From positions 17,201-81,200 of the IMG/VR virus record IMGVR_UViG_3300008114_000020: a stretch of DNA of 64,000 nucleotides; one strand, given 5' to 3'. Origin of the DNA: a virus. This document shows positions 1-64,000 of the stretch, piece by piece. Made by a program: the position numbers and the translations under genes. Each line of letters starts with the position of its first letter. The first letter of the stretch is position 1. The notes under the pieces were generated by a model. That model was not told where the DNA came from. It worked only from the letters and a program-made list of their open reading frames with translations, and did not search any database.

Positions 1-131
1 TCATAGGCAGAGTCGTAGTCGTGACCAATTGCTTCTTTTTTAGGGAAACCAGTAAGTGTCCACTGTGCTCCATCCCAATCACCTTTGTAAATTGAGAGTC
101 CAATACCTGTTGAAATTGTTTCTGTTTTCAT
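1..131 (-). CDS. Hypothetical protein, N-terminal fragment
   Basis: Only the first 43 codons are present; the gene runs off the left edge. It begins MKTETISTGIGLSIYKGDWDG with an ATG at 129-131, 4 bases after the preceding gene stops, so it is the last visible member of a four-gene unit that starts at 1502. No family was recognised. Confidence 0.6.
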   Translation of the reverse strand, partial: MKTETISTGIGLSIYKGDWDGAQWTLTGFPKKEAIGHDYDSAY

Positions 132-135
132 ACCT

Positions 136-615
136 CTACTTTTTAAATGTTGATTTGAATACTCGGATGTTTTCCTCAATCTCGAGGTCCATAGCCTGAG
201 CTAACTTCATCTTGGCTTTGGTCATGAACTCCTTGTCGCCAGACAAAATCTCCAAATCCTCCTCAGGGTGAAACTCAATCTTGTCGACAATAACACGGAC
301 ATCTTTTGACTTCTTATCCTTACGGTAGAAAGGAGTCCTTGCGTAGATGTACTCACGAACTTGAGTCAACTTGATATCACTGAGGTCCTCACGAATTCTC
401 ATTTGGATTATAATCTCCTCGAGTGATGCTAGTTTTTCGAATGTTAATTTACTCTCAGTGATTAAGTTCTTATATAAACCAGTGAGCTCTTTAAGCTCCT
501 TAGAATATTTCTTACCATCACCGTGGTTGATGAATTGGTCATATGAACTCAGTTCACTCTTTGACCCTACGATGTCAATGAAGACACCCTCGATTGTTTT
601 ATTTACTCGTCCCAT
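136..615 (-). CDS. Hypothetical protein (159 aa)
   Basis: An intact reading frame of charged composition, with a likely helical or coiled-coil stretch around residues 40-80 and a lysine-rich tail. It has no signal peptide or membrane segment. It follows the 621-881 gene by 5 bases and is probably read from the promoter at 1531-1564. I do not recognise the family. Its place among phage accessory genes suggests an early or middle role, which is inference. Confidence 0.7.
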   Translation of the reverse strand: MGRVNKTIEGVFIDIVGSKSELSSYDQFINHGDGKKYSKELKELTGLYKNLITESKLTFEKLASLEEIIIQMRIREDLSDIKLTQVREYIYARTPFYRKDKKSKDVRVIVDKIEFHPEEDLEILSGDKEFMTKAKMKLAQAMDLEIEENIRVFKSTFKK

Positions 616-620
616 AATCT

Positions 621-881
621 TTAAAAGAAGTTTAATACAGATTTTAACATGCCAAACAAAATTCGGGGTTCGGCTGTCCCGTCGGAAAATTTTACTTCAG
701 AGTTTTCCATTTCTCTTTTCATTTGAATTGCTTCATCAACTTTAATCCGTTGCTCGATGGTTCTTGCGTGGTATTTGGATGAAACAATGACATTCTCTTG
801 AGTTCTCAATGCGTCTACCCATTCTTGGTAGGTTAATTCTTCTTGAGGTTCTGCTGTCGATAATATTTTCAAATCTTCCAT
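621..881 (-). CDS. Hypothetical protein (86 aa)
   Basis: A small soluble acidic protein, starting MEDLKILSTAEPQEELTYQE. Its last codons run through a copy of the GCCAAACAAAATT motif (651-663) that elsewhere lies between genes, so the motif has been absorbed into the coding end here. It sits 6 bases after the Api92-like gene in the same unit. Function unknown. Confidence 0.65.
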   Translation of the reverse strand: MEDLKILSTAEPQEELTYQEWVDALRTQENVIVSSKYHARTIEQRIKVDEAIQMKREMENSEVKFSDGTAEPRILFGMLKSVLNFF

Positions 882-887
882 ATGAAT

Positions 888-1502
888 TTATTTTACTTTT
901 TCCTTTAGTTCTTCTTCGTATATTCTACGGATTTCTTTTGCGTCTTCCGTATCCACATAAGGGAATTGTGCAACGAAGTCATCAACACTAGTTTCGTTAT
1001 CGATTGCATATTCCATCTCATTTTGGAAAAGGGATTCCCAAAAGTATTCTTCGTCAAAACGATAGTTACCTTCGAGATAACCATAATCATCCTCAACCAC
1101 TCCGTTTTGATTAATGGTTGTTTTGCCACAGAAATCACTTCCACCCTCCGAGTAGAACAACTCCACATCCACACCATACATCTTGTGTAATACAACACCA
1201 AAGTTTATTGGTGGTGACCACGCCGTATCAGGTGACATATAGATAACATCCTTCTCAAAAGTGAAGTTGCAGTCGGCGTATGACACATCCCATTTGGTAC
1301 CATACCAACTGGTGTTTGCATTATACCATCCACCTTGTTCGTATTCTTCTTTACTAATTTCAGGTTCACGACCGATTAAGGACTCAAACACGATACACTT
1401 TTCAGGTTCGGACTTTGGAACATCATTAAGGATACGAGTGAGCAAACCAATCTGCTCTTCAGTACCTGTTATTGTTATTGAGTTTTGACACCAGTTCGGC
1501 AT
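888..1502 (-). CDS. Api92-like / YubB ferredoxin-like domain protein (204 aa)
   Basis: The start MPNWCQNSITITG is the hallmark of the Api92-like family, whose N-terminal domain is ferredoxin-like and which is common in phages and conjugative plasmids. The central part is rich in tryptophan and tyrosine (the NTSWYGTKWDV and SPDTAWSPP regions), as usual in that family. The biochemical role is not known. It is the first gene of a four-gene minus-strand unit, 29 bases downstream of a clear promoter. The family call is good; the function is open. Confidence 0.75.
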   Translation of the reverse strand: MPNWCQNSITITGTEEQIGLLTRILNDVPKSEPEKCIVFESLIGREPEISKEEYEQGGWYNANTSWYGTKWDVSYADCNFTFEKDVIYMSPDTAWSPPINFGVVLHKMYGVDVELFYSEGGSDFCGKTTINQNGVVEDDYGYLEGNYRFDEEYFWESLFQNEMEYAIDNETSVDDFVAQFPYVDTEDAKEIRRIYEEELKEKVK

Positions 1503-1530
1503 AATCTATCTATTTTAAGCTGTTCATTAA

Positions 1531-1564
1531 TACAAAGGTATAAAGAGGATACCATTTTACCAAA
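1531..1564 (-). promoter_or_regulatory. Bacteroidota-type promoter
   Basis: On the minus strand: TTTGG (1560-1564), 17 bases, then TATACCTTTGTA (1531-1542), fitting the -33 TTTG / -7 TAnnTTTG form. It serves 888-1502 and the genes after it. Confidence 0.8.
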
Positions 1565-1576
1565 CGATATCCTCTT
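1543..1576 (-). terminator. Hairpin between two units
   Basis: GAGGATAC and GATATCCTC arms pair around a 13-base loop that contains the TTTGG box of the next promoter. It probably ends the 1586-2131 transcript. The terminator and the next promoter therefore overlap. Confidence 0.5.
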
Positions 1577-1585
1577 TTTATTTTT

Positions 1586-2131
1586 TTACCAGGATGATTG
1601 GTAGTAGAAATCTCCTTCCTTTTCCTCTAATAAGGGAGTGATTTGTTTGATGGTATCTTCTAAACCTTTTAGATACCACTCATCATATTCAGTTCCCCCG
1701 AAAAAGAAACCTGCTTGGGTTGGTAGTAGTTCTTCCGCAAGTTCGGTGTCGGTGTAGACATCGATGTCCTCATACAATTCCTTACCACCTTGCCAACCAA
1801 CTTTCACCTGAACCTTCTTCGTCGGAGAATTTTTCAGGGTTGCTCTAACTTTCCCACAGGTATCCACCAACTCTTTGAGTTTTTCGCGGTCTACATAATA
1901 CTCACCACAATCGTCCTCACCGTCCTGTACATTGTTTACAAACCATGCGTGGATGTGGTTGTCCTTTCTCCAATACGCCACCTGTTCCTCGATGGATGAA
2001 ATTCTGTCGGGTTGAATTTCCTTAACTACTTTCCCACCCTTCTTAACTGTCACCTTGTGAAGTTGTTCGGGTTCCATATGTGACCAATTTTTCACATAGG
2101 TTTTCTTCTTGAGATACATGTCTAATCCCAT
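1586..2131 (-). CDS. MGLDMYL-family conserved phage protein (181 aa)
   Basis: It starts MGLDMYLKKKTYVKNW and contains a WRKDNHIHAWFV block, a CGEYYV block and a GFFFGGTEYDEWYL block near the end. These blocks recur together in a widespread family of phage and bacterial hypothetical proteins. The conserved aromatic, His and Cys residues suggest ligand or metal binding, but no activity is established. It follows the 2136-2438 gene by 4 bases and should be co-transcribed with it. Confidence 0.75.
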   Translation of the reverse strand: MGLDMYLKKKTYVKNWSHMEPEQLHKVTVKKGGKVVKEIQPDRISSIEEQVAYWRKDNHIHAWFVNNVQDGEDDCGEYYVDREKLKELVDTCGKVRATLKNSPTKKVQVKVGWQGGKELYEDIDVYTDTELAEELLPTQAGFFFGGTEYDEWYLKGLEDTIKQITPLLEEKEGDFYYQSSW

Positions 2132-2135
2132 TGTA

Positions 2136-2438
2136 TTATTGATTTAAGATGTTAAACAATTTTGTACCAAGACCAAATAACTTTTCGGCCTTATCTTCTC
2201 TTTTTCCTTCACTACACACGTAGATTGACTTATCAGGTAGAACACCCAAATCCAACATTCCAAATGTGTGTTCCCATTTACCATTGATGAATTGTTCACC
2301 TGTAAACCTTTCTTGTGCGTTGTACGCTTCGTAGGTCATTTTCAATTTGACATTATTCTCATTTTGAATAATTCTCATCTCATATGACTTATCTCTCAAG
2401 TGAGATGATACCGAGTGGATTACTTTTTCTTTTTTCAT
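2136..2438 (-). CDS. Hypothetical protein (100 aa)
   Basis: The start chosen is the ATG at 2436-2438 (MKKEKVIHSV). Any longer frame would read through the promoter. The -7 element ends only a few bases before this ATG, so the message is probably leaderless or nearly so. It is a small basic protein with a predicted beta-rich middle. No family recognised. First gene of a two-gene unit with 1586-2131. Confidence 0.7.
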   Translation of the reverse strand: MKKEKVIHSVSSHLRDKSYEMRIIQNENNVKLKMTYEAYNAQERFTGEQFINGKWEHTFGMLDLGVLPDKSIYVCSEGKREDKAEKLFGLGTKLFNILNQ

Positions 2439-2440
2439 AA

Positions 2441-2474
2441 TACAAAGATATAACAATTTTTCTTTTATACCAAA
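2441..2474 (-). promoter_or_regulatory. Bacteroidota-type promoter
   Basis: TTTGG (2470-2474), 17 bases, TATATCTTTGTA (2441-2452) on the minus strand. The ATG follows almost directly, implying a leaderless mRNA for 2136-2438. Confidence 0.85.
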
Positions 2475-2498
2475 TTTATTTTCAACTTTGTTGCCAAA

Positions 2499-2810
2499 CT
2501 AAATGTCCTCGACGGTAAAGTCATCCGACTCAAGGATGTCTATGATGTGTGCGAGTTCATATATGTCCAATTCAACTAACGAGAGTTCTATACTATCACC
2601 AAAACTTTCCGACATCACAGTACCATCAGGTAATATTCCATACGCCGCGTATTGAACTCTACCATCATCTTCGTACATACCTTCGGTAACCCAAACTCCA
2701 AACACATTTCTAAATGTGATTTGTTGGTTCTCACCAATAATGGTCGAACATTTGTTTTTAATTTTTTTGATTATTTCCTCTTGTAGGTCTTGAATTTTTT
2801 TCTTGTACAT
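2499..2810 (-). CDS. Hypothetical protein (103 aa)
   Basis: A lysine-rich start (MYKKKIQDLQEEIIKKIKNK) is followed by an acidic C-terminal half. Its stop codon lies inside a GCCAAACTAAAT motif (2493-2504), so the recurring motif begins exactly where this gene ends. It is a single-gene unit with its own promoter. No family recognised. Confidence 0.7.
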   Translation of the reverse strand: MYKKKIQDLQEEIIKKIKNKCSTIIGENQQITFRNVFGVWVTEGMYEDDGRVQYAAYGILPDGTVMSESFGDSIELSLVELDIYELAHIIDILESDDFTVEDI

Positions 2811-2828
2811 AATAAAATGTTTTAGTAA

Positions 2829-2862
2829 TACAAAGATATAACAATTTTTCTTTTATACCAAA
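2829..2862 (-). promoter_or_regulatory. Bacteroidota-type promoter
   Basis: TTTGG (2858-2862), 17 bases, TATATCTTTGTA (2829-2840). The roughly 65 bases from here leftward to the end of the gene are nearly identical to those around 2441, so the promoter-plus-motif block is duplicated. Confidence 0.85.
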
Positions 2863-2930
2863 TTTATTTTCAACTTTGTTGCCAACCTAAATCAATGTCC
2901 ATCCCATAATATATGTGTACGAGGTTTTTA

Positions 2931-2958
2931 ATAAAAAACCCCACATTTCTGTGGGGTT
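2931..2958 (-). terminator. Rho-independent terminator
   Basis: ACCCCACA / TGTGGGGT stem with a TTTC loop, followed on the minus strand by a T run. Ends the 2974-3564 transcript. Confidence 0.8.
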
Positions 2959-2973
2959 CTCTCCTTAAACCAA

Positions 2974-3564
2974 TCAATCATAAGTAATCCTCGCGTATTT
3001 TACTGTGACCCAGTTGTCCTTTACAACAATCTTACCCATGTCCTCACCATCCTCGCCTTTCCAATAAACCTCACCATTTAATTTCACACCCCACTTCTCA
3101 AAGAAATGATTGATGATATATTTCAACCACTCAACGTAGTTGTAAAACTTCTCACCACCATCCCATATTAGATGAGTTCCATTTTCATCCGTAGTCCACT
3201 GACACCATAAACCAGGTTGACATTTACCCTCTCGTGTTCTCAAATCATTTTGTGTCCACCTTTCGTTGTAGTTAGTTGTTAGAAAATCTAGTTGACCTGG
3301 AGGTGTATTGTAATCGACAATACTATCATCCTTGTCTTGACCTGCGAACCCATTACCACCAACAAAGTATTCACCATCGTTTCCGTAGGTTTCTTCTTTT
3401 GGTAGAAAAGGGTTTCCGTGTTCACCCTTAAATAACTCATAGAGTTTCTCAACATTTCGTTTCATTCTACGAGTGTTGTTGAACTTGGTGATGTAATTCT
3501 TTTCATCACTAGTAAGTGGACGACTGAATTCAAATCCACCTTCGAAATCGGTTGTGTATCCCAT
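2974..3564 (-). CDS. MGYTTDF-family conserved phage protein (196 aa)
   Basis: It opens MGYTTDFEGGFEFSRPLT, then has an NTRRMKRN block, a PGLWCQWTTDENG block and a WLKYIINHFFEKWGVKLNGEV block. This combination recurs in an unnamed protein family in phages and bacteria. It is soluble, with no signal peptide. The role is unknown. It sits alone with its own promoter and terminator, typical of the cassette-like layout of this region. Confidence 0.75.
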   Translation of the reverse strand: MGYTTDFEGGFEFSRPLTSDEKNYITKFNNTRRMKRNVEKLYELFKGEHGNPFLPKEETYGNDGEYFVGGNGFAGQDKDDSIVDYNTPPGQLDFLTTNYNERWTQNDLRTREGKCQPGLWCQWTTDENGTHLIWDGGEKFYNYVEWLKYIINHFFEKWGVKLNGEVYWKGEDGEDMGKIVVKDNWVTVKYARITYD

Positions 3565-3585
3565 ACTTTTTTAATTTAATTGTAT

Positions 3586-3619
3586 TACAAAGATATAACA
3601 ATTTTTCTTTTATACCAAA
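3586..3619 (-). promoter_or_regulatory. Bacteroidota-type promoter
   Basis: TTTGG (3615-3619), 17 bases, TATATCTTTGTA (3586-3597), driving 2974-3564. Confidence 0.85.
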
Positions 3620-3643
3620 TTTTTTTTCAACTTTGTCGCCAAA

Positions 3644-4120
3644 CTAAATCCCCCCTGTGAATATGGGGTTTGGTCTGAACTCCAATTTGTACTTTGGGTT
3701 GTAACTACCACCCGAACAATTGCTACATGAATAAGACCTACTTCTTAAACGATGGGCTTTGGATACCTTACCACAACCAACACATGTTGCAATATATTTT
3801 GCTTCGGGTGTTTCAACTACTTTACTACTATAACAACGATGTCCATCACAACCTATTTCAATCGCTTTCGACCTCCATACATGGTTATGTTTTTGACCAG
3901 GACAAAGTGCGTGTGCAATCTCATGTAGAATAGTATTCTTTACATGACTTTCATCATTAAGTAATGTCAATACTTTGGATAGTGTAATTTGTTTAGGTCT
4001 GTATTTACAACACCCAAACCTACTTTTTGCATTGTCATACGCAAATGTCCACCCCTTAACATCTAACTTGTGTTTGTGAATTAACTTCTCTGCTAACCGT
4101 TGTGCTTTAATTAAGTCCAT
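3644..4120 (-). CDS. SprT-like zinc metalloprotease (158 aa)
   Basis: An HEIAHAL motif (HExxH) near residue 70 and a second histidine in the HNHVW segment match the SprT-like fold. A C-terminal zinc ribbon is visible as CVGCG...CSNC. SprT/Spartan relatives in cells cut DNA-protein crosslinks; phage versions are uncharacterised. Length and layout are typical of SprT. The stop codon lies in a GCCAAACTAAAT motif at 3638. It is probably the second gene of a unit with 4142-4531. Confidence 0.8.
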   Translation of the reverse strand: MDLIKAQRLAEKLIHKHKLDVKGWTFAYDNAKSRFGCCKYRPKQITLSKVLTLLNDESHVKNTILHEIAHALCPGQKHNHVWRSKAIEIGCDGHRCYSSKVVETPEAKYIATCVGCGKVSKAHRLRSRSYSCSNCSGGSYNPKYKLEFRPNPIFTGGI

Positions 4121-4141
4121 GTTGTTTTATTTTAGGCCAAA

Positions 4142-4531
4142 CTAAATTTCACCTTCACCTGTCGTGATGTACACTCCGTAATCGATGGTGTGCAATTGTG
4201 GTACTCCATCATTGTCCATGATGTGACCATCGAATAACCAGTTGGGTTGAACTCGTGGATTGTATCGAACCCTACGACTTTCATCCTTGTATGGTTGACC
4301 TGTGTAAATCTTGATGTCCTTACAAAGTATCCACGCACATACTGTTTTATTACCACCATCGAAAATCTTCTGTGCTGTTTTCCTGTGGTTCTTAAATGTG
4401 CAACCTGTCATGACCAACTGATTATCTGTTGGACTGTAATACAATACACTACCATCAGGGTGTTGTACTTTCCACTTCATGTAGTTCTTACCTCTACCGA
4501 GATTGAACCTTACTTTAATACTTTTACTCAT
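4142..4531 (-). CDS. Hypothetical protein (129 aa)
   Basis: The start chosen is MSKSIKVRFNLG (ATG 4529-4531); the upstream extension would enter the -7 element. It carries a WKVQHPDGSVLYYSPTDN block and ends in the GCCAAACTAAAT motif at 4136. The SprT-like gene follows after 21 bases without a promoter of its own. I recall similar proteins among phage hypotheticals but know no function. Confidence 0.65.
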   Translation of the reverse strand: MSKSIKVRFNLGRGKNYMKWKVQHPDGSVLYYSPTDNQLVMTGCTFKNHRKTAQKIFDGGNKTVCAWILCKDIKIYTGQPYKDESRRVRYNPRVQPNWLFDGHIMDNDGVPQLHTIDYGVYITTGEGEI

Positions 4532-4547
4532 CTTGATTGGTTTATAA

Positions 4548-4581
4548 TACAAATATAATACTAATTCTTTTATATTCCAAA
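4548..4581 (-). promoter_or_regulatory. Bacteroidota-type promoter
   Basis: TTTGG (4577-4581), 17 bases, ATTATATTTGTA (4548-4559). Serves 4142-4531 and the SprT-like gene. Confidence 0.85.
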
Positions 4582-4599
4582 TGTTTTTTTGCCAAACAA

Positions 4600-4622
4600 A
4601 AATCCCCCTGTGACGGGGGACC
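4600..4622 (-). terminator. Rho-independent terminator
   Basis: TCCCCC / GGGGGA stem; its T run on the minus strand leads straight into the GTTTGGC motif at 4591. Ends 4626-5228. Confidence 0.8.
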
Positions 4623-4625
4623 TTT

Positions 4626-5228
4626 TTATTCTTTCAAATCAAAAATCAATTCGGTGTAATTCATCATCCCATTGGTTACGAGTGGACTATCTTTTTCTAC
4701 CGAGATAACATCTCTTGCCCACGAACCAACAATCTCATTTTCATCATCACCTCTAAAATCTCCCCCACCCATTCCGTTACCTTCACTAGTTAATAGTGGT
4801 AAAGGGTGAATTTTTACACCATCCCATCCTTGAATTTCGGGAACTTTGTTTTTATCCACGAACATTTTTTTGGTGTGGTTTACAATGTAGGGGTATTCAT
4901 CCGTTGATGACACTTTGGGTTTGATTTGGTTTTCATCATTACAAAGTGAATACAAATTTGCATCGTACTCCTTCCCTTCCGAAATGACTTTTACACCTGG
5001 TTCTTCTCCTGCGTAATCACCCGCCCACACTACACGACTTTTGTAATGTTCACCTCTACGGGTTAATTGTTTTTCAAAAGTTGAAACGAAGTTGTTCCCT
5101 TGATAGGAATGCTCCATCAGTTTGAGTCCGTTGTCGTACTCGTGTGAATACATCCACGCTTTAACTGTTTCGTGTTCACCCTCTTTTGGGGTGTTACCTA
5201 AAATGATTGGTTTATAATATTGTCCCAT
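4626..5228 (-). CDS. MGQYYKPI-type conserved hypothetical (200 aa)
   Basis: It starts MGQYYKPIILGNTPKEGE, with a WMYSHEYDNGLKLMEHSY block and a VVWAGDYAGEE block. Similar proteins occur among phage hypotheticals that also carry MGLDMYL- and MGYTTDF-type genes, as here. Acidic and soluble, function unknown. A single-gene unit with its own promoter and terminator. Confidence 0.7.
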   Translation of the reverse strand: MGQYYKPIILGNTPKEGEHETVKAWMYSHEYDNGLKLMEHSYQGNNFVSTFEKQLTRRGEHYKSRVVWAGDYAGEEPGVKVISEGKEYDANLYSLCNDENQIKPKVSSTDEYPYIVNHTKKMFVDKNKVPEIQGWDGVKIHPLPLLTSEGNGMGGGDFRGDDENEIVGSWARDVISVEKDSPLVTNGMMNYTELIFDLKE

Positions 5229-5246
5229 TGTTATGTTGTTTTATGA

Positions 5247-5280
5247 TACAAATATAATACTGTTATTATTATATTCCAAA
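5247..5280 (-). promoter_or_regulatory. Bacteroidota-type promoter
   Basis: TTTGG (5276-5280), 17 bases, ATTATATTTGTA (5247-5258), driving 4626-5228. Confidence 0.85.
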
Positions 5281-5392
5281 TAATTTTTTATCTTTTTTAT
5301 TGTTTTCTTGCCAACCAAGTTTTTGGATTAACCAGGGTCACCAGCAAAATGACCAGTAAAACTGGCTGTTGCAACCAGTCTGAAGCCAGGTG

Positions 5393-5453
5393 ATTTTGGT
5401 TGGCACAACTTAAAGTGTTGATTTTATTAGGATTACAGAATGCCAAACAAAAT
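5393..5453. repeat. Inverted-repeat element 1 (GGTTGGC...GCCAAAC)
   Basis: ATTTTGGTTGGC (5393-5404) and GCCAAACAAAAT (5442-5453) pair over 12 bases with a single mismatch at the sixth base from the inside. The 37-base spacer includes ATTGATTTTATT-like sequence shared with elements 2 and 3. Upstream, 5330-5392 is rich in CCAG and shares phrases with 9960-10060. No gene is seen in 5281-5490. Confidence 0.8.
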
Positions 5454-5490
5454 TCCGATGACCAGCATCATGCGCGCAACATCTTCAAGC

Positions 5491-5518
5491 AATAAAAAAC
5501 CCCTCATTGTGAGGGGTC
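5491..5518 (-). terminator. Rho-independent terminator
   Basis: ACCCCTCA / TGAGGGGT stem with an A run on the plus strand, so a T run on the minus transcript. Ends the gp88-like gene. Confidence 0.85.
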
Positions 5519-6274
5519 TACTATAAACTTACTATCTTTTTGAGGTCGTTTTCGTGTGACTTTATATTTTAATCCCACAATAATGTCGTTCTCATCTCGA
5601 TATCTCATATCATATAAGTCACCATCGATAACTTTTCTACCCCAAAACTTTTTGGGTATTTCTTTTTTGAAAACAACGGCAACTCGTATACCATTGTTCA
5701 ACATACTAATACAATCTGAAAAGTTTGTACCACTAAATGAAAATGTTAAGTCGTAGTTCTTATACTTCTTAACTAACTCCATTCGTTTACCCACTTTGCT
5801 GTAGTCGTAAAACATAACATTAGGAAACAATTGCAAAATGTTTTTTCTTTTACCATCTATCTCCATATGAAAAGATTCGGGTGAAATGTCTGAAGTGTTA
5901 TTTAAACGAACACTAAAGTGATAACCTTGTTTTTCTGCCTTCTTTTTTGCCGCCTCAATTTCTGCAACCATCCATTGCATGAAATACTGGCGATGTTCGA
6001 AAAACAATTTTGTTTTTTTAATTCTACTCTCAGTAATCATGTCATCTCTCATGTTCATTCGATTCATACCAGATTCGTTTAAACATAGTGCAGTACACTC
6101 CGCGTTTCTCATTGGGCAAACTTCGTAACCACTTAAGTCCGCGGGTGCGAGGTAAAGACTGTAGGTTAATTCATCATACTTGTACGCCTTAGCGTGTTTT
6201 GATGTCAGGTTAACTGAACCTAAATAATTGATTCCAGTTTCCTTTCTGGCTTGGGTTTTATTTCTGTACTCCAT
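5504..6274 (-). CDS. Gene product 88-like phage protein (256 aa)
   Basis: The start chosen is MEYRNKTQARKETG (ATG 6272-6274), because the longer frame passes through the promoter. A cysteine cluster CPMRNAECTALC follows a YSLYLAPADLSGYEVC segment, then FFEHRQYFMQWMVAEIEAA and a VRLNNTSDIS block. This matches the gp88 family first named in mycobacteriophages, a cysteine-rich family of unknown activity. It is a single-gene unit; its terminator overlaps the C-terminal codons. Confidence 0.7.
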   Translation of the reverse strand: MEYRNKTQARKETGINYLGSVNLTSKHAKAYKYDELTYSLYLAPADLSGYEVCPMRNAECTALCLNESGMNRMNMRDDMITESRIKKTKLFFEHRQYFMQWMVAEIEAAKKKAEKQGYHFSVRLNNTSDISPESFHMEIDGKRKNILQLFPNVMFYDYSKVGKRMELVKKYKNYDLTFSFSGTNFSDCISMLNNGIRVAVVFKKEIPKKFWGRKVIDGDLYDMRYRDENDIIVGLKYKVTRKRPQKDSKFIVDPSQ

Positions 6275-6292
6275 ATAATATTGGTTTAACAA

Positions 6293-6326
6293 TACAAATA
6301 TAAAACGAATTCTTTTATATTCCAAA
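6293..6326 (-). promoter_or_regulatory. Bacteroidota-type promoter
   Basis: TTTGG (6322-6326), 17 bases, TTTATATTTGTA (6293-6304), driving the gp88-like gene. Confidence 0.85.
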
Positions 6327-6374
6327 TTTATTTTTATTTTTTTTCTTCAGGAGGGACCTGTTCTTCCCAGGGCG

Positions 6375-6402
6375 ATATTGTTTGGCGGGCGCCAAACTAA
6401 TT
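6375..6402. repeat. Short inverted-repeat element (GTTTGGC/GCCAAAC)
   Basis: GTTTGGC (6380-6386) and GCCAAAC (6391-6397) are only 4 bases apart and form a tight hairpin. This is the compact form of the element seen elsewhere with spacers of about 36 bases. Confidence 0.65.
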
Positions 6403-6442
6403 TAATAGACGAACTGTGCAGCTCCTCCGCACACATTCGAGC

Positions 6443-6476
6443 AATAAAAAACCCCCACATTTCTGTGAGGGTTTTT
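6443..6476 (-). terminator. Rho-independent terminator
   Basis: ACCCCCACA / TGTGAGGGT around TTTC. The one non-complementary C/A position becomes a G-U pair only in the minus-strand RNA, so the hairpin is complete in that direction. It is preceded by a GTGCAGCTCC...GCACAC block also found at 18300. Confidence 0.8.
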
Positions 6477-6505
6477 CGAACCGAACATTAAATCAATATA
6501 CTAAA

Positions 6506-6877
6506 CTAAAGAACCCCTTCTATTGAATGTCCCTTTTTGGTGAGGTTTTTACCTTTACGTTCATAGTTGTTGTAGCCAACCAAAAACAAATCGTCTTTGG
6601 TCCCTAACACCATCGAACCTTCAAGTTTCATTCCACCATAAGTTACTTTCAGCTTACGCATAAAATCATTGAAAGAACGCTCAAGCTGTACACCAATCTT
6701 ATCGGTAGGAGGAACTGGTGCATTTTCAATGTGATAACGAGTACCAACACGAGAAAATTTAATTCCCACCATTTCCTTTTTCTCAAAGTTTGGTAAACTC
6801 TCATTAAGGCATTCACGAATTTCGTGCAAAGACTTCTTCAGAGAATTAGCCGTAGTCTTTCTTGGTTTTTTTATCAT
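6506..6877 (-). CDS. Hypothetical protein (123 aa)
   Basis: The start is set at the ATG at 6875-6877 (MIKKPRKTTANSL); the codon two upstream in frame is TTG. The N-terminus is basic and the middle carries RVGTRYHIENAPVPPTDKIG. No family recognised. Its promoter departs from the local norm: a TACTTTTG -7 element and a weaker upstream box. Confidence 0.65.
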   Translation of the reverse strand: MIKKPRKTTANSLKKSLHEIRECLNESLPNFEKKEMVGIKFSRVGTRYHIENAPVPPTDKIGVQLERSFNDFMRKLKVTYGGMKLEGSMVLGTKDDLFLVGYNNYERKGKNLTKKGHSIEGVL

Positions 6878-6899
6878 ATTCAAGTTTTTGAATTACAGT

Positions 6900-6937
6900 A
6901 CAAAAGTAATAAGAATATTTTCGATAAACAACAAATA
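6900..6937 (-). promoter_or_regulatory. Probable promoter, variant -7
   Basis: TACTTTTG (minus strand, about 6902-6909) with a TTTG about 20 bases upstream. It lacks the TTTGG-N17 form of its neighbours. The 250 bases to the next gene hold a GCCAAAC motif at 7026 and a terminator, and no gene. Confidence 0.45.
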
Positions 6938-7080
6938 TTTTCACTTTGTTCAACTTTTTTGTCAAAACCTTATACAAAAAGTGTCTTTTTTATTGGATTA
7001 CAAACATTTGTGTGTTGAAAACTCCGCCAAACAAAATCTGGAGTCGTCTTCAGGATGTTACATCTTGTGAAATTTTGAGC

Positions 7081-7110
7081 AAAAAAAAGGGGTAACCTTT
7101 CGGTCACCCC
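7081..7110 (-). terminator. Rho-independent terminator
   Basis: GGGGTAACC / GGTCACCCC around TTTC, with a long A run on the plus strand. Ends the ParB-like gene. Confidence 0.85.
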
Positions 7111-7132
7111 AATCACTAACCCTAATCCAAAG

Positions 7133-7888
7133 TTAGAAACGAAGGTTCAACTTGTCCTCATTACGACGCTTGTAGTTGTAAATGTCTTCAATCATTTCCG
7201 CGTATGATTTTTTATCACCACACATATAGATTGAACTTGGACGAAGTTTTACTTTATGTAAAAATTCTTCAAACTTAAAATCGGGTTTCTTTTCCATAAT
7301 GGTAAGAATAGTACGAACAAATACCGATTTGTTGTAACCCTTTTCAAAGTAAGGTTTCAGTTGGAGTAGGTTATTCGCCCATTCTTTGGCGGTTTCCATA
7401 TTACCAACAACAAACTTACCATCCGCAAAATCTTGTTTGTCACAATGACGAGTACCAGAATTTTGTAGTAACATAATTCTTTCGGTCAAAGAAAACATCG
7501 GAAACTCTTTTGAAAAATCTTCCAAAGTTTTGTAAGATTTGTTTCCTTGTTCGGAAAAACCATGAATGTAATCTTTCTTACCCCACTCTTTCATGTTCTG
7601 GTTGAACTTACGTGCGGCTTCAAAGATACCTTTCGTGGTGTTGGGGATTGAGTTGTCTACAATAAAGTAGATACCTTTACCCGCTTCTTTTGCTGCGGTT
7701 AGTCGGTGTTGTCCGTCTACAACCACATACTGGGAGTTTACAATGATTGGAACGAGTTTTAATCCGTCCTTCTTCATCGAGTCTGTAATACGCTTAACGC
7801 GTGGAGAGTCTACCTCACGATTTACATTGTGAAGTTTGAACATACCCAAATTTTGGGTGAACTTTACTTGAACATTTTTTGTACTCAT
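7133..7888 (-). CDS. ParB-like nuclease-fold protein (251 aa)
   Basis: Residues 20-80 contain the ParB/sulfiredoxin signature: a VNREVDSPRVKRITDSMKKDG segment, then PIIVNSQYVVVDGQHRLTAAKEAG, including the DGQHR motif. The rest is helical and basic. Small phage ParB-like proteins may bind DNA or use nucleotides; there is no ParA beside it, so chromosome-type partition is unlikely. It is a monocistronic unit with a strong promoter and a terminator. Confidence 0.8.
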   Translation of the reverse strand: MSTKNVQVKFTQNLGMFKLHNVNREVDSPRVKRITDSMKKDGLKLVPIIVNSQYVVVDGQHRLTAAKEAGKGIYFIVDNSIPNTTKGIFEAARKFNQNMKEWGKKDYIHGFSEQGNKSYKTLEDFSKEFPMFSLTERIMLLQNSGTRHCDKQDFADGKFVVGNMETAKEWANNLLQLKPYFEKGYNKSVFVRTILTIMEKKPDFKFEEFLHKVKLRPSSIYMCGDKKSYAEMIEDIYNYKRRNEDKLNLRF

Positions 7889-7925
7889 TTTCGTTTCTAA
7901 TTTTAGATTAAAGATTTAATGTGGG

Positions 7926-7959
7926 TACAAAGATATAATAGTTTTTCTTTTTTTCCAAA
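7926..7959 (-). promoter_or_regulatory. Bacteroidota-type promoter
   Basis: TTTGG (7955-7959), 17 bases, TATATCTTTGTA (7926-7937), driving the ParB-like gene. The 370-base gap to the next gene also holds a GCCAAAC motif at 8070 and the terminator at 8149. Confidence 0.85.
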
Positions 7960-8148
7960 TTTTTTTTAAAGTTTTTTCAAAAAAGTTTTTCCACATACAT
8001 CTTTGACTTTGTGTATGACAAACATACTAAAACTTTTAAGGATATTCACCAAGAATACTAGTATTTCTTGCCAAACAAAATCGTCCAGCCGTCGTCCAGT
8101 TTTCCCCCTGGCGTATGTTAAAACGAAGATTTTCAGTATTTTAGAAAC

Positions 8149-8176
8149 AAAAAAAGGGATTCCGAAGAACCCCTTT
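8149..8176 (-). terminator. Rho-independent terminator
   Basis: AAAGGG...CCCTTT stem with a CGAA loop and an A run on the plus strand, ending the 8262-8513 transcript about 85 bases after its stop. The 3' region between is unassigned. Confidence 0.6.
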
Positions 8177-8261
8177 AGTGTGTCAAACCAAACACAAATT
8201 ACAACTATGAAATGTAATCCAATAAAAAGTTACACATCATATTTTACATTGTCAAGTGTTT

Positions 8262-8513
8262 TTAGATTACAGGTAATACATCAAGTTCTTTACCTTTTTC
8301 TTGGTAGAACAAACTTCCACCATCATTTCCCTCATCATCCATAGAAGGAATACATAGTGTTCCGTTGTCCAACTCAATACAAATTGGTCTCTTGTACCAA
8401 CCCATAAGTTCCATTTCCTCATCGGTAAGATAACGAACTGATTTGATAACTCGTCCCTTTAGGACTTTCTCACTTTGATTTACCCAATGGGTAGTTATTT
8501 CTTGATTTGTCAT
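8262..8513 (-). CDS. Hypothetical protein (83 aa)
   Basis: A small protein starting MTNQEITTHWVNQSEKVLKG, with a tryptophan-containing middle (ELMGWYKRPICIELDNGT) and an acidic end. It is likely a beta-rich single domain. It has its own promoter. Not recognised. Confidence 0.65.
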   Translation of the reverse strand: MTNQEITTHWVNQSEKVLKGRVIKSVRYLTDEEMELMGWYKRPICIELDNGTLCIPSMDDEGNDGGSLFYQEKGKELDVLPVI

Positions 8514-8526
8514 ACGAATGGTTTTT

Positions 8527-8560
8527 TACAAAGGTATAAAGATTATTTCTTTTTACAAGT
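8527..8560 (-). promoter_or_regulatory. Promoter with weak -33 box
   Basis: TTATACCTTTGTA-type -7 (8527-8538); the position of the -33 box, 17 bases upstream, reads ACTTG instead of TTTGG. Confidence 0.6.
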
Positions 8561-8586
8561 TATTTTTGCCAATCAATATTCACTGT

Positions 8587-8907
8587 TCACCATGTCTTCG
8601 GGTATCTTTCCAAAATATCTTGGGGATAGAGAACACCATTACCATTAAGTAATACATCCTCCCACCAACGAATACCAATTTGTAAACGGGGTACTGCGAA
8701 TTTTGGAATGTCATCTTGATGGACTCTAAAGAACACATCGTTTCTTCCACCCGTTTCAGGTTCGCCTGGTGTAGGTAGTGTTTCTACTTCCTCACAATAT
8801 TTTGCACGAACACCGAATTCTTGTTTTAACCACTTTTCGAATTCCTTAATGTTGGACTTACCGATAAGAGTTGCGGGCCAAACACAAACTTGACTGAAAT
8901 TTTTCAT
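8587..8907 (-). CDS. Hypothetical protein (106 aa)
   Basis: It starts MKNFSQVCVWPATLIGK and contains EFGVRAKYCEEVETLPTPGEPETGGRNDVFF and IGIRWWEDVLLNGN blocks. It follows 8909-9112 by one base, so it is the third gene of a unit read from 9354. Not recognised with confidence. Confidence 0.65.
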   Translation of the reverse strand: MKNFSQVCVWPATLIGKSNIKEFEKWLKQEFGVRAKYCEEVETLPTPGEPETGGRNDVFFRVHQDDIPKFAVPRLQIGIRWWEDVLLNGNGVLYPQDILERYPKTW

Positions 8908-8908
8908 G

Positions 8909-9112
8909 TTACAAATAATTTAATTGACAATAATCCTCAAGGTCAACTAATGGTATGCGACCATATTTTACGGAAGAATAATACCCTTGAGTTTCGTACC
9001 CTTTCTTCCATTGTTCGAACGCCTTACACGCCGCTCTGTGCGACTTGTAGTAAGGTACATCCCTTTCGAGTGTGAACCCATCAGGGGATAAAATTTGAAT
9101 TTTCTGTGCCAT
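8909..9112 (-). CDS. Hypothetical protein (67 aa)
   Basis: A small protein (MAQKIQILSPDGFTLERD) with a helical AACKAFEQWKKGYETQGYYS segment. It lies 4 bases after the 9117-9335 gene and 1 base before the next, so the three are translated from one message. Function unknown. Confidence 0.65.
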   Translation of the reverse strand: MAQKIQILSPDGFTLERDVPYYKSHRAACKAFEQWKKGYETQGYYSSVKYGRIPLVDLEDYCQLNYL

Positions 9113-9116
9113 ATGA

Positions 9117-9335
9117 TTAACGATAAAGAGTTACATAGTCACCGAAATACTTTTCAATCACGCCAATCAAATTCTCATAATCCCCACTCATCATCTCCTC
9201 TTGAATTTTCTTGGAGTCCAAACCGAGTTGTTTCGCCCATTTTGAGGCGAGACCAATAAGAACGAACGCGTTCCCATCAGGTCCTGTGAGGTCAATCTCA
9301 ATACCTCCTTGTTTTTCATCAATAGATTTTATCAT
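9117..9335 (-). CDS. Hypothetical protein (72 aa)
   Basis: It carries a GNAFVLIGLASKWAKQLGLD block and an acidic C-terminus. Similar short proteins occur as phage hypotheticals. First gene of a three-gene unit whose promoter is at 9354-9387. Confidence 0.65.
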   Translation of the reverse strand: MIKSIDEKQGGIEIDLTGPDGNAFVLIGLASKWAKQLGLDSKKIQEEMMSGDYENLIGVIEKYFGDYVTLYR

Positions 9336-9353
9336 TGTCTTGTCGTTTTATAA

Positions 9354-9387
9354 TACAAATATAAATCAGTAATTAATATAATCCAAA
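9354..9387 (-). promoter_or_regulatory. Bacteroidota-type promoter
   Basis: TTTGG (9383-9387), 17 bases, TTTATATTTGTA (9354-9365). Serves the three genes from 9335 down to 8587. Confidence 0.85.
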
Positions 9388-9420
9388 TATTTTTTTATTT
9401 TTCTTGCCAATCTAATTTCC

Positions 9421-9474
9421 GTCCTGAACCGTGACTCAGAGTCCTGAGAAATAAAAAAACCCCTTTCGGGGTTT
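9421..9474 (-). terminator. Conserved 3' hairpin block plus terminator
   Basis: A CCTGAACCGTGACTCAG block (also at about 17358 and 17720) precedes an ACCCC-TTTC-GGGGT terminator with an A run on the plus strand. Ends 9478-9885. Confidence 0.75.
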
Positions 9475-9477
9475 CTC

Positions 9478-9885
9478 TTACGAGGTGTACTTGTTATAGA
9501 ACACTTCCATTCGTTCCATTACCACATCTAAACTCCAACCACTTGTGTCTTGGTCGTTCCAATGAAAGTAACCCATTTGAAATTTCTCAACACAATTAGG
9601 TATTGATTTATCGTGTACGAACTCGGGGCAACCACCATCAACAAAATCATCTTGGTAGTTACCACGATACTCAATTACGATATCCTTACCATTGAACTTT
9701 TTGGTGTAAGTTACTTTTTGAGTATACTTTTTGGTTTGAACTTTACCCTTTCGTGTCCAACCATGTTCGGACATAAAAACATCCATTTGTTGGTTAACAC
9801 TTTCTTTTATCTTAGAAAGTTCATTCTCTTTTTCCTCTTTTTGTTTTTTCAAGAAGGAATAATAATCTTTAATTGTCGTGTACAT
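9478..9885 (-). CDS. Hypothetical protein (135 aa)
   Basis: The N-terminal 40 residues look like a coiled coil (FLKKQKEEKENELSKIKES); the C-terminal part is beta-rich with GYFHWNDQDTSGWSLD. No family recognised. It is a single-gene unit. Confidence 0.65.
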   Translation of the reverse strand: MYTTIKDYYSFLKKQKEEKENELSKIKESVNQQMDVFMSEHGWTRKGKVQTKKYTQKVTYTKKFNGKDIVIEYRGNYQDDFVDGGCPEFVHDKSIPNCVEKFQMGYFHWNDQDTSGWSLDVVMERMEVFYNKYTS

Positions 9886-9902
9886 ATGTTTATTAATTTA
9901 AC

Positions 9903-9936
9903 ACCACAAATATAAAAGTATATAGAATATAATCCA
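9903..9936 (-). promoter_or_regulatory. Bacteroidota-type promoter
   Basis: TTGG box (9932-9936), 17 bases, then TTATATTTGTGG-type -7 (9903-9914), driving 9478-9885. Confidence 0.75.
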
Positions 9937-9956
9937 ATAATTTTTTTATTTTTTTT

Positions 9957-10060
9957 GCCAAACAATTTGGTGGATTCCAGGTCCCCGCAGCAGGAAACCA
10001 GTAAAACCAGAAGCAATGACTAGAAAAAACCAGTTGTGCAACAGCAGCAACCAGCCCTTG
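9957..10060. repeat. Gene-free CCAG-rich spacer
   Basis: It begins with a GCCAAAC motif (9957) and holds several CCAG/CAGCAACCAG phrases also found at 5330-5392. No gene is visible. It may be structured RNA or a remnant; the role is unknown. Confidence 0.5.
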
Positions 10061-10120
10061 ATTTTGGTTGGCGAACCCAAACCATTGATTTTATTGGGTT
10101 TACAGAATGCCAAACAAAAT
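10061..10120. repeat. Inverted-repeat element 2
   Basis: ATTTTGGTTGGC (10061-10072) and GCCAAACAAAAT (10109-10120), one mismatch, 36-base spacer. Inside it AACCCAA and TTGGGTT form a second stem, so the element folds as two stacked stems. Confidence 0.85.
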
Positions 10121-10158
10121 CACGAACAGCAGCGCAACCAGCAGCAACTTCGGAGCAA

Positions 10159-10190
10159 TAAAAAACCCCCACCTTTTGAGTGAGGGTTTT
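10159..10190 (-). terminator. Rho-independent terminator
   Basis: AACCCCCAC / GTGAGGGTT stem following GAGCAATAAAAA, the same lead-in as at 6440 and 12955. Ends the four-gene unit. Confidence 0.75.
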
Positions 10191-10210
10191 AACCAATAAA
10201 AATGAAACAA

Positions 10211-10900
10211 CTAACTCTCTGCGACCAATAGTTTTCGGTATTCTTTTTCGGTCAAGTGTCTAACCGAACCACTTTCACACTTCTTTTTCTTCTTAATAAG
10301 AACACAATCACCTTGCCGAACAATTTTCTCAATTCCACCTTCTTTAATGTCTGTTTGAATTGTCCACGCGATTGCTTGAATAGGGGTAATCTTTTCACCA
10401 AAGTTCTCACTACTACTCAACCATTTGTCTTTGTTGTTAGTACGATAAACACTTTGTGCGTCCACCCAAATAAAATACTCCCTATCAGTTGAGGTGTCCT
10501 TACACTTTACAAAGTGAACATTATCTGGTCTACGCCAACCAAATTCTGCACCTTCACCCCAAACATTTCCTTTTACTTCATAAAGTTCGTAGGTGTCCTC
10601 AAAGTTTTTCTTAATGAGTTCACCATTCTCACCAACCCAAAATGTTTCTTTTGAAATCGTTTCGGACTTAATAAGTGTGGGGTTCACTTCTTTGTAAATG
10701 TTTTCCAAACCCAAACAACCTACGGCGATACGCCTCTGTTCAATGTTTTGAATTTCGGTTGTAATTTCTTTGAAAGTAATAGGAACAATATCTTCCCAAA
10801 TATCTTCCAAACCATTAAAGGGTGTATTACGATATTTTGTTTTTAATAAACGACAACCAATGTTGTAGTCAAAACGAGTGTTTTCAATTATGATTTTCAT
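10211..10900 (-). CDS. Hypothetical protein (229 aa)
   Basis: It starts MKIIIENTRFDYNIGCRLLK. The middle has AEFGWRRPDNVHFVKCKDTSTDREYFIWVDAQ; the end is lysine-rich then acidic. No known domain seen. It is the fourth gene of the 12249-10211 unit, 20 bases after the gene before it. Confidence 0.65.
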   Translation of the reverse strand: MKIIIENTRFDYNIGCRLLKTKYRNTPFNGLEDIWEDIVPITFKEITTEIQNIEQRRIAVGCLGLENIYKEVNPTLIKSETISKETFWVGENGELIKKNFEDTYELYEVKGNVWGEGAEFGWRRPDNVHFVKCKDTSTDREYFIWVDAQSVYRTNNKDKWLSSSENFGEKITPIQAIAWTIQTDIKEGGIEKIVRQGDCVLIKKKKKCESGSVRHLTEKEYRKLLVAES

Positions 10901-10920
10901 TTCTTTTACTTTTTAATTGT

Positions 10921-11574
10921 TTACATATCACTTTCAGTCAATACCAAAAATTGTCTTGTTAGTGAAACGAATAATGTGTTATCTACAATTTTAGGTAATA
11001 CATCACTATCCACTTCTTCTGTGTTGAATTGAAACCAATCCTCTTGTTCGCCGTCTGCGTTTTCAAATTCGTGGTTCTCAACAACATCAGTAATCTTTTC
11101 CAATAATGTATCAGAAATCTGTTCTTCCTCATCATTGAGAATACAATCACCTTTGTAGTTAATTGAACTTCCGTCTTGACTGCCAACCAAATTAAGGACT
11201 TTGGTTCTAATAAACTCAACCTCTTTTTCTGTGAGTTCAACAACAACTTCTTCTGTAAAACTCTCTGACCATTCCGCCTGTGCAGATTTGTAATACGAGA
11301 AAGTGGGGTTTTCCTCATCATCTTCATCAAGTGTAATCTCAACACTTCCAAATTCACCAATGTAGTGTCCGTCAGAGTTCACATAAAATTCTACTCTACG
11401 GAAAACATCATCATCAAAGAAACTATCAAGTTCACCACTCTCAACATCTTTGTTTTCTGAATTGTAAAAATTAAAGTGATAATCATTCATACTATCACCA
11501 CCACAACTAAATTCCATAGTTGCGCTTGTAATACCTAACTCTTTCCAGAGTGCGATTGCTTCATTAGTTTGCAT
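10921..11574 (-). CDS. Strongly acidic hypothetical protein (217 aa)
   Basis: It starts MQTNEAIALWKELGITSATM and has runs such as LDEDDEENP and many Glu/Asp residues. Such high acidity can mark DNA mimics or regulators, but no such activity can be claimed. It overlaps the preceding gene by 11 bases. Confidence 0.65.
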   Translation of the reverse strand: MQTNEAIALWKELGITSATMEFSCGGDSMNDYHFNFYNSENKDVESGELDSFFDDDVFRRVEFYVNSDGHYIGEFGSVEITLDEDDEENPTFSYYKSAQAEWSESFTEEVVVELTEKEVEFIRTKVLNLVGSQDGSSINYKGDCILNDEEEQISDTLLEKITDVVENHEFENADGEQEDWFQFNTEEVDSDVLPKIVDNTLFVSLTRQFLVLTESDM

Positions 11575-11968
11575 ATTCGTGGATTTTTTGGTTTAATTGT
11601 TTAACTACTTCGTACGCTTCGGGGTTGTCTAAATCTTTTACCCCATTACACATCCAGGGTTGAACCTCTAAATGTTTAAGGTAATCTTGTGGGGTTGGAA
11701 CGAACTTCATTCTAAAATCTTCTGCGATATGTAACATCGCAATATCAACAACATCAACTGACTTACCATCACTATTAGTAATGTTGTAACCGAAGATTTT
11801 TGGAATGATAGTGTATGCGAACCAAGTGTTGTGGGTGAGTAACCGAGAACTATTATTGTTCATTGTCGCTTTCGGACTATCAATAAGTTCGTGGATAGGT
11901 AAATAATCTTCTACCTTACCACCCCAACGCTTGACGCTGCTCTTTGAGTGAATTAGTGGGTTCGCCAT
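11564..11968 (-). CDS. Hypothetical protein (134 aa)
   Basis: The start MANPLIHSKSSVKRWGG (ATG 11966-11968) lies 2 bases after the upstream stop, preferred over the in-frame TTG. It carries RLLTHNTWFAYTIIPKIFG and a MLHIAEDFR block. I recall it as a phage hypothetical encoded beside other small accessory genes; no function is known. Second gene of its unit. Confidence 0.65.
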   Translation of the reverse strand: MANPLIHSKSSVKRWGGKVEDYLPIHELIDSPKATMNNNSSRLLTHNTWFAYTIIPKIFGYNITNSDGKSVDVVDIAMLHIAEDFRMKFVPTPQDYLKHLEVQPWMCNGVKDLDNPEAYEVVKQLNQKIHEYAN

Positions 11969-11970
11969 AG

Positions 11971-12249
11971 TTAATCCCAAATTTGAGTGATAGTACCTTC
12001 AAACGGATTGTACTCAACTTGTTTTCCCATAACCCAATCACCTTGCTCAACTTTGAGTGGTTTGTGTTCGTTTGAGAAACTTCCATCGGGTTGTTCGTGT
12101 CTTAATACACTATCCTTTCTAACTTCAACTTCTGCGAAATCTGTTTGTGTTTCATCAACAATGAAATCACCATACAGAGTGTGCTGGTTAACACCCTCAC
12201 CCTTTAAGAGTGTGTGTTTTTTCTTCGGAGTTACTTTCTTGTTTTTCAT
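11971..12249 (-). CDS. Hypothetical protein (92 aa)
   Basis: A basic N-terminus (MKNKKVTPKKKHTLLKGEG) leads into an acidic, beta-rich body. It is the first gene of a four-gene unit. No family recognised. Confidence 0.65.
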   Translation of the reverse strand: MKNKKVTPKKKHTLLKGEGVNQHTLYGDFIVDETQTDFAEVEVRKDSVLRHEQPDGSFSNEHKPLKVEQGDWVMGKQVEYNPFEGTITQIWD

Positions 12250-12267
12250 TTTTAGATTGTTTTATGG

Positions 12268-12301
12268 TACAAATATAAATCTATTTTTTGTATAAGTGAA
12301 T
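12268..12301 (-). promoter_or_regulatory. Promoter with weak -33 box
   Basis: TTTATATTTGTA -7 (12268-12279); the upstream box position is degenerate. Serves 12249 to 10211. Confidence 0.6.
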
Positions 12302-12327
12302 TTTTTTTTTATTTTTTTCGCCAAACA

Positions 12328-12350
12328 AAAATCACCCGTGAAGGTGATTT
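12328..12350 (-). terminator. Rho-independent terminator
   Basis: ATCACC / GGTGAT stem with a T run on the minus strand that reaches the GTTTGGC motif (12320). Ends 12353-12574. Confidence 0.7.
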
Positions 12351-12352
12351 CG

Positions 12353-12574
12353 TCATTCGTTTCGTACAATATCTAATAGGTCATTCACAATTTCTTTTTT
12401 GGTTAATGAAAGAAGTTGATTACCTCTGAACGACAACAACTTAAAGGTATTCATTCCTTTAATACCTTTTTCACCCTCTACATAGTAATCCATTTTCCAC
12501 TTACCCAAATACTTAACATTCCCTATGTGTTTTACATAGTAGACATTACCGATAGTTAGTTTTTCTAAAACCAT
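12353..12574 (-). CDS. Hypothetical protein (73 aa)
   Basis: The start MVLEKLTIGNVYYVKH (ATG 12572-12574) is chosen because the longer frame enters the promoter. A small beta-rich protein with GNVKYLGKWKMDYYVEG, resembling an SH3-like barrel in outline only. Single-gene unit. Confidence 0.65.
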   Translation of the reverse strand: MVLEKLTIGNVYYVKHIGNVKYLGKWKMDYYVEGEKGIKGMNTFKLLSFRGNQLLSLTKKEIVNDLLDIVRNE

Positions 12575-12590
12575 ATAAATTAATTTAGAA

Positions 12591-12624
12591 CACAAATATA
12601 AATCTATATTTTGTATAATCCAAA
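12591..12624 (-). promoter_or_regulatory. Bacteroidota-type promoter
   Basis: TTTGG (12620-12624), 17 bases, TTTATATTTGTG (12591-12602), driving 12353-12574. Confidence 0.8.
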
Positions 12625-12696
12625 TTTATTTTTATATTTCTTGCCAAACAAAAGTTATCCTGTGCTGCATCATCACCATCTTGGATACTTATTATT

Positions 12697-12828
12697 ATGA
12701 TAGAAGGGATACTTTATACATTAGGAGTTGAGTTCGTATTAGTCATTATATTGTTTTGTTATGAGTTAAGAAGACAACTAAAAGAAGATTATCAAGAGAA
12801 ACCATTTAGATTCTGGGAAGATACATGA
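12697..12828 (+). CDS. Small membrane protein, opposite strand (43 aa)
   Basis: An ATG at 12697 opens a 43-codon frame: an N-terminal hydrophobic helix (ILYTLGVEFVLVIILFCYEL) and a charged tail ending in WEDT. Codon use and composition look like a real single-pass membrane peptide. It is the only plus-strand gene candidate in the first 22 kb and lies in a 430-base gap. No good promoter is seen before it, so its expression is uncertain. Confidence 0.45.
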   Translation: MIEGILYTLGVEFVLVIILFCYELRRQLKEDYQEKPFRFWEDT

Positions 12829-12855
12829 ACATCTCCTGGTTGCGCGCAGCCCTCG

Positions 12856-12917
12856 ATTTTGGTTGGCTCGAACCCAAAGTATTGATTTTATTGGGTTTAG
12901 AGTTTGCCAAACAATTT
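12856..12917. repeat. Inverted-repeat element 3
   Basis: ATTTTGGTTGGC (12856-12867) and GCCAAACAATTT (12906-12917). An inner AACCCAAA/TTGGGTTT stem is shared with element 2. The spacer is nearly identical to that of element 2 although the genes on either side are unrelated. Confidence 0.85.
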
Positions 12918-12956
12918 TCACTGTTTGCGCGTAGCTCACCATCAACTTTGGAGCAA

Positions 12957-12984
12957 TAAAAAACCCCACATTTCTGTGGGGTTC
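12957..12984 (-). terminator. Rho-independent terminator
   Basis: ACCCCACA-TTTC-TGTGGGGT, almost identical to the one at 2937. Ends the DUF932 gene. Confidence 0.85.
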
Positions 12985-13009
12985 TTATTAATTGAGTACC
13001 TAACCAATC

Positions 13010-13864
13010 TTAAACCAACTCAACCAATTCTTTGAAAATTTGACGTTCCCTTTGTCCATAGGTTCCAAACATCTTGTTTTCAGAGTTATCACCTTTACTT
13101 AAGGAATGTGTGGTGTACTTAGTAACCCCACTGAACAATCCCCAAAGGTTATCACCTTTCTCTTTTACTTCACCATTAAGGTCTACGTAGAAACGAGAAA
13201 GACGATTACGAGTCACGGTCGACACATCTTTGTCACTATTCAAATCAACATCTTTCATGATATTGAACAATGTACGTGTAACCCAATCCTCTTGTTTCTT
13301 GGTCATCTTCGTTTCAGAAAGTTTCTTAATGTCTTCGAACATTTCTTTTTCTTCCACGAGTACCCCCTCCAAACCACGACAGATATCATCGATTCTCATC
13401 TCCATGTTTTTGGTGTGACGAATTTTCGCATTCAAGTTACGGAACGCTGCGAAGAATGAATTCTGACAACTGATTGTAATATTACTTGGACCGAATGCCA
13501 AACTAGTTGACCCATCGAAGGAATTCACACCAGTGATGAAACCCTCAACTCTGTCATTGCCCAATTTCAAATCATTTGATTTCAATTGAAGGTATACTTT
13601 CTCACCCCCACCAAAGTAACCACCTTTGTGAATTGGTAAACCAACCTGTTGAGATACCTTGTCTAGTAAATCAACCATCTGATGATTTTGATAAGGAAAG
13701 TAACCATCACCATGTACAGACAAAACAGTGTTTGTGTCCTCACGGATGATTGCTTTACTCTTAGGAACAATGATACCACTTTCTGTAGTGATACTTTCTT
13801 CTCTTACGGTCCAATTTAGGCCGACTTTGTTGAGAACTTGCTGTGTGCGATTTTCTTGTGACAT
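13010..13864 (-). CDS. DUF932 family phage/plasmid protein (284 aa)
   Basis: The start is MSQENRTQQVLNKVGLNW (ATG 13862-13864). Family blocks are present: HGDGYFPYQNHQMVDLLD, an FGGGEKVYLQLK segment, GSTSLAFGPSNITISCQNSF and the C-terminal LWGLFSGVTKYTTH. DUF932 proteins are common on phages and plasmids and are of normal length here; their biochemical role is unresolved. Single-gene unit with its own promoter. Confidence 0.85.
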   Translation of the reverse strand: MSQENRTQQVLNKVGLNWTVREESITTESGIIVPKSKAIIREDTNTVLSVHGDGYFPYQNHQMVDLLDKVSQQVGLPIHKGGYFGGGEKVYLQLKSNDLKLGNDRVEGFITGVNSFDGSTSLAFGPSNITISCQNSFFAAFRNLNAKIRHTKNMEMRIDDICRGLEGVLVEEKEMFEDIKKLSETKMTKKQEDWVTRTLFNIMKDVDLNSDKDVSTVTRNRLSRFYVDLNGEVKEKGDNLWGLFSGVTKYTTHSLSKGDNSENKMFGTYGQRERQIFKELVELV

Positions 13865-13884
13865 ATGGATGTTTTTTAATTTGA

Positions 13885-13918
13885 TACAAATGTAATACAC
13901 TTTTCATTATAATCCAAA
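13885..13918 (-). promoter_or_regulatory. Bacteroidota-type promoter
   Basis: TTTGG (13914-13918), 17 bases, ATTACATTTGTA (13885-13896), driving the DUF932 gene. Confidence 0.8.
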
Positions 13919-13968
13919 TAAATCTTTATTTTTTTTTTCTGACCCCAGAATTCACCGTACCATCTCAG

Positions 13969-14007
13969 AAATTGGTTGGCATCTGTCATACACCCGCCAA
14001 ACTAAAT
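13969..14007. repeat. Inverted-repeat element 4
   Basis: AAATTGGTTGGC (13969-13980) and GCCAAACTAAAT (13996-14007) with only a 15-base spacer. The same single mismatch position is kept. Confidence 0.75.
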
Positions 14008-14046
14008 TGAACACGGGATTTGCCGGCGACGAATTTTTTTAGCAAA

Positions 14047-14075
14047 CAAAAAACCCCCACATTTCTGTGAGGGTT
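14047..14075 (-). terminator. Rho-independent terminator
   Basis: ACCCCCACA-TTTC-TGTGAGGGT with the minus-specific G-U pair. Ends the 14628-14127 unit. Confidence 0.8.
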
Positions 14076-14126
14076 CCTTAACCAAATAAAACTAATCTAT
14101 GAACGACAAATCAAGTGTATTACACT

Positions 14127-14267
14127 TTAACCAAATATAGGAATTAAAACAAACATTGTCAATAGGAAAAACATAAGTATTACAATGCCACCCAAAATTC
14201 CATCCCAAAATTCCTTTCGGTCTTCTTGGTAAACTTCTTTGAAAGTTGAAAACATTTCCTTTAACAT
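14127..14267 (-). CDS. Small membrane protein (46 aa)
   Basis: The best start is the ATG at 14265-14267 (MLKEMFSTFKEVYQEDRKEF), just after the stop of 14269-14628. A longer frame overlapping that gene exists but is unlikely. The C-terminal half is one hydrophobic helix (GGIVILMFFLLTMFVLIPIF), with the acidic/basic N-terminus probably cytoplasmic. Second gene of its unit. Confidence 0.6.
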   Translation of the reverse strand: MLKEMFSTFKEVYQEDRKEFWDGILGGIVILMFFLLTMFVLIPIFG

Positions 14268-14268
14268 A

Positions 14269-14628
14269 TCAATAATTGTTTTGATTATCGTAGTTGTCTC
14301 GGTAAACTCTTTTACGAGGTTGGTTGGTTCGTTGACCATTCCAATGGCGGTCTCCATTACCACCATTTTCGTAGTATGAGTTATTAATCATTTCATCAAC
14401 CGATGGAACTTCAAAGTCCATATCACAACTTCCATTCATCATCTTCCACTGAATTTCATAAATGGTTTTAATGTCTTCTTCAACATTGACATATGTACCA
14501 TCTATGTATTCAATCTTCGTTGCTATCTTGTCGTTTCTTTTATCCAAGATACTAAAAATGTTTTTGACATTTTGTAGATTGACAAGTGTTGGGGTTCCTT
14601 TACCTTGATAAGTGAGTTTAATTAACAT
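14269..14628 (-). CDS. Hypothetical protein (119 aa)
   Basis: The N-terminal 70 residues (MLIKLTYQGKGTPTLVNLQN...) look like a small beta-barrel domain that binds a YIDGTYVNVEED-type strand, similar in outline to the YkuJ/Flp-like or FlhB-tail SH3 class but not assignable. The C-terminus is low complexity, rich in Asn, Gly and Tyr. First gene of its unit. Confidence 0.6.
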   Translation of the reverse strand: MLIKLTYQGKGTPTLVNLQNVKNIFSILDKRNDKIATKIEYIDGTYVNVEEDIKTIYEIQWKMMNGSCDMDFEVPSVDEMINNSYYENGGNGDRHWNGQRTNQPRKRVYRDNYDNQNNY

Positions 14629-14649
14629 TTTTTGTTTTTTTAATTATTG

Positions 14650-14684
14650 GACAAATATACAAATGAATTTTTGGAATATACAAA
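14650..14684 (-). promoter_or_regulatory. Probable promoter
   Basis: TATATTTGTC or the overlapping TATATTTGT-like -7 near 14650-14661, with TTTG at 14681-14684. Spacing is about 18-19, less regular than its neighbours. Confidence 0.45.
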
Positions 14685-14721
14685 CGATTGTGCCAATCAA
14701 AATCGGCGGTTCACCATCTCC

Positions 14722-14967
14722 TCAGATATTTCCCGAAAAGACAAGAAAATTGTTGGGTGGTAAATAAGTGTCGGGAGTGTCAATGATTTCATATTCATCT
14801 TCACCCTCAACTACACCAAGAGTCCTACCACTATCCCAACGGACATTGATAACACCATGACCAACATGATAAATTGTTCCCATTGAACCTTCCTCAACGG
14901 GGTTAGGGTCGTTCTCCATTGAAACGAGACGAATTCTTTTTCCGATTAATTTTTCGTTTATTTTCAT
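14722..14967 (-). CDS. DUF4314 protein (81 aa)
   Basis: It matches DUF4314 closely: IGKRIRLVSMENDPNPVEEGSMGTI, then INVRWDSGRTLGVVEGEDEYEII. The fold is probably a small beta-barrel. The family is found in phages and mobile elements, without an assigned activity. It follows a GCCAATC motif at 14692 and has its own promoter. Confidence 0.8.
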   Translation of the reverse strand: MKINEKLIGKRIRLVSMENDPNPVEEGSMGTIYHVGHGVINVRWDSGRTLGVVEGEDEYEIIDTPDTYLPPNNFLVFSGNI

Positions 14968-14986
14968 ATCTGTATTAGTTTATTAA

Positions 14987-15019
14987 TACAAATATACAAC
15001 TTATTTTATGATATCCAAA
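14987..15019 (-). promoter_or_regulatory. Bacteroidota-type promoter
   Basis: TTTGG (15015-15019), 16 bases, TGTATATTTGTA (14987-14998), driving the DUF4314 gene. Confidence 0.8.
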
Positions 15020-15042
15020 TTTTTTTTAGGATATTTTGCCAA

Positions 15043-15348
15043 TCAAATTGATGTCAATCTGAATATTCGTTTGAACTCTTTTTCAATTCTTCTGAATCTT
15101 ATTTCGTCTTTTTCTCTAACATAACGCGATATTGTTTTGTTAAATTGAAAGTTAGAACGAGTAAGAAGATAGATAAATTTTCTCCTCTCCACTTTGTGAC
15201 CTTCAAAGTTGTATGCCCATTCAACATCAACCGAAATATAATTTTCAGTTTCAATGATGTCACACACTTTACCTTCTTTTTCCGATTTTTTTAGGTAGTT
15301 CATTACTTCCTCATCGGTATTCAATGATATGTCGTTATAGTTTTTCAT
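15043..15348 (-). CDS. Hypothetical protein (101 aa)
   Basis: The start is MKNYNDISLNTDEEVMNYL (ATG 15346-15348), two bases downstream of the -7 element, so probably leaderless. It is basic at the end (EKDEIRFRRIEKEFKRIFR). No family recognised. Confidence 0.65.
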   Translation of the reverse strand: MKNYNDISLNTDEEVMNYLKKSEKEGKVCDIIETENYISVDVEWAYNFEGHKVERRKFIYLLTRSNFQFNKTISRYVREKDEIRFRRIEKEFKRIFRLTSI

Positions 15349-15350
15349 AA

Positions 15351-15383
15351 TACAAATATACAATTCATTTTATGATATCCAAA
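15351..15383 (-). promoter_or_regulatory. Bacteroidota-type promoter
   Basis: TTTGG (15379-15383), 16 bases, TGTATATTTGTA (15351-15362). The start codon of 15043-15348 follows at once. Confidence 0.8.
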
Positions 15384-15437
15384 TTTATTTTAAAATATCC
15401 AATAACACCATCTACTGTTTCACCCGGCGTCGTAAAA

Positions 15438-15497
15438 ATTTTGGTTGGCTGACCACATAAAACACTTAAATATAATAGGTTATCCGCCAAACAAAAT
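15438..15497. repeat. Inverted-repeat element 5
   Basis: ATTTTGGTTGGC (15438-15449) and GCCAAACAAAAT (15486-15497), 36-base spacer, one mismatch. Confidence 0.85.
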
Positions 15498-15531
15498 CCC
15501 CACCAGGCGTGGGCTGGGCGAATTCTGGTAT

Positions 15532-15562
15532 AAAAAAAAATCCCCGACTTTCGCCGAGGACT
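15532..15562 (-). terminator. Rho-independent terminator
   Basis: TCCCCGAC-TTTC-GCCGAGGA with a run of 9 A on the plus strand. Ends 15584-15991. An identical core is used at 18334. Confidence 0.8.
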
Positions 15563-15583
15563 TTTCACCTAACCAAACAAAAT

Positions 15584-15991
15584 CTATTCGTATTCTTCTG
15601 CGTACAATTCACCCGTGAGGTACATGTCGTAAGTTTTTACTTCACCCTCCAACACTTCGGTTACTTTGTCAATAAGACTTTGGGTAATTTTCTTTACTCC
15701 ATATTCTTCACGGACTTTCTTCTTTGAAACAAAGTACCAACCAACTTGTCCACTATCCCAACGACAACTGAACGGACTTGTGTTCATTGTAATTCCCGAG
15801 TGGTCGTACAAGTAAAGAGGTAAGATAACACAAACATCTTCTTCTTTGATGATTGCGTTTTTCATTTCTTCCCAACCATTGTAGTTATTGTGGTTGTAGT
15901 CGTGTTTGTCTCCAAGGTCGTAACGTCCGTGAAAACACACCATTTTTCCGAGGTTGTCCCAACTCCGTGGGTTGTCAAAATCTTGATACAT
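15584..15991 (-). CDS. Conserved phage protein (135 aa)
   Basis: It contains FDNPRSWDNLGKMVCFHGRYDLGD and ILPLYLYDHSGITMNTSPFS, then CRWDSGQVGWYFVSKKKVREEYG. These blocks mark a widespread unnamed phage protein family of this length. The conserved DHSG and WDSGQVG motifs suggest a specific binding site, but no function is known. Single-gene unit. Confidence 0.75.
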   Translation of the reverse strand: MYQDFDNPRSWDNLGKMVCFHGRYDLGDKHDYNHNNYNGWEEMKNAIIKEEDVCVILPLYLYDHSGITMNTSPFSCRWDSGQVGWYFVSKKKVREEYGVKKITQSLIDKVTEVLEGEVKTYDMYLTGELYAEEYE

Positions 15992-16014
15992 AGTCGTTAT
16001 TATTTATTGGTTTA

Positions 16015-16048
16015 TACAAATATATAACAATTTTATTCGTTTACCAAA
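16015..16048 (-). promoter_or_regulatory. Bacteroidota-type promoter
   Basis: TTTGG (16044-16048), 17 bases, TATATATTTGTA (16015-16026), driving 15584-15991. Confidence 0.85.
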
Positions 16049-16162
16049 TCTTTTTTGCCAAACTTTATTCGTCTGTACGCCTTCGCCGAAGGTTTCGACT
16101 TCTGTAACATTTTCCTACGGACTATTTGTGCGACGTGTCTCACACTTAATCCATTAAGGGTT

Positions 16163-16324
16163 TCATTCTTCATAGTTAAATTCGGTTTCATCTTCTATTT
16201 CTTTAAGTTTTTGTTCAAACTCATTTCTCATTTCATCGGTATCAAAGATTGGTTGTTTAGTTTCATCATCAATGTAATAGTAAACACCGACTTTGATTTC
16301 CGTTGGGATTGATTTCTTACTCAT
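16163..16324 (-). CDS. Small acidic hypothetical protein (53 aa)
   Basis: An ATG at 16322-16324 opens MSKKSIPTEIKVGVYYYIDD and ends FNYEE, with a helical EMRNEFEQKLKEIED part. It is too short for most size cut-offs, but it has a perfect promoter 18 bases upstream and fills an otherwise empty gap. A plus-strand frame over the same bases is its shadow. Confidence 0.65.
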   Translation of the reverse strand: MSKKSIPTEIKVGVYYYIDDETKQPIFDTDEMRNEFEQKLKEIEDETEFNYEE

Positions 16325-16342
16325 AGTAATTATGTATTACGA

Positions 16343-16376
16343 TACAAATATAAAACTATATTCAGTATAATCCAAA
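16343..16376 (-). promoter_or_regulatory. Bacteroidota-type promoter
   Basis: TTTGG (16372-16376), 17 bases, TTTATATTTGTA (16343-16354), driving the 53-residue gene. Confidence 0.85.
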
Positions 16377-16407
16377 TTTTTTTTCATACCTGTCGTCTCC
16401 ATCCCAC

Positions 16408-16506
16408 AAATTGTTTGGCGTGTTGTTTAATGTTTTGACCGAAAGATTAAACAAAACATATAGTGTAATACGCCTTTATTGAGTGTCATACAGTGCCAAC
16501 CAAATT
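16408..16506. repeat. Inverted-repeat element 6 (arms swapped)
   Basis: AAATTGTTTGGC (16408-16419) and GCCAACCAAATT (16495-16506). Here the left arm carries GTTTGGC and the right the GG form, so the mismatch stays at the same place with the arms exchanged. The long spacer has its own TGTTTAAT/ATTAAACA stem. A CAGCACGTGCTG palindrome follows at about 16514-16525. Confidence 0.75.
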
Positions 16507-16548
16507 TAGGATACAGCACGTGCTGTGAGGTGAAACTAAAACGCAACA

Positions 16549-16577
16549 AAAAAGGGTAACATTTCTGCTACCCTTTT
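16549..16577 (-). terminator. Rho-independent terminator
   Basis: AAAGGGTA / TACCCTTT stem with an A run on the plus strand. Ends 16601-17149. Confidence 0.75.
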
Positions 16578-16600
16578 CCACCGCAACCGAGTTAAACCAA

Positions 16601-17149
16601 TTAAATCGACAAGTACAGGCGGTTGTGGTTGTATAGTGCGACTGGGTTTTCTTCCGCAATCTTACCATATTCCTTTTTAATGATTTCGTACATTCTATCT
16701 TGTGGTTCGTTAATACACTCCGATAAAAGTTCACAAAAACCATAGTTACTTTCATCAACTACTTCTTGTTCGGTACCAGGTAAACCACAATAGTACGCTT
16801 CCCCTACTTCGGAAATAAACATTCCCGAATAAAAACCTTTCAACTTAAAGTGATTAACGAATTTGTCCGCGTTACACCAAATAAAAATTGAATTGTCTTT
16901 TTCTTTTAATAGGTACACCATACTTTCATCAATGATGAAACCATTTGAACCAGGAAATTGTCCAACCGAGAACAATCCCATAGGTGCTCCGTGTCCACAC
17001 ATTATTACTCTGTCGTGGGCGTCGATAAGTTTTCTAACTTCTTCTTTTGTTACCCCACCCGTGATAATTGTCTTATTCGGTATAGGTTCGTACACAATAT
17101 CTAAAAATTGTGTCGATTTGTCTTTTGGATGAATTACAAGTGTTTTCAT
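16601..17149 (-). CDS. Conserved protein, possible caspase/CHAT-like fold (182 aa)
   Basis: The start is MKTLVIHPKDKSTQFLDIVY (ATG 17147-17149). A VIMCGHGAPMGLFSVG block near residue 50 is followed about 40 residues later by IFIWCNADKFV, then GFYSGMFISEVGEAYYCG. A His-Gly pair after one strand and a Cys after the next resembles the His/Cys layout of caspase- or CHAT-type proteases, but this is inference from motif order. I recall homologues in Bacteroidota mobile DNA. Single-gene unit. Confidence 0.55.
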   Translation of the reverse strand: MKTLVIHPKDKSTQFLDIVYEPIPNKTIITGGVTKEEVRKLIDAHDRVIMCGHGAPMGLFSVGQFPGSNGFIIDESMVYLLKEKDNSIFIWCNADKFVNHFKLKGFYSGMFISEVGEAYYCGLPGTEQEVVDESNYGFCELLSECINEPQDRMYEIIKKEYGKIAEENPVALYNHNRLYLSI

Positions 17150-17168
17150 TATTTTGTCGATTTTATGA

Positions 17169-17202
17169 TACAAAGATATAACGAGTTTTTTATTCTACCA
17201 AA
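17169..17202 (-). promoter_or_regulatory. Bacteroidota-type promoter
   Basis: TTTGG (17198-17202), 17 bases, TATATCTTTGTA (17169-17180), driving 16601-17149. Confidence 0.85.
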
Positions 17203-17281
17203 TTTATTTTTATTTTTCTTGCCAACTAACCAAATAGTAACTTACCATTCGGTAACATCTCAGAACCGCTGCGTCGGGAAA

Positions 17282-17352
17282 ATTTTGGTTGGCGTTCTTA
17301 CAATCTGTAAAGTAAAAACCTACTAATCTGTAAAGTGGATGCCAAACAATTT
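17282..17352. repeat. Inverted-repeat element 7
   Basis: ATTTTGGTTGGC (17282-17293) and GCCAAACAATTT (17341-17352). The spacer holds two direct copies of AATCTGTAAAGT. Confidence 0.8.
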
Positions 17353-17356
17353 TCAC

Positions 17357-17413
17357 CCTGAACCGTGACTCAGGACTTCAGGTCATAAAAAAACCCCAAC
17401 TTTCGTTGAGGTC
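17357..17413 (-). terminator. Conserved 3' hairpin block plus terminator
   Basis: CCTGAA...TTCAGG (stem around CCGTGACTCAGGAC) followed by ACCCCAAC-TTTC-GTTGAGGT. The first hairpin is shared with 9422 and 17720. Ends 17420-17632. Confidence 0.75.
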
Positions 17414-17419
17414 TTGTCT

Positions 17420-17632
17420 TTACTCTTCTTCACTATCCCGAAAAATTTGAATCGCTTCGTTGAACAATTCATTCTGTAATTGAAATAGTGTATATCCACT
17501 CTTAATACATTCATCTACCCAATCATTATCACCTTCAAAAATTCCTTCCCAACTTCTATTCGGTGGTAAACCCATTTCGTTTTCGGTTTGAATATGTTGG
17601 TAAATTAAACCAACAACTTCTTGTCTTGTCAT
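17420..17632 (-). CDS. Hypothetical protein (70 aa)
   Basis: The start is MTRQEVVGLIYQHIQTENEM (ATG 17630-17632); longer frames cross the promoter. An acidic, all-helical small protein (WVDECIKSGYTLFQLQNELF). Single-gene unit between near-identical terminator blocks. Not recognised. Confidence 0.65.
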   Translation of the reverse strand: MTRQEVVGLIYQHIQTENEMGLPPNRSWEGIFEGDNDWVDECIKSGYTLFQLQNELFNEAIQIFRDSEEE

Positions 17633-17652
17633 TTTAATTAGTTTTGGTGAAA

Positions 17653-17686
17653 CACAAAGATAAAACATTTTTTCGTATAATCCAAA
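17653..17686 (-). promoter_or_regulatory. Bacteroidota-type promoter
   Basis: TTTGG (17682-17686), 17 bases, TTTATCTTTGTG (17653-17664), driving 17420-17632. Confidence 0.8.
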
Positions 17687-17717
17687 TTTTTTTATATCTT
17701 TCTTGCCAACCAATTTT

Positions 17718-17780
17718 CACCCTGAACCGTGACTCAAGTTCTTCAGGTCATAAAAAAACCCCCACCTTTCGGTGAGGGTT
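17718..17780 (-). terminator. Conserved 3' hairpin block plus terminator
   Basis: A second copy of the CCTGAACCGTGACTCA...TTCAGGTCATAAAAAAACCCC block, then ACCCCCACC-TTTC-GGTGAGGGT. Ends 17786-18088. Confidence 0.8.
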
Positions 17781-17785
17781 CGTTG

Positions 17786-18088
17786 TTAAAAAACTTCGGG
17801 TTCAAACTCAATTTGTGGGATACCCAATAGTTCGTAATCATCAAATTCCCCCCAATCGGGTTCATTGAAATAACGAAAACGGACATCCATAGTTCCATCT
17901 TCGTTCCACCAAATACGGACTTGGGTTCGGTGGTCGGAAATAAAAAACCCTTCAAGTTGTTCCAACTTCTCAATTAGAGGTTGAACATCCGAATCGTCAA
18001 TAGTTACTTCTTCGTTATTAACGAGGAAATCATCAACACATTCACAATTACCATCGTAGTCGATAGAGAAATCAATGTACTTTTCCAT
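17786..18088 (-). CDS. Acidic hypothetical protein (100 aa)
   Basis: It starts MEKYIDFSIDYDGNCECVDD and is strongly acidic throughout, with an aromatic-rich middle (VRIWWNEDGTMDVRFRYF). Single-gene unit. No family recognised. Confidence 0.65.
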   Translation of the reverse strand: MEKYIDFSIDYDGNCECVDDFLVNNEEVTIDDSDVQPLIEKLEQLEGFFISDHRTQVRIWWNEDGTMDVRFRYFNEPDWGEFDDYELLGIPQIEFEPEVF

Positions 18089-18118
18089 TTTGTTTTTTTT
18101 GTTTTATTGGTTTAACAA

Positions 18119-18152
18119 TACAAATATAAATCAAATTTTAATATACACAACA
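18119..18152 (-). promoter_or_regulatory. Promoter with weak -33 box
   Basis: TTTATATTTGTA -7 (18119-18130); the -33 position reads TGTTG. Confidence 0.65.
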
Positions 18153-18179
18153 TTTGAGTATATTTTTTTTTATCTATTT

Positions 18180-18237
18180 TGCCAAACTACCACGAAACAG
18201 ATGACCACCTGTCGTCAAATCCGAAAAATTGTTTGGC
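18180..18237. repeat. Intergenic block repeated at 21285-21341
   Basis: GCCAAACTACCACGAA, then GATGACCACCTGTCGTC, then CCGAAAAATTGTTTGGC. A closely similar 57-base block is at 21285-21341. The block itself begins with GCCAAAC and ends with GTTTGGC, so it is another inverted repeat joined to element 8. Confidence 0.8.
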
Positions 18238-18285
18238 GTAGGTGTAATACAATGTATGATAGTGTCATACAACGCCAACCAAAAT
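18226..18285. repeat. Inverted-repeat element 8 (arms swapped)
   Basis: AAATTGTTTGGC (18226-18237) and GCCAACCAAAAT (18274-18285), 36-base spacer with an inner GTATGA/TCATAC stem. Confidence 0.8.
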
Positions 18286-18294
18286 TCCGAGCTG

Positions 18295-18360
18295 CAACTG
18301 TGCAGCTCCACTGCACACATCCGAGCAAAAAAAATCCCCGACTTTCGCCGAGGACTTTCC
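18295..18360 (-). terminator. GTGCAG hairpin plus terminator
   Basis: GTGCAG-CTCCA-CTGCAC hairpin (also around 6415) followed by TCCCCGAC-TTTC-GCCGAGGA after an 8-A run. Ends 18378-18752. Confidence 0.75.
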
Positions 18361-18377
18361 ACCTAACTAAACCAAAC

Positions 18378-18752
18378 CTAATATGAACCAAACCTTTCTT
18401 TTAACGCCACGTCAAACGCGGACATAAATGTTACTTGTTCTTTGACTTCTTCAAGTGAAAGTTTGGTATCACCATTTTCACCCGTTTCATCATCGTAACC
18501 CATTATCAACCCATTACCCGATAGAGGTTGTCGGTAATTTTTCAACTTGAAAAACTTTGTGTTTTCATCAACACTCATTATACCTTCTTCATCAACATAC
18601 ACATCGTTTTCGTTGTTGTAACTAACAATCTCAAAAATAGAACACTTTAAGTGTCCATAGATACTTGGTAACTGACTACCAGTTTCATCACGAACAACTT
18701 CAACTTCGGAAATTGTTTTGTTTTCTACGTCGATTAAAATTCCTCTTGACAT
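18378..18752 (-). CDS. DUF3846-like acidic protein (124 aa)
   Basis: It carries a GHLKCSIFEIVSYNNENDVYVDEEG block, then RQPLSGNGLIMGYDDETGENGD and a final LSLEEVKEQVTF segment. The order of these blocks resembles DUF3846, a phage/plasmid family, though the similarity is by eye. Strongly acidic. Single-gene unit with its own promoter. Confidence 0.6.
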   Translation of the reverse strand: MSRGILIDVENKTISEVEVVRDETGSQLPSIYGHLKCSIFEIVSYNNENDVYVDEEGIMSVDENTKFFKLKNYRQPLSGNGLIMGYDDETGENGDTKLSLEEVKEQVTFMSAFDVALKERFGSY

Positions 18753-18779
18753 TTCTTTTTTGTTTTATTGGTTTAACGA

Positions 18780-18813
18780 TACAAATATAATACTATTTCT
18801 TTTATATTCCAAA
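18780..18813 (-). promoter_or_regulatory. Bacteroidota-type promoter
   Basis: TTTGG (18809-18813), 17 bases, ATTATATTTGTA-like -7 (18780-18791), driving 18378-18752. Confidence 0.85.
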
Positions 18814-18847
18814 TCTTTTTTTGCCAATCAAATTCCAACATCTCCCG

Positions 18848-19063
18848 TCAGGAGGTCAGGTATTTCTTGTCTTTGACAAATTTGAGGTGTCTACATTCCT
18901 CAATAGTCAATCCCACAAATTCGTTGGGAGTGAAACTGATTTCATCGGGATAGTAGTCGAACAAAAATTCTTCTTGTCCATTTTCCATTGTAACCCACAC
19001 TTGGGGCATCGGGTCGAACAAACTCTTTGGTTGTTCCGTAATACGAGATGAGATAACTTTCAT
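18848..19063 (-). CDS. Hypothetical protein (71 aa)
   Basis: It starts MKVISSRITEQPKSLFDPMP and contains VWVTMENGQEEFLFDYYPDEISF and VGLTIEECRHL. Similar short proteins are seen as phage hypotheticals. No hairpin was seen immediately after it; the gene ends close to the GCCAATC motif at 18822. Confidence 0.65.
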   Translation of the reverse strand: MKVISSRITEQPKSLFDPMPQVWVTMENGQEEFLFDYYPDEISFTPNEFVGLTIEECRHLKFVKDKKYLTS

Positions 19064-19086
19064 GATTTTGTCTATTGGTTTAACTA

Positions 19087-19120
19087 TACAAATATAAAAC
19101 TATTTTTCTTATATACCAAA
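19087..19120 (-). promoter_or_regulatory. Bacteroidota-type promoter
   Basis: TTTGG (19116-19120), 17 bases, TTTATATTTGTA (19087-19098), driving 18848-19063. Confidence 0.85.
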
Positions 19121-19159
19121 TTTATTTTTATTTTTCTCAGAACCGTCGTCCGTATCCAA

Positions 19160-19220
19160 AAATTGGTTGGCGTAGGTGTAATACGATACTCACTATTTGT
19201 CATACGGCGCCAAACAATTT
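19160..19220. repeat. Inverted-repeat element 9
   Basis: AAATTGGTTGGC (19160-19171) and GCCAAACAATTT (19209-19220). The spacer starts GTAGGTGTAATAC, as in element 8. Confidence 0.8.
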
Positions 19221-19278
19221 TCCTTCAGGGCCCTGACTCAAGTCCTGAAATGTTCACCTTATCAATAAGGGAAACAAA

Positions 19279-19309
19279 TAAAAAACCCCCACCATTACTG
19301 ATGAGGGTT
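19279..19309 (-). terminator. Rho-independent terminator
   Basis: ACCCCCACCAT...ATGAGGGT stem with an A run on the plus strand. Preceded by a CCCTGACTCAAGTCCTGAAA phrase related to the CCTGAACCGTGACTCA block. Ends 19332-19736. Confidence 0.7.
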
Positions 19310-19331
19310 AGTCTGAACCAACAAACTAAAT

Positions 19332-19736
19332 TCAATTTAAACAAAGATTTTTCATAAGGTCGGAAACTTGGTAAGGTTTATAAAAATCAAAAACCTCTTG
19401 ATGTTTTTCATCGGTTACAAAATTGTGGAACTCAACATTCAAAACGCCCTTGTCAAAGGTTGTTTCAACACTACACAAAATTTCGTGTCCATCCCTTTCA
19501 ATGATTTGTGGAACAACTCGGTCGTACACCATTCTACCGATTGGGTCGTTTGGTACTGGTCCACCACCAACACCATACTCGGTTTCCCCTTCTTCGTTTA
19601 CTTTTTTCAAAAGGTACATTTTTACATTGGGTACACTATCGTTTGTTCCCAACATTTCTTCGGTACTCACTTTTGCGGAGTGTGTCATTCCTTGAATAAA
19701 ATCTCTGATTTCTTCAATGTCTTTGTAATTGTTCAT
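19332..19736 (-). CDS. Hypothetical protein (134 aa)
   Basis: The start is MNNYKDIEEIRDFIQGMTHS (ATG 19734-19736); the longer frame crosses the promoter. Beta-rich, with GGGPVPNDPIGRMVYDRVVPQ. No family recognised. Single-gene unit. Confidence 0.65.
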   Translation of the reverse strand: MNNYKDIEEIRDFIQGMTHSAKVSTEEMLGTNDSVPNVKMYLLKKVNEEGETEYGVGGGPVPNDPIGRMVYDRVVPQIIERDGHEILCSVETTFDKGVLNVEFHNFVTDEKHQEVFDFYKPYQVSDLMKNLCLN

Positions 19737-19763
19737 ACTTGTTCTTTTTATTTGGTTTAACAA

Positions 19764-19797
19764 TACGAATATAATATGATTAAACGGATATTCCAAA
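19764..19797 (-). promoter_or_regulatory. Promoter, TTCG variant
   Basis: TTTGG (19793-19797), 17 bases, ATTATATTCGTA (19764-19775): one change from the usual -7. Confidence 0.75.
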
Positions 19798-19860
19798 TAA
19801 ATTTATATTTTTTTTGCCAACTTACGATACAAGATGTCGAGGGACAGAAGACGGATTTTG

Positions 19861-19920
19861 ATTTTTGGTTGGCGAGCGTAATACGATAATACCAATGTGT
19901 AATACCCCGCCAAACAATTT
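19861..19920. repeat. Inverted-repeat element 10
   Basis: ATTTTTGGTTGGC (19861-19873) and GCCAAACAATTT (19909-19920). The spacer has two direct GTAATAC copies. Confidence 0.8.
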
Positions 19921-19957
19921 TCTACGCTGCTCAAATCCACCACAGAACCTCGTGTAA

Positions 19958-19988
19958 ATAAAAAACCCCCAACTTTCGTTGAGGGTTA
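19958..19988 (-). terminator. Rho-independent terminator
   Basis: ACCCCCAAC-TTTC-GTTGAGGGT with an A run on the plus strand. Ends 20007-20213. Confidence 0.8.
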
Positions 19989-20006
19989 ATTACCATTTTG
20001 GAATTT

Positions 20007-20213
20007 TTAGAACCTTTGAGGTTGTGGTTTCTTTTTACTCTTGATGTAATTTTTGATGTCCTCAAACAAAATGATAAAGAACATACCAATACCCATACAA
20101 GAAAATAAGAACATACCCATTTGATTGTCTACGGGAATATCCCAAGTTAATGATACCCACATTGAGTAAACAATGAACCCGATGATTGCGATGTAAGGAA
20201 ATAACTTTTTCAT
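20007..20213 (-). CDS. Small membrane protein, two helices (68 aa)
   Basis: It has two hydrophobic segments (YIAIIGFIVYSMWVSLTW and MFLFSCMGIGMFFIILF) joined by a short acidic loop, and a basic C-terminal tail with KSKKKPQPQRF. It is probably in the inner membrane with both ends inside. Such small phage proteins may alter the host envelope, but no function can be assigned. Confidence 0.65.
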   Translation of the reverse strand: MKKLFPYIAIIGFIVYSMWVSLTWDIPVDNQMGMFLFSCMGIGMFFIILFEDIKNYIKSKKKPQPQRF

Positions 20214-20240
20214 AATTGTTTCTTTTGTTTGGTTTAACGA

Positions 20241-20274
20241 TACAAATATAATATAAGTTTCAATATAAACAACA
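20241..20274 (-). promoter_or_regulatory. Promoter with weak -33 box
   Basis: ATTATATTTGTA -7 (20241-20252); the -33 position reads TGTTG, as at 18148. Confidence 0.65.
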
Positions 20275-20311
20275 TTTTTTTATATCTATTTTGCCAACTT
20301 GATAACACCAA

Positions 20312-20437
20312 CAACTTCTCCTTCGAGCAACAGCGCATGGTTGGAAATTAGATTGGCGGTTTTAGCAACACCTAAAGCATTTAGCAACTTCTCCTTCGAG
20401 CAATTGCGCATGAGGGAAATTAGATTGGCGGTTTTAG
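20312..20437. repeat. Imperfect tandem duplication, 53-54-base unit
   Basis: CAACTTCTCCTTCGAGCAA...TTAGATTGGCGGTTTTAG occurs at 20312-20365 and again at 20385-20437, 73 bases apart. Each copy ends in a GATTGGC motif, and a GCCAAAC at 20464 closes the array. A 62-codon minus-strand frame crosses it but looks like chance. The 427-base gap holds no convincing gene. Confidence 0.8.
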
Positions 20438-20590
20438 TCCGTGTCGGCGCATTTGCAACAAACTCGCCAAACAATATCTAACAGCGCAGCCCGGGTGAAA
20501 TTCTGTTCCCAAATTTTTTCTTACTTTTTTTATTCGTTCCCGCCAAACAACATTCCCGATGGTTCACGGGGTTCGGAAAATTTCACACAC

Positions 20591-20621
20591 AAAAAAAGGG
20601 GATACTTTCGTACCCCCTTCG
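20591..20621 (-). terminator. Rho-independent terminator
   Basis: AAGGGGATAC-TTTC-GTACCCCCTT with an A run on the plus strand. Ends 20641-21204. Confidence 0.8.
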
Positions 20622-20640
20622 GTTTTTCTTTCGGTGTGTG

Positions 20641-21204
20641 TTACTCCTTTACAATTTCGTACCTATCTCCGTTTACCGAAATTTCAAGTACATTGTCAAG
20701 GTCGGGTGTTATCGGTTTAACCTCTCTATCCAAACCTTGTTTTTCGTTACTACTCTTTCTATCACTTATCCACTTTTCAAACAATGTTTTGTCTATTGAG
20801 TTACCACGAAATTCGTACTCCGTTGTTCCTTTGATTTCGGGAAACCACTCTACCATAAGGTAGGTTTTTGTTTCGGTGTCGGTGTCAGTCAGTAATGATT
20901 TACTGATATGTTTTTTACCCGTTGGACTTTCAACCTTAAAGGTGTTCGGGTCTTTACCCTCTTTCATAAGGTTGTTGTGTACCCTCTTTTCGTAGTCAGT
21001 TACCAAACGATAAGTTTTAGATGATACCTTAAAGATTTCCTTATAGTAAGGGTTTAATTCTTTGGTGTCCTTTGTCTTTTGTAAAACTTCTTTGTAAAGG
21101 GTTTTCATTTTTACCCCTACAAAAGTGTTAGGACTTTTTTCCTCAATCTCTTTGATGATACTGATGATTTCGGACTTCGTTACTTTTTTGATTTCTTTGT
21201 TCAT
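20641..21204 (-). CDS. Hypothetical protein (187 aa)
   Basis: The start is MNKEIKKVTKSEIISIIKEI (ATG 21202-21204). The N-terminal half is helical and lysine-rich; then come a SPTGKKHISKSLLTDTDTETKTYLMVEW block and a C-terminal EISVNGDRYEIVKE strand. No family recognised. Single-gene unit. Confidence 0.65.
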   Translation of the reverse strand: MNKEIKKVTKSEIISIIKEIEEKSPNTFVGVKMKTLYKEVLQKTKDTKELNPYYKEIFKVSSKTYRLVTDYEKRVHNNLMKEGKDPNTFKVESPTGKKHISKSLLTDTDTETKTYLMVEWFPEIKGTTEYEFRGNSIDKTLFEKWISDRKSSNEKQGLDREVKPITPDLDNVLEISVNGDRYEIVKE

Positions 21205-21232
21205 ACTTTTATTTTTTAGTTTGTTAGGAATA

Positions 21233-21266
21233 CACAAATATAAAACACTATTTCATATAAACAAAA
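21233..21266 (-). promoter_or_regulatory. Bacteroidota-type promoter
   Basis: TTTTG box (21262-21266), 17 bases, TTTATATTTGTG (21233-21244), driving 20641-21204. Confidence 0.7.
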
Positions 21267-21284
21267 CTTTTTTTTATTTATTTC

Positions 21285-21378
21285 GCCAGACTACCACGAA
21301 CCCGATGACCACCTGTCGTCCGTATCCGAAAATTGGTTGGCGAGTCGGTGCAATTATGGTCTATTCGCCAATCAAATT
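21285..21378. repeat. Inverted-repeat element 11 with repeated left block
   Basis: The left block 21285-21341 is a diverged copy of 18180-18237. AAATTGGTTGGC (21330-21341) and GCCAATCAAATT (21367-21378) form the inverted repeat, with a 25-base spacer. Confidence 0.8.
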
Positions 21379-21422
21379 TCCACCTGAACCATCTCCTCAA
21401 GTTCACACAAATCTTCTTGGAC

Positions 21423-21452
21423 AAAAAAAATCCCCACCTTTCGGTGAGGACT
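21423..21452 (-). terminator. Rho-independent terminator
   Basis: TCCCCACC-TTTC-GGTGAGGA with an 8-A run on the plus strand. Ends 21466-21723. Confidence 0.8.
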
Positions 21453-21465
21453 TTCGGTGTGGTGT

Positions 21466-21723
21466 TTAATCTTCTTCACCCTCTTCAATTCCCGACATTA
21501 CAACTTCGGTCAAGTGATTAACAAAGGTTTCGTACAACTTGTAATCCAACATAACCTTTTGTCTTGTGTGTACAAGGGTTACGTTCTTTTCGTTTTTTTC
21601 ATCGTACAACTCATTTGTTAGGTCATTCGTGAAATCAGTACCATTCCACTCGTAGTCAATTTGGTTTGACAATAACTGGTCAATTTTACTTTTAACCAAG
21701 TTTTTAACTTTTTGTGTGTCCAT
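21466..21723 (-). CDS. Hypothetical protein (85 aa)
   Basis: The start is MDTQKVKNLVKSKIDQLLSN (ATG 21721-21723). It is helical, with YEWNGTDFTNDLTNELYDEKNEKN and a VNHLTEVVMSGIEEGEED tail. It is the rightmost gene of the minus-strand array. No family recognised. Confidence 0.65.
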   Translation of the reverse strand: MDTQKVKNLVKSKIDQLLSNQIDYEWNGTDFTNDLTNELYDEKNEKNVTLVHTRQKVMLDYKLYETFVNHLTEVVMSGIEEGEED

Positions 21724-21746
21724 ATTTTTATTAATTGGTTTGTGGG

Positions 21747-21780
21747 TACAAAGATATAACAATTTTAAAATAATACAAGT
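21747..21780 (-). promoter_or_regulatory. Promoter with weak -33 box
   Basis: TATATCTTTGTA -7 (21747-21758); the -33 position reads ACTTG, as at 8556. Confidence 0.65.
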
Positions 21781-21839
21781 GAAAGTTATTCACATCCTGA
21801 ATGTGGATTTTGACCACCCTGAACCTGACGACCCCCATC

Positions 21840-22099
21840 CCACAAATTGTTTGGCATACCCCCTATACCTACCCCCTCCCCTCAAACCATACCCCCCTCC
21901 CTCCCGTATCCCCCCTTAATATAGGGTATTTTGGGTGTCTGTAGAGGGGGGACAATACCTTAACAGAAATTTTTCCGGAAAAAATCTGAAAAATCGGAAA
22001 GTACCCCCTTTTCTGAAAAAAAAATTTTGGGAAAAAATCTAAAAATCTGAAAAAAGGTCAAAAACCGTTTCTGGAATTTCCGGAAAATTTTTCAAAAAA
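21840..22099. other. Gene-free switch region with strand-biased tracts
   Basis: 21857-21917 is a chain of C runs, so the minus strand has GGGGGG, GGG, GGG, GGGGGG and GGGG runs that fit a G-quadruplex. G runs then appear on the plus strand (21924-21951). From 21966 to 22099 there are repeated AAAAAATCTGAAAAATC and GGAAAA phrases. It divides the leftward gene array from the mixed-strand region and holds no gene. A replication or control site is possible but unproven. Confidence 0.6.
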
Positions 22100-22133
22100 T
22101 TTGGAATATTCAAAAAGATATCATAACTTCGTA
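22100..22133 (+). promoter_or_regulatory. Bacteroidota-type promoter
   Basis: TTTGG (22100-22104), 17 bases, then CATAACTTCGTA (22122-22133), one change from the consensus. Drives the archaemetzincin-like gene. Confidence 0.65.
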
Positions 22134-22153
22134 TCAACATAAGGAAAGAAGTC

Positions 22154-22771
22154 ATGAAAAAAGTTTTTTATTTATTACCACTTTTGGTATTGGGAACAAT
22201 CGGAGCGGTACTTTCATTTACCACCAAAGGTCAAACAATCGTTCAACAGATAAAACCAAATAAGGTTATCTACATACAACCAATGGGTGATGTGAAACAA
22301 GAGTATTTGGAATTGGTAGAAAAGACCGTGGAATCTTTTTATGGTTTTGAATGTATTGTAAATCCTAAGGACCCTTTAACCAATAATCTTTTGGCCGAAA
22401 GTAAAACAAGGTATTCTGCCAATAAGATACTAAGACAATATAGAGGGAAAGATAACTATCTAATTTTAACCGAGAAGGATATTGCAACACCAAGTCGTGG
22501 ATATCCTGAATGGGGTGTGTTAGGATTGGGTTACAGACCTGGTAGTGTATGTGTGGTATCAACGTTCAGAATGAAACGTAATGTTAGTGTGGATGTAATT
22601 AAGGAGAGAATAAAAAAAGTGTCCATACATGAAGTTGGACACAATTTAGGTTTGGACCACTGTACAAATCATCCTGAATGTTTAATGAATGATGCCAATG
22701 GTACAATCAAACAAGTTGATAGAGAAAAGATGTGGTTGTGTGATAGATGTAAACAGATTATTGGTATGTAA
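22154..22771 (+). CDS. Exported archaemetzincin-like metalloprotease (205 aa)
   Basis: An N-terminal signal peptide or anchor (FYLLPLLVLGTIGAVLSF) precedes a catalytic domain. The zinc site HEVGHNLGLDHC, followed by a cysteine (HPEC), LMNDANG and a CDRC pair about 20 residues later, closely follows the archaemetzincin signature HExxHxxGxxHC...C.M...CxxC, with one extra residue between the first two cysteines. The protein should act outside the inner membrane. It uses a host-type promoter and is not tagged like its neighbours. Confidence 0.8.
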   Translation: MKKVFYLLPLLVLGTIGAVLSFTTKGQTIVQQIKPNKVIYIQPMGDVKQEYLELVEKTVESFYGFECIVNPKDPLTNNLLAESKTRYSANKILRQYRGKDNYLILTEKDIATPSRGYPEWGVLGLGYRPGSVCVVSTFRMKRNVSVDVIKERIKKVSIHEVGHNLGLDHCTNHPECLMNDANGTIKQVDREKMWLCDRCKQIIGM

Positions 22772-22773
22772 CC

Positions 22774-24357
22774 TTAGGTTGATACCATCTGAATTTTATA
22801 TGTCCTTGCAATCTGTTCGTAATTGTTCTTATTGATATTTTTAAAGACCGACCTCTTATATACAACTTTGTTGGTTTGACTATCTCGGATTGGTCCTTGG
22901 AAATTCCAAACAATTAAATCTTTTTTAGTGGTTGGGTCTTCTATGGTCATACCAACTTCTCCGTCTATATAACTAAGACCTTTAACACGGAATTGCATTA
23001 CCATATCATCCTCAACATTTGCTTCGGCTTTAAAGTTTGATAGTACATTGGATAATACCTTTTTGATAGATTCACTAATAATACTTTCAGCCATGGTTGA
23101 AGTTTCATCATTTCCACTCAATTGTTGGGCTAACATCATAGGACTTTTACAAACTTCACCATCACCACCCAATTGTTCGAAATATGTTGGTGCGTTTTGA
23201 ACGAGATAACTTGTTCCTTTATCACCCATTGCAAATACTCTTGCACCTTTGGCTAATTTTTGAACCCTTGGGTCTTCAATGAATTTAGCGGGAACCCCAA
23301 CACATCCATAACTTTGATTCGCATTTGCGATTAATTTAATTGAGTTCAAATATTCTTTTGGTACCTTACCCGCAGATAAGTCGGCTTTTAATACGTTTCT
23401 TAAATCTTCACTGGCTGTTAGTCTCCCTTCAATATTGGGAATACCGTGAATCGCGGCAGCCATTTGTTTACCCCCTTGGTCTTTCAAATTGAATACATTT
23501 TTACCTTTACCAGTATATCCCGTATTACTACCTAAACTTGATATGTTATAAATGCCCTTTGCTAAAAAACGTTCTTTGTAGTGGTCAACAACAAAATAAG
23601 CAGCATCGGCTATACATATTTTTGATGACTCATCCCATCTTCTTCTTGAGTCTTTTACACAGGATTCTTTTGTTGTAAAATTACTTGCGGTACAAAGACG
23701 AGGAGACGCTTCTAATTTTTGACCTTTTGCGTCATCACCGGGTACCGGACTATTTTTACACCAATCCGCGTGAGTATAACTTTTACTATCTGATATTGAT
23801 TTTTGTTCATTAGCACCATCAACAACTTGGGTGTGAAGTACGTATTTACTACCTGTATCAAAAAGATATATCAAATTGTACTTTGGGTCGTAAACGAAAA
23901 ACGGTTTGTCGTTTAATTTTCTTTTTTCAATGTATGTTAATTCAGCATCGATTCTTGGGGTATAGTTATATTTTGTACCTACAGTTTCGGATTTCTTTTC
24001 CAATTCTGATTTTTGTTTATCAACTGGATTTACAACAATTGGTTTGGTTTGTAGATTGTCTTGATATCCAGCATAACCTCCTTGTTGACCAAGTCTACCC
24101 GTATTTAAACCCGTAAATTTCTTCACAGGTTCCACCGGTTTTGTTGAACCGAATACTTTTGTTTTGATTGCTTCTTTTCCCGTACCGGTGGCTAATCTAT
24201 ATGTTTTTTGGTTTTTTAATTTATAATAGTAGTTGTCACCATCTTTCATGTAATCGTACTTACCATCATAATTGGTGACATAGGTTTTCTGTTCGTTGAT
24301 AACTGATTCGACAATATTAACTAAATCCGACTCAGTGAGTCTTATTACTTTTCCCAT
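22774..24357 (-). CDS. Tagged L,D-transpeptidase-like protein (527 aa)
   Basis: It starts with the shared tag MGKVIRLTESDLVNIVESV, ending in VINE before Gln23. A catalytic-looking pair follows: AAIHGIPN near residue 305 and SYGCVGVP near residue 350, the HG...SxGC layout of YkuD-type L,D-transpeptidases, whose cysteine crosslinks or cuts peptidoglycan stems. A second tag-like helix (IISESIKKVLSNVL) lies near residue 425. It is much longer than a bare YkuD domain. If packaged in the virion it could act on the cell wall at entry; this is inference. Confidence 0.65.
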   Translation of the reverse strand: MGKVIRLTESDLVNIVESVINEQKTYVTNYDGKYDYMKDGDNYYYKLKNQKTYRLATGTGKEAIKTKVFGSTKPVEPVKKFTGLNTGRLGQQGGYAGYQDNLQTKPIVVNPVDKQKSELEKKSETVGTKYNYTPRIDAELTYIEKRKLNDKPFFVYDPKYNLIYLFDTGSKYVLHTQVVDGANEQKSISDSKSYTHADWCKNSPVPGDDAKGQKLEASPRLCTASNFTTKESCVKDSRRRWDESSKICIADAAYFVVDHYKERFLAKGIYNISSLGSNTGYTGKGKNVFNLKDQGGKQMAAAIHGIPNIEGRLTASEDLRNVLKADLSAGKVPKEYLNSIKLIANANQSYGCVGVPAKFIEDPRVQKLAKGARVFAMGDKGTSYLVQNAPTYFEQLGGDGEVCKSPMMLAQQLSGNDETSTMAESIISESIKKVLSNVLSNFKAEANVEDDMVMQFRVKGLSYIDGEVGMTIEDPTTKKDLIVWNFQGPIRDSQTNKVVYKRSVFKNINKNNYEQIARTYKIQMVST

Positions 24358-24369
24358 GTTTTTTTTCTA

Positions 24370-24377
24370 TATAAATA
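24370..24377 (-). promoter_or_regulatory. TATTTATA motif (late-type promoter candidate)
   Basis: Minus-strand TATTTATA ends 12 bases before the ATG of 22774-24357. The same octamer lies just upstream of most tagged genes. Confidence 0.6.
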
Positions 24378-24439
24378 TTATAATCAGTCAGAAATTATGA
24401 ACCTCGTACGCCGGAACCGGGAATTTTCTTAAAACGTAA

Positions 24440-24447
24440 TATTTATT
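24440..24447 (+). promoter_or_regulatory. TATTTATT motif (late-type promoter candidate)
   Basis: AATATTTATTGGAAA, 16 bases before the ATG of 24464-24742. Confidence 0.55.
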
Positions 24448-24463
24448 GGAAATAAAGATTAAT

Positions 24464-24742
24464 ATGAAAAAAAGTATAAAATTAACCGAAGCCGAATTGA
24501 TAAAGGTGATAAAAAAGGTTATTAAAGAATCGAATCTTTCTGAATCCATGTTACCAGGAACTTACGCCATGATGGCAGCAGAAGAAGCCGCATCTAAAGT
24601 TTCACAAATGTTAATGAACGAATATTCAAGATTTGCCGGACCTGAACAAAAAGGGTCTATTAAGAATATGTTTTTGAAAATGTTTTGTGAACGTCTTGAA
24701 AGTATCATCTTGAATAAAGATGAAGAAATGGGTCAAGATTAA
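24464..24742 (+). CDS. Tagged small protein (92 aa)
   Basis: It starts MKKSIKLTEAELIKVIKKVI, ending in IKE before Ser; the ATG at 24464 gives the tag at the exact N-terminus. The remaining 65 residues are helical (YAMMAAEEAASKVSQMLMNE). After cleavage it would be a small helical peptide. No known family. The tag is almost identical to the one found at the C-terminus of 25970-26296. Confidence 0.7.
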   Translation: MKKSIKLTEAELIKVIKKVIKESNLSESMLPGTYAMMAAEEAASKVSQMLMNEYSRFAGPEQKGSIKNMFLKMFCERLESIILNKDEEMGQD

Positions 24743-24754
24743 AAAGAAATAATC

Positions 24755-24877
24755 ATGGCAAAGGCAAGAAAAGAACACCCCAAACCCAAAAGTAGAAAAT
24801 CAGTAAAAAAGACATCTCGTAGAATCGAAAAGAACAATGAGATGTTGAGAAAGATTTGGGAAGAAATGCGTAAATAA
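24755..24877 (+). CDS. Very basic small protein (40 aa)
   Basis: MAKARKEHPKPKSRKSVKKT... then a short helix ending in EEMRK. About a third of the residues are Lys or Arg. It sits 12 bases after 24742 and 15 before the next gene. Small basic peptides in phages can bind DNA or RNA; that is only a guess here. Too short for standard cut-offs, but well placed in a tight run. Confidence 0.55.
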   Translation: MAKARKEHPKPKSRKSVKKTSRRIEKNNEMLRKIWEEMRK

Positions 24878-24892
24878 AAACTATTTGTAAAC

Positions 24893-25369
24893 ATGGGACA
24901 AAGAATTATCATATCAGAAGAAGATAAAAACCGTATAAAAGGTTTATACGAACAAACCAGTAGTAAACCATTTAATTTCTTCACATATAAGGACACCGTA
25001 CACAATATGATTGAATCCATGACATCTTTAATGGAAAACATTGAGAGGTCAAAACTGTGTCAATCATTGGACAATCAACTCCAACCGACTTTTGGTTTGG
25101 TGGACGATTTGGTTGCAAGAATGGCGGCAGATAATGGTATGAGTGAAGGTGAGTCTATTAAGTATGTTTACGATACTTGGAAACAACAAAAAACAGGTGG
25201 TATGCCACTTTTAATGAAACTAATTGGTGGTAACGTAAGTGTCTCAAAAGAAATGGTGGACAAATTATATGCCCACATTAGAACCAAACAAAACGGAGCG
25301 TTATTAACCTCCATCATATCGGACATATTTGGAAGTGCCGGTATTAAACAAATACCAATGTGTTCTTAA
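24893..25369 (+). CDS. Tagged hypothetical protein (158 aa)
   Basis: It starts MGQRIIISEEDKNRIKGLYE before Gln21, the same tag as the next gene. The body is helical (MIESMTSLMENIERSK; FGLVDDLVARMAADNGMSEGE) and ends in MCS. No family recognised. The tag's likely processing site is LYE/Q. Confidence 0.7.
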   Translation: MGQRIIISEEDKNRIKGLYEQTSSKPFNFFTYKDTVHNMIESMTSLMENIERSKLCQSLDNQLQPTFGLVDDLVARMAADNGMSEGESIKYVYDTWKQQKTGGMPLLMKLIGGNVSVSKEMVDKLYAHIRTKQNGALLTSIISDIFGSAGIKQIPMCS

Positions 25370-25371
25370 AA

Positions 25372-25379
25372 TATTTATA
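25372..25379 (+). promoter_or_regulatory. TATTTATA motif (late-type promoter candidate)
   Basis: ATATTTATATACATGGGA: the octamer lies 3 bases before the start codon of 25383-25943. Confidence 0.6.
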
Positions 25380-25382
25380 TAC

Positions 25383-25943
25383 ATGGGACAAAGAATTATC
25401 ATATCCGAAGGGGACAGAAAACACATAAGAGGTTTGTACGAACAACCAACTTCAACACCTGAAGAAAACACACCATTTTTAGAGTGGGCGGAAAACGCTG
25501 AGATTACACCATTTATTGCACCAAACCCATATAGTGGTGGTGATTTGAAATTAGGTGTACAAATTAAAAGTTCAACCGGTGAGGATTTATCTAAAATAAG
25601 TCAAACCGCAAACCAAAAGACAATCATAAACCTAATTGAAAGAATGGATATCATTACCGAAAACGGACAGGTTGTTCATACTTTCACAACCGAAGAACAA
25701 GATGGAAGTGGTAGTGGTTTATTTAATTTCTCAACGTTTAAACCCACATATGAAATAATCGATAACTCATTTGTTGTTTACACCACCATAAGTGAAAATT
25801 CTGAGGTGATTCAAAAACTTAAACAGTTTACAAATAAAACAAATAAATTCATTGTTACTGTTACCCCTCGTCTATCAAACGATTTATTAAAGACTGGTTC
25901 CAAATTATTCAAAACCAAGTCAAACATATTAATGGTAAACTAA
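25383..25943 (+). CDS. Tagged hypothetical protein (186 aa)
   Basis: The start is the ATG at 25383 (MGQRIIISEGDRKHIRGLYE), matching the previous gene's N-terminus almost residue for residue, while the bodies are unrelated. This is the clearest case of tag swapping. The body is beta-rich (LKLGVQIKSSTGEDL, ITENGQVVHTFTTEE). Function unknown. Confidence 0.7.
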   Translation: MGQRIIISEGDRKHIRGLYEQPTSTPEENTPFLEWAENAEITPFIAPNPYSGGDLKLGVQIKSSTGEDLSKISQTANQKTIINLIERMDIITENGQVVHTFTTEEQDGSGSGLFNFSTFKPTYEIIDNSFVVYTTISENSEVIQKLKQFTNKTNKFIVTVTPRLSNDLLKTGSKLFKTKSNILMVN

Positions 25944-25951
25944 TATTTATA
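25944..25951 (+). promoter_or_regulatory. TATTTATA motif (late-type promoter candidate)
   Basis: CTAATATTTATAAAAA, 18 bases before the ATG at 25970. Confidence 0.6.
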
Positions 25952-25969
25952 AAAAAACATTAAAAAATT

Positions 25970-26296
25970 ATGGCAAACAAAATTGAATTAATTGATTTAT
26001 TGACAAGACTATATGATTACATGGAAAATCGTGCGGATGCAGACGGTAGTTCAGAAGGGTATGTTGCAAACGAGGAAATGGGTTTAATGGGTGAAATTGA
26101 TGATATGTTACATGCGTTGGGTCAAAAAGGTTTTGGTAGTGATGTCAGAGCGTCCCTTGATTCAAAATACAAATTCGGTGGTTTCAGTTTAAATGAAAAC
26201 TCAAAAAACAGTAGTAAGAAAAAGGTTATTAAATTAAACGAATCAGAACTGATTAAGGTGATTAAAAAAGTTATTAAAGAAAACTCAAAAATATGA
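25970..26296 (+). CDS. Hypothetical protein with the tag at its C-terminus (108 aa)
   Basis: The first 80 residues are acidic and helical (MANKIELIDLLTRLYDYMEN). The last 26 (KKKVIKLNESELIKVIKKVI...) repeat the N-terminal tag of 24464-24742. The stop overlaps the next start by 4 bases. It could be a fusion of a small gene to a tag that lost its cargo, or it could show that the tag works from either end. Confidence 0.7.
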   Translation: MANKIELIDLLTRLYDYMENRADADGSSEGYVANEEMGLMGEIDDMLHALGQKGFGSDVRASLDSKYKFGGFSLNENSKNSSKKKVIKLNESELIKVIKKVIKENSKI

Positions 26297-26955
26297 AACC
26301 AAAAACATTAAACGAAGAGATTAACCGTATTAAAAACATCATGGGTTTCATTAATGAATCCATGGATGAACCTACTGGTGAAACTCAAGAATTTAACGGT
26401 AAAACCTATCCAAGTCACCACGGTAGTCCCTTTGATAGAGGTAGTGCTGATAGTTGGTATAGCCGTGGAACCAACCCACATAAAAACCATCCTGAATATT
26501 CCGAAGATTTAACCCCCGAGGAAATCGATGCGTATTATGCTGGATTCTATTGGAATGAGAGACATGGTGACCATAAAGATTATGGTGATGATGACGATAG
26601 AATGAGAGATGATGATTTGGATGAATCTAATCATGAATTAAATGAAGATGAGGTAAACTATAATATTAATCGAGCTATCCAATGTTTCTTAAATAAGAAA
26701 GGTATTAAAGATGATGCCGGTCAACCACTAAAGATTGATGGTTCTATTGGTAGATTACCTAATTCAAAATCAGCTCAAGCCATTGCAAAATACCAAGAAA
26801 AACTTGGTGTTTATCCTGTGGATGGTGTTTGGGGTCCTGATACCATGGAAAAAATGCCACCGAAAGATTTGGCGATGTATAAAGATTGTAAATCTGAATA
26901 TGGTGACATATTCGATAAGGGTCTCCACATGTTGGGACTCGACGAAGAAAAATAA
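26293..26955 (+). CDS. Tagged peptidoglycan-binding-like protein (220 aa)
   Basis: It starts MKPKTLNEEINRIKNIMGF, ending FINE before Ser. An Asp/His-rich acidic linker follows, then from about residue 125 a PG_binding_1-like segment: NRAIQCFLNKKG, IDGSIGRLPNSKSAQAIAKYQ, then VDGVWGPDTMEKM, with the usual DG.(W)G.T pattern. Such domains hold enzymes on peptidoglycan. No catalytic domain is visible. A terminator follows. Confidence 0.65.
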   Translation: MKPKTLNEEINRIKNIMGFINESMDEPTGETQEFNGKTYPSHHGSPFDRGSADSWYSRGTNPHKNHPEYSEDLTPEEIDAYYAGFYWNERHGDHKDYGDDDDRMRDDDLDESNHELNEDEVNYNINRAIQCFLNKKGIKDDAGQPLKIDGSIGRLPNSKSAQAIAKYQEKLGVYPVDGVWGPDTMEKMPPKDLAMYKDCKSEYGDIFDKGLHMLGLDEEK

Positions 26956-26961
26956 AATTGA

Positions 26962-26985
26962 AACCCTCCACTCGGAGGGTTTTTT
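26962..26985 (+). terminator. Rho-independent terminator
   Basis: AACCCTCC-ACTC-GGAGGGTT followed by TTTTTATTT; ends the 24464-26955 run. Confidence 0.85.
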
Positions 26986-26996
26986 ATTTGTAAAAC

Positions 26997-27004
26997 TATT
27001 TATG
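26997..27004 (+). promoter_or_regulatory. TATTTATG motif (late-type promoter candidate)
   Basis: ACTATTTATGGTGAG, 5 bases before the ATG of 27010-28161. Confidence 0.5.
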
Positions 27005-27009
27005 GTGAG

Positions 27010-28161
27010 ATGAAAATAATTATTTCAGAATCACAATTCATAAAACTTAATCAATCAATATCACAAGAAAGTGAATTGAATGAGAACCTATTGAGGTATT
27101 TTATGGGTGGTTATAAATCCGCAAAAGATTTCGCGAAACTATTAAGAACAAATAAAACGATTTCATCAGAAATTCAAAACGTATTCAAGGACCCCGTCAT
27201 GTATGGGAAATTTAATTTAGTTGGTGTTAAAACAGTAGACGATTTCGCAAAATTAATTGAGTCTAATAGATATACACCAAAATTGAAAGGTCAGTTTGAA
27301 CTTTTTATTTTAAAATCCCCGAAAGTTTATCCAAATCTAGTGGATATTTCCGCAAATTCTTTAGTGAAGAACAAAACGTTTTTAGAAAAATTTAGACCAG
27401 AGATGATGCAAGGTGAATCGGAATTTAGAATACAATTAAAAAAATCACGATACAACGATTATGCTATAAATAAAATTGTTGAGAAAACTAAACATCTAAT
27501 CAAAAAATCAACAAATCAATTTACATCAGCATTAGCACCAATTCAAGCCGAAATCGGGACATTAAAACCCGATTATGTAAAACTTTTTGGTATTGAGAAG
27601 TATGATAACTTGGTATCAGCACTATTGACTAATAAAATAAATCAGACTCAATTCATCAATACTTTAAGAAGAACAACCGGTAATACCAAAAAAGTTGGTA
27701 GTAATATGGTTAAAGTGTTTAGGGCGGGACCTAAGAAAGATAATTTTTTCTATGTTAGTCCTAGTAAAAAATATGTTACAAAAAACTATGCGTCAAATAA
27801 TCCAAACGCTGTTCAACCTATGTATGTTAATTTGGGTAGAACTTTAGATTTAACTCGTTTAGACCCAAGAGCGGTGAAGATGGACTCTTTTGTAAAATAT
27901 TTAAAAGATTCGGGTGTAAAATTCACAAAAGAAGAAGAAATTAAATTATTAGGTAAATTCCTCAAACCACAAAGTAAAACATCATTTGGAAAAAGTTACC
28001 ATGACGTACAACTGTGGCACATAATTAACACATCACCCGAAATCGCGAGTGCAGCATCAAGAAGTGGTTTTAATTCAATTAAACAATTTGAAACATCATC
28101 ATTCGCACCAGATGCGTGGAATAAAGGTGACTTTTCATATTTTATTTTGAAACAACCTTAA
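27010..28161 (+). CDS. Tagged protein with ADP-ribosyltransferase-like C-terminal domain (383 aa)
   Basis: It starts MKIIISESQFIKLNQSISQE, with a possible cut at LNE before Asn. The middle is helical. From about residue 235 the order VFRAGPKKDNFFYVSPSKKYV, then YASNNP, a MYVNLGRTLDLTRLDP strand and a final AASRSGFNSIKQFETSSF resembles the R...STS/xxS...E outline of ADP-ribosyltransferase toxins, though the catalytic Glu is not certain. T4 injects ADP-ribosyltransferases (Alt), so a packaged enzyme here would be a parallel. Inference, moderate. Confidence 0.5.
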   Translation: MKIIISESQFIKLNQSISQESELNENLLRYFMGGYKSAKDFAKLLRTNKTISSEIQNVFKDPVMYGKFNLVGVKTVDDFAKLIESNRYTPKLKGQFELFILKSPKVYPNLVDISANSLVKNKTFLEKFRPEMMQGESEFRIQLKKSRYNDYAINKIVEKTKHLIKKSTNQFTSALAPIQAEIGTLKPDYVKLFGIEKYDNLVSALLTNKINQTQFINTLRRTTGNTKKVGSNMVKVFRAGPKKDNFFYVSPSKKYVTKNYASNNPNAVQPMYVNLGRTLDLTRLDPRAVKMDSFVKYLKDSGVKFTKEEEIKLLGKFLKPQSKTSFGKSYHDVQLWHIINTSPEIASAASRSGFNSIKQFETSSFAPDAWNKGDFSYFILKQP

Positions 28162-28168
28162 TCTTATT

Positions 28169-28252
28169 TTATTTGTTTTTATTGTATTGGTCAAAAAAGA
28201 CCATTCCCCATCCGATAAAGACAACCCCTAAAATAATATACGGTAAAATCAT
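28169..28252 (-). CDS. Possible small membrane peptide (27 aa)
   Basis: ATG at 28250-28252: MILPYIILGVVFIGWGMVFF followed by DQYNKNK. One transmembrane helix with a charged tail; an in-frame TTG could add about ten residues. It lies opposite the end of the ART-like gene in a 230-base gap. Small but composed like a real membrane peptide. Confidence 0.35.
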   Translation of the reverse strand: MILPYIILGVVFIGWGMVFFDQYNKNK

Positions 28253-28370
28253 AACATTTGTTTTTACATAAGATATCAATATTATTTTAATAAACAAAAC
28301 AATTCTCAATCTACGTAATTAAGAAACAATAAAAAGACCGTCTTTGAAAGATTTTTTTTGTTTTACCTAA

Positions 28371-28378
28371 TATTTATT
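28371..28378 (+). promoter_or_regulatory. TATTTATT motif (late-type promoter candidate)
   Basis: CTAATATTTATTAGAAAAG, 16 bases before the ATG of 28395-28925. Confidence 0.55.
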
Positions 28379-28394
28379 AGAAAAGAAAATTATC

Positions 28395-28925
28395 ATGTAT
28401 AAAAATTTTAGAGTTTCAGAAGAGGAGAAAAAACAAATTCTTGAAATGCACCAATCAAATGGATATAACGCCGCAAGTAATTTAATTAACGAACAAGGTG
28501 GACAAGACCCCGCTTGGATTAAACAATCCGACTCAAATCTTAATTTTACTTCAAAAGCAAAAATGGGAATTGAGGATGGAACTCAGGCGACTTATGTGGC
28601 TGGTGGGTCGGGAGACGACAGTTTTGTAATTATTATCCCAAAAGGAAGTAAATTTAAAGTATCTCCAAGTGGTTCATTCCTTTTGTCAATAGGATATCTT
28701 GTGAGTAAAACCGCACTATTTCAAAATGGACTTCAACCCGCAACACTTTTCACTGATAATTTAGCAGTGTCAAAAGCACTTCATAGTGGTAAATTAAATG
28801 CAAGGGCGGTTAATATTGCAGGAACTGTTGATGGAAATATAATTTATGAGGGGGGTTCAACAGCGTTTAGATTACCTAACACTGGTGAAGCTTTATCTCA
28901 GAGAATTCAAAAATCTTTTGCATAA
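28395..28925 (+). CDS. Tagged hypothetical protein (176 aa)
   Basis: It starts MYKNFRVSEEEKKQILEMHQ and reaches LINE before Gln at residue 34, a longer version of the tag. The body is beta-rich and glycine-rich (YVAGGSGDDSFVIIIPKGS; FKVSPSGSFLLSIGYLVSK). No family recognised. A terminator follows. Confidence 0.65.
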   Translation: MYKNFRVSEEEKKQILEMHQSNGYNAASNLINEQGGQDPAWIKQSDSNLNFTSKAKMGIEDGTQATYVAGGSGDDSFVIIIPKGSKFKVSPSGSFLLSIGYLVSKTALFQNGLQPATLFTDNLAVSKALHSGKLNARAVNIAGTVDGNIIYEGGSTAFRLPNTGEALSQRIQKSFA

Positions 28926-28945
28926 GTAAAAACATTTATTAAATA

Positions 28946-28975
28946 TAAAAGGGGAGTTAAACTCCCCTTTTTTTT
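28946..28975 (+). terminator. Bidirectional terminator
   Basis: AAAGGGGAGTTTAACTCCCCTTT-type stem with T runs on both strands, between convergent genes 28395-28925 and 28974-29516. Confidence 0.8.
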
Positions 28976-29516
28976 ATTTTACCAATATCATAAAATTATA
29001 GGTCTTATCACTGTAATTCTGTGAGAAAAAAACACCAACCGTTTTTGAAGACGGATTTGTTAAATCGGAAAACAAATCAGAATCTAACGACATAACATCT
29101 AATAGATAATCACAAAACTTTAATTCTTTATTTTCAAAGTGCGCAACATACCCATACTCACTGAACAATCCGTATGTTCCCCATGTAAATCCTTGAGATA
29201 AAGGTAAACCATTTAAATTGGATACTGTGAGATAATCACTAATATCACAACTGAAGGTCACCTCATTTACACCGTTTTCACTTCTTAAGTTATTAATTGA
29301 CGTTAGAACACTTTGAATAACTAATTGTTGGTTGAGACCATATTCGGTGATTGGGGATGTCTTATCTTCTTGTAAAGGTATAATCTTAATCGACCAATCA
29401 CCGTTATCCACATATGTAATAATATCTGATTTAAATCTTTTCTGAATATCAGAAGTTTGACCAAAAGAGTTTAGTACCATTACCAAACTAACACACAAAA
29501 CAACTACATTTTTCAT
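28974..29516 (-). CDS. Secreted degenerate CAP-like protein (180 aa)
   Basis: Signal peptide MKNVVVLCVSLVMVLNSFGQ. The body has INNLRSENGVNEVTFSCDIS near residue 93 and ends SSKTVGVFFSQNYSDKTYNF, the start and end pattern of CAP/SCP domains, but the usual His/Glu site is not evident. It has a host-type promoter and no tag. Secreted or periplasmic. A paralogue-like CAP protein lies at 31974. Confidence 0.5.
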   Translation of the reverse strand: MKNVVVLCVSLVMVLNSFGQTSDIQKRFKSDIITYVDNGDWSIKIIPLQEDKTSPITEYGLNQQLVIQSVLTSINNLRSENGVNEVTFSCDISDYLTVSNLNGLPLSQGFTWGTYGLFSEYGYVAHFENKELKFCDYLLDVMSLDSDLFSDLTNPSSKTVGVFFSQNYSDKTYNFMILVK

Positions 29517-29536
29517 AACTTTTGTTTTAATATTTG

Positions 29537-29569
29537 AACAAAGTTATATATATTTTTAATATATCCAAA
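29537..29569 (-). promoter_or_regulatory. Bacteroidota-type promoter
   Basis: TTTGG (29565-29569), 16 bases, TATAACTTTGTT (29537-29548), driving 28974-29516. Confidence 0.75.
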
Positions 29570-29626
29570 TTTTTTTTGAAATATTTTTAAAAAAAAATAA
29601 TCATGGGTGTCTAATATATTTCTTGA

Positions 29627-29634
29627 TATTTATA
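29627..29634 (+). promoter_or_regulatory. TATTTATA motif (late-type promoter candidate)
   Basis: TGATATTTATATTATAAAG, 18 bases before the ATG of 29653-30945. Confidence 0.6.
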
Positions 29635-29652
29635 TTATAAAGAAGAAAATTC

Positions 29653-30945
29653 ATGAGAAAAGTAATACGATTAACAGAATCGGACTTAGTGGAGGTTGTT
29701 AAAAATATTTTATTAGAACAAAATTATTCAGAGATACAAGGAACCACTGACCCTACACCAATTGCAAAACTTTCGGTTTTAACTGATGCTGGTCTACCGG
29801 CTGATAATAATAATTTTAGGGGGAGATGGGTTTTAGAACAACCAAACATAGGTAAAACTTTTAGTGAAACAAAAAATTTAAGTCTATTTAGAAATTTAAC
29901 ACCAAAATCACCCGCTGGTGGTGAGAATTATATTGAGATGATGGTACAAAAATTTATACCTAATGAACTAAATCCTGATAAAACAATTAAAAAGAAAGGT
30001 TATCCCGATACGAGTACCCCACCTGTTGTAGAATCTTTAACTAATAGTGGTTCAAAAACATTTAATGTTAAATACAAAGACCCCGATGGTAAACATACTT
30101 GGAGTCTCATTAGGATAGTAGCATCAGGTAATGGTTTGTTAGCCTTATCTAGAGCGTTATTAGAAGCTCAAGGAACACCAAATAAAATTACAATTGGTAT
30201 GTCACAAACTAAAAGGGCTAGCGGTAGTTATGTATATAATGCGGCAAAAATTGGTAATATCACACCAACGTTGAATCTAATATCGAATATGGTAACCGCA
30301 TCCATTATTACTAAGAGTGGGTTACTTTCTCCAACATTAAAACAATACGTCAGTGGTGATATGGTTAGTATTGGTACATATTTTAACAGGTCTAACGAAG
30401 ACATTGCAAAATTAATCGCGAATTCGTTATACTTTTTTGATACATTTTTTATTCCCGAAAACGAAATTCAGGTTTTCAGAAAAAAAACAGATTCGTCAGG
30501 AAAGTTACTTTTACCAAACTATAATTCTCAACCTTTTTTAGATTTGATAAACACAATGCCAGTGTTTAATGACATCCAAGGGTTGGTGGATGGACAAGGT
30601 GGATACCAAAAATGGAAAAATGTTGAACCAGAGGTTATAAAATTATATGACAAATATAATGAATTAATTAAAAATGCTGTTGTTGAACAATACAAGAAAA
30701 GATTATTAGCATTTTTTACTGATGTTTATAAAGACGCAAATCAAGCAAATCAACTTGTAAGTTCGACACAATTTAGGTCTGCTAGTATAAAAATTGAGGG
30801 TGCATTTAACAACGCGGTCGAAGGTGTGAAATACACAGGTACGGTAAAAATTGATAATGCAACATCAAAAACAACGGCTAACACCTATGAAGTCGGTAAA
30901 TCAAAACCTATTACAAATACCCCAAAACAACCTAACCAAAAATAA
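29653..30945 (+). CDS. Tagged hypothetical protein (430 aa)
   Basis: It starts MRKVIRLTESDLVEVVKNIL, with ILLE before Gln24, nearly the same tag as 22774-24357. The body shows no familiar domain; there is a GKHTWSLIRIVASGNGLLAL segment and a helical C-terminal half ending in a polar, Thr/Asn-rich tail. Function unknown. A terminator follows. Confidence 0.65.
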   Translation: MRKVIRLTESDLVEVVKNILLEQNYSEIQGTTDPTPIAKLSVLTDAGLPADNNNFRGRWVLEQPNIGKTFSETKNLSLFRNLTPKSPAGGENYIEMMVQKFIPNELNPDKTIKKKGYPDTSTPPVVESLTNSGSKTFNVKYKDPDGKHTWSLIRIVASGNGLLALSRALLEAQGTPNKITIGMSQTKRASGSYVYNAAKIGNITPTLNLISNMVTASIITKSGLLSPTLKQYVSGDMVSIGTYFNRSNEDIAKLIANSLYFFDTFFIPENEIQVFRKKTDSSGKLLLPNYNSQPFLDLINTMPVFNDIQGLVDGQGGYQKWKNVEPEVIKLYDKYNELIKNAVVEQYKKRLLAFFTDVYKDANQANQLVSSTQFRSASIKIEGAFNNAVEGVKYTGTVKIDNATSKTTANTYEVGKSKPITNTPKQPNQK

Positions 30946-30946
30946 A

Positions 30947-30975
30947 AAAAGGGAGTTTAAACTCCCTTTTGTTTT
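30947..30975 (+). terminator. Bidirectional terminator
   Basis: AAAGGGAGTTTAAACTCCCTTT perfect palindromic stem with A and T runs, between convergent genes. Confidence 0.8.
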
Positions 30976-31416
30976 TTATAAACCGGCTTCCCAAGTTATA
31001 AGATGGTCATCTTGGGGTAAAGAAACTTTCACAGAGTCCTGTCCAATAAATTTAATGTAACCATTTAACTTATCACCGATAATTTGAATGGTTATGGTAT
31101 TCATGTCGTCATTTTTGTAGTATTGTGAAACTTTATAACCACGACATTCACCTTTTAGGTTCATAACAATCACGGAATCTGGTTTGATATCCATGGGTGT
31201 TTTACGTCTCACCAAAATACGGTCGGCATAAATCAATGGGTCAGTTATTCTTTCTTCAAGATTATCATCCTCCATTGGGGTTATCTTCAACCCATTCTTG
31301 ATTTCAACCAACTTAATTGGATAAATCAAATCCACCGATGAATCGGTTTCGTTTTCTTGTCCAAACAATACCACTGAAGACAAGATGAAGACGGCGATTA
31401 ATGATAATTTTTTCAT
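30976..31416 (-). CDS. Secreted hypothetical protein (146 aa)
   Basis: Signal peptide MKKLSLIAVFILSSVVLFGQ, then an acidic mature part with IKNGLKITPMEDDNLEER and a beta-rich C-terminus. Host-type promoter, no tag. It looks like a Bacteroidota-style exported protein carried as cargo. No domain recognised. Confidence 0.6.
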   Translation of the reverse strand: MKKLSLIAVFILSSVVLFGQENETDSSVDLIYPIKLVEIKNGLKITPMEDDNLEERITDPLIYADRILVRRKTPMDIKPDSVIVMNLKGECRGYKVSQYYKNDDMNTITIQIIGDKLNGYIKFIGQDSVKVSLPQDDHLITWEAGL

Positions 31417-31436
31417 GACTTTAATTAATTTGTTGA

Positions 31437-31470
31437 TTCAAAGGTATGGCGACTTTTAGAATATTCCAAA
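31437..31470 (-). promoter_or_regulatory. Bacteroidota-type promoter
   Basis: TTTGG (31466-31470), 17 bases, CATACCTTTGAA (31437-31448), driving 30976-31416. Confidence 0.8.
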
Positions 31471-31539
31471 TTTTTTTCAAATATTTTTAAAAAAAAATCG
31501 TAACTAATTCAAAATCAACTTATTAAATTTGAAAATATT

Positions 31540-31878
31540 TTACCAAAATAGTTGTATACATATCATTGCCACTGCTAAAATCAAGGTAATTACGGTCTTT
31601 AAAGTCATAACCTCGGAAAATAACCACATAGACATAAAGGTGAAAACAATCATTCCTGACGCAAAACCTATAAGTCTCGCTGGCCATAACTGAAACCCAA
31701 AATATGTTACAATAAGTCGAACTGATTCTAAGGTCAGTAACATTGCGGGTACCCCAAAAATAAAAAGACTAATTATTTTGTTATCGTTCATCCATTTATA
31801 TTTCAAAGGTCCCTGATATTGTATAAATGTTAAAATGTGAGCACAAATAGCATAGACTAGTCCTAAAATTAAATTCAT
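31540..31878 (-). CDS. Membrane protein, SMR/DMT-like (112 aa)
   Basis: It has four hydrophobic segments in 112 residues, starting MNLILGLVYAICAHILTFIQ. Length and layout resemble small multidrug resistance or half-size drug/metabolite transporters, but the conserved glutamate of SMR helix 1 is absent, so transport is unproven. It has a host-type promoter. Confidence 0.5.
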   Translation of the reverse strand: MNLILGLVYAICAHILTFIQYQGPLKYKWMNDNKIISLFIFGVPAMLLTLESVRLIVTYFGFQLWPARLIGFASGMIVFTFMSMWLFSEVMTLKTVITLILAVAMICIQLFW

Positions 31879-31880
31879 GT

Positions 31881-31914
31881 ATTAAAGATACGAATTATTT
31901 CTATCAAATCAAAA
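31881..31914 (-). promoter_or_regulatory. Bacteroidota-type promoter
   Basis: TTTTG (31910-31914), 17 bases, CGTATCTTTAAT (31881-31892), driving the membrane protein. Confidence 0.6.
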
Positions 31915-31937
31915 TATAAAAAATATTTTAAAATTTT

Positions 31938-31971
31938 TTTGGATATTCCAAAAATATGTTTTATGTTTGTG
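31938..31971 (+). promoter_or_regulatory. Bacteroidota-type promoter
   Basis: TTTGG (31938-31942), 17 bases, TTTATGTTTGTG (31960-31971); the ATG of 31974 follows after 2 bases, so the mRNA is probably leaderless. Confidence 0.8.
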
Positions 31972-31973
31972 GT

Positions 31974-32645
31974 ATGAAAAGATTGATTCTGATATTATTA
32001 TTGGTGAAGTCACAAATTGTTGTCTCTCAAACAAATCGTATCTCACAAGACTCTATTAATATCTATTTTCAAAATATTGTCAACGAGTATAGGGTTAACA
32101 ATAACCTAAGTAGTTTATCTATTGATACCACATTAAGTCCTTTTACAAAAAATTGGTCGGAGTACATGTTTAAACAAAATTATTGTGGACATGGTGTTGG
32201 CGACGAATCATTTGAAAATCGAGCAATTAATTTTGTATCTATAAGAGAACTTTATTGTGTTGAAAACGTGGCGGGTCCGTGGGATTTTACCAAAGACTTA
32301 CCATATGATGTTGAAGACCCAAGTTACACATATTATACTAAAATTGGATTGGATGGTCTCGATTACAAATACAAATTAACCAGCACCGAAATACACACTT
32401 TATTGGATGTTGAAAATAAAATAGGTGAAGGTGTAAACACCAACAAAAATATTGCAGTTTTCGTTTTTTATCTATGGAAAAACTCACCATCTCACAACGA
32501 AGCGTTATTAGATTATCAAACAACTAAATTCTATGTTTCCATAACATATGTTGGTACAAAAATAACAGCGTCGTATTTAGCCACAAGTTCCCCGAAACCA
32601 ATAAGTAAAAAAAGACAGGGATGGTTAAGTAAATTATGTCGTTAG
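31974..32645 (+). CDS. Secreted CAP/SCP domain protein (223 aa)
   Basis: The start is MKRLILILLLVKSQIVVSQ (ATG 31974), a signal peptide; an earlier in-frame ATG lies inside the promoter. CAP blocks follow: NEYRVNNNLSSLSIDTTLSP, WSEYM, CGHGVGD, a VENVAG block and FYLWKNSPSHNEALLDY. CAP proteins in bacteria are secreted; roles vary. The C-terminus is basic. Host-type promoter, untagged: it looks like cargo. Confidence 0.7.
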   Translation: MKRLILILLLVKSQIVVSQTNRISQDSINIYFQNIVNEYRVNNNLSSLSIDTTLSPFTKNWSEYMFKQNYCGHGVGDESFENRAINFVSIRELYCVENVAGPWDFTKDLPYDVEDPSYTYYTKIGLDGLDYKYKLTSTEIHTLLDVENKIGEGVNTNKNIAVFVFYLWKNSPSHNEALLDYQTTKFYVSITYVGTKITASYLATSSPKPISKKRQGWLSKLCR

Positions 32646-32666
32646 ATTTATAACAATTAAATGAGA

Positions 32667-32674
32667 TATTTATA
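32667..32674 (+). promoter_or_regulatory. TATTTATA motif (late-type promoter candidate)
   Basis: GAGATATTTATAAATAAAA, 12 bases before the ATG of 32687-33148. Confidence 0.6.
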
Positions 32675-32686
32675 AATAAAAAAGTC

Positions 32687-33148
32687 ATGACCCAAATTAT
32701 AGTAACAGAAACGCAGTTAAAGAACCTCACAAGAAGATTAAACGAAGATTCTATGGATAGTAAGTATAGAATGGAATGTAAAGCCGACGTTGATTATTAT
32801 AAAGTAATGTACAACGGTATGGAAATTGAATATGTATATCCATTAAATATTAACGTAAATTTTGACATCGATTTAGAGGGAAGAAGTTATGGTATTAAAA
32901 GTGTATCCGTATATAATATCGTTGGTCCATCTGAAGTAGAAATGGAGATAGAATACTACCCTGAAAATAGTGATGATTCAGTAGATGAAACCGTTGTTGT
33001 GCCACTAAATTGGGATAATGTTGTAATAGATAAGGATGAGAATTTGGGTTATATTGGTATTGGTGATATTATACAAATTTCATTGAAAAATGATGAGAGT
33101 GGTAAAATCGTTTGTGATACCATTACAGTAAGTAGTTTCTCTATATAA
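32687..33148 (+). CDS. Tagged beta-rich protein (153 aa)
   Basis: It starts MTQIIVTETQLKNLTRRLNE before Asp21. The remaining 130 residues are acidic and almost all beta strand (NINVNFDIDLEGRSYGIKSV), like a small immunoglobulin- or jelly-roll-type domain. No family recognised. Confidence 0.65.
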   Translation: MTQIIVTETQLKNLTRRLNEDSMDSKYRMECKADVDYYKVMYNGMEIEYVYPLNINVNFDIDLEGRSYGIKSVSVYNIVGPSEVEMEIEYYPENSDDSVDETVVVPLNWDNVVIDKDENLGYIGIGDIIQISLKNDESGKIVCDTITVSSFSI

Positions 33149-33183
33149 TCTTTACATTTTTTTAAAGTAATCGTATACTTATA

Positions 33184-33195
33184 ATAGACCTTGTG
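33184..33195 (+). repeat. Left arm of 12-base inverted repeat flanking 33280-34074
   Basis: ATAGACCTTGTG here and CACAAGGTCTAT at 34086-34097 are exact complements, 890 bases apart, enclosing one gene. Confidence 0.7.
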
Positions 33196-33279
33196 GTTGA
33201 AGTCGAAGTGTCCTCGTGATATTTGAGTTGGAATTGATACCAACGAATTCGGGTTCAAATACAAAAAAATATAAGGAAT

Positions 33280-34074
33280 ATGAATTACACAACCTCAAAC
33301 AGGTATGCTGTACCTCAATCTTTTATTACAAGAAGTAAACAAAGATTAAAACAGCACGTAGACACCGTATACATGAATAACGGTGATGAGTTCGAAATCG
33401 AACTTTACAATCCCACACAAAATAAAGTTTTAGCTAAGATTGAACTGAATGGTAAATCCATCGGTAATGGTATCATAGTTCGTCCTGGTGAAAGAGTTTT
33501 CCTCGAAAGGTACTTAGACGAAGCGAGAAAGTTTTTGTTTGAAACTTATGTTGTAAATGGGAATAATGAAGAAGTCCAAAAATCCATAGAGAATAATGGT
33601 GACGTTGTTGTCAGATTTTACGATGAAGTATCAACATACCCGTATTATGGTAGTATTCCCACTTGGAATAGTAATTGGAATAATAGTGGAACCCTTAGTT
33701 ATCCACCGGGTGTAAGAACCTTTACAACAAATAATATGAATTCTATTAGTTCTTCATCATCTAATTATTCATATGTGAATGATACCATCACCAGTAGTAT
33801 TGATGTGAACCTTAACATTCCAAAATTAAAAAAGAGTAAAGAAAGACACATTGAAACTGGTAGAGTTGAGAAAGGTTCTGAGTCAAACCAAACTTTTGTT
33901 TATGACAACAGTAATTTTAACTCTTTTCCATGTAAAACAAATTGGTGGAAAATAAAACCAAATTCAACCAAAGTGATGGTTCGGGAAGATTTAACTGTTT
34001 ACTGTACTGAATGTGGCTCAAAAAGAAAAAAAGATTCTCATAAATTTTGTCCCCATTGCGGAACAAAATATTAA
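33280..34074 (+). CDS. Conserved phage protein with C-terminal zinc ribbon (264 aa)
   Basis: The N-terminal half has NNGDEFEIELYNPTQNKVLAK, then IRPG-like VRPGERVFLERYLD and RKFLFETY, a beta-sandwich-like pattern I recall from large-phage proteins of uncertain, possibly structural, role. A Ser/Asn-rich linker follows. The last 30 residues form a zinc ribbon, CTECG...CPHCG. It has no tag and an unusual 130-base leader, and is flanked by a 12-base inverted repeat. Confidence 0.6.
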   Translation: MNYTTSNRYAVPQSFITRSKQRLKQHVDTVYMNNGDEFEIELYNPTQNKVLAKIELNGKSIGNGIIVRPGERVFLERYLDEARKFLFETYVVNGNNEEVQKSIENNGDVVVRFYDEVSTYPYYGSIPTWNSNWNNSGTLSYPPGVRTFTTNNMNSISSSSSNYSYVNDTITSSIDVNLNIPKLKKSKERHIETGRVEKGSESNQTFVYDNSNFNSFPCKTNWWKIKPNSTKVMVREDLTVYCTECGSKRKKDSHKFCPHCGTKY

Positions 34075-34085
34075 AATAAACTAAT

Positions 34086-34122
34086 CACAAGGTCTATGAA
34101 GGGGTTACAGGTTGTAACCCTT
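34086..34122 (+). terminator. Right inverted-repeat arm and terminator
   Basis: CACAAGGTCTAT (34086-34097), then AAGGGGTTACA-GG-TTGTAACCCTTT with a T-rich tail. Ends 33280-34074. Confidence 0.75.
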
Positions 34123-34124
34123 TC

Positions 34125-34418
34125 TTATTTAAAATCAACAGGTATTGATTTTATATCACTAATCGTGATATTTTTTAAACCCAACGTACCGTGTGAAATT
34201 GGTGCGAATACACCTTGGGTATGTAGGAATTGAAAATAATAATATAGGTACGTTGGGTCAATTTTGTTAAGGTATTCTTCTTTTACTTTAACACCAATGT
34301 TCTCTTCATAAAACTCCTTTGAGGGTTTACCGACACTTTGTTCGGAACCTTTTCTTTGTAACCAAAAATCGGCTTCGGGAAAATTGGTTTTAAATATACA
34401 TACATCTCCTATTCTCAT
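34125..34418 (-). CDS. HsdS-like target-recognition fragment (97 aa)
   Basis: It starts MRIGDVCIFKTNFPEADFWL and ends YYYFQFLHTQGVFAPISHGT then LGLKNITISDIKSIPVDF. The last block resembles the end of type I restriction specificity (HsdS) recognition domains. It is far shorter than HsdS (about 400 aa), and no HsdM or HsdR is in the window. It overlaps the preceding gene by 4 bases as the last of a four-gene unit. Confidence 0.5.
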   Translation of the reverse strand: MRIGDVCIFKTNFPEADFWLQRKGSEQSVGKPSKEFYEENIGVKVKEEYLNKIDPTYLYYYFQFLHTQGVFAPISHGTLGLKNITISDIKSIPVDFK

Positions 34419-36019
34419 AATTCTGAAAGTCTATCGTTTAAATAACTGTTGAAATCGTTATCATCAATATCTGGTGACCATCTGTCGTCAATATAGAATC
34501 TTGGTTTTTCATAGTACTCACCTAGTAATTCATGAAAAACACATTGGGCATCATCGTCACATTTTTCAAAAAACTCATCCATTTCATCTTCACCATAACC
34601 CATGTTATCTATTATGTTTTTTAAATTAATTCGTATGGTTGCACCTCTATCATTTAGACTTAAAACATCTCCGTAATCACTAAGTGCGTTTCGTAGTTGC
34701 TTCATTGCATAATCATAGTAAGATGAATTTGCGGAATCGGAAAACGCCGAACCTAATGCACCTCGAACTTCATAGTTATCGTCATACTCTTCTATTAATT
34801 CATCTATAGACATGTTTGGTTCAAATTCTTCACCTGCTCTATCTCTAAGATAATCAATGATTGTTCTTTTATTATCTTCGTCTGCATGGTATTCTAACGC
34901 AGATTTCCAATCATCATAATACCCATCAGTTAATTCCCATATATCACCTGATAATAAAGTCTCGATAAAACCTATTTTTTTTGTACGACCACTGGCATCT
35001 CTCGATTGTCTAATGGTCCAATCCCCCTCAACGTAATATGGAACAGAATCCGGTTCAATATCCCAATCAAAAACCGTATCGGGTTCTTGAAAATCTTGGG
35101 TTATACCCATCTTCTGTAGTTTTCTTTTTAGTTTACGAGTGTTGAATATTTCAGGTTTAGATTGATATATCTGTGTAATTTGTTCATCAGATAAATCGGC
35201 AATACTGAAATCATCACCACTATTGTATTCACTACCAAAACCTTTTACGATGTCTGTATTTAAAATTAAATCAACAACATAGGGATAAAATTCTGGTTTT
35301 GGTTTACTATTTTTAGGACCTTTTAATTGATAAACAATCCCATCCTCATCACCAATCGCGGCGGTTAAATGACTTTTGTTGACTGTGTAATTATCTTTAA
35401 GTTTTTTTGTTTCTCTTAACGAGAATATCGTGTTACTTGAATTTGTTCTACCACAGTGACCCATGCGGTTACATTCTTCTCTTGAATCATTCGTATTTAA
35501 ATCCACCCAATAGAAACCAACACCGTCTTTATTTCTGTAGTCTTTTACGATGTCGTTTTTTTCAACATAATTAATATCTCCTTCTCCTGAAGTTAACTCT
35601 TGGTGCCACTTTCTTGATTCATTGTAAAGTTGACCAAAATTTAAGTTTTTATTATCACCCAAATTTCCGTTTAAACCAATGCGTATCCAGTCCATTATTG
35701 ATACGATATTACTTCTCATACCTCTAACACCAGCACTTTTATTTATTGCGTCGATACCCATTTTTCTTCTATACTCAGGGTCTTTTCTAAAAGTTTCTCT
35801 GGCTTGTTTTTCTTCATCTTCAGGTACCGCACTCATCATATGTTCTAATCTTTGTTGTGCGAATACATCGATTAATTTATTGGCTAATATGATTGATAAC
35901 GGACCCCCCAATTCTTCTATTTGGTCAGCATTATCTTGACTCAAACCAAGTTTGTTTACCAATATATCTTTCCTATTGGCTTCAAGAATTAATTGCTCAA
36001 TTAAATTTATTGTCTTCAT
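34415..36019 (-). CDS. Tagged large protein with MGHCGR motif (534 aa)
   Basis: It starts MKTINLIEQLILE before Ala14, a short tag close to T4's capsid-targeting sequences in length. Near residues 165-215 it has GVGFYWVDLNTNDSREECNR, then MGHCGRTNSSNTIFSLRETK and a DGIVYQLKGPKNSKP block. Similar blocks occur in large uncharacterised phage proteins. The C-terminal half is acidic. The function is unknown; conserved Cys/His could be catalytic. Confidence 0.6.
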   Translation of the reverse strand: MKTINLIEQLILEANRKDILVNKLGLSQDNADQIEELGGPLSIILANKLIDVFAQQRLEHMMSAVPEDEEKQARETFRKDPEYRRKMGIDAINKSAGVRGMRSNIVSIMDWIRIGLNGNLGDNKNLNFGQLYNESRKWHQELTSGEGDINYVEKNDIVKDYRNKDGVGFYWVDLNTNDSREECNRMGHCGRTNSSNTIFSLRETKKLKDNYTVNKSHLTAAIGDEDGIVYQLKGPKNSKPKPEFYPYVVDLILNTDIVKGFGSEYNSGDDFSIADLSDEQITQIYQSKPEIFNTRKLKRKLQKMGITQDFQEPDTVFDWDIEPDSVPYYVEGDWTIRQSRDASGRTKKIGFIETLLSGDIWELTDGYYDDWKSALEYHADEDNKRTIIDYLRDRAGEEFEPNMSIDELIEEYDDNYEVRGALGSAFSDSANSSYYDYAMKQLRNALSDYGDVLSLNDRGATIRINLKNIIDNMGYGEDEMDEFFEKCDDDAQCVFHELLGEYYEKPRFYIDDRWSPDIDDNDFNSYLNDRLSEL

Positions 36020-37833
36020 CTAAATCTCTTAAAAGAAAGAATACTTTCAAATAGTTTATAATTAGTTCCGTAAGATGCTAAATTTTCCACCTTTACCGGC
36101 CCATCAAACCTTTCTCCCGTATTTTTATTATAGTAAGTTATATTAATACTTTCTTTTTCACAGTCAATTTTTAATGATGGGATGGATATTAAAAACTCGT
36201 CGTTATCTATTCTTGTTTGACCTTTAAAAACATTTTGGATGGTGTTATTTAATATGTTTCTGAGTTCACCACATCTTTTAATACCCTCACTGTTTTCTAT
36301 TATGTTTTCAAAATAATTCTCAATAAAAGTTTTCATTTCATCGTAGGTTACGTTTTCTTGTTGGTAATCCCAAATACCTTCATAATCGTTATCTATGTCA
36401 TAATAACTTACATATTCGTTTAAAACGTCTTCCATAAGTTCATTAGTCCCGTCAATTGACGTATATCCTTTTTTAACTAAGAACAATAAAAAATAAGGTA
36501 TTCTAACAATGACTTTATCCTCTCTATATCTGTAATCAAAATCTATATATTTTTCAATAGCATCAACTTCGAGTTGAACCGCATCCTCATAAAAACCATA
36601 ATTTTTATTAACAAACAATGATGAGTAATCATCCCATAAACTTTCACTCTCAACAAAATTATCGTATTGTTCTGATTTAAATTGTTCAAAATTCAAATAA
36701 CCAAGATTTGATTTTATTTCACTTTCATTTTGTTTATAATATTCCTCTAAATATTCTTCGAGGGTTGACTTGATATAATCACCGTCTTCGTTATTCATCC
36801 TATCCCACAACATCTCATATCCTGATTGTGCTTCAGCTTGGTAATAAGTTAAAGTATCTTTTGTTGTTTGAAGACTACCGCCGTAGTCTGACTTAAATGA
36901 TAATATAAAATTTTCTCTATCTATTTCAAAATCACTAATGTCATTATCGGTTATTAACTCTCTTAATTTATCTTCATCTTTTTGAACAAAAGCCATAATC
37001 AAAGGATTTGATTGTGCCGTTTTTGAGATTATTTTGTTTACAAGAATACCGGCATCATCTTCGTCCAATGCGTTCATTCTTGCGATTTGTTGTTTTACAA
37101 TATCTTCGGGTTGGTTATCACTTACCAAAGAAGGGAAAAAGAAATTTTTAATATCGGGATTTTCATTTAAAAATTCAGTAACATCAATTCTTTTATCATC
37201 TCGGTCCATATATTGTTTCGATTCGAAATGGAATTGATACTTATCATTTACATCCGAATCGGATATCAAAATATATAATGGACCCTGAGTGTGGTAACGA
37301 TTGAAAAGACTACCTCTGTCTTTGTGTTTTGGATTTAATGATTCTGGTCCCCACGTTGTACACCACTCGGTATTAACACCCAAAGTACACGAAGCTTTTT
37401 CTGTAAAAGGTGTAAATATTGTGAATTTTCTACCTCTGAAAAGTTCTTTATATTCTTTTTCATTGAGTGCGGAAATAATTGAACCTAAATCTTTTGTGTC
37501 TCTTGTGTAATAGTTTTTAACAACATCATAAAGGTCTGTTAGGGATTTGATTTTAGTAACATCTAAAGCAACATTGTGTTTATAAACATATTCTAAGTAC
37601 TCTTTTGCTCTTGGTAAATCTTCGAGTTTTAACCCTTTCTTTCTGTATAAGTTAATTAAAAGTTTTGCATATTTACCAATTCTTTTTAAACCTGTGTCAT
37701 TTGAGATTGACATTGGGTCAGCAATCACGATTTGGTTAAACTCATCTCTTGGCAAATCATTATAATACGAATTATAAATTTCGTCAGGAGTGGCCTCCAA
37801 TATAATAGACTCAATTAATTTTAATATTTTCAT
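36016..37833 (-). CDS. Tagged large protein with WCT motif (605 aa)
   Basis: It starts MKILKLIESIILE before Ala14. Near residues 140-200 it has FTEKASCTLGVNTEWCTTWG, then HTQGPLYILISDSDVNDKYQ and FHFESKQYMDRDDK. The rest is acidic and helical. This WCT...GPLY(I/V)...YQ...DR arrangement recurs in phage proteins I have seen only as hypotheticals. It is related in outline to 43580-45175. Part of a four-gene unit. Confidence 0.6.
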   Translation of the reverse strand: MKILKLIESIILEATPDEIYNSYYNDLPRDEFNQIVIADPMSISNDTGLKRIGKYAKLLINLYRKKGLKLEDLPRAKEYLEYVYKHNVALDVTKIKSLTDLYDVVKNYYTRDTKDLGSIISALNEKEYKELFRGRKFTIFTPFTEKASCTLGVNTEWCTTWGPESLNPKHKDRGSLFNRYHTQGPLYILISDSDVNDKYQFHFESKQYMDRDDKRIDVTEFLNENPDIKNFFFPSLVSDNQPEDIVKQQIARMNALDEDDAGILVNKIISKTAQSNPLIMAFVQKDEDKLRELITDNDISDFEIDRENFILSFKSDYGGSLQTTKDTLTYYQAEAQSGYEMLWDRMNNEDGDYIKSTLEEYLEEYYKQNESEIKSNLGYLNFEQFKSEQYDNFVESESLWDDYSSLFVNKNYGFYEDAVQLEVDAIEKYIDFDYRYREDKVIVRIPYFLLFLVKKGYTSIDGTNELMEDVLNEYVSYYDIDNDYEGIWDYQQENVTYDEMKTFIENYFENIIENSEGIKRCGELRNILNNTIQNVFKGQTRIDNDEFLISIPSLKIDCEKESINITYYNKNTGERFDGPVKVENLASYGTNYKLFESILSFKRFR

Positions 37834-38537
37834 TTTTTTATACCGAATTGAGGTGGGGTTAACGGTCTTACATAGGTATTATCTCTTTGTACTTGATATT
37901 GATTTTGATACAACTGAACTGTTGATGTAGGTGTTGGTGTGGGTGTTTTAATTTGTGCAGCAAATTGTTTATTTAGGTTATCTATTGAGGATTTCCATTT
38001 TGGATTTGAAGATAAATCAAATTCCACATTTTTAGCAACATTTTTTGTATACCATTTTCCATCTTTGTAACCATATACATAAGCTTTATCACCGGGATAA
38101 TTGTATTTGTAATCAACACCGAATTTACTTGTTGTGGTCGTACCTGTAGTAGTTGTTGTTTGTTTTTGTACAGGTGCCGCGACCACAGTTTCAGGTTTAA
38201 AAAATTTCTTACGGTCTAAAACATCTTTACCCCCACCATTATAAAACTTATCATATGTACCCTGACCAAATTCTTTATCAATTTCTTGTTGTTGTAAGGG
38301 GAAAAGATATGAACCTTTAAGTCCTTTTTTATTCTGTGCCGAAACAATTAATATTTTATTAATGGCGTTTTTACTAACACCAGCAGGATACGGAATTTGT
38401 AATTTTTTAGCTTCCACATCTGTAATAGGTCCAAAACCCGCATCTAACGCCGCTTGTTGTTCTGGTGTTACATTTTCTGAAATAACTTCCCTAAGTATTC
38501 TTCTTATGGTTAAATCTATGTTTTTGTGTGATTTCAT
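37830..38537 (-). CDS. Tagged hypothetical protein (235 aa)
   Basis: It starts MKSHKNIDLTIRRILREVIS, with ISE before Asn22. A helical part (EQQAALDAGFGPITDVEAKK) is followed by a Thr-rich stretch (TTTTTGTTTTS), a DGKWYTKNVAKNVEFDL domain and a polar, proline-containing tail. It is the first gene of the four-gene unit ending at 34125, each pair overlapping by 4 bases. Confidence 0.6.
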   Translation of the reverse strand: MKSHKNIDLTIRRILREVISENVTPEQQAALDAGFGPITDVEAKKLQIPYPAGVSKNAINKILIVSAQNKKGLKGSYLFPLQQQEIDKEFGQGTYDKFYNGGGKDVLDRKKFFKPETVVAAPVQKQTTTTTGTTTTSKFGVDYKYNYPGDKAYVYGYKDGKWYTKNVAKNVEFDLSSNPKWKSSIDNLNKQFAAQIKTPTPTPTSTVQLYQNQYQVQRDNTYVRPLTPPQFGIKK

Positions 38538-38553
38538 ATTTGCACAATATATC

Positions 38554-38561
38554 TATAAATA
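38554..38561 (-). promoter_or_regulatory. TATTTATA motif (late-type promoter candidate)
   Basis: Minus-strand GGTATTTATAGATA, 16 bases before the ATG of 37830-38537. Confidence 0.6.
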
Positions 38562-38587
38562 CCTTAAACAATATCTTTTTTCCACAC

Positions 38588-38595
38588 TATTTATT
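38588..38595 (+). promoter_or_regulatory. TATTTATT motif (late-type promoter candidate)
   Basis: CACTATTTATTAGTAAT, 30 bases before the ATG of 38626-39216; divergent from the motif at 38554. Confidence 0.5.
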
Positions 38596-38625
38596 AGTAA
38601 TAATAAAACCTAATTAAATTTTAAA

Positions 38626-39216
38626 ATGAGCTACAAAAGAGAACAAATTGAACAAACCGTTAAATCAAAAGGATACGTGTGGTTTGAGGGTACTAAAGAT
38701 TTTGATGTCAACATTGTTGGTGTTAGAAATTCAAGTACGGGTGATAAAGTAACGAATGTGTTTGATGATTTTTTAACCGTCTCTTATAAGGAGGGTGGTG
38801 AATGGAAATTTCAAATTTGGCCAGCAACAACTGACCCCGGTAAAAAGGGTGTCATGGAGTACCATAATGCCGCGGGGGTGGCAAGATTAGTACCAGGTCA
38901 ATATAGAGGTTCACACACAATAGGTTTACACCAAGGAAAATATGAAGCATTGAAACAACAAAAACCTGTAAAGGTCTATCGTGATAAAGATAAAGATATG
39001 CAATATGACGAAAACATAATCCAAGAGGGTGTTTTTGGTATTAACATTCACAAAGCAGGTGCAGATTCTACGTATGTTGAAAACTGGTCAGAAGGTTGTC
39101 AAGTATTTAAAAAGTCGGCGGATTTTGATAGTTTTATGAAAATCATGAATAAAGCTGCGACGATACACGGTAAATCTTTCACATACACTCTTATAGAATC
39201 AAAAGACATTAAATAA
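38626..39216 (+). CDS. L,D-transpeptidase/murein-related protein (196 aa)
   Basis: It has no clear tag. A FQIWPATTDPGKKG segment, then VARLVPGQYRGSHTIGLHQG, then GINIHKAGADSTYVENWSEG and CQVF form a His...SEGCQ layout like that of YkuD-type or related phage murein enzymes. I have seen this WS(A/E)GCQ family in phages as a putative cell-wall protein. Substrate and reaction are not established. Confidence 0.55.
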   Translation: MSYKREQIEQTVKSKGYVWFEGTKDFDVNIVGVRNSSTGDKVTNVFDDFLTVSYKEGGEWKFQIWPATTDPGKKGVMEYHNAAGVARLVPGQYRGSHTIGLHQGKYEALKQQKPVKVYRDKDKDMQYDENIIQEGVFGINIHKAGADSTYVENWSEGCQVFKKSADFDSFMKIMNKAATIHGKSFTYTLIESKDIK

Positions 39217-39220
39217 TTTT

Positions 39221-39817
39221 ATGGAAAAACTCATAAAGAAAATATTAAAAGAATACGTTGAGAAGTCATTAGAAGAACTAATGCCAACATACCATTATGA
39301 AAAAAATATAAACGTAAGATTCAAAGGTGCCACCGAATATACCGTAAGAAAATATACAAAAACTAATGACCGAATATCAACTAGAGATGTGGGTACATAT
39401 GTTTTATCTAAAAGGGAAAAATCTGAAGCGGAAGCTAATATTATGGAAGTGATGAATGTTGATGTACCAATAGACTTACATTTGGGTATTGTTGTGTATA
39501 AAGTTGATATTAATACGGAGAGAATAAACTATTTTTCTAAGGACGATAAGTACGAAACTTTAAGAGACACACTAAAGGATGATAATCCCGCAAACCTTTA
39601 CTTAATGGACCCTGAAACACAATCAGTTGGAGACATTTTGTTTTTTATTGTTAAAGAAAACAAAGTTGTAACAACTTTTTGGGAAAGGTCTTTTAATTTA
39701 GAATCAGTTAAAGAAAAGAGAAATTTAGATGTTGTAATAACTGCAGACCAAATTCATGATTATGCGGTAAAAAAGAAAGATGATTCTTTTGATTTTAATA
39801 AATGGAGAAGACAATAA
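39221..39817 (+). CDS. Probably tagged hypothetical protein (198 aa)
   Basis: It starts MEKLIKKILKE before Tyr12, a short amphipathic tag with an (I)LKE site. A mixed alpha/beta body follows (IDLHLGIVVYKVDINTERIN; VGDILFFIVKENKVVTTFWE). The start lies 4 bases after the preceding stop. No family recognised. Confidence 0.6.
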   Translation: MEKLIKKILKEYVEKSLEELMPTYHYEKNINVRFKGATEYTVRKYTKTNDRISTRDVGTYVLSKREKSEAEANIMEVMNVDVPIDLHLGIVVYKVDINTERINYFSKDDKYETLRDTLKDDNPANLYLMDPETQSVGDILFFIVKENKVVTTFWERSFNLESVKEKRNLDVVITADQIHDYAVKKKDDSFDFNKWRRQ

Positions 39818-39821
39818 AAAG

Positions 39822-39850
39822 GGGGAAGAGTAGCGAACCTTCCCCCAACT
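39822..39850. terminator. Bidirectional terminator
   Basis: GGGGGAAG-AGTAGCGAAC-CTTCCCCC hairpin between convergent genes; the 45 bases after it (to 39897) hold no gene. Confidence 0.6.
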
Positions 39851-39897
39851 CCGTGAACTAGTCCCGGTCCTAAGTGGGATTTCAACCCCAACTATCT

Positions 39898-40251
39898 TTA
39901 TTTTTCTTTGATTAATAATTCACCCAATACTTCAATTTTACCAACCAATTCTTGAAATGGTATCTGTTTAATATTCATACCATCCTTTGTTGATTCATAT
40001 AATTTTTCTAAAAGTTTTTTGTATTCTTTTTCCATTGTTTCTTTGGTGAGTTTACCTTCAGATGCTTTTTTGTAATAAGGTAATTTAACAACAAAGTGAT
40101 GATACGTCAATAACGAGATACCACCTTTTTCTTTTGCGGTATCACTAATTTTTTTTGCACCACCCATTCGGGTTTCAGCAAATTTTTCAAATTCGGTTAA
40201 TTCCGATTCGATTAGTCTTTTTAATTGGGATTCAGATAAAAGTATTTTCAT
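39898..40251 (-). CDS. Tagged small basic protein (117 aa)
   Basis: It starts MKILLSESQLKRLIESELTE, the fullest form of the tag, with possible cuts at LIE/S or LTE/F. The body includes MGGAKKISDTAKEKGGISLL and helical lysine-rich segments. No family recognised. It overlaps the preceding gene's end region by only two bases of spacing. Confidence 0.65.
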   Translation of the reverse strand: MKILLSESQLKRLIESELTEFEKFAETRMGGAKKISDTAKEKGGISLLTYHHFVVKLPYYKKASEGKLTKETMEKEYKKLLEKLYESTKDGMNIKQIPFQELVGKIEVLGELLIKEK

Positions 40252-40253
40252 AA

Positions 40254-40886
40254 TTACATAAAGTTTCCATCAAAACCAAATTTTCTAACCAATTTTCTTC
40301 TTCGTTTACAACCTGGATTTACACCACTTCTTGAACGACCTCCAAAAATTAATTTACCTAATTTGACAACAATTATTAATGCTATTACACCCGCAACAAT
40401 TACCACGGCAACACCCGGTACAGATACTCCTGCAATAATTACGGGAGCGAGTTGTTCTTGAGTTGGTTGTGGTGATTTAGATTTTTTCTGAATTGATAAC
40501 ACTTGTTTTAAAGTGTTAACCAAACCGTTTTTATCCATTTTATCTAAATTTTGTTTGATGACATCAACAATTTTAGAATACTGTGAAGGAGTTTCATACT
40601 CCTCACAATTTGGTTGGATTTCTGATTTTTCTTCGGGTGTGAGAATAACACCTGCAGACATTAAAAGAGAATCGAATTCTTGTTCCTGCGGTGAAACGTC
40701 TTCTTCTTTAATGTCTTTAATATTTTTCACTTCTTTATCGTACTCCTTAAATCTATCGGGATTTGACATTAAAGCACTTTTTGGAAATATTCTTTTTTTA
40801 CGAGTGTTCGCGAGAGTTCTCGACCTCTCATCAATTTCACTGTCTATAATCTTCTTTAATTGAGATTCTGTGATAATGTATTTCAT
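40254..40886 (-). CDS. Tagged protein with C-terminal membrane helix (210 aa)
   Basis: It starts MKYIITESQLKKIIDSEIDE before Arg21. Residues 150-180 form one long hydrophobic segment (IIAGVSVPGVAVVIVAGVIA...), followed by a very basic tail (CKRRRKLVRKFGFDG). A tag, a soluble domain, a membrane helix and a basic end would suit a protein released into and inserting in a membrane. No family recognised. Confidence 0.65.
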   Translation of the reverse strand: MKYIITESQLKKIIDSEIDERSRTLANTRKKRIFPKSALMSNPDRFKEYDKEVKNIKDIKEEDVSPQEQEFDSLLMSAGVILTPEEKSEIQPNCEEYETPSQYSKIVDVIKQNLDKMDKNGLVNTLKQVLSIQKKSKSPQPTQEQLAPVIIAGVSVPGVAVVIVAGVIALIIVVKLGKLIFGGRSRSGVNPGCKRRRKLVRKFGFDGNFM

Positions 40887-40890
40887 ATCA

Positions 40891-40898
40891 TATAAATA
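40891..40898 (-). promoter_or_regulatory. TATTTATA motif (late-type promoter candidate)
   Basis: Minus-strand AGTATTTATATGAT, 4 bases before the start of 40254-40886. Confidence 0.6.
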
Positions 40899-40920
40899 CT
40901 TTAAGTTTCAATATAAGGGC

Positions 40921-40951
40921 ATAAAAAAACCCCAATAAGGGGTTCTTTTTA
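40921..40951 (-). terminator. Rho-independent terminator
   Basis: ACCCC-AATAA-GGGGT with an A run on the plus strand; ends 40967-41404. Confidence 0.75.
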
Positions 40952-40966
40952 TCTTAATGTAATTTC

Positions 40967-41404
40967 TTATTTTATTTTTGAACTTAAACTATCGATGATG
41001 GGATTTCCCATGTATTTGTTAAATGTTTTCTTAAGATTTTTTTGTCCTTCGTTTAACATAAAATCATCTTCCATTGTCATACCTGTTTCCATATCAATTT
41101 GTGCATCAACCGGTACATCTGAATAGTCATCTTCTTCTAAATCTACATCAATTTCTTGAGGTGGATTTGGTAATTGGTTGGGTCTATTCATGCCCATGTT
41201 GTAGTCAACAAATTTACCATCCTCTACGTCTAAATTTAATTTAATTTCAGCTGGTGGATTAGGTAGTTGATTTTCATCATCACTCTTACCCATATTGTAA
41301 TCAATCGGTTCAATATCTTCTAAACTTTCTTTTAGTTTTTGTTTTGTTGTATATTGAATTAGTCTTTTTAATTGTGACTCTCTAAGTATAACATTTTTTC
41401 CCAT
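40967..41404 (-). CDS. Tagged protein with internal repeat (145 aa)
   Basis: It starts MGKNVILRESQLKRLIQYTT, then KQKLKESLED. Two copies of a DYNMG...NQLPNPPxEI unit follow, at about residues 34-58 and 68-91, in an acidic stretch. The C-terminus is helical. It could be a scaffold or filler protein; no family recognised. Confidence 0.65.
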   Translation of the reverse strand: MGKNVILRESQLKRLIQYTTKQKLKESLEDIEPIDYNMGKSDDENQLPNPPAEIKLNLDVEDGKFVDYNMGMNRPNQLPNPPQEIDVDLEEDDYSDVPVDAQIDMETGMTMEDDFMLNEGQKNLKKTFNKYMGNPIIDSLSSKIK

Positions 41405-41421
41405 TGTTGTGATTTGTTTAA

Positions 41422-41429
41422 TATAAATA
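41422..41429 (-). promoter_or_regulatory. TATTTATA motif (late-type promoter candidate)
   Basis: Minus-strand TGATATTTATATTAA, 17 bases before the ATG of 40967-41404. Confidence 0.6.
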
Positions 41430-41443
41430 TCAAGTATTTTTAA

Positions 41444-41701
41444 TTAGTACCTACCATTTAGGTAAACATATAAAACTTCAGGTATTTTTGTACATGTTTG
41501 TTTATTACCTTGTTGGTCATAACAATCTAAATAAGGTAATTTTTCAATGATGTCCCTAATTTCTTTAGGTGCAACAAAATAACCTTTTTGGTTTTTTACC
41601 AAAAGTCTTTTTACCAAACTCTCTCTGTGATATAATTTATCTCGTTCATAGTATTCCTTAAGAACGTTTTTATATTGGGATTCGGATATTAAAATTTTCA
41701 T
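41444..41701 (-). CDS. Tagged small protein (85 aa)
   Basis: It starts MKILISESQYKNVLKE before Tyr17. The remaining 70 residues include KRLLVKNQKGYFVAPKEIRD and a CYDQQGNKQTC pair of cysteines. Its ATG overlaps the stop of the upstream 34-codon frame (ATGA). Function unknown. Confidence 0.65.
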   Translation of the reverse strand: MKILISESQYKNVLKEYYERDKLYHRESLVKRLLVKNQKGYFVAPKEIRDIIEKLPYLDCYDQQGNKQTCTKIPEVLYVYLNGRY

Positions 41702-41802
41702 ACTATGTAATTCTTAAATTGATTAAACAGTTTCATAGCGGAATAATAAACCGTAAATGAAAAAAGTATTGTTAGATAAAAAATACTATTTAAGATTCTC
41801 AC
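41698..41802 (-). CDS. Possible GTG-started small membrane protein (34 aa)
   Basis: GTG at 41800-41802 opens a frame of hydrophobic residues (RILNSIFYLTILFSFTVYYS) and a basic tail, ending in ATGA overlap with the next gene. It lies just after a TATTTATC motif (41809-41816). The overlap suggests translational coupling. Short, with no homologue recognised. Confidence 0.4.
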   Translation of the reverse strand: MRILNSIFYLTILFSFTVYYSAMKLFNQFKNYIV

Positions 41803-41808
41803 TATATG

Positions 41809-41816
41809 GATAAATA
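41809..41816 (-). promoter_or_regulatory. TATTTATC motif (late-type promoter candidate)
   Basis: Minus-strand GGATATTTATCCATATAG, 6 bases before the GTG at 41802. Confidence 0.45.
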
Positions 41817-41820
41817 TCCG

Positions 41821-42003
41821 TTAACCAACCTTTTCATTTACTGTTTGTAAAAAATACCTTACACCATCATGAATGATGTATTGTACAGGAAATACCGTAA
41901 CAGTGCTTAAATTAGGTGTCCATGTTTCTGTGATTCCAATTTTGTTTTGTGGTTTCATTACCACTTTTTTATTGGAGAATTTAATAGTTCTTAGGTTTTT
42001 CAT
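41821..42003 (-). CDS. Hypothetical protein (60 aa)
   Basis: A small basic, beta-rich protein: MKNLRTIKFSNKKVVMKPQN, then VTVFPVQYIIHDGVRYFLQT. No tag. An ATCACCAACTATAGGTGAG hairpin lies just upstream of its start. No family recognised. Confidence 0.55.
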   Translation of the reverse strand: MKNLRTIKFSNKKVVMKPQNKIGITETWTPNLSTVTVFPVQYIIHDGVRYFLQTVNEKVG

Positions 42004-42067
42004 ATATTTTACTCACCTATAGTTGGTGATTAGTAAAATATAAAGTAATTAAATCAAAATCTGTACC

Positions 42068-42643
42068 TTATTCAACTTCTGGTTCATTAACCATTTGGTC
42101 TTGAGCTAAAGCGTTTTTCATCGATTTAGTTAATGAATTATATACTTGTTCACCAAATCGGTCCATGATTTCATTTTCATCTCTAAGGTCAATAAAATTA
42201 CCTCTAACCATAAAACCTAAAACATTTTCTAAATTAATACTTCTCCAAGCTCCTTTTGCCGCTTCCATCTTAGCTTGTTCGTCATCAACCCCCATACCTC
42301 TTAATTCTTTTAATTTTTTAATATAAGAGTTTACGTCAACAACTTTTTTAATGTTGTTATTCATTTCAACATTCATTTGTTTTTCAGTTTTTTCTCTGTC
42401 ACTTCCAACATAAGAACTTAAACTTTTTTTGATGGACATGTGACGAACTGAACCATCTTTTTTAACAAATGCCACACTTACAAGTATGTTATTGTCGATG
42501 GTATCTCTCAGTTGTTGTAACTCATCACCCCCACTAAATCTTTCATAATCTAATTTTTCTTCAACGTCCATAGTTGATTCGTTAATCATTCTATCTAACA
42601 GACGTTTTAATTGTGACTCAGTAACTATAATTTTTCTACTCAT
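42068..42643 (-). CDS. Tagged hypothetical protein (191 aa)
   Basis: The start is MSRKIIVTESQLKRLLDRMI (ATG 42641-42643), with INE before Ser23. The body is alpha/beta: ILVSVAFVKKDGSVRHMSIK, then helical EKTEKQMNVEMNNNIKKVVD and a final FGEQVYNSLTKSMKNAL. No family recognised. Confidence 0.65.
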   Translation of the reverse strand: MSRKIIVTESQLKRLLDRMINESTMDVEEKLDYERFSGGDELQQLRDTIDNNILVSVAFVKKDGSVRHMSIKKSLSSYVGSDREKTEKQMNVEMNNNIKKVVDVNSYIKKLKELRGMGVDDEQAKMEAAKGAWRSINLENVLGFMVRGNFIDLRDENEIMDRFGEQVYNSLTKSMKNALAQDQMVNEPEVE

Positions 42644-42656
42644 GATTTTTTTTATA

Positions 42657-42664
42657 TATAAATA
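42657..42664 (-). promoter_or_regulatory. TATTTATA motif (late-type promoter candidate)
   Basis: Minus-strand GGTATTTATATATAA, 13 bases before the ATG of 42068-42643. Confidence 0.6.
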
Positions 42665-42703
42665 CCTCAATTTATTAAGTTAACCAACTTCCGTGTTTTA
42701 AAA

Positions 42704-42711
42704 TATTTATA
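42704..42711 (+). promoter_or_regulatory. TATTTATA motif (late-type promoter candidate)
   Basis: AAATATTTATAAGAAAATAAC, 29 bases before the ATG of the endolysin gene. Confidence 0.6.
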
Positions 42712-42740
42712 AGAAAATAACTAAACTTAAAAAAACAACT

Positions 42741-43568
42741 ATGTTACTCAAAAAAGGTTCTACAGGAGAAGATGTAAAAAAATTACAAGAAAAATTAGGA
42801 TTGGCCGCGGATGGTGTGTTTGGTTCAGGCACCGAACTTGCAGTTAAAGGATGGCAGTCAACCCACGGTCTAACCGCTGATGGTATTGTTGGGGATGGTA
42901 CTTGGTCTAAAATGTTTGCAACCCAAACAGTTATTACTGAACCGTCACCCGTACCAAACGTCGGTGGTTTGAAATTAGAAAAATTAAAGGGTCATATACC
43001 TGATGCGGTAATTGCGATGATTCCCGATACGGCACAAAAATTTCAAATTAATACACCCTTAAGATTAGCTCACTTTTTGGCTCAATGTGGTCATGAATCT
43101 GGTGGGTTTAAAGCAACACAAGAAAATTTAAACTATTCGGCAAAAGGACTTAGAGGTATTTTTGGAAGATACTTTCCAACAGATGCGTTGGCTGAACAAT
43201 ATCAAAGAAAACCTGAGGCAATAGCGTCTCGTGTTTATGGTGGTAGAATGGGTAACGGTCCCGAAGCAACGAAAGAAGGTTATAAATTTCGTGGCAGAGG
43301 ATATATCCAATTAACCGGAAAAGATAACTATACCGCATTCGGTAAAGCCATTAATGAAGATGTGATTTCAAATCCTGATTTAGTTTCATCAAAATATGCT
43401 TTGTTATCTGCAGCATGGTTCTTTAGTAAAAATGGTTTACACAAAATGGCGGATGAGGGTGCAAGTGATACTGTGGTGACGAAAATAACAAAAAGAGTTA
43501 ATGGTGGAACAATCGGTTTACCTGACCGTATCAAACATTTCAAAGAATACTATTCTTTGTTATCATAA
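42741..43568 (+). CDS. Endolysin: PG_binding_1 + GH19 chitinase/lysozyme (275 aa)
   Basis: Residues 1-60 form a peptidoglycan-binding domain (LKKGSTGEDVKKLQEKLGLA...DGVFGSGTELAVKGWQ...DGIVGDGTWSKM). Residues 75-275 are a GH19 domain: LAHFLAQCGHESGGFKATQE with the catalytic Glu, YGGRMGNGPEATKEGYKFRG, then GRGYIQLTGKDNY. GH19 phage lysins hydrolyse the glycan strands of peptidoglycan. No signal peptide and no tag, so it likely needs a holin. Good confidence in the reaction. Confidence 0.9.
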   Translation: MLLKKGSTGEDVKKLQEKLGLAADGVFGSGTELAVKGWQSTHGLTADGIVGDGTWSKMFATQTVITEPSPVPNVGGLKLEKLKGHIPDAVIAMIPDTAQKFQINTPLRLAHFLAQCGHESGGFKATQENLNYSAKGLRGIFGRYFPTDALAEQYQRKPEAIASRVYGGRMGNGPEATKEGYKFRGRGYIQLTGKDNYTAFGKAINEDVISNPDLVSSKYALLSAAWFFSKNGLHKMADEGASDTVVTKITKRVNGGTIGLPDRIKHFKEYYSLLS

Positions 43569-43597
43569 AAAAAAGGGGTTTAATAACCCCTTTTTTC
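43568..43597. terminator. Bidirectional terminator
   Basis: AAAAGGGGTTTAATAACCCCTTTT stem with A and T runs; between the endolysin and 43580-45175, overlapping the end of the latter. Confidence 0.75.
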
Positions 43598-45175
43598 TTT
43601 TATGTCCGTGTAATCACCCGGTTTGTCTGTTTCGGGTTCACTACCATCATCGGGCGACAATTCCTTCATTAATATTTTAAATTGTTTTGACGACATGAAG
43701 TGTGCGTTGTACTCAGGATTCTCGTCTCCAATACTGTAAACTGAATAAAAAGAAGAATCATCTGGTTGTGTGCTGGTACCATACACATCTACAACGTATG
43801 TGTTACCTTCACTATCGGCATAAACTTCAGTATCGATGTGTGAATATTTTGGTTCATATATTTTACCATCTTTTTCAATCCAAGAATTAGTTGTAACATT
43901 GAAAAGGCCTGATTTACCATTAATTTTACTTTCGTATAGTCTGATTTTTTTATTATCACCACTAACTCTGGCGATTTTAAATTCATTAGCCATTAAGAAA
44001 TCTACAATAGTACCTACACCATCACCAATTCCTTTATTTTTTAAAGTTCTGTCTAATAAATTAAATTGGTTACCTACTTTTTTGATTTCACTTAAGAAAT
44101 CGAAATTACCATATCTCTCTTTAACATTGTATTGATTAACATTTGGAAAAATAATATATAGGTTACGTAATTCTTCATCCATTGACCTCCATGATTCAGG
44201 TTTTGCTAAAGTACCACCATTATCAATGTATGCCTTTTTATAAGATTTATCCATTCTCTTAAATTCATATTGGTTACCTTCTCTTTCGGTAATTTGACCA
44301 ACAACATCTTTTATAGATAATTCTTCAGTGGAATATGGTTTGTTTTGTATTAAATTCTTCTCACCACTAAGTTGGGGGTAAATTTGTGTAATTTCGTCCC
44401 AGGTCTTTGGTTTGTCTCCACCATTAAACATATCGGTAATTCTGTAACCTACAGAAACACTTGGGTCCCTTTGTATAGTGCTCATGTGGTACATATCCGT
44501 TTCACTTTTGTTTTCATCAATAACAAAATAAAACGTCCTACCTTGACCTCTATAAGTTCCCCATTGATTTGACCTGTTATACGTGTCGGGTCTCCATGTT
44601 ACACACCAAGGAAAGAATTTACTACTTTTGTAGTACGGAGTTTCCCTTTCCATTTCAGGTATGCCCATAGATTTGGCGTAAATGGTGTGATAATAATAAC
44701 TCCATTTTATTGCCTCTTGTTGGTTATTTATCGAATAAACCCTAAGACCATCTTTTTGAAAAATTAAATTATTGTTACCGTACCAAAGATTTCTAGATGC
44801 TTCAACTTTTTCAGGAGTTGGTTTCGTATCGGGACCGGTAAAAACGTCTCTTTGTACTTCTCTTGCATCACTACTAAACTCATTCAATAAAAACATTAAT
44901 TGAGAATACGAATATTTCGCAATTTGTTTTATATTGTTTGGGTCAAATTTTGGGTATCCGTGTAATCCGTCGTATCTACTTAAAAAGGTAAACACTTGAG
45001 GACGGTCAGGTCTTAAACCATCTTGTATTCTTGCAAACTCATAAAAAAGTTTTTCACCTTCTTCATCTGTGATATTTGGTTTCTCCGTTTTCCAAATATC
45101 CATAAGAGTGTTGAAGAGCTTTTTGTTTTTTACCTCCTCTAATAATGTGTCAAACAGTATTTCTGTGAATCTCAT
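43580..45175 (-). CDS. Large protein with WCVTW motif, probably tagged (531 aa)
   Basis: It starts MRFTEILFDTLLEE, short and tag-like with LLE/E. Near residues 185-240 it has FPWCVTWRPDTYNRSNQWGT, GQGRTFYFVIDENKSETDMY and HMSTIQRDPSVSVGYRITD, parallel to the WCT block of 36016-37833. The C-terminal third is beta-rich. The sharing of this block by differently ordered large proteins suggests one common domain of unknown activity. Confidence 0.6.
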   Translation of the reverse strand: MRFTEILFDTLLEEVKNKKLFNTLMDIWKTEKPNITDEEGEKLFYEFARIQDGLRPDRPQVFTFLSRYDGLHGYPKFDPNNIKQIAKYSYSQLMFLLNEFSSDAREVQRDVFTGPDTKPTPEKVEASRNLWYGNNNLIFQKDGLRVYSINNQQEAIKWSYYYHTIYAKSMGIPEMERETPYYKSSKFFPWCVTWRPDTYNRSNQWGTYRGQGRTFYFVIDENKSETDMYHMSTIQRDPSVSVGYRITDMFNGGDKPKTWDEITQIYPQLSGEKNLIQNKPYSTEELSIKDVVGQITEREGNQYEFKRMDKSYKKAYIDNGGTLAKPESWRSMDEELRNLYIIFPNVNQYNVKERYGNFDFLSEIKKVGNQFNLLDRTLKNKGIGDGVGTIVDFLMANEFKIARVSGDNKKIRLYESKINGKSGLFNVTTNSWIEKDGKIYEPKYSHIDTEVYADSEGNTYVVDVYGTSTQPDDSSFYSVYSIGDENPEYNAHFMSSKQFKILMKELSPDDGSEPETDKPGDYTDIKEKRGY

Positions 45176-45196
45176 TGTTAAAAATAATTATATACA

Positions 45197-45204
45197 TATA
45201 AATA
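45197..45204 (-). promoter_or_regulatory. TATTTATA motif (late-type promoter candidate)
   Basis: Minus-strand GGTATTTATATGTATA, 21 bases before the ATG of 43580-45175. Confidence 0.6.
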
Positions 45205-45229
45205 CCCAATAATTTGGGTTTGTACATAA

Positions 45230-45574
45230 TTATTCCACAACTTCACTTTCTGTTTTTACAAAACTACGTTTTAAATTTTCAACCTCTTCTAATACAGATT
45301 TGCACATTTTCTCAATCATAAGGATTTTCATGAGGTTATCCGCTTGTGGCGATGTGTTCTCTTGTTGGTAGTTGTTCAAAATAACCATTTTTAAAAGGTT
45401 TTCGTTTTCCACCTTATAGGTACGTTCTTTCTTCCTTTGGAAGTACTTCTTTGAATTTACTTTGGTACAGTCAATACAATAGTTACTGTGACCATCGTGA
45501 ATCAACTTGTTTTTGTAGAAATTAGACAAAGGGAACTCCCCTTTACATCCCGTGCACTTCTTGTGTTTTTCCAT
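45230..45574 (-). CDS. Small zinc-finger protein (114 aa)
   Basis: The N-terminal 35 residues have CTGCKGEFPLSNFYKNKLIH and then CIDC, a four-cysteine zinc-binding pattern like that of phage HNH/Endonuclease VII-type fingers, but no HNH catalytic core follows. The rest is helical and lysine-rich. It may bind nucleic acid. It has a Bacteroidota -7 element at 45593. Confidence 0.6.
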   Translation of the reverse strand: MEKHKKCTGCKGEFPLSNFYKNKLIHDGHSNYCIDCTKVNSKKYFQRKKERTYKVENENLLKMVILNNYQQENTSPQADNLMKILMIEKMCKSVLEEVENLKRSFVKTESEVVE

Positions 45575-45592
45575 TGATGATTGTTAATTTTA

Positions 45593-45604
45593 TACAAAGA
45601 TAGT
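45593..45604 (-). promoter_or_regulatory. Bacteroidota -7 element
   Basis: ACTATCTTTGTA on the minus strand before 45230-45574; no clear -33 box at the expected place. Confidence 0.5.
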
Positions 45605-45671
45605 ACTTTTTTTGATATATTTTGTATATTTCAAATAAAATATGAAATATGTATAATTTAAATAAATTTAT

Positions 45672-46238
45672 ATGGATAGACTAATCTTAAAGGTGGGGTT
45701 TTACTCAATATACGAAAAGGTAATTAATAATCGTAAAATTTACACCGTTGACAACGGTAAAATTATCTATTCAAATAGATTTAAAAAGTATTTTCCCAAT
45801 CCAAATAGGGATGTTAAGGAATTTAGTAATTTGGATGACGCCAAAAAATATGCCCAAGGTAAAATCAAGAAACACGCATTGAGTAAAAAGAAAAAAATAG
45901 AAAAATTGCCAAAATCTCTATACTTGATTCTAATGAAGGAGGAGAAAACAGGTAAAACTTTTGTAAAAGTTGGTATAACATCAAAAAGATTTATTTTACG
46001 TAGATTTAGTAAAGATTATGGTTATGAGGGATATACTTTAGAAACAATATTAAGGAGAATCGACACTAAAGACGCTGAAAAACTAGAAGAAACGATAAAA
46101 GAAAAACTAAATAAAAAAAGGGGTGTAAAAAAATTTAAACCCCTATTAGAAAATTTTTCCGGTTACTCAGAATGTTTTTCTTACGACTCTGTAAACGAAA
46201 TTATAAGCATATTTGATTCACTAACAAAAGATTGTTAG
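45672..46238 (+). CDS. GIY-YIG/MUG113-like protein (188 aa)
   Basis: From about residue 80: LPKSLYLILMKEEKTGKTFV, then KVGITSKRFILRRFSKDYGYEGYTL and an ILRRIDTKDAEKLEETIKEK helix, ending SGYSECFSYD. This follows the MUG113/T5orf172 branch of the GIY-YIG nuclease superfamily (KVGxT, then R and E). Whether it is an active endonuclease is uncertain. Its end overlaps the next, convergent gene by 4 bases. Confidence 0.6.
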   Translation: MDRLILKVGFYSIYEKVINNRKIYTVDNGKIIYSNRFKKYFPNPNRDVKEFSNLDDAKKYAQGKIKKHALSKKKKIEKLPKSLYLILMKEEKTGKTFVKVGITSKRFILRRFSKDYGYEGYTLETILRRIDTKDAEKLEETIKEKLNKKRGVKKFKPLLENFSGYSECFSYDSVNEIISIFDSLTKDC

Positions 46239-46582
46239 ATTGATTTTGGTTTTCTACCTCTTTTTACTGGTGTTACAGGCGGAACAACTTCTGTTTTCTT
46301 TTTTAATTCCTTGTTTTTGTTTTCTAAGAACTCAACTTTTACTCTAAGTTCCGCAACTTCTCTGGTCAAATCTAAAATTTTTGACCTCAAGTCATCTTTT
46401 TCGGAGGATGACCTCTCTAAAAGGACTTCTAACTTTGCTATTCTTTCTCTACATTCGTCTTTCATGTAATCTTCTGATTTTTCTTTTCTCATGGCTCTTT
46501 TTTCATAGTATCTCCATGCACTTGCGGAACCTAAAACCGTAATCGTGGTGATAAGTACCGTGTAAAATGAGTTGACATCCAT
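46235..46582 (-). CDS. Membrane-anchored coiled-coil protein (115 aa)
   Basis: The first 22 residues include a hydrophobic segment (FYTVLITTITVLGSASAWRY). Residues 30-100 are a long coiled coil (ERIAKLEVLLERSSSEKDDL...). A proline-rich, basic tail (PPVTPVKRGRKPKSI) ends it. The shape resembles phage i-spanins or lysis accessory proteins, but proof is lacking. Confidence 0.6.
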   Translation of the reverse strand: MDVNSFYTVLITTITVLGSASAWRYYEKRAMRKEKSEDYMKDECRERIAKLEVLLERSSSEKDDLRSKILDLTREVAELRVKVEFLENKNKELKKKTEVVPPVTPVKRGRKPKSI

Positions 46583-46599
46583 TATTTGGTTTTTTATAC

Positions 46600-46607
46600 T
46601 ATAAATA
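46600..46607 (-). promoter_or_regulatory. TATTTATA motif (late-type promoter candidate)
   Basis: Minus-strand GTATATTTATAGTATA, 17 bases before the ATG of 46235-46582. Confidence 0.55.
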
Positions 46608-46665
46608 TACCAATTTTACGTATTATTTTATTTTTTATTTAGTCAATTTTGTTTATATTAATAAA

Positions 46666-47220
46666 ATGAGTGTCATTATAAATTTTTTTGGCGGTCCAGG
46701 CATTGGTAAATCAACACAAAGTGCAGAATTATTTACCTTGATGAAGAAAAACCACATGGACGTGGAACTTACCTTTGAATATCCTAAAATAGTTGCGTGG
46801 GAAGAAAATTACTCAACGATAAAGGACCAATTTTTTGTTACAGCCAACCAACATAGAAATATTAGTAGACTTTATGGTAAGGTTAAGTATATAATCGTAG
46901 ATTCGCCAATAATATTGGGTACGGTATACAAAGATTTATACAACGAAAAACCAGAATACCCCGCAAGTTTTTATGACGACTCATTCGATTATTTTATTTT
47001 TCAGTTGTTTAAGAAATATAATAATTTCAATATACTTTTAAACAGGGATGATACCATTTTTAATGAAAACGGTAGATTTCAAAATTTAAGTGAATCAATT
47101 GTAATTGATAATGTAATAAAAGATAAATTAGAAAGACATTCGATACCATTTGTTGAATTTTCAGTTGGAGAAAACACGGCTAAGGATATATTTAGTTATA
47201 TACTTAAAAACCAACTATGA
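46666..47220 (+). CDS. P-loop nucleoside/nucleotide kinase-like protein (184 aa)
   Basis: Walker A GGPGIGKST at residues 8-16; then FEYPKIVAWEENYSTIKDQF and a Walker-B-like YIIVDSPIILG around residue 80. This matches an AAA_28/kinase-like family common in phages, thought to phosphorylate nucleosides or small molecules. The substrate cannot be told from sequence. Its stop overlaps the next start by 4 bases. Confidence 0.7.
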   Translation: MSVIINFFGGPGIGKSTQSAELFTLMKKNHMDVELTFEYPKIVAWEENYSTIKDQFFVTANQHRNISRLYGKVKYIIVDSPIILGTVYKDLYNEKPEYPASFYDDSFDYFIFQLFKKYNNFNILLNRDDTIFNENGRFQNLSESIVIDNVIKDKLERHSIPFVEFSVGENTAKDIFSYILKNQL

Positions 47221-47819
47221 AAAAACTCTCTATCCTTGCTATTTTATCGTTTTCGTTACTAATAGCCACTTCATCAACAACACAAAAAGATGTTGTTCAC
47301 GTAAAAAATAACGTATTTGAAGTACACTATTCACAAACGTTAGAGGAACCTGTTTGGTTGATTTATAAATCAACAAATAGACCAACAAATGTTAATAGGG
47401 GTTCAATGGACTTTTACACTGAAAAAGGTATTCACACTTCTGACGGTGGTGATTACAAAAGTAATGTTTGGGATAAAGGACATTTGGCACCCGCGGCCAC
47501 CTTTTCCGATAATATAGAAAATTTGAAACAAACTTTTAGTTATTTAAATTGTGCACTACAACACCAAGACCTAAACAGGGGCGAATGGAGACTTTTGGAA
47601 GAACAAGAAAGAAATTGGGACGATAAAGAACCGTTAACAATTAAAATAGACTTGATTTTTGACAAAAATTCTCAGAAATTAGAGACAGGTGCGACAGTAC
47701 CCAGTTTTTTTATCAAACATATACACTTTGACAAAAGTAATAAGTGGTCTTGTTATAAGTTTGAAAACAAGAAACCTGTAAAAAAATGGGGTGAGCATTT
47801 AATAACATGTAAACACTAA
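47217..47819 (+). CDS. Secreted DNA/RNA non-specific endonuclease (200 aa)
   Basis: Signal peptide MKKLSILAILSFSLLIATSS. The NUC-type core: SDGGDYKSNVWDKGHLAPAA (the DxGH catalytic His, Asp-Lys variant of DRGH), then NCALQHQDLNRGEWRLLEEQ with the metal-binding Asn, as in the Serratia nuclease family. It would cut DNA or RNA in the periplasm or outside. An unusual gene to find in a phage; it may degrade host or competitor DNA. Confidence 0.8.
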   Translation: MKKLSILAILSFSLLIATSSTTQKDVVHVKNNVFEVHYSQTLEEPVWLIYKSTNRPTNVNRGSMDFYTEKGIHTSDGGDYKSNVWDKGHLAPAATFSDNIENLKQTFSYLNCALQHQDLNRGEWRLLEEQERNWDDKEPLTIKIDLIFDKNSQKLETGATVPSFFIKHIHFDKSNKWSCYKFENKKPVKKWGEHLITCKH

Positions 47820-47820
47820 T

Positions 47821-48030
47821 ATGCTCTGTAAAGAATTATTTAATTTTCAAGACAAACTTTACTTCATTGAAAGAAAATTCAACGAATCTCGTATTAAACC
47901 GGAATCTATTGAGGACTTAAAAAAATATTGGGGGTGTGATAATGTTGTTCGTCAAATGAATAGACAAACAAATGAAAATTATCTATTATTTCTGAAGGAA
48001 ATACCTGAAGCGGAAATCTTACCTGATTAA
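47821..48030 (+). CDS. Hypothetical protein (69 aa)
   Basis: It starts MLCKELFNFQDKLYFIERKF and is helical; a KYWGCDNVVRQMNRQ segment looks like a small helix-turn-helix but cannot be confirmed. It begins one base after the nuclease gene and its end overlaps the convergent gene by 12 bases. Confidence 0.6.
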   Translation: MLCKELFNFQDKLYFIERKFNESRIKPESIEDLKKYWGCDNVVRQMNRQTNENYLLFLKEIPEAEILPD

Positions 48031-48417
48031 CTTCTTTAATTCTTTTATACACTCTTTAGTGTATTTTATTTCGTTTCTCTTTGCTTGTCTTTCACAAGGA
48101 TTTTGAGAATAATAATAACATTTCGCATAATAACGATACAACGTACTAGATTGTAGATAATGTGTGTACTCGTGAATCATTGTCGATATTACATCATCAA
48201 TAGTTTCACAGTTTGTAATGTATATTATTATTTTGTTTTTATTAAAACAGTATTTTCCGTAATAAACCATTCGACCATCCGAAAAATTTTTATGATTAAT
48301 TTCAAGAATTAATTTTTTTCTTTTTCGGTTGTTAATACCTAAATTCTCAACACACCAATCGAGAGCCATTTTGGTGTAAGAGATTTTTAACTCCTCGTCA
48401 ATATTCCTTTTAGACAT
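48019..48417 (-). CDS. HExxH-type metalloprotease-like protein (132 aa)
   Basis: It contains STMIHEYTHYLQSS, an HExxH zinc site near residue 95, preceded by strands (NKIIIYITNCETIDDVI) as in the SprT/zincin fold. It is shorter than SprT and lacks its zinc ribbon. It is a second, distinct zincin in the window besides 3644-4120. Start overlaps the preceding gene by 8 bases. Confidence 0.65.
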   Translation of the reverse strand: MSKRNIDEELKISYTKMALDWCVENLGINNRKRKKLILEINHKNFSDGRMVYYGKYCFNKNKIIIYITNCETIDDVISTMIHEYTHYLQSSTLYRYYAKCYYYSQNPCERQAKRNEIKYTKECIKELKKLIR

Positions 48418-48766
48418 CGCTAGGGTTGTTTGTCTTAATGGTTCTCTTTTTTCTAATGTTTGTTTTTGTCATATCTAACAAAGTTTCCAAGTTAGATTCG
48501 ATATTTTTCAAGACCTCCGCGAATTCATAATTCTCTAAGTCTTCGTTTCTATTTTTTAATGATTTTAATAAATTTGGTAAGATAGCGTCATTTGTATTTA
48601 ATTTAACACCCATAGATTTGATTATCATTTTGAGTATTAAAAATTGGGTTGTCATTTTCTTCTCTTTTGAGAATGTGAAATAATTTTCAACTGATACGTT
48701 TAAAAGTACGCTTTTACTTATTGAATCTAAGAATTTAATTACTGCCGCCGATTGTTTTGTTTTCAT
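48410..48766 (-). CDS. Hypothetical helical protein (118 aa)
   Basis: It starts MKTKQSAAVIKFLDSISKSV; all-helical, with an acidic middle and a basic C-terminus. It carries a TATTTATA motif and a GGGAGG sequence just upstream. No family recognised. Confidence 0.6.
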   Translation of the reverse strand: MKTKQSAAVIKFLDSISKSVLLNVSVENYFTFSKEKKMTTQFLILKMIIKSMGVKLNTNDAILPNLLKSLKNRNEDLENYEFAEVLKNIESNLETLLDMTKTNIRKKRTIKTNNPSDV

Positions 48767-48784
48767 TTTGACCTCCCGTTTCCA

Positions 48785-48792
48785 TATAAATA
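48785..48792 (-). promoter_or_regulatory. TATTTATA motif (late-type promoter candidate)
   Basis: Minus-strand AATATTTATATGGAAAC, followed by GGGAGG, a purine-rich site rare in this window, then the ATG of 48410-48766. Confidence 0.6.
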
Positions 48793-48911
48793 TTTTATTC
48801 TTTTATTTTGAAATTAGAAAGGGGGTTACCCCCCTCTCCAAATCTAACCAAAATGTTGACAATCAACATATTAAACATGTTTTATTTGATATGTGATTGA
48901 TTTTCAAATAA

Positions 48912-49271
48912 TTACTTAGCCCACTTACCTCTACTTACTATTTGGGCGATTACTCCATATACAGATAGGTCTGAATAGGTGTCTTGAACACTTTCACCCA
49001 CAGTATCCTCTCTACCCAACAACACTAACTGTTTAAGTCTCTGTATCTTATCATTCATTCTAAACCACAAACCTGTTTGGGATAATTTTATTTCCTCAGG
49101 AGTTTCTAATCTTGTACCGACCGAAATATTATCGGGTCCGTAGTTCATTTGTTTTTTACAAAACAGTTCGTACTGTTCTTTTAGGATTTTTTTAAATTCT
49201 GCGGTGGTTTCGGGATATCGTTCCTCACACGATTTAATTGCCGAAGATGGTTCTGTTTTTCCTGTTGTCAT
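48912..49271 (-). CDS. DUF1599 / Nmad1-type protein (119 aa)
   Basis: Nearly the whole length matches the family: FKKILKEQYELFCKKQMNYG, PDNISVGTRLETPEEIKLSQ, TGLWFRMNDKIQRLKQLVLL and a final DTYSDLSVYGVIAQIVSRGK. This family has been proposed to be linked to nucleotide modification in phages; the reaction is not firmly known. Length is normal. Confidence 0.85.
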   Translation of the reverse strand: MTTGKTEPSSAIKSCEERYPETTAEFKKILKEQYELFCKKQMNYGPDNISVGTRLETPEEIKLSQTGLWFRMNDKIQRLKQLVLLGREDTVGESVQDTYSDLSVYGVIAQIVSRGKWAK

Positions 49272-49324
49272 ATTACGTTTGATTTATTATTTAAATGATA
49301 AACAAAAAAACCTGAAAAACCAAA

Positions 49325-49332
49325 TATTTATA
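49325..49332 (+). promoter_or_regulatory. TATTTATA motif (late-type promoter candidate)
   Basis: AAATATTTATATAAAAATC, 14 bases before the ATG of 49347-49580. Confidence 0.6.
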
Positions 49333-49346
49333 TAAAAATCCCAAAG

Positions 49347-49580
49347 ATGGAAAATACAGAATTTAACGAAGAATTGAAAAAACCTGACGCACCAAAATCA
49401 AAACAATTGGTTCAGATGTTGTCCTTTAGAGTGGTACCGGCATATTTCAGAGAAATAGAAAAAGTTGCAAGTAAAAAAAAGATGAGTGTGTCTAAATTAA
49501 TACGTACCTATATTAAAGAGGGTATGAAAAGAGACAACGCAATTAGTCATAGTGAAGACCAAGAATTTAGAGTAGAGTAA
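49347..49580 (+). CDS. Ribbon-helix-helix-like DNA-binding protein (77 aa)
   Basis: A LSFRVVPAYFREIEKVASKK strand-helix is followed by KMSVSKLIRTYIKEGMKRD, the usual CopG/Arc-type ribbon-helix-helix. It may be a transcription regulator acting on local promoters; no operator can be named. The start is 14 bases after a TATTTATA motif. Confidence 0.65.
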   Translation: MENTEFNEELKKPDAPKSKQLVQMLSFRVVPAYFREIEKVASKKKMSVSKLIRTYIKEGMKRDNAISHSEDQEFRVE

Positions 49581-49581
49581 C

Positions 49582-50646
49582 CTATTTATCAAATCGTTTA
49601 AAAGCATTCATTGATATGTGATTATATTTAACTCCACCAATAAAATGGTGGAGTTCTTTTTTTCCTGTATAACTCATTGCGGATTTCAAGTAAGATTCAA
49701 AATTATTAACCCACCCTTGAATGGTGTATTCAACTTGTTGAGTTCTCACAACGCCTTCCGAAGTTGTTAGATTTTCCTTCCCCCAACTCATTTGGACTTC
49801 TTTGGTTGACATACCCCTGAAAGTTTTAAATAAACTAATATCTGCGTCAAACATTTCTTTTGTTTCTTTTGAATATTGGTCTACTTTTTCATAAACACTA
49901 ATCATTGAGGTTCCAGTTTTTTTACTTGTTTCGCCAGCACTTTCTAAACACTTGTTTAAAATGGAACCTAACATTACAAAATCCGCACCTAGAGCCAACG
50001 CTTTGACGACATCTGAATATTTTTTAAACCCACCATCTGCCACTATCTGAGTATTAGAAACAAATGGTCTTAAATTTTTAATTTTACGACATTCGGAAAT
50101 CAGAGATGCCATAGGATAACCAACACCTGTTTGGACAGTAGTTAAACACCCATTACCGTTACCAATACCAATTCTTACATAATCCGCACCAACTTTGGCG
50201 TATTCATAATAAGTTTCAGGATTAGCAACATTACCAACCATTAATTTTATGTTTGAATTGTACTTTTGTTTAGCTCTATATGTCATATCTAATAAATCCG
50301 ACATATGACCATTAGCAACATCAATAAGAACCATCATTGGTTGACCTTCAGAATATTCTGTTCTTGTTGATTCTAAAAACAGTTTTTCAAAATCTGACAT
50401 ACTATAAGAGAGGAAAATATCGCAATCCACCCACGATGAATCGGGGTTTTTGATTCGTGGAAGCACCGGTAGAATACCTTCTTTTTTAAATAAATTAAAA
50501 TTATTTTTATCAACAACCGTATCCATTGGTGCGGTCATTAATGGTAACATACCATTTTTTAATCTACAATTAATTTCACTACGTGAACGAATACTAGATA
50601 TTATAGTTGGTTCAATTAATAAATCGTCAAAATCGAACAGTTCCAT
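49582..50646 (-). CDS. IMP dehydrogenase / GMP reductase family protein (354 aa)
   Basis: A (beta/alpha)8 barrel with FDDLLIEPT at the start, MTAPMDTVV, KLMVGNVANPETY, the loop GADYVRIGIGNGNGCLTTVQ bearing the active-site Cys, QIVADGGFKKYSDVVKALAL and FRGMSTKE. There is no CBS insert, so length suits GMP reductase, but the IMPDH/GMPR choice is open. It would act on the guanine nucleotide pool in the infected cell. Confidence 0.85.
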   Translation of the reverse strand: MELFDFDDLLIEPTIISSIRSRSEINCRLKNGMLPLMTAPMDTVVDKNNFNLFKKEGILPVLPRIKNPDSSWVDCDIFLSYSMSDFEKLFLESTRTEYSEGQPMMVLIDVANGHMSDLLDMTYRAKQKYNSNIKLMVGNVANPETYYEYAKVGADYVRIGIGNGNGCLTTVQTGVGYPMASLISECRKIKNLRPFVSNTQIVADGGFKKYSDVVKALALGADFVMLGSILNKCLESAGETSKKTGTSMISVYEKVDQYSKETKEMFDADISLFKTFRGMSTKEVQMSWGKENLTTSEGVVRTQQVEYTIQGWVNNFESYLKSAMSYTGKKELHHFIGGVKYNHISMNAFKRFDK

Positions 50647-50720
50647 TTTTTTTTGTGTTTTTAGTTATTTATTAAAAAGGTAAGTAAAATAAATCAAAAT
50701 ACCAAACGGTTAAACAAAGA

Positions 50721-50728
50721 TATTTATA
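50721..50728 (+). promoter_or_regulatory. TATTTATA motif (late-type promoter candidate)
   Basis: AAAGATATTTATAGGATATGG, 4 bases before the ATG of 50733-51065. Confidence 0.6.
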
Positions 50729-50732
50729 GGAT

Positions 50733-51065
50733 ATGGAATCAAACAAAATCAATGAAAGTAACGTGTTGAGTATACTCAGAGGTATTCTTTCTGAGGAAGT
50801 TTCTAAAGTTAATAGGAATGACTACAACAGGGTTCAGTTCAAAATGGATGAATTAGAATCTCAACTCGCTGAAACCATTAAAGAGTTAAGACAATTACAA
50901 GATTCTATACCTGATGGTTTAAAAACAGTAACTAATGGTAGAGTGAAAATAATATCAGATAATTTAAACGATGCTCACTCAACCCTTAAAGTTTTAAAAA
51001 ATAAAGTTAGAAGTCACAGAAAATCTTCAAATCAGAGTCAGGTTGAGGAGAAAAAAACAAAGTAA
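50733..51065 (+). CDS. Tag-like coiled-coil protein (110 aa)
   Basis: It starts MESNKINESNVLSILRGILS, with LSE before Glu22, resembling the shared tag. The rest is a coiled coil (VQFKMDELESQLAETIKELR...) and a lysine-rich end. It is the rightmost tagged candidate. Function unknown. Confidence 0.55.
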   Translation: MESNKINESNVLSILRGILSEEVSKVNRNDYNRVQFKMDELESQLAETIKELRQLQDSIPDGLKTVTNGRVKIISDNLNDAHSTLKVLKNKVRSHRKSSNQSQVEEKKTK

Positions 51066-51434
51066 TTATTCTTCATCTAAGTTCTCACCAATATTTTTTG
51101 CAATTTCTTTTCCTTTATCGGTCAAAAAGAATCTTTCTTCATTGTTTTCATCTTCAATTGAATCTATAATTCCCTTTGCTTGTAGTTCATATAAAAGACT
51201 ACCGGCTATGATTTCTTTTAGAAATTGGTCCATATCTTCTCCATTGAACAGATGTTCTAATGAATCTTCATCCAACTCACCATTAATAAATTTTGTTGTA
51301 AGTTTATCACAGAAGTACTCTAACGCGTAAGACTCGTCTTCAATCTCATACTCATTAAAAAAATCAGATTCTCTTAGTATCAATACAATCTGATTGGCCT
51401 TTTCAAGTACGATGGGTTGATAAATGTTTTTCAT
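51066..51434 (-). CDS. Hypothetical acidic protein (122 aa)
   Basis: It starts MKNIYQPIVLEKANQIVLIL and has GSLLYELQAKGIIDSIEDEN followed by RFFLTDKGKEIAKNI, a winged-helix-like ending typical of small regulators. Strongly acidic. It ends one base after the convergent gene 50733-51065. No family recognised with confidence. Confidence 0.6.
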   Translation of the reverse strand: MKNIYQPIVLEKANQIVLILRESDFFNEYEIEDESYALEYFCDKLTTKFINGELDEDSLEHLFNGEDMDQFLKEIIAGSLLYELQAKGIIDSIEDENNEERFFLTDKGKEIAKNIGENLDEE

Positions 51435-51534
51435 TTGTTAAATATGTAACTAAAGTATAAGAAATAAAGATGAAAAAACAAAGACCCCTTGACATTGAGG
51501 TGATAAATTATTATTTTTTAGAAAAGTTTATAAT

Positions 51535-52791
51535 ATGTCTGATAATGGAAAAATTTTTATACAGATGGCTGCGTACAGGGATAAAGAACTGTTACCAACA
51601 CTTAGAGATTGTATAGAGAAAGCTAAACACCCCGAAAATCTTGTATTTTCAATTGCATGGCAACATTCACAAGATGATGAGTGGGATAATTTAGATGAAT
51701 TTAAATGTGACCCTCGATTTAAAATAATCGATATTAATTATACAAAAGCTAAAGGACCTTGTTGGGCTAGATACATGTTACAGCAACAATATGGTGGTGA
51801 ACAATATACATTACAATTGGATTCCCATCATAGGTTTATTCAAAATTGGGATTCGGAGTTGATAGAGGAATTAACAAAATTACAAGACAAGGGTTATAAA
51901 AAACCCATGTTAACAGGATATATTCCATCATACGAACCCGAAAATGAACCAAATGGTAGATTGAATGTTCCGTGGAAAATGAATTTTGATAGATTCAGTC
52001 CCGATGGTAACGTACATTTTTTACCATCATCAATCGATGATTTTAAAGAAAGAGTTGAACCTGTCAGGGCTAGATTTTATTCGGCACACTTTTGTTTTAC
52101 ACTTGGACAATTTGCATTAGAAGTACAACACGACCCTGATTATTATTTCCATGGTGAGGAAATATCAATTTCTGTTAGGGCATATACTCATGGGTACGAC
52201 CTCTTTCATTTACATAGGGTGATTATATGGCACTACTACACAAGAAAAGGTTCAACAAAACAATGGGATGATGACCCTGTATGGCACAAAAGAAACGAAT
52301 ATAGTCACTATAAAAATAGAAAACTATTTGGAATGGAAGACGATGGGAATAGTATCGATTTTGGTGATTTCGGGTTTGGTAAAAACAGAACATTAGACCA
52401 ATACGAAAGGTATGCGGGTATTTCATTTAGTAAGAGAGCCATCCAAAAATTTACATTGGAATATAATCACCCGCCAAATCCACATATTGAGGACCAAGTT
52501 GAGTATGATAATTCGTTTACATTCCAATTTAAACATTGTATTGATGTGGGATTCCATGACGTTCCACATGATGACTACACATTTTGGGCTGTAGCATTTT
52601 TAGATGAAAATGATAATGAAATTTTTAGACAAGATGCTGGTTCTGATGAAATTAAGAGAATGAAGAATGACCCTGATGGGTATTGTAAAATATGGAGGAC
52701 GTTTGAAACGACCGTAAAACCTCATAAATGGATTGTTTGGCCATGTTCCGAAAAACATGGGTTTGGTGAAAGATTAGAAGGAAAACTTTAA
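51535..52791 (+). CDS. Glycosyltransferase, GlcNAc-transferase family (418 aa)
   Basis: KIFIQMAAYRDKELLPTLRD, CIEKAKHPENLVFSIAWQHS and YTLQLDSHHRFIQNWDSELI match the GlcNAc-type glycosyltransferase family (PF11397-like), the DSH acting as the metal-sugar site. Such enzymes add GlcNAc to hydroxyproline or other acceptors in eukaryotes; in phages the acceptor is unknown. It is the first gene of a 15-gene plus-strand run and is paralogous to the next gene. Confidence 0.8.
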   Translation: MSDNGKIFIQMAAYRDKELLPTLRDCIEKAKHPENLVFSIAWQHSQDDEWDNLDEFKCDPRFKIIDINYTKAKGPCWARYMLQQQYGGEQYTLQLDSHHRFIQNWDSELIEELTKLQDKGYKKPMLTGYIPSYEPENEPNGRLNVPWKMNFDRFSPDGNVHFLPSSIDDFKERVEPVRARFYSAHFCFTLGQFALEVQHDPDYYFHGEEISISVRAYTHGYDLFHLHRVIIWHYYTRKGSTKQWDDDPVWHKRNEYSHYKNRKLFGMEDDGNSIDFGDFGFGKNRTLDQYERYAGISFSKRAIQKFTLEYNHPPNPHIEDQVEYDNSFTFQFKHCIDVGFHDVPHDDYTFWAVAFLDENDNEIFRQDAGSDEIKRMKNDPDGYCKIWRTFETTVKPHKWIVWPCSEKHGFGERLEGKL

Positions 52792-52801
52792 AATATAAAA
52801 T

Positions 52802-54067
52802 ATGGAAAAAATACTAGTTCATTTACCCGCATACAGAGAACCTGAATTAATACCAACAATAAAAAGTGCTTTGGAAAATGCACAATACCCCGAAAGAATA
52901 CATTTTGGTATATGTAGACAATTTAATCCTGATGATGGATTTGATAATGTTGATGAATATAGAGATGACCCAAGATTTAAGATTAAGGACATTCTATATA
53001 CTGAAGCAAAAGGACTAGCATATGCTAGGTCGGTAATAAACGAAGAATTATTAACCGATGAAGATTTTGTTTGTCAATTAGACTCACATCATAGATTCTC
53101 GGAAAATTGGGATTCTAAATTAATCGGGTGGTACAATCAGTTAAAGGAAGAAGGTAATAATCCATTAATTTGTGGTTACCTACCATACTACGACCCTTTC
53201 AATGACCCTGAGAAAAGAGTACAGGAACCATGGTTTTCAAGAGCTGAGTGTTTTTACCCTCACGGTACCATTTTTATACGACCATCAGCGGTCCGTGGTG
53301 GGTGGCAACATTTAACAAAACCATACCCCGCTAGATTCATAAGTGGACATTTTTGTTTTGGTCCGAATAAATGGGCTAAAGAAGTTAGACACGACCCAAA
53401 TATCTTTTTTGCTGGTGAAGAGATTAATCTATCAGTAAGGAGTTTTACTTATGGGTATGATTTGTTCCACCCACATGAGGTTGTAATATGGCACGCAACT
53501 ATGAGAGAAGAAAGGGCGGGTATGTTGGTTTGGGATGACCAACACAAAAGAGGTGAAGGAACTTGGTGGAAAGGAAATGATATTGCTCGGTCTAGAATTA
53601 GACAATTATTAGGTACAGAAGATAATGGTCACGATTTGGGACCGTATGGTTTAGGTACGGTTAGAACAATACGTGATTATGAAAAATACGCTGGTATACA
53701 TTTCAAAAAAAGAGCGTTTCAAAAATGGACCATTGATGATAAATTTCCACCAAATCCTCAATATGAGAATGAAGAAGAATGGGAAAATTCATTTACAAAA
53801 TCTTTTTATTATTTGGTGAATGTTGAAAGACAAGATTTACCTGAAAATGACTATGATTTTATTTTGATAGCGTTTGACGATGAAAATGGTATATCAATGT
53901 TTAACAAATATATTGACGGACATAATTTAACAAGATTTTTAAATGGAGACGGTCCAATTCATTATGAAGAAATGTTCCATGTGGAAACAGAACCATCTAG
54001 AGTGGTTTATTGGGCACACTCACCTGAAAGAGGTTGGGTAGAAAAAAAACAAATAAATTTAAAATAA
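52802..54067 (+). CDS. Glycosyltransferase, GlcNAc-transferase family (421 aa)
   Basis: A paralogue of the preceding gene: ILVHLPAYREPELIPTIKSA, then FVCQLDSHHRFSENWDSKLI and KWAKEVRHDPNIFFAGEEIN. Both halves align along the whole length with the first, so the pair arose by duplication and may add two sugars in turn. It lies 10 bases after the first. Confidence 0.8.
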   Translation: MEKILVHLPAYREPELIPTIKSALENAQYPERIHFGICRQFNPDDGFDNVDEYRDDPRFKIKDILYTEAKGLAYARSVINEELLTDEDFVCQLDSHHRFSENWDSKLIGWYNQLKEEGNNPLICGYLPYYDPFNDPEKRVQEPWFSRAECFYPHGTIFIRPSAVRGGWQHLTKPYPARFISGHFCFGPNKWAKEVRHDPNIFFAGEEINLSVRSFTYGYDLFHPHEVVIWHATMREERAGMLVWDDQHKRGEGTWWKGNDIARSRIRQLLGTEDNGHDLGPYGLGTVRTIRDYEKYAGIHFKKRAFQKWTIDDKFPPNPQYENEEEWENSFTKSFYYLVNVERQDLPENDYDFILIAFDDENGISMFNKYIDGHNLTRFLNGDGPIHYEEMFHVETEPSRVVYWAHSPERGWVEKKQINLK

Positions 54068-54077
54068 AAAAAAATAT

Positions 54078-54776
54078 ATGAGCAAATTTGTAGAATTACT
54101 AAAAGCATGTGACAATTTTAAGAAGACCACATACTATTGGGACCACGATGTCCTATTACCACACGAGAATAGTATTAGAAATTATCCGGCGCCTTGGATT
54201 ATAAAGACTATTGAGTTATTAAAAATCATTGACGGAAAAGTCGTTGTTGAAATTGGTTCAACGAGGAGAGAATTGACACAAAACTGTATTTCATATCACG
54301 ATAATTCAATGAAATTAGAAAGTAAAGACGGTCCTGCATGTTGTCAGGATGGTCACTCAACTTATTATTGGGCGAGAGAGGGTTTTGAAGTTCATACGGT
54401 AGATGTTGATGAATATTGTAAAACTCAAATTGAAAATGAATACAAATATCATATTCATGAACCTATACCTGATAATTTACACATACATATACCTCAAGAC
54501 GGTATTGAATTTCTTAAAAATTTTCAAGGTAAAATTGATTTATTGTTTTTAGACGGATGGGATAAAGGTACCCACGAATACGCGGAAAAACATTTAGAAG
54601 CGTTCATGGCCGCTCAAGATAAATTATCCGATTTACATTTAATATCAATTGATGATACCGATTTTGACACTGAATCAGCGGGTAAGGATAAATATTTGAC
54701 ACCATACCTACTTGAAAATGGATATATCAGAGTACTTTGGGGTAGACAAACAGTTTATGTAAAAAATAGACCATAA
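54078..54776 (+). CDS. Class I SAM-dependent methyltransferase-like protein (232 aa)
   Basis: VVVEIGSTRRELTQNC near residue 53, EVHTVDVDEYCKTQ near residue 107 and LLFLDGWDKG near residue 150 follow the strand order of a Rossmann methyltransferase, though motif I (GSTR) is unusual. A substrate cannot be inferred. It is encoded with the glycosyltransferases. Confidence 0.6.
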   Translation: MSKFVELLKACDNFKKTTYYWDHDVLLPHENSIRNYPAPWIIKTIELLKIIDGKVVVEIGSTRRELTQNCISYHDNSMKLESKDGPACCQDGHSTYYWAREGFEVHTVDVDEYCKTQIENEYKYHIHEPIPDNLHIHIPQDGIEFLKNFQGKIDLLFLDGWDKGTHEYAEKHLEAFMAAQDKLSDLHLISIDDTDFDTESAGKDKYLTPYLLENGYIRVLWGRQTVYVKNRP

Positions 54777-54802
54777 AAGATAATTTTAGATAATTATTTG
54801 AT

Positions 54803-56164
54803 ATGGTAAAGTTAATTATATTTGATTTAGATGGTGTTTTAGTTGAAACAAAAGAACTACATTTTAACACTTTGAATAATGCTCTGAGAGAAGTTGATGA
54901 AAAATATGTAATAACTTCTGAGGAACATTTATCGATATATGATGGATTAAAGACAACAGAAAAATTAGAGATATTAACTAAATATAAAGGTTTACCTGTT
55001 GAATTATATAATAAAATTTGGAGAAGAAAACAGGAGCTAACGATTGATGAATTAAATCATTTAGAAAAGGATAATAGACTTATTGAAATATTTAAAGAAT
55101 TAAAACGTAAAAAATACAAACTTATATGTTGTTCTAATTCTGTTAGGTCCACATTATTTGTTGTACTTTCTAAATTAGGTTTAATTGAATTTTTAGATTT
55201 AGTACTATCAAACGAAGATGTTAAAACAGGTAAACCCCATCCTGAAATTTATTGGAAGGGGATAAGTACTATGGGGGTTTTACCTGAGGAGTCTTTAATA
55301 ATTGAAGATTCACCTTACGGTCTTCAATCCGCAAATAGAACATCGGCTCATGTACTTAGAGTTAATAATCCGAATTCATTAACACTTGAAACAATAGAAA
55401 AAAAATTGGAACAGATTAAAGAAAAAAATAAATTACAGTGGCCGGGTAATGATTTAAATATTCTCATCCCAATGGCGGGTGCAGGAAGTAGATTTCAAAA
55501 AGCTGGATTTAAATTACCTAAACCATTAATTGATGTTTTAGGTGAACCGATGATAAAAAAAGTAATAGATAGTCTTAATATCCAAGGTAATTACATTTTT
55601 ATAGTACAAAAAGAACATCGCGAAAAATACAATTTGGATGTGATGTTAAATTTAATTGTACCTGGATGTAAAATAATAGAAACGGACGGTTTAACTGAAG
55701 GTGCTGCATGTACAACATTATTAGCCAAAGACTTAATCAATAATGATAGTCCTTTATTGATTGCAAATTCAGACCAATACATTGAATGGGATAGTGTAAA
55801 CTTCATGTATCTTATGAATGAGCAATCGTTAGATGGGGGTATATTAACATTTACTGCAGATAACCCAAAATGGTCTTTTGTTAGAACAAATGACACGGGA
55901 TTAGTGACCGAAGTTGCTGAGAAGAAACCAATATCCAATCAAGCAACTGTAGGTGTTTATTATTGGGGTAAAGGTTCAAATTACGTAGAATGTGCCGAAA
56001 AAATGATTAGTAAAAATATTAGAGTAAACGATGAGTTTTATGTTTGTCCTGTTTACAATGAATCAATAGAAAATGGTGATAGAATTAAACCATACAATAT
56101 TCAAAATATGTATGGTTTAGGCACACCTGAAGATTTAGAGAATTTTATTAATTTGAAAAAATGA
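54803..56164 (+). CDS. HAD phosphatase fused to sugar nucleotidyltransferase (453 aa)
   Basis: Residues 1-210 are a HAD/beta-phosphoglucomutase-like domain: IFDLDGVLVET, CCSNS, the GKPHP lysine and IIEDSPYGL. Residues 215-453 are a nucleotidyltransferase: ILIPMAGAGSRFQKAGFKLP then KPLIDVLGEPM, with NSDQY. The fusion could dephosphorylate a sugar and activate the product or a related one. Fusions of this kind are seen in polysaccharide clusters. The substrate is unknown. Confidence 0.75.
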   Translation: MVKLIIFDLDGVLVETKELHFNTLNNALREVDEKYVITSEEHLSIYDGLKTTEKLEILTKYKGLPVELYNKIWRRKQELTIDELNHLEKDNRLIEIFKELKRKKYKLICCSNSVRSTLFVVLSKLGLIEFLDLVLSNEDVKTGKPHPEIYWKGISTMGVLPEESLIIEDSPYGLQSANRTSAHVLRVNNPNSLTLETIEKKLEQIKEKNKLQWPGNDLNILIPMAGAGSRFQKAGFKLPKPLIDVLGEPMIKKVIDSLNIQGNYIFIVQKEHREKYNLDVMLNLIVPGCKIIETDGLTEGAACTTLLAKDLINNDSPLLIANSDQYIEWDSVNFMYLMNEQSLDGGILTFTADNPKWSFVRTNDTGLVTEVAEKKPISNQATVGVYYWGKGSNYVECAEKMISKNIRVNDEFYVCPVYNESIENGDRIKPYNIQNMYGLGTPEDLENFINLKK

Positions 56165-56607
56165 TACTGATTTCACATAGAGGAAACATTGATGGTCCCA
56201 ACGATGTAAGGGAAAATTCACCATTTTATATTATGGAGGCCATTACCATGGGTTTTGATGTTGAGGTTGATATTTGGTATAAAAATGGTGATTTGTGGTT
56301 AGGTCACGACAAACCCGAATATAAAACATCAGAAGAGTGGTTAAAAGAAAGAAGTAATAATTTATGGATACATTGTAAGAATGTTGAGTCACTTTGTTTT
56401 TTTAATTCTTTGTCATATAAGTTTAATTATTTTTGGCATCAAGAGGATGTCGTGACCTTAACGTCATTAAATTTTATGTGGGTATATCCAGGAAAACAAC
56501 CAATAAAAAATAGTATAGCAGTACTACCAGAAATCTTTAATGATGATATTAAAGATTGTACAGGTATATGTAGTGATTTTATAAAAAAATATAAAGAAGG
56601 GAATTAA
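56161..56607 (+). CDS. Glycerophosphodiester phosphodiesterase-like protein (148 aa)
   Basis: It starts ILISHRGNIDGPNDVRENSP (HRG), then GFDVEVDIWYKNGDLWLGHD (EVD, GHD), matching the first half of the GDPD/PI-PLC TIM-barrel. It is about 60% of the normal length, so a reduced form. It overlaps the fusion gene by 4 bases. Perhaps it processes a glycerophosphate-bearing glycan. Confidence 0.65.
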   Translation: MILISHRGNIDGPNDVRENSPFYIMEAITMGFDVEVDIWYKNGDLWLGHDKPEYKTSEEWLKERSNNLWIHCKNVESLCFFNSLSYKFNYFWHQEDVVTLTSLNFMWVYPGKQPIKNSIAVLPEIFNDDIKDCTGICSDFIKKYKEGN

Positions 56608-56608
56608 A

Positions 56609-57412
56609 ATGAGAGTGGCGGTATGTTATTCGGGAATGTTTAGAAACTTTAACGAGACTATAGAAAATCACAAAGAGCATTTATTCTCGAAATATGATTG
56701 TGATGTTTATTTTAGTTTTTGGGATGTCTATGGTGATGGTGGGTTTACGTCAAAATATAGTACAAGTAAAAGAAAAACTTGGGATTTTAAAACAAATCAA
56801 TTTATTGAAACAGAAGTATCAAACGATAAAATATTACAATCGGACATTGATGATGTTTTAACAAGATTAAATCCTGTAAAATATGAATTTGAGGAGTTTT
56901 CAAATTTTGAACCACTTTTTAATGCGAAATCCGAATTGATGAATCTTGTTTATAAAGAAAAACATGATTGGTTACCTCATTTACCAAATATTATGTCAAT
57001 GTACTATAAAGTATATCGTTGTAATTACTTGGTTAAGTATTCAGGTAGAGAGTATGATTGTGTTTTAAGGTTACGACCTGATTTAATGTTTCATGATTTT
57101 GGATTAGAATTATTGAAACCTGAAACAAATACAATCAACATTAATTCATGGGGTTCATTTGAAAAAAATTATCAGGACATGTTTATATATGGTGATACAA
57201 TTTCAATGGGTAAATTATCTAGATTATATTTTAATTTAGAAAAAATATGGCATGAGGCAGGAAGAAAATCAGGAAATGAACACGTTTTGTATTATTATCT
57301 TAATAATGTTACAGATGTAAATATCAATATGGATACCTCGATTGAATTTTATAAAGTAAATAGAGGTCAATTAGGTTCCATGGCTGGATATTATTTACCC
57401 AACACACAATAA
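56609..57412 (+). CDS. Glycosyltransferase-like protein, paralogue A (267 aa)
   Basis: It starts MRVAVCYSGMFRNFNETIEN, shared with the two paralogues at 60951 and 61790, and has a CVLRLRPDLMFH motif (RxRPD). The N-terminal pattern AVCYSG.R...NH and DVY..FWDVYG is typical of a family of predicted glycosyltransferases in viral and bacterial glycan clusters. Donor and acceptor are unknown. Confidence 0.65.
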   Translation: MRVAVCYSGMFRNFNETIENHKEHLFSKYDCDVYFSFWDVYGDGGFTSKYSTSKRKTWDFKTNQFIETEVSNDKILQSDIDDVLTRLNPVKYEFEEFSNFEPLFNAKSELMNLVYKEKHDWLPHLPNIMSMYYKVYRCNYLVKYSGREYDCVLRLRPDLMFHDFGLELLKPETNTININSWGSFEKNYQDMFIYGDTISMGKLSRLYFNLEKIWHEAGRKSGNEHVLYYYLNNVTDVNINMDTSIEFYKVNRGQLGSMAGYYLPNTQ

Positions 57413-57418
57413 AAAAAG

Positions 57419-58117
57419 ATGATAACATTAAAAAATTTAGAAATAACAGAAACACCTCAAGAATTCTTTGATGCATTTAATAAATTCATGTTAAGTGGTG
57501 ACAAAAAAGTCTTCAATAAATTGATTGCGCGAACATTATTATACAATGAGGTTAAGGATATTCCTGGTGACATTGTAGAATGTGGTGTTTTTAAAGGAAC
57601 GGGATTGTATACATTTTTAAAATTAAGAAATCTATATAACCCTAATTCTGTTAAAAAAGTAATCGGATTTGATTTTTTTGATACTGAAAATTTAATCAAT
57701 TCAATCACAGATAAATTCGATAAGGAAACAATGAACACTCTATTTGAGGGTAGAAACTTTAGTCACGAAAATTCATTTAAAGATAATTTTAGAAATCAAA
57801 TTTTATCTCATGGTTTTTCTGAATCAGAATTTGAATTAGTTGAGGGTGATGTTTCATCAACAACAAAGAAATTTTCACAAGAAAATCCTGGATTTAAAAT
57901 ATCATTACTTTACATGGATTTGGACTTGGAGGAGCCGACTTATAACACTTTAGTCAATTTGTGGGACAATATCACTAAAGGTGGAATTATTGTATTTGAC
58001 GAATACGGGTACCATAAATGGAGTGAATCTAAAGCGGTAGATAGGTTTATCCAAGAAAAGAATTTAGAATTAAAAACATTAAACTATTCGGCACCAACCG
58101 CATACATTAAAAAATAA
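57419..58117 (+). CDS. TylF/macrocin O-methyltransferase-like protein (232 aa)
   Basis: IPGDIVECGVFKGTGLYTFL, VIGFDFFDTENL, LLYMDLDLEEPTYNTLVNLW and GGIIVFDEYGYHKWSESKAV match the TylF/MycF O-methyltransferase family, which methylates sugar hydroxyls in macrolides and is common in polysaccharide clusters. It probably methylates a sugar of the glycan built here. Confidence 0.75.
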   Translation: MITLKNLEITETPQEFFDAFNKFMLSGDKKVFNKLIARTLLYNEVKDIPGDIVECGVFKGTGLYTFLKLRNLYNPNSVKKVIGFDFFDTENLINSITDKFDKETMNTLFEGRNFSHENSFKDNFRNQILSHGFSESEFELVEGDVSSTTKKFSQENPGFKISLLYMDLDLEEPTYNTLVNLWDNITKGGIIVFDEYGYHKWSESKAVDRFIQEKNLELKTLNYSAPTAYIKK

Positions 58118-58120
58118 TTT

Positions 58121-58696
58121 ATGCAAGTAGTAATATTGGCGGCAGGTCGTGGTACAAGATTTAACGGGTCAGACTTTGATAATCCTAAACCTTTAATAGT
58201 ATGGGATGGTAAAACCATGACTAATCACGTAATAGAAAACTTTAAGGGTGATAACGTAAAGATTATTCTAATTAAAAGGGACGAACACCCAATACATCAC
58301 AAAGATGTAAACATTATCAATATTGATTGGGTCACTGAAGGTCCAGCATGTACTGCACATCTGAGTAAAGATATTGTTGACATGGATTCTGAATTAGTAA
58401 TTGTGAACTGTGACCAAATAATTTTAGATTGGGACAAAACGATGTTTTTAAATTTTGCAAGAAACTTTGATGCTGTGATTGGTTGTTTCATTTCAAATAA
58501 ACCAAATAATTCATATGTTAAATTAAATAATGAAAATTTGGTTACCGAAGTAAAGGAAAAAGAAGTCATCTCAAATATCGCAACGAATGGTTTACATTAT
58601 TGGAAAAAAGGTATCTTTATGTTTAACCAACATCACCCAATTGGGACACCTGAAGATTTAAAAAAATACCTAAGCATAAAGAAAACACAAATATGA
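58121..58696 (+). CDS. Small sugar nucleotidyltransferase (191 aa)
   Basis: VVILAAGRGTRFNGSDFDNP then KPLIVWDGKTMT is the nucleotidyltransferase signature, with VTEGPACTAHLSK and VIVNCDQI. It aligns with the C-terminal half of 54803-56164 but lacks about 40 residues before the final GTPEDLKKYL, so it carries an internal deletion. It may activate a different sugar or be partly degenerate. Overlaps the next gene by 4 bases. Confidence 0.75.
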   Translation: MQVVILAAGRGTRFNGSDFDNPKPLIVWDGKTMTNHVIENFKGDNVKIILIKRDEHPIHHKDVNIINIDWVTEGPACTAHLSKDIVDMDSELVIVNCDQIILDWDKTMFLNFARNFDAVIGCFISNKPNNSYVKLNNENLVTEVKEKEVISNIATNGLHYWKKGIFMFNQHHPIGTPEDLKKYLSIKKTQI

Positions 58697-59016
58697 AAAT
58701 AACAAAATTTGACGAATACAAAGGTGGATGGTTCATTGGTGATTTTGAGCCTGCCGCGTTTAAAACAAAGGATTTTGAGGTTTGTTTTAAACACCACACC
58801 AAAGGTGAAAAATGGGACACTCACTATCACAAACAAGGGACTGAAATAAATTACTTGGTTAAAGGTAAAATGATGATACAAAATACCGAATTAAATGAGG
58901 GAGATATTTTTATTCTTTACCCATACGAAGTTGCAGACCCTGAATTTTTAGAAGATTGTACCGTATTAATTGTTAAAACACCATCAGTAAAAGGAGATAA
59001 ATTTATAATACCATGA
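58693..59016 (+). CDS. Cupin protein (107 aa)
   Basis: A single cupin domain: WDTHYHKQGTEINYLVKGKM gives the HxH...E metal ligands, then LNEGDIFILYPYE. Small cupins in sugar pathways act as isomerases, epimerases or dehydratases, others as plain binders. It overlaps both the nucleotidyltransferase and the RuBisCO-like gene by 4 bases, so the three are surely co-expressed. Confidence 0.75.
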   Translation: MKITKFDEYKGGWFIGDFEPAAFKTKDFEVCFKHHTKGEKWDTHYHKQGTEINYLVKGKMMIQNTELNEGDIFILYPYEVADPEFLEDCTVLIVKTPSVKGDKFIIP

Positions 59017-60242
59017 TTAACATATTCACAAAAGATATTGATTTAGAAAAGTACTTTGTTGTTACATACTTTTTAGAATCAAAAACATCATTAAGAGAGG
59101 CTGCATGGAATTTGGCTATTGGTCAAAGTATTGGTAACCCTAACAATAGAAGCGTGTGGGAAACTGAAGAAATGTTTTTGAACCATAGTTGTTTTATAAT
59201 GGAGGATGAAGATTATTTAAAATCTTTAAAAGAAGGTATTGTAAAATTTGCATTCCCATTGTCAAACATTAATTTGGAAGAAGATGGTATTTCACAAATA
59301 CTCTGTCATATAGCTGGAGGTCAAGTAGATATTTTAGAAATTCAAAAATGTCAAATACTAAATGTTGAATTACCTGAAAAAATAGAAGTTAAATTTAAAT
59401 TAAAACCCGCATTTGGTATAGATGGTTTTAGGGAATTTAATGGTGTAAACGGTAAACCTTTTTTTGGTGGTATAATTAAACCCAAAGTTGGTATGTCACC
59501 TGAAGTTTTGTTAGAAGCCGTAAAAGAAATGGTACAAGGTGGTGTTAACTTCATTAAAGAAGATGAGTTATTAGCCAATCCCGACCATTGTCCTCTTGAA
59601 AAAAGAGTTCCATTAATCACTAATTGGTTAAGAGAAAACGCTCCAAATGTGATTTATTGTTTTTGTATTAATGGTGATAGTCCATATGCACTAGAAAGAG
59701 CAAAATTTGTTTCAGATAATGGTGGTAATGGTATACACATAAATGTTTGGAGTGGATTGGGGGTGTATAGAGCAATCAGAAAACAAAATCCTAATTTGTG
59801 GATACATTTCCAAAAAAGTGGTGATAAATTTTTTACAGATAAAAGAGCACCATTTCACATTTATTGGCCGGTTATCTGTAAAATCGCTGGTTGGTCTGGT
59901 GTTGATTCTATACACGCTGGTATGATTGGTGGTTACATGAATCAAGACGAAAAAGAATTAGAAGATTCTTTAAATGTTTTATGGAATTACAATATTGTAC
60001 CCGCATTAAGTTGTGGTATGCATCCCGGATTGGTACAATACATAAATGAATTGTTAAATAGTTTTGATTGGATGGCTAATGTTGGTGGTGCAATGCACGG
60101 ACACCCAATGGGTACTCTATCAGGTGGTTTAGCTATGAAACAAGCAATTAACAAAGAATTCGACAAAATAGAATATAAAACAGCCATTGAAAAGTGGGGA
60201 AATAAAGAATTTAATCCCGATTTGGCTTACAGATTTTTTTAA
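59013..60242 (+). CDS. RuBisCO-like protein (409 aa)
   Basis: The whole RuBisCO large-chain layout is visible. FGGIIKPKVGMSPEVLLEAV holds the two lysines (K156, K158) equal to K175/K177. GGVNFIKEDELLANP gives K182, D184 and E185, equal to the carbamylated K201 and D203/E204. His265 and His301 match H294 and H327. The loop-6 lysine (K334) is Tyr308 and Arg295 is Phe266, so it cannot be a normal carboxylase. It is most like a form IV enolase-type enzyme. It is embedded in a glycan operon. Confidence 0.85.
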   Translation: MINIFTKDIDLEKYFVVTYFLESKTSLREAAWNLAIGQSIGNPNNRSVWETEEMFLNHSCFIMEDEDYLKSLKEGIVKFAFPLSNINLEEDGISQILCHIAGGQVDILEIQKCQILNVELPEKIEVKFKLKPAFGIDGFREFNGVNGKPFFGGIIKPKVGMSPEVLLEAVKEMVQGGVNFIKEDELLANPDHCPLEKRVPLITNWLRENAPNVIYCFCINGDSPYALERAKFVSDNGGNGIHINVWSGLGVYRAIRKQNPNLWIHFQKSGDKFFTDKRAPFHIYWPVICKIAGWSGVDSIHAGMIGGYMNQDEKELEDSLNVLWNYNIVPALSCGMHPGLVQYINELLNSFDWMANVGGAMHGHPMGTLSGGLAMKQAINKEFDKIEYKTAIEKWGNKEFNPDLAYRFF

Positions 60243-60248
60243 AATAAA

Positions 60249-60947
60249 ATGAGAATATTAATTACAAAATACCATAAAGCCGGTGATGTAATCGGATGGG
60301 AGAATGGAGTCGATAAACTTACAAACGGTGAGGATGTTTATATTGATGTAGAAGAGCAACCAACAACAATACCTGGTTTAAAATTTAAACCTCAAATGAT
60401 TGGTTATGATAATGATAATGAAGATTATTTTTGGAAGTTTTGTACTGCCGAAGTCTCTCAACAAAGTTACGATTTAGTAAAAGAAATCACAAAGGATTAT
60501 ATGACACATGGTATATTAGAAATTGGAGTTTCAAGAAATTCTGATGGTTCTTTTTGCCACGCAATGTTGTTTAATAAGCCTGACCACATACCTTATTTAG
60601 GTGTCGATTTAGATGATAAATCTTATTTAAATAACTCATCTAAAAAAATACATACCATTCAAGAAAATTCATATAACCAAGAATTGATTAGAAATTACAT
60701 GAAAGAAATTGGTATAGATAAAATATCAATTCTTTTTATTGATGGTCACCATTCGGTGAACACAGTTATTAATGATTGGTTATATTCAGATTTATTATCT
60801 GATAATGGTATTGTTATTTTTCACGACACTAATTTTCATACAGGACCTACAATCTTTATCGAAGCAATTGACAGGAATCAATATGATGTGGTGAAATATT
60901 TTGAAGAGTATAACGATTACGGAGTGTCTATTGCGTATAAAAAATAA
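60249..60947 (+). CDS. Methyltransferase-like protein (232 aa)
   Basis: After a beta-rich N-terminus, HGILEIGVSRNSDGSFCHAM near residue 92, YLGVDLDDKSYLN and ISILFIDGHHSVNTVINDWL, then NGIVIFHDTNFHTGP, resemble Methyltransf_24-type class I methyltransferases (GHHSY variant). The methylated group is unknown. It starts 6 bases after the RuBisCO-like gene. Confidence 0.7.
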   Translation: MRILITKYHKAGDVIGWENGVDKLTNGEDVYIDVEEQPTTIPGLKFKPQMIGYDNDNEDYFWKFCTAEVSQQSYDLVKEITKDYMTHGILEIGVSRNSDGSFCHAMLFNKPDHIPYLGVDLDDKSYLNNSSKKIHTIQENSYNQELIRNYMKEIGIDKISILFIDGHHSVNTVINDWLYSDLLSDNGIVIFHDTNFHTGPTIFIEAIDRNQYDVVKYFEEYNDYGVSIAYKK

Positions 60948-60950
60948 TTT

Positions 60951-61790
60951 ATGAAAGTAGCGGTTTGTTATTCTGGAATGATTAGAGGGTTTTTAGGGAA
61001 TATTGAAAACCACAAAGAATTTTTATTGTCAAAATATGATTGTGATGTTTACCTCAGTTTTTGGGATGTTTATGGATTTGGTTATTTACCATTTTCAAGA
61101 TATAAATCTGATAAACACATTAGATTCAACATTGAAGAAAATAAGTGTGAAGTAATTCCAATTATTGAGTCTGACTTGATTAGTGAATCAATTAAAAAAG
61201 AAATAATACATAAATTAAATCCTAAAAATTACATATTTGAATCATTCAAATCATATGAACCAACACTACAAGAAAGGGAAAAACCTTTAATTGAAAAATA
61301 TGAATACAATGAAACAAATTGTAATATCGGTCAACTATTGGCTTGGAATACCTTAGGTGGTTATTATAGAATATACAAATGTGGTGAAATGGTTAAAAAT
61401 TCTAACATTAATTACGATGTTGTTGTTAGAATGAGACCTGATAGTATTTTAGAAAATACGGTGATTTTACAAAAACCGGAAAATAGTATCATATATGGTA
61501 ATCAACACGCATCTTGGGGTAATGACACAATAAATGATTCTTTATTATATGGTAATATGGAATCGATGGAAATCTATAGAAATATGCACAATCATTTAAT
61601 AGACATATTTCACAAGACCCAAGGACCCGGTAACGCTGCTGAACATTTATTGTATGTTTATTTAACAAGTATGGGTTTAAAAATAAACAAAGATTTATAT
61701 GCACCAACACACAGTTATCACAATTATAGAGAAAAAGAAAAGTCTGAAGAATTACAAAATTCAATTTGGTTTAAAGAATTAGGAAAATAA
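60951..61790 (+). CDS. Glycosyltransferase-like protein, paralogue B (279 aa)
   Basis: It starts MKVAVCYSGMIRGFLGNIEN; the VVRMRPDSIL motif is present. Closer to paralogue C than to A. It starts 3 bases after the preceding gene and its stop overlaps the next start (TAATG). Confidence 0.65.
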   Translation: MKVAVCYSGMIRGFLGNIENHKEFLLSKYDCDVYLSFWDVYGFGYLPFSRYKSDKHIRFNIEENKCEVIPIIESDLISESIKKEIIHKLNPKNYIFESFKSYEPTLQEREKPLIEKYEYNETNCNIGQLLAWNTLGGYYRIYKCGEMVKNSNINYDVVVRMRPDSILENTVILQKPENSIIYGNQHASWGNDTINDSLLYGNMESMEIYRNMHNHLIDIFHKTQGPGNAAEHLLYVYLTSMGLKINKDLYAPTHSYHNYREKEKSEELQNSIWFKELGK

Positions 61791-62593
61791 TGAAAGTTGC
61801 TGTTTGTTATTCTGGTATGTTGAGGGGATTTGAAGATTTTATAAAAAATCATCATGACTTTTTATTGTCAAAATATGACTGCGATATCTACTTGAATTTT
61901 TGGGACGTATATGGGTATGGTGTTCAACCATATTCTAAGTATACATCCAAAAATCATTATCGATTTACAGGATTTCATGGTGAAAATAAAAATAAAATCG
62001 AAGTCATACCAATAACAGAATCTGAATTAATAGACGATGAAACAAAAGATAGGATAATATCAAAACTAAAACCAAAAGATTTTGTTTTTGACTCATTTGT
62101 TTCAATGGAGCCATTTTTTGAAGAAAAGGAAAAATATTTTTACAAAAGGTGGGATTTAGATTCTATGAGTTTGCAATTACCATCACTATTAATGATGAAT
62201 GTCATGGGAATGTATTATCGAATATATAAATGTGGTGAAATGGTACAAAATTCTGGTGTAAAATATGATATTGTTGTTAGAAATAGGACTGACACGACCT
62301 TTACAAGCGAATTGATTTTACAAAAACCCGAGCCAAATACAATTTACACTAATTCAGTACAATCTTGGCCCGAAGCAGTAAATGATACACTACTTTATGG
62401 TAACATGGATGTAATGTGGAAATATCAAAAAATGTATCTTGATTTATTTTCACTTTGGGATGAAGTGGCGGTGTGGAATTCTGCAGAACATTTATTATAC
62501 AAGTATTTAAAGACAAACAATTTTATAATAAATTCAGATTTGTCAATGATGACACATAATGAGAATACATACAAACTAAGGAAATCGAAATGA
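61790..62593 (+). CDS. Glycosyltransferase-like protein, paralogue C (267 aa)
   Basis: It starts MKVAVCYSGMLRGFEDFIKN, with VVRNRTDTTFTSE in place of RxRPD (Pro replaced by Thr), and ends with AEHLLYKYLKTN as in paralogue B. Three versions of one enzyme in the same run imply several linkages of one glycan. Confidence 0.65.
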   Translation: MKVAVCYSGMLRGFEDFIKNHHDFLLSKYDCDIYLNFWDVYGYGVQPYSKYTSKNHYRFTGFHGENKNKIEVIPITESELIDDETKDRIISKLKPKDFVFDSFVSMEPFFEEKEKYFYKRWDLDSMSLQLPSLLMMNVMGMYYRIYKCGEMVQNSGVKYDIVVRNRTDTTFTSELILQKPEPNTIYTNSVQSWPEAVNDTLLYGNMDVMWKYQKMYLDLFSLWDEVAVWNSAEHLLYKYLKTNNFIINSDLSMMTHNENTYKLRKSK

Positions 62594-63501
62594 ATTTTAT
62601 AAATAGACTATTCAATAATAAAAATGATAAAGACATGATTCAAAATTTGAGATTTTTAATTAATACTCATGATAAAAACTTGTCTTTAGCGGAATTGTCT
62701 TTAAAACATTTTTTTAAACATAATAAAAGAGATGATTTAAAAATAACAATTGTAAGTAATAAATTTAATACGGAAGATTTAAAATATTCCGATAAAGTCA
62801 CATATTATAGTAGTAATATTAACTTACATTGTCAAGGATATCATTTTAAAGAAACTATGCTTAGTGCTTTAAAAGAAATAAGTGAGGATTACATTTTCTT
62901 TTTATTAGATGATTATTTTTTTATTGAAGAAATAAAATACCATGATTTAAACGATGCATTGAATTTAATTAAATGTGAAAATATTGACTATTTTGGTTTT
63001 GATGATATTGGTGGTATTTTAAAACTTAGCGATTTTGAAAAATTAAATAGTTCTTGTGAAAGTAATATTAAGGATGAACTTTATTTAAGACATAAGGATT
63101 ATCAATATTTGTTTAGCGTACAACCATGTATTTGGAAAAGAAAATCACTAATTGAATTATTGGAAAGTCATGAAAATATATCATTACATGATTTGGATGA
63201 GACGAAACCATATATTAGAGAGTCCGGTTTAAAATTTAAAAGTACAATGTCAGGATTAAGGTCCTGTTTTGATTATGCTTTTAATATTGATTTACAAAAA
63301 AGACCTGATGATTATTATATTATCGCATACACTGAGATAGTAAGACACGGGTGTTTTAACATACCTGAAAACGGTAAACCAGTAAGTCCAAATGACTATA
63401 GTGTAAGATTTACATATAACTTAATTGAAGAGGAGGATTTGGGTAGTAAAAAAGAATTTAGACACCTGTTACCACCTTCTCTACACAAACTAAACAATTA
63501 A
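62590..63501 (+). CDS. Glycosyltransferase-like protein (303 aa)
   Basis: NLRFLINTHDKNLSLAELSL near the start and DYIFFLLDDYFFIEEIKYHD near residue 115 (LDDYF, a DxD-like site) fit GT-A glycosyltransferases found in capsule clusters. The C-terminal part has FSVQPCIWKRKSLIELL. It overlaps paralogue C by 4 bases. Confidence 0.6.
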   Translation: MNFINRLFNNKNDKDMIQNLRFLINTHDKNLSLAELSLKHFFKHNKRDDLKITIVSNKFNTEDLKYSDKVTYYSSNINLHCQGYHFKETMLSALKEISEDYIFFLLDDYFFIEEIKYHDLNDALNLIKCENIDYFGFDDIGGILKLSDFEKLNSSCESNIKDELYLRHKDYQYLFSVQPCIWKRKSLIELLESHENISLHDLDETKPYIRESGLKFKSTMSGLRSCFDYAFNIDLQKRPDDYYIIAYTEIVRHGCFNIPENGKPVSPNDYSVRFTYNLIEEEDLGSKKEFRHLLPPSLHKLNN

Positions 63502-63502
63502 A

Positions 63503-64000
63503 ATGAAAGTAACTTGTTATTTTGAAAGAGGTGCGTTACATTGGTCTAATATCAGTGCACATAATTTTGTTTATAACAAATTGGTGGAGATGTATCCTGA
63601 GATTGAATTTAATGCGGTACACACCGCGTGTGATATAATCACACAACCTGATGGTTCCCAACAATCAATGAGAAGTTATACAAACTATACCGGACCCGCT
63701 TGTAGATATGGTCCTTTTTGGATGGTTATTCAAAACGTAGAAAACAAAAAATATTTCGTTGTTTCATATTGGGACAAATTAAATGATTTTTTTCACACCA
63801 ACTGGGATACAGAAAACTGTGTTGAGATTTTTACAAGTATTGGGTTACATAAGGACGACATTTTTTATAAAAAACTTGATTTACCATATACTCCAACTTC
63901 CTTTGTTGGTTCTACTTTGGAAAATGAAAGAAGAATTGAAAATCTATATTCTAATAGGTTATCAATGAACAAGACCAGTATTATCGATAAGACAAAGAGG
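63503..64000 (+). CDS. Hypothetical protein, C-terminal end outside the window (166 codons shown)
   Basis: It starts MKVTCYFERGALHWSNISAH (ATG 63503), one base after the previous stop. It has YTNYTGPACRYGPFWMVIQN and YFVVSYWDKLNDFF, a pattern I associate with glycosyltransferase-like proteins of glycan clusters, but no known motif is certain. The frame is open to the right edge. Confidence 0.6.
   Translation, partial: MKVTCYFERGALHWSNISAHNFVYNKLVEMYPEIEFNAVHTACDIITQPDGSQQSMRSYTNYTGPACRYGPFWMVIQNVENKKYFVVSYWDKLNDFFHTNWDTENCVEIFTSIGLHKDDIFYKKLDLPYTPTSFVGSTLENERRIENLYSNRLSMNKTSIIDKTKR

Follow-up and report, generated by a model that had tools for sequence, protein, structure and literature searches.

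Short N-terminal leaders on some 20 genes of a T4-type phage are very probably capsid-targeting signals, which together would form a greatly expanded version of the T4 capsid-targeting system; this reading is drawn from sequence. The window, meaning the whole 64,000-nt stretch of DNA analyzed here, is a fragment of this phage (IMGVR_UViG_3300008114_000020). The original prediction of a T4-like leader cut after (I/L)xE gains from the presence of gp21, gp22, and gp23, from a match to the probable gp23 processing site, from leader swaps, and from a common upstream element. It fits less well the leaders that we call class II, which show just a mild enrichment of the downstream site.

A 288-kb record (G017) that is 99.9–100% identical to the window's record (G000) carries the gp21 protease (at 28.9 kb), gp22, and gp23 (at 31 kb), and so supplies the gp21-like prohead protease that the original prediction had proposed to look for elsewhere in the genome. 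None of the three genes was found in the window's record, itself a fragment. G000 and G017 represent one phage, so counts from them are not independent. Across 27 tag-bearing records (that of the window plus every other one of at least 72 kb, 26 in number), gp21 (Peptidase_S77) and gp23 are both present in 17, including all five records of at least 240 kb. Neither was found in the other 10, two of which are 224 and 233 kb long; we read these 10 as fragments. Gene calls follow a simple longest-ORF rule.

Leader classes in the window

All 20 genes named in the original prediction were located at their predicted positions; for those at 24464, 25383, and 42068, the ORF tool itself starts at a TTG further upstream. 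Their start segments are common to the set, as had been claimed, but they form several leader classes rather than one (the class borders are regular expressions that we set). An (I/L)xE lies within residues 7–38 in 20/20 of these genes, compared with 32/112 other genes of the record and 76/199 genes elsewhere in the same phage. An (I/L)xE followed by Q, N, S, or A is found in 14/20, against 10/112 in the record and 25/199 elsewhere in the phage. This comparison is partly circular because the 20 genes had been picked on that look, and the matched (I/L)xE in some of their tags is an internal LTES, LIES, or LRES.

Class I tags open genes 22774–24357 (− strand; MGKVIRLTESDLVNIVESVINE at 24292–24357, then Q), 24464–24742 (+ strand; MKKSIKLTEAELIKVIKKVIKE at 24464–24529, then S), and 29653–30945 (+ strand; MRKVIRLTESDLVEVVKNILLE at 29653–29718, then Q). 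The last of these has a 67%-identical homologue in L019, likewise class I-tagged. Class III tags open genes 24893–25369 (MGQRIIISEEDKNRIKGLYE at 24893–24952, then Q), 25383–25943 (MGQRIIISEGDRKHIRGLYE at 25383–25442, then Q), and 28395–28925 (28395–28493, with a long spacer and the end LINE, then Q), all on the + strand. The genes at 24893 and 25383 had been singled out for pairing nearly the same tag with different bodies, and they are 69% identical over residues 1–26 with no significant likeness beyond. The claim that bodies in general are unrelated holds for most of the set: in-window matches at E < 0.001 are all leader against leader, but the bodies of 36016 and 43580 are weakly alike (51 aa, E 0.001).

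Other leaders are more varied. Gene 26293–26955 (+ strand) has the leader MKPKTLNEEINRIKNIMGFINE at 26293–26358, then S, ahead of a peptidoglycan-binding-like body, and a homologous body in the relative G007 stands behind a different leader. On the − strand, short leaders begin genes 34415–36019 (MKTINLIEQLILE at 35981–36019, then A) and 36016–37833 (MKILKLIESIILE at 37795–37833, then A), the leader MKSHKNIDLTIRRILREVISE (38475–38537, then N) begins gene 37830–38537, and gene 43580–45175 has a short leader with a weak site (MRFTEILFDTLLEE). Two + strand genes are weak candidates, 39221–39817 (unconvincing site ILKE, then Y) and 50733–51065 (MESNKINESNVLSILRGILSE, then E).

The class II genes among the 20 are 27010–28161 (+ strand; MKIIISESQ, with a site LNE then N at residue 25), 32687–33148 (+ strand; MTQIIVTETQ), and, on the − strand, 39898–40251, 40254–40886 (MKYIITESQ), 40967–41404 (MGKNVILRESQ), 41444–41701 (MKILISESQ; a clear downstream site was not found in this gene), and 42068–42643 (clear site DRMINE, then S). 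The body of 39898 shares 53% identity over 96 aa with gene 189 of Flavobacterium phage immuto, the leader of which differs (MRLLELLRE, then A), and the body of 40254 shares 29% identity over 104 aa with a protein of the relative G012 that has a class III leader.

ORF 25970–26296 (+ strand), overlooked in the original prediction, bears a class I tag at its C-terminus (KKVIKLNESELIKVIKKVIKEN at 26219–26287; profile match E 1.6e-8).

The leader end and the probable gp23 processing site

When N-termini are compared across related uncultured phages, as the original prediction had proposed, the main tag (MKKVIRLTESDLxRIVKRVIxE) is kept up to an invariant Glu, after which conservation stops. The Glu stands at +15 in 29/29 tags selected by an LTE-x-D/E-hydrophobic core alone, I or L occupies P3 in 28/29 class I seed tags, and information content, 3.84 bits at the Glu, is down to 0.70 two positions further on (29 tags). 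A model built with the site columns omitted picks up 37 genes across five genomes (the window's phage counts twice), and the Glu is present in 37/37. Only the core-selected set and this model are blind to the site, because the matrix behind the 107-protein set discussed below includes site columns. Leaders of classes I and III are 20–33 residues long, and the residue after the Glu is mostly Q, S, or N.

Searching forward proteins for the tag gave 42 matches, 37 of them beginning at residue 9 or earlier (a G007 match at 80581, which begins right after a Met, is counted as N-terminal), and the same search of reversed proteins gave 0. Five tags are internal or at protein ends, an arrangement that a purely N-terminal leader model does not predict. 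Three of the five score low (16.6, 22.3, and 23.4; threshold 16), and the lowest-scoring has no terminal Glu.

The Glu at which T4 gp23 is cut aligns with LINE, followed by S or A, in 14/14 distinct related gp23 sequences. When gp23 is scored along its whole length with a site matrix trained solely on tag ends, VIKE-D (23) comes first and LINE (60) second in 14/14; both sites fall in the N-terminal leader, and the second is the T4 gp23 cut position. Judging from the alignment to T4, gp23 is likely processed at LINE in these phages.

Class III leaders also have a sharp terminal site. An (I/L)xE-Q lies within residues 11–45 in 10/13 class III genes against 27/977 untagged genes (p 4e-13), the site Glu is followed by Q, N, S, A, or G in 12/13, and the spacer varies in length while the terminal site does not change. 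Class II genes (MKxIITExQ) have a downstream site in 11/30, a mild enrichment over the background of 135/977 (site counts for both classes leave out genes at 200–270 kb of G017). That low count favors limiting capsid targeting to the sharp-site leaders (class I, class III, and short), with class II being some other N-terminal signal or no more than a family likeness, which we hold to be plausible but not probable. An N-proximal (I/L)(T/S)E is common to classes I, II, and III, the class II genes are interspersed among those of classes I and III, and three body-homologue pairs link class I and class II leaders, all of which argue against such a separation. Class II segments are still the less certain capsid-targeting leaders; a cut after their first Glu would leave a leader of 7–8 residues.

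The tags have a mean hydrophobic moment of 0.51 (90 tags), compared with 0.25 for 935 untagged N-terminal segments, and a mean net charge of +2.6. These values would also suit an amphipathic helix destined for a membrane, a replication compartment, RNA polymerase, or a chaperone, in which the Glu is simply the helix end. We consider this very unlikely, as it leaves unexplained the gp23 cut-site match, the variable class III spacer ahead of an unchanged site, and the unlike leaders, all with (I/L)xE, on one orthologous protein.

Bodies, leader swaps, and upstream elements

By body, the 107 distinct tagged proteins in the stretches examined sort into 90 clusters. A protein whose gene lies close to the head genes occurs in 13 distinct versions with 11 different leaders, four of class I and seven of other kinds, and in every version an (I/L)xE precedes the conserved core. 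Body-homologue pairs with a class I protein include 45 to a leader-bearing partner (18 class I, 24 short, 3 class II) and 44 to a partner in which our rules saw no leader; some of the latter are leaders that the rules missed (compare the head-gene-adjacent protein).

The tag might instead be conserved as DNA, serving recombination or gene shuffling, and same-codon use does exceed expectation in G012 (721/1211, 0.595, vs. 0.474 expected) and in G007 (331/679, 0.487, vs. 0.441). We find this scarcely credible. The excess is moderate in G012 and small in G007, so silent sites mostly follow codon usage, whereas both the protein pattern and the exact point where it ends are preserved; moreover, leaders of different protein sequence precede homologous bodies.

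The heptamer TATTTAT ranks high among the 7-mers that precede leader genes; it was spotted by eye in G012 and then tested in the others. It occurs within 40 bp upstream of 14/21 tagged genes of the window's record and 6/111 others. Counting homologues in three related phages, which are non-independent, it precedes 17/32 virion structural genes against 2/23 replication and metabolism genes (a late/early grouping of our own from the immuto annotation; three listed immuto genes are absent from the called set). In each of the three genomes, gp23 itself lacks it. We regard TATTTAT as a putative late promoter common to the tagged genes and many head and tail genes. A T4-type late promoter was considered and set aside: its consensus, TATAAATA, lies upstream of 1/18, 2/9, and 2/11 leader genes, against 14/112, 9/109, and 13/122 others. 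ATAAATA precedes 8/39 leader genes in G012 against 30/325 others (p 0.047, uncorrected), an enrichment that G007 and G017 do not show.

Little was learned by scanning the bodies against Pfam, PHROGs, and NCBIfam: known-family matches were obtained for few of 69 tagged proteins (out of 72; the other three crossed locus ends). The original prediction had included murein-acting and ADP-ribosyltransferase-like proteins. The murein reading is hinted at by a PG_binding_1 match of 26293, just under the cut-off, and by a tagged GH19 protein in a relative. The ADP-ribosyltransferase reading, if 27010 was meant, is not borne out, with no Pfam or PHROG match and with NCBIfam and PDB-sequence matches at chance level and to other things. 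The structure model of 27010, made from the single sequence because homologues were found only in records where the protein is 100% identical, was too poor for a fold comparison (pLDDT 43.6). A motif had suggested an L,D-transpeptidase at 22774; none of the tools applied supports it.

Alternatively, the tagged proteins may undergo packaging and processing and yet remain with the virion, serving as structural or DNA-binding proteins of the head rather than being injected as effectors. The swapped orthologue, encoded near the head genes and with a C-terminal part that looks basic, would suit such a role, and a demonstrated effector fold was found in none of the bodies scanned. Still, we think it rather unlikely: 90 body clusters look more like a fast-evolving arsenal than a common structure, and T4 internal proteins with such leaders are described as injected (PMC9026906, PMC12373910).

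Known systems and implications

T4 IP propeptides are described as 10–19 residues long and obeying an L/I-X-E cleavage rule (PMC9026906). Like T4 IPI, IPII, IPIII, and Alt, the tagged proteins combine a short N-terminal leader, unrelated bodies, and an (L/I)xE end with gp21, gp22, and gp23 in the phage. Unlike in T4, the leader sequence is different, it is longer in classes I and III, and several classes coexist; T4's own IPI, IPIII, and Alt leaders differ among themselves. An N-proximal leader motif is carried by 37 genes in G007 and by 39 in G012, far more than T4's four (three IPs and Alt). At least 10 Ips, many recognized by their leader, are reported from T-even relatives, and Ip1–3 are said there to block type IV restriction enzymes (PMC12373910). 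Those ip loci likewise hold genes with only the N-terminal packaging leader in common, but the present set belongs to another phage group, is far bigger, and carries cargo mostly without known homologues.

An N-terminal segment of phage P1 DarB is reported to suffice to bring a reporter into the head (PMC9024508). That signal is described for one protein, unlike the tag family, and is likened to it by description, not sequence. Head proteins of SPN3US and phiKZ resemble the tagged proteins in having N-terminal propeptides cut after a short motif ending in Glu, and the SPN3US prohead protease is described as preferring Val at P4 and Ser at P1′ (PMC10052503). SPN3US propeptides are given as mostly long (111–254 residues; two are 20 and 24), unlike the tags, and the available part of that account names no common tag on many unrelated proteins (PMC10052503).

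In viral contigs, 64/65 matches to the tag DNA pattern lie at Met+2 to +4 (some are copies of one gene across records), and none of the 10 matches in 84,980 prokaryote species, sampled at one genome per species, is a tag at an ORF start. A 23-residue tag had no match at E up to 10 in 50,697 deposited phage records, a short query that may be hard for the program. A profile search of seven deposited records is the better test: it gave 0 matches in T4, immuto, and SCTP-2, yet SCTP-2 has gp21 and gp23, and the four further records gave one partial match (E 0.048). Such a tag family was not found in the open-licence literature, by titles and abstract openings among the matches listed, and the tag motif letters are absent from the open-licence literature searched.

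For capsid-targeting leaders, the likely course would begin with late transcription of the tagged genes, alongside head and tail genes. With its amphipathic character and positive charge, the leader would dock the protein on the prohead core, and at head maturation a gp21-type protease would cut after the leader-terminal (I/L)xE. The bodies would remain inside the head and presumably be ejected with the DNA, to act early in the next cell. It is about an even call whether this amounts to a general addressing system that turns any late protein into virion cargo once it is joined to one of several interchangeable leaders. Each virion would then hold tens of such proteins, internal leaders would yield polyproteins cut in the head, and leader classes may mark loading layers or times.

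Injected phage proteins are hard to spot, as their bodies carry few marks. If the tag does mean packaged, a simple sequence rule would list candidate injected proteins of uncultured phages and open their cargo to direct study as anti-defense or takeover factors. New leader and protease pairs would also become available for phage protein delivery, and T4's few internal proteins would be the modest end of a far larger strategy.

Leaders shared by otherwise unrelated proteins

All 20 tagged genes listed in the original prediction are present; the observation holds and reaches further than was described. Window proteins that match one another at E < 0.001 do so leader against leader, and most of the tagged bodies behind these leaders lack family matches. 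We distinguish four kinds of leader under names coined in this analysis: class I (MKKVIRLTESDLxRIVKRVIxE), class II (MKxIITExQ), class III (an ITEEEKxxIxxL-like segment followed by a spacer) and short leaders, which end in (I/L)xE. The tag is amphipathic (helical moment 0.51 vs 0.25) and positively charged, its net charge averaging +2.6. Same-codon use in tags slightly exceeds the prediction from codon usage (0.595 vs 0.474; 0.487 vs 0.441), and because this excess is only modest, selection looks to act mainly on the protein sequence, though some recent copying may have contributed. Among the bodies, those of 36016 and 43580 (genes are named by window start coordinate) are weakly related to each other. 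Cys-centred motifs (e.g. EWCTTW, PWCVTW) lie behind the short leaders of 34415, 36016 and 43580; Salicola phage SCTP-2 and two tag-bearing virus records, G007 and G012, contain proteins related to 34415 or 36016.

The tag ends sharply at a glutamate. In all 29 class I seeds, which were picked solely by an LTE-x-D/E-hydrophobic core and blind to the terminal site, Glu stands at +15; Ile or Leu precedes it by two residues in 28 of the 29, and conservation drops sharply two residues past it. A tag model without the site columns likewise recovers the terminal Glu in 37/37. Across 90 body clusters the residue after Glu is most commonly Q (32), S (15) or N (12), as counted with a model that included that column. 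Class III leaders reach the same kind of site after their variable spacer ((I/L)xE-Q in 10/13 vs 27/977), and the class II site is weaker (11/30 vs 135/977, p 0.002).

An exact DNA pattern for VIxLTESDLV hits 61 stretches in viral contigs, and 64 of 65 translated matches, some of them copies of one gene across several records, begin 2–4 residues past a Met (locus L054 is the exception). The same pattern, run against 84,980 prokaryote species with one genome each, gave 10 matches and no tag at an ORF start. A profile built from the 29 tags finds 2 to 16 places in each of 27/27 related records, three of which supplied its training tags; it has no match in T4, Flavobacterium phage immuto or SCTP-2, and one partial match (E 0.048) among four further deposited records. 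Genes with (I/L/V)(T/S)E at residues 6–10 number 37/336 in G007, 39/364 in G012 and 16/333 in G017, a third tag-bearing record, against means of 3.9, 3.8 and 3.4, respectively, in other five-residue windows (maximum 7).

A T4-type phage and the gp23 cut site

The window belongs to an 81.2-kb virus record, G000, and a search of this record found neither gp21 nor gp23, the prohead protease and capsid protein of T4. G017 (288,260 bp) is 99.9–100% identical to G000 over nearly the whole length of the latter and carries terminase, gp20, gp21, gp22 and gp23 in the T4 order, with gp22 and terminase assigned by position and by eye. The head genes of the near-identical G017, standing in T4 order, make this a T4-type phage, of which the window is a fragment. 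The gp23 similarity list is headed by Microcystis phage Mel-JY01, an uncultured phage and immuto (40–44% identity over parts), and the host is probably a member of the Bacteroidota. A ∼70-bp dispersed repeat lies at window 2820–2893 (record 20020–20093), and G017 has two further copies ∼1.15 kb apart with 94–96% identity.

Aligned with T4 gp23, 14 distinct related sequences have LINE followed by S or A where the T4 protein has the Glu of its cut (residue 65). When a site matrix made from tag ends alone was scored across whole gp23 (585–633 residues), the top two sites were VIKE followed by D (23) and LINE (60) in 14/14, although these are homologues whose agreement amounts to about one independent event. 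T4 gp23's own cut site is outside the three best T4 gp23 sites of this matrix (all scores ≤1.3); the matrix is therefore specific to this phage group. For T4 itself, propeptide lengths, the L/I-X-E rule and the ejection of IPs and Alt are described in a published account (PMC9026906).

An archaemetzincin-like peptidase (M54; 22154–22771) adjoins the tagged cluster and a CAP-domain protein (31956–32645) lies within it; both N-termini appear signal-like by eye. Further along the window, this phage encodes a RuBisCO large-chain catalytic domain at 59013–60242 (+) (PF00016, E 1.1e-31), with glycosyltransferase and nucleotidyltransferase genes in the surrounding region.

Exchange and placement of leaders

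Sequence comparison indicates that leaders are exchangeable between bodies. One protein with a YMFFSNLEQM core, whose gene lies 2 to 8 kb away from gp23 in G017, G007 and G012, has 13 distinct versions. Between them these bear 11 different leaders (4 class I, 7 others), every one of which has (I/L)xE upstream of the core. Leaders also differ between the related bodies of 39898 and immuto gene 189 (53% over 96 aa), 26293 and a G007 gene (37% over 129 aa), 40254 and a G012 gene (29% over 104 aa) and, with weaker likeness, 28395 and a gene of related locus L019. A tagged GH19 protein of G007 is distantly related to 42741, an endolysin that itself carries no tag. Among body pairs involving a class I protein, the partner has class I in 18, a short leader in 24 and class II in 3; 44 partners are leaderless by the rules of this analysis, some of which do bear a leader, as with the YMFFSNLEQM-core protein. 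Distinct recurrent leaders ending in (L/I)xE are also found in SCTP-2 and in immuto, a cultured relative that has gp21. Examples are MKVKHITQYLFE followed by S in SCTP-2 and, in immuto (loci L167–L170), MENFDLKKFLVE followed by N, with variants in four genes. In contrast to class I, likeness among these copies extends beyond the Glu; some of their bodies are related to window proteins. Because the two phages carry distinct recurrent leaders, the comparison suggests that each phage lineage has labels of its own.

Five tags are internal or C-terminal, three with weak scores. The one in the window is a class I tag at the C-terminus, instead of the N-terminus, of ORF 25970–26296; the others are tag-like stretches at G012 142550, G007 307174 (weak), G017 147462 (weak) and related locus L100 (weak). 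Three of the five proteins also bear an N-terminal (I/L)xE leader, an arrangement compatible with polyproteins.

A shared upstream element and the predicted cargo

TATTTAT (wider consensus ATATTTATA) starts 11–29 bp ahead of the start codon in 14 of the 21 tagged genes of G000 (the listed 20 plus 25970), for example at 22774, 24464, 29653 and 42068, and lies ≤40 bp upstream in 6/111 other genes (p 1e-9), the endolysin among these six. Seven tagged genes lack it, and five of these sit directly against the preceding gene or overlap it. Tagged genes compare with others as 25/37 vs 75/299 in G007, 20/39 vs 70/325 in G012 and 12/16 vs 42/317 in G017; the element was first noticed at G012 tagged genes, so the fair tests are G007 and the window phage. 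It is absent upstream of gp23 in all three of these genomes. By homology to annotated immuto genes, it precedes 17/32 virion genes and 2/23 replication or metabolism genes (p 0.0006), and because of this distribution we read it as a putative late promoter. The element is close to the reverse complement of the T4 late promoter consensus.

The tagged proteins had been predicted to include murein and ADP-ribosyltransferase-like cargo. For the latter we found no support; murein-related cargo is weakly indicated by 26293, whose 22.6 bits fall just short of the cut-off (23), and by G007 66050, a GH19 protein at 28.2 against 25.5. The tags agree with the T4 capsid-targeting sequence in each defining feature tested; packaging and cleavage are predicted. 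The mechanism with the best support is a T4-like system of capsid-targeting leaders, expanded so that each phage would have tens of such proteins.
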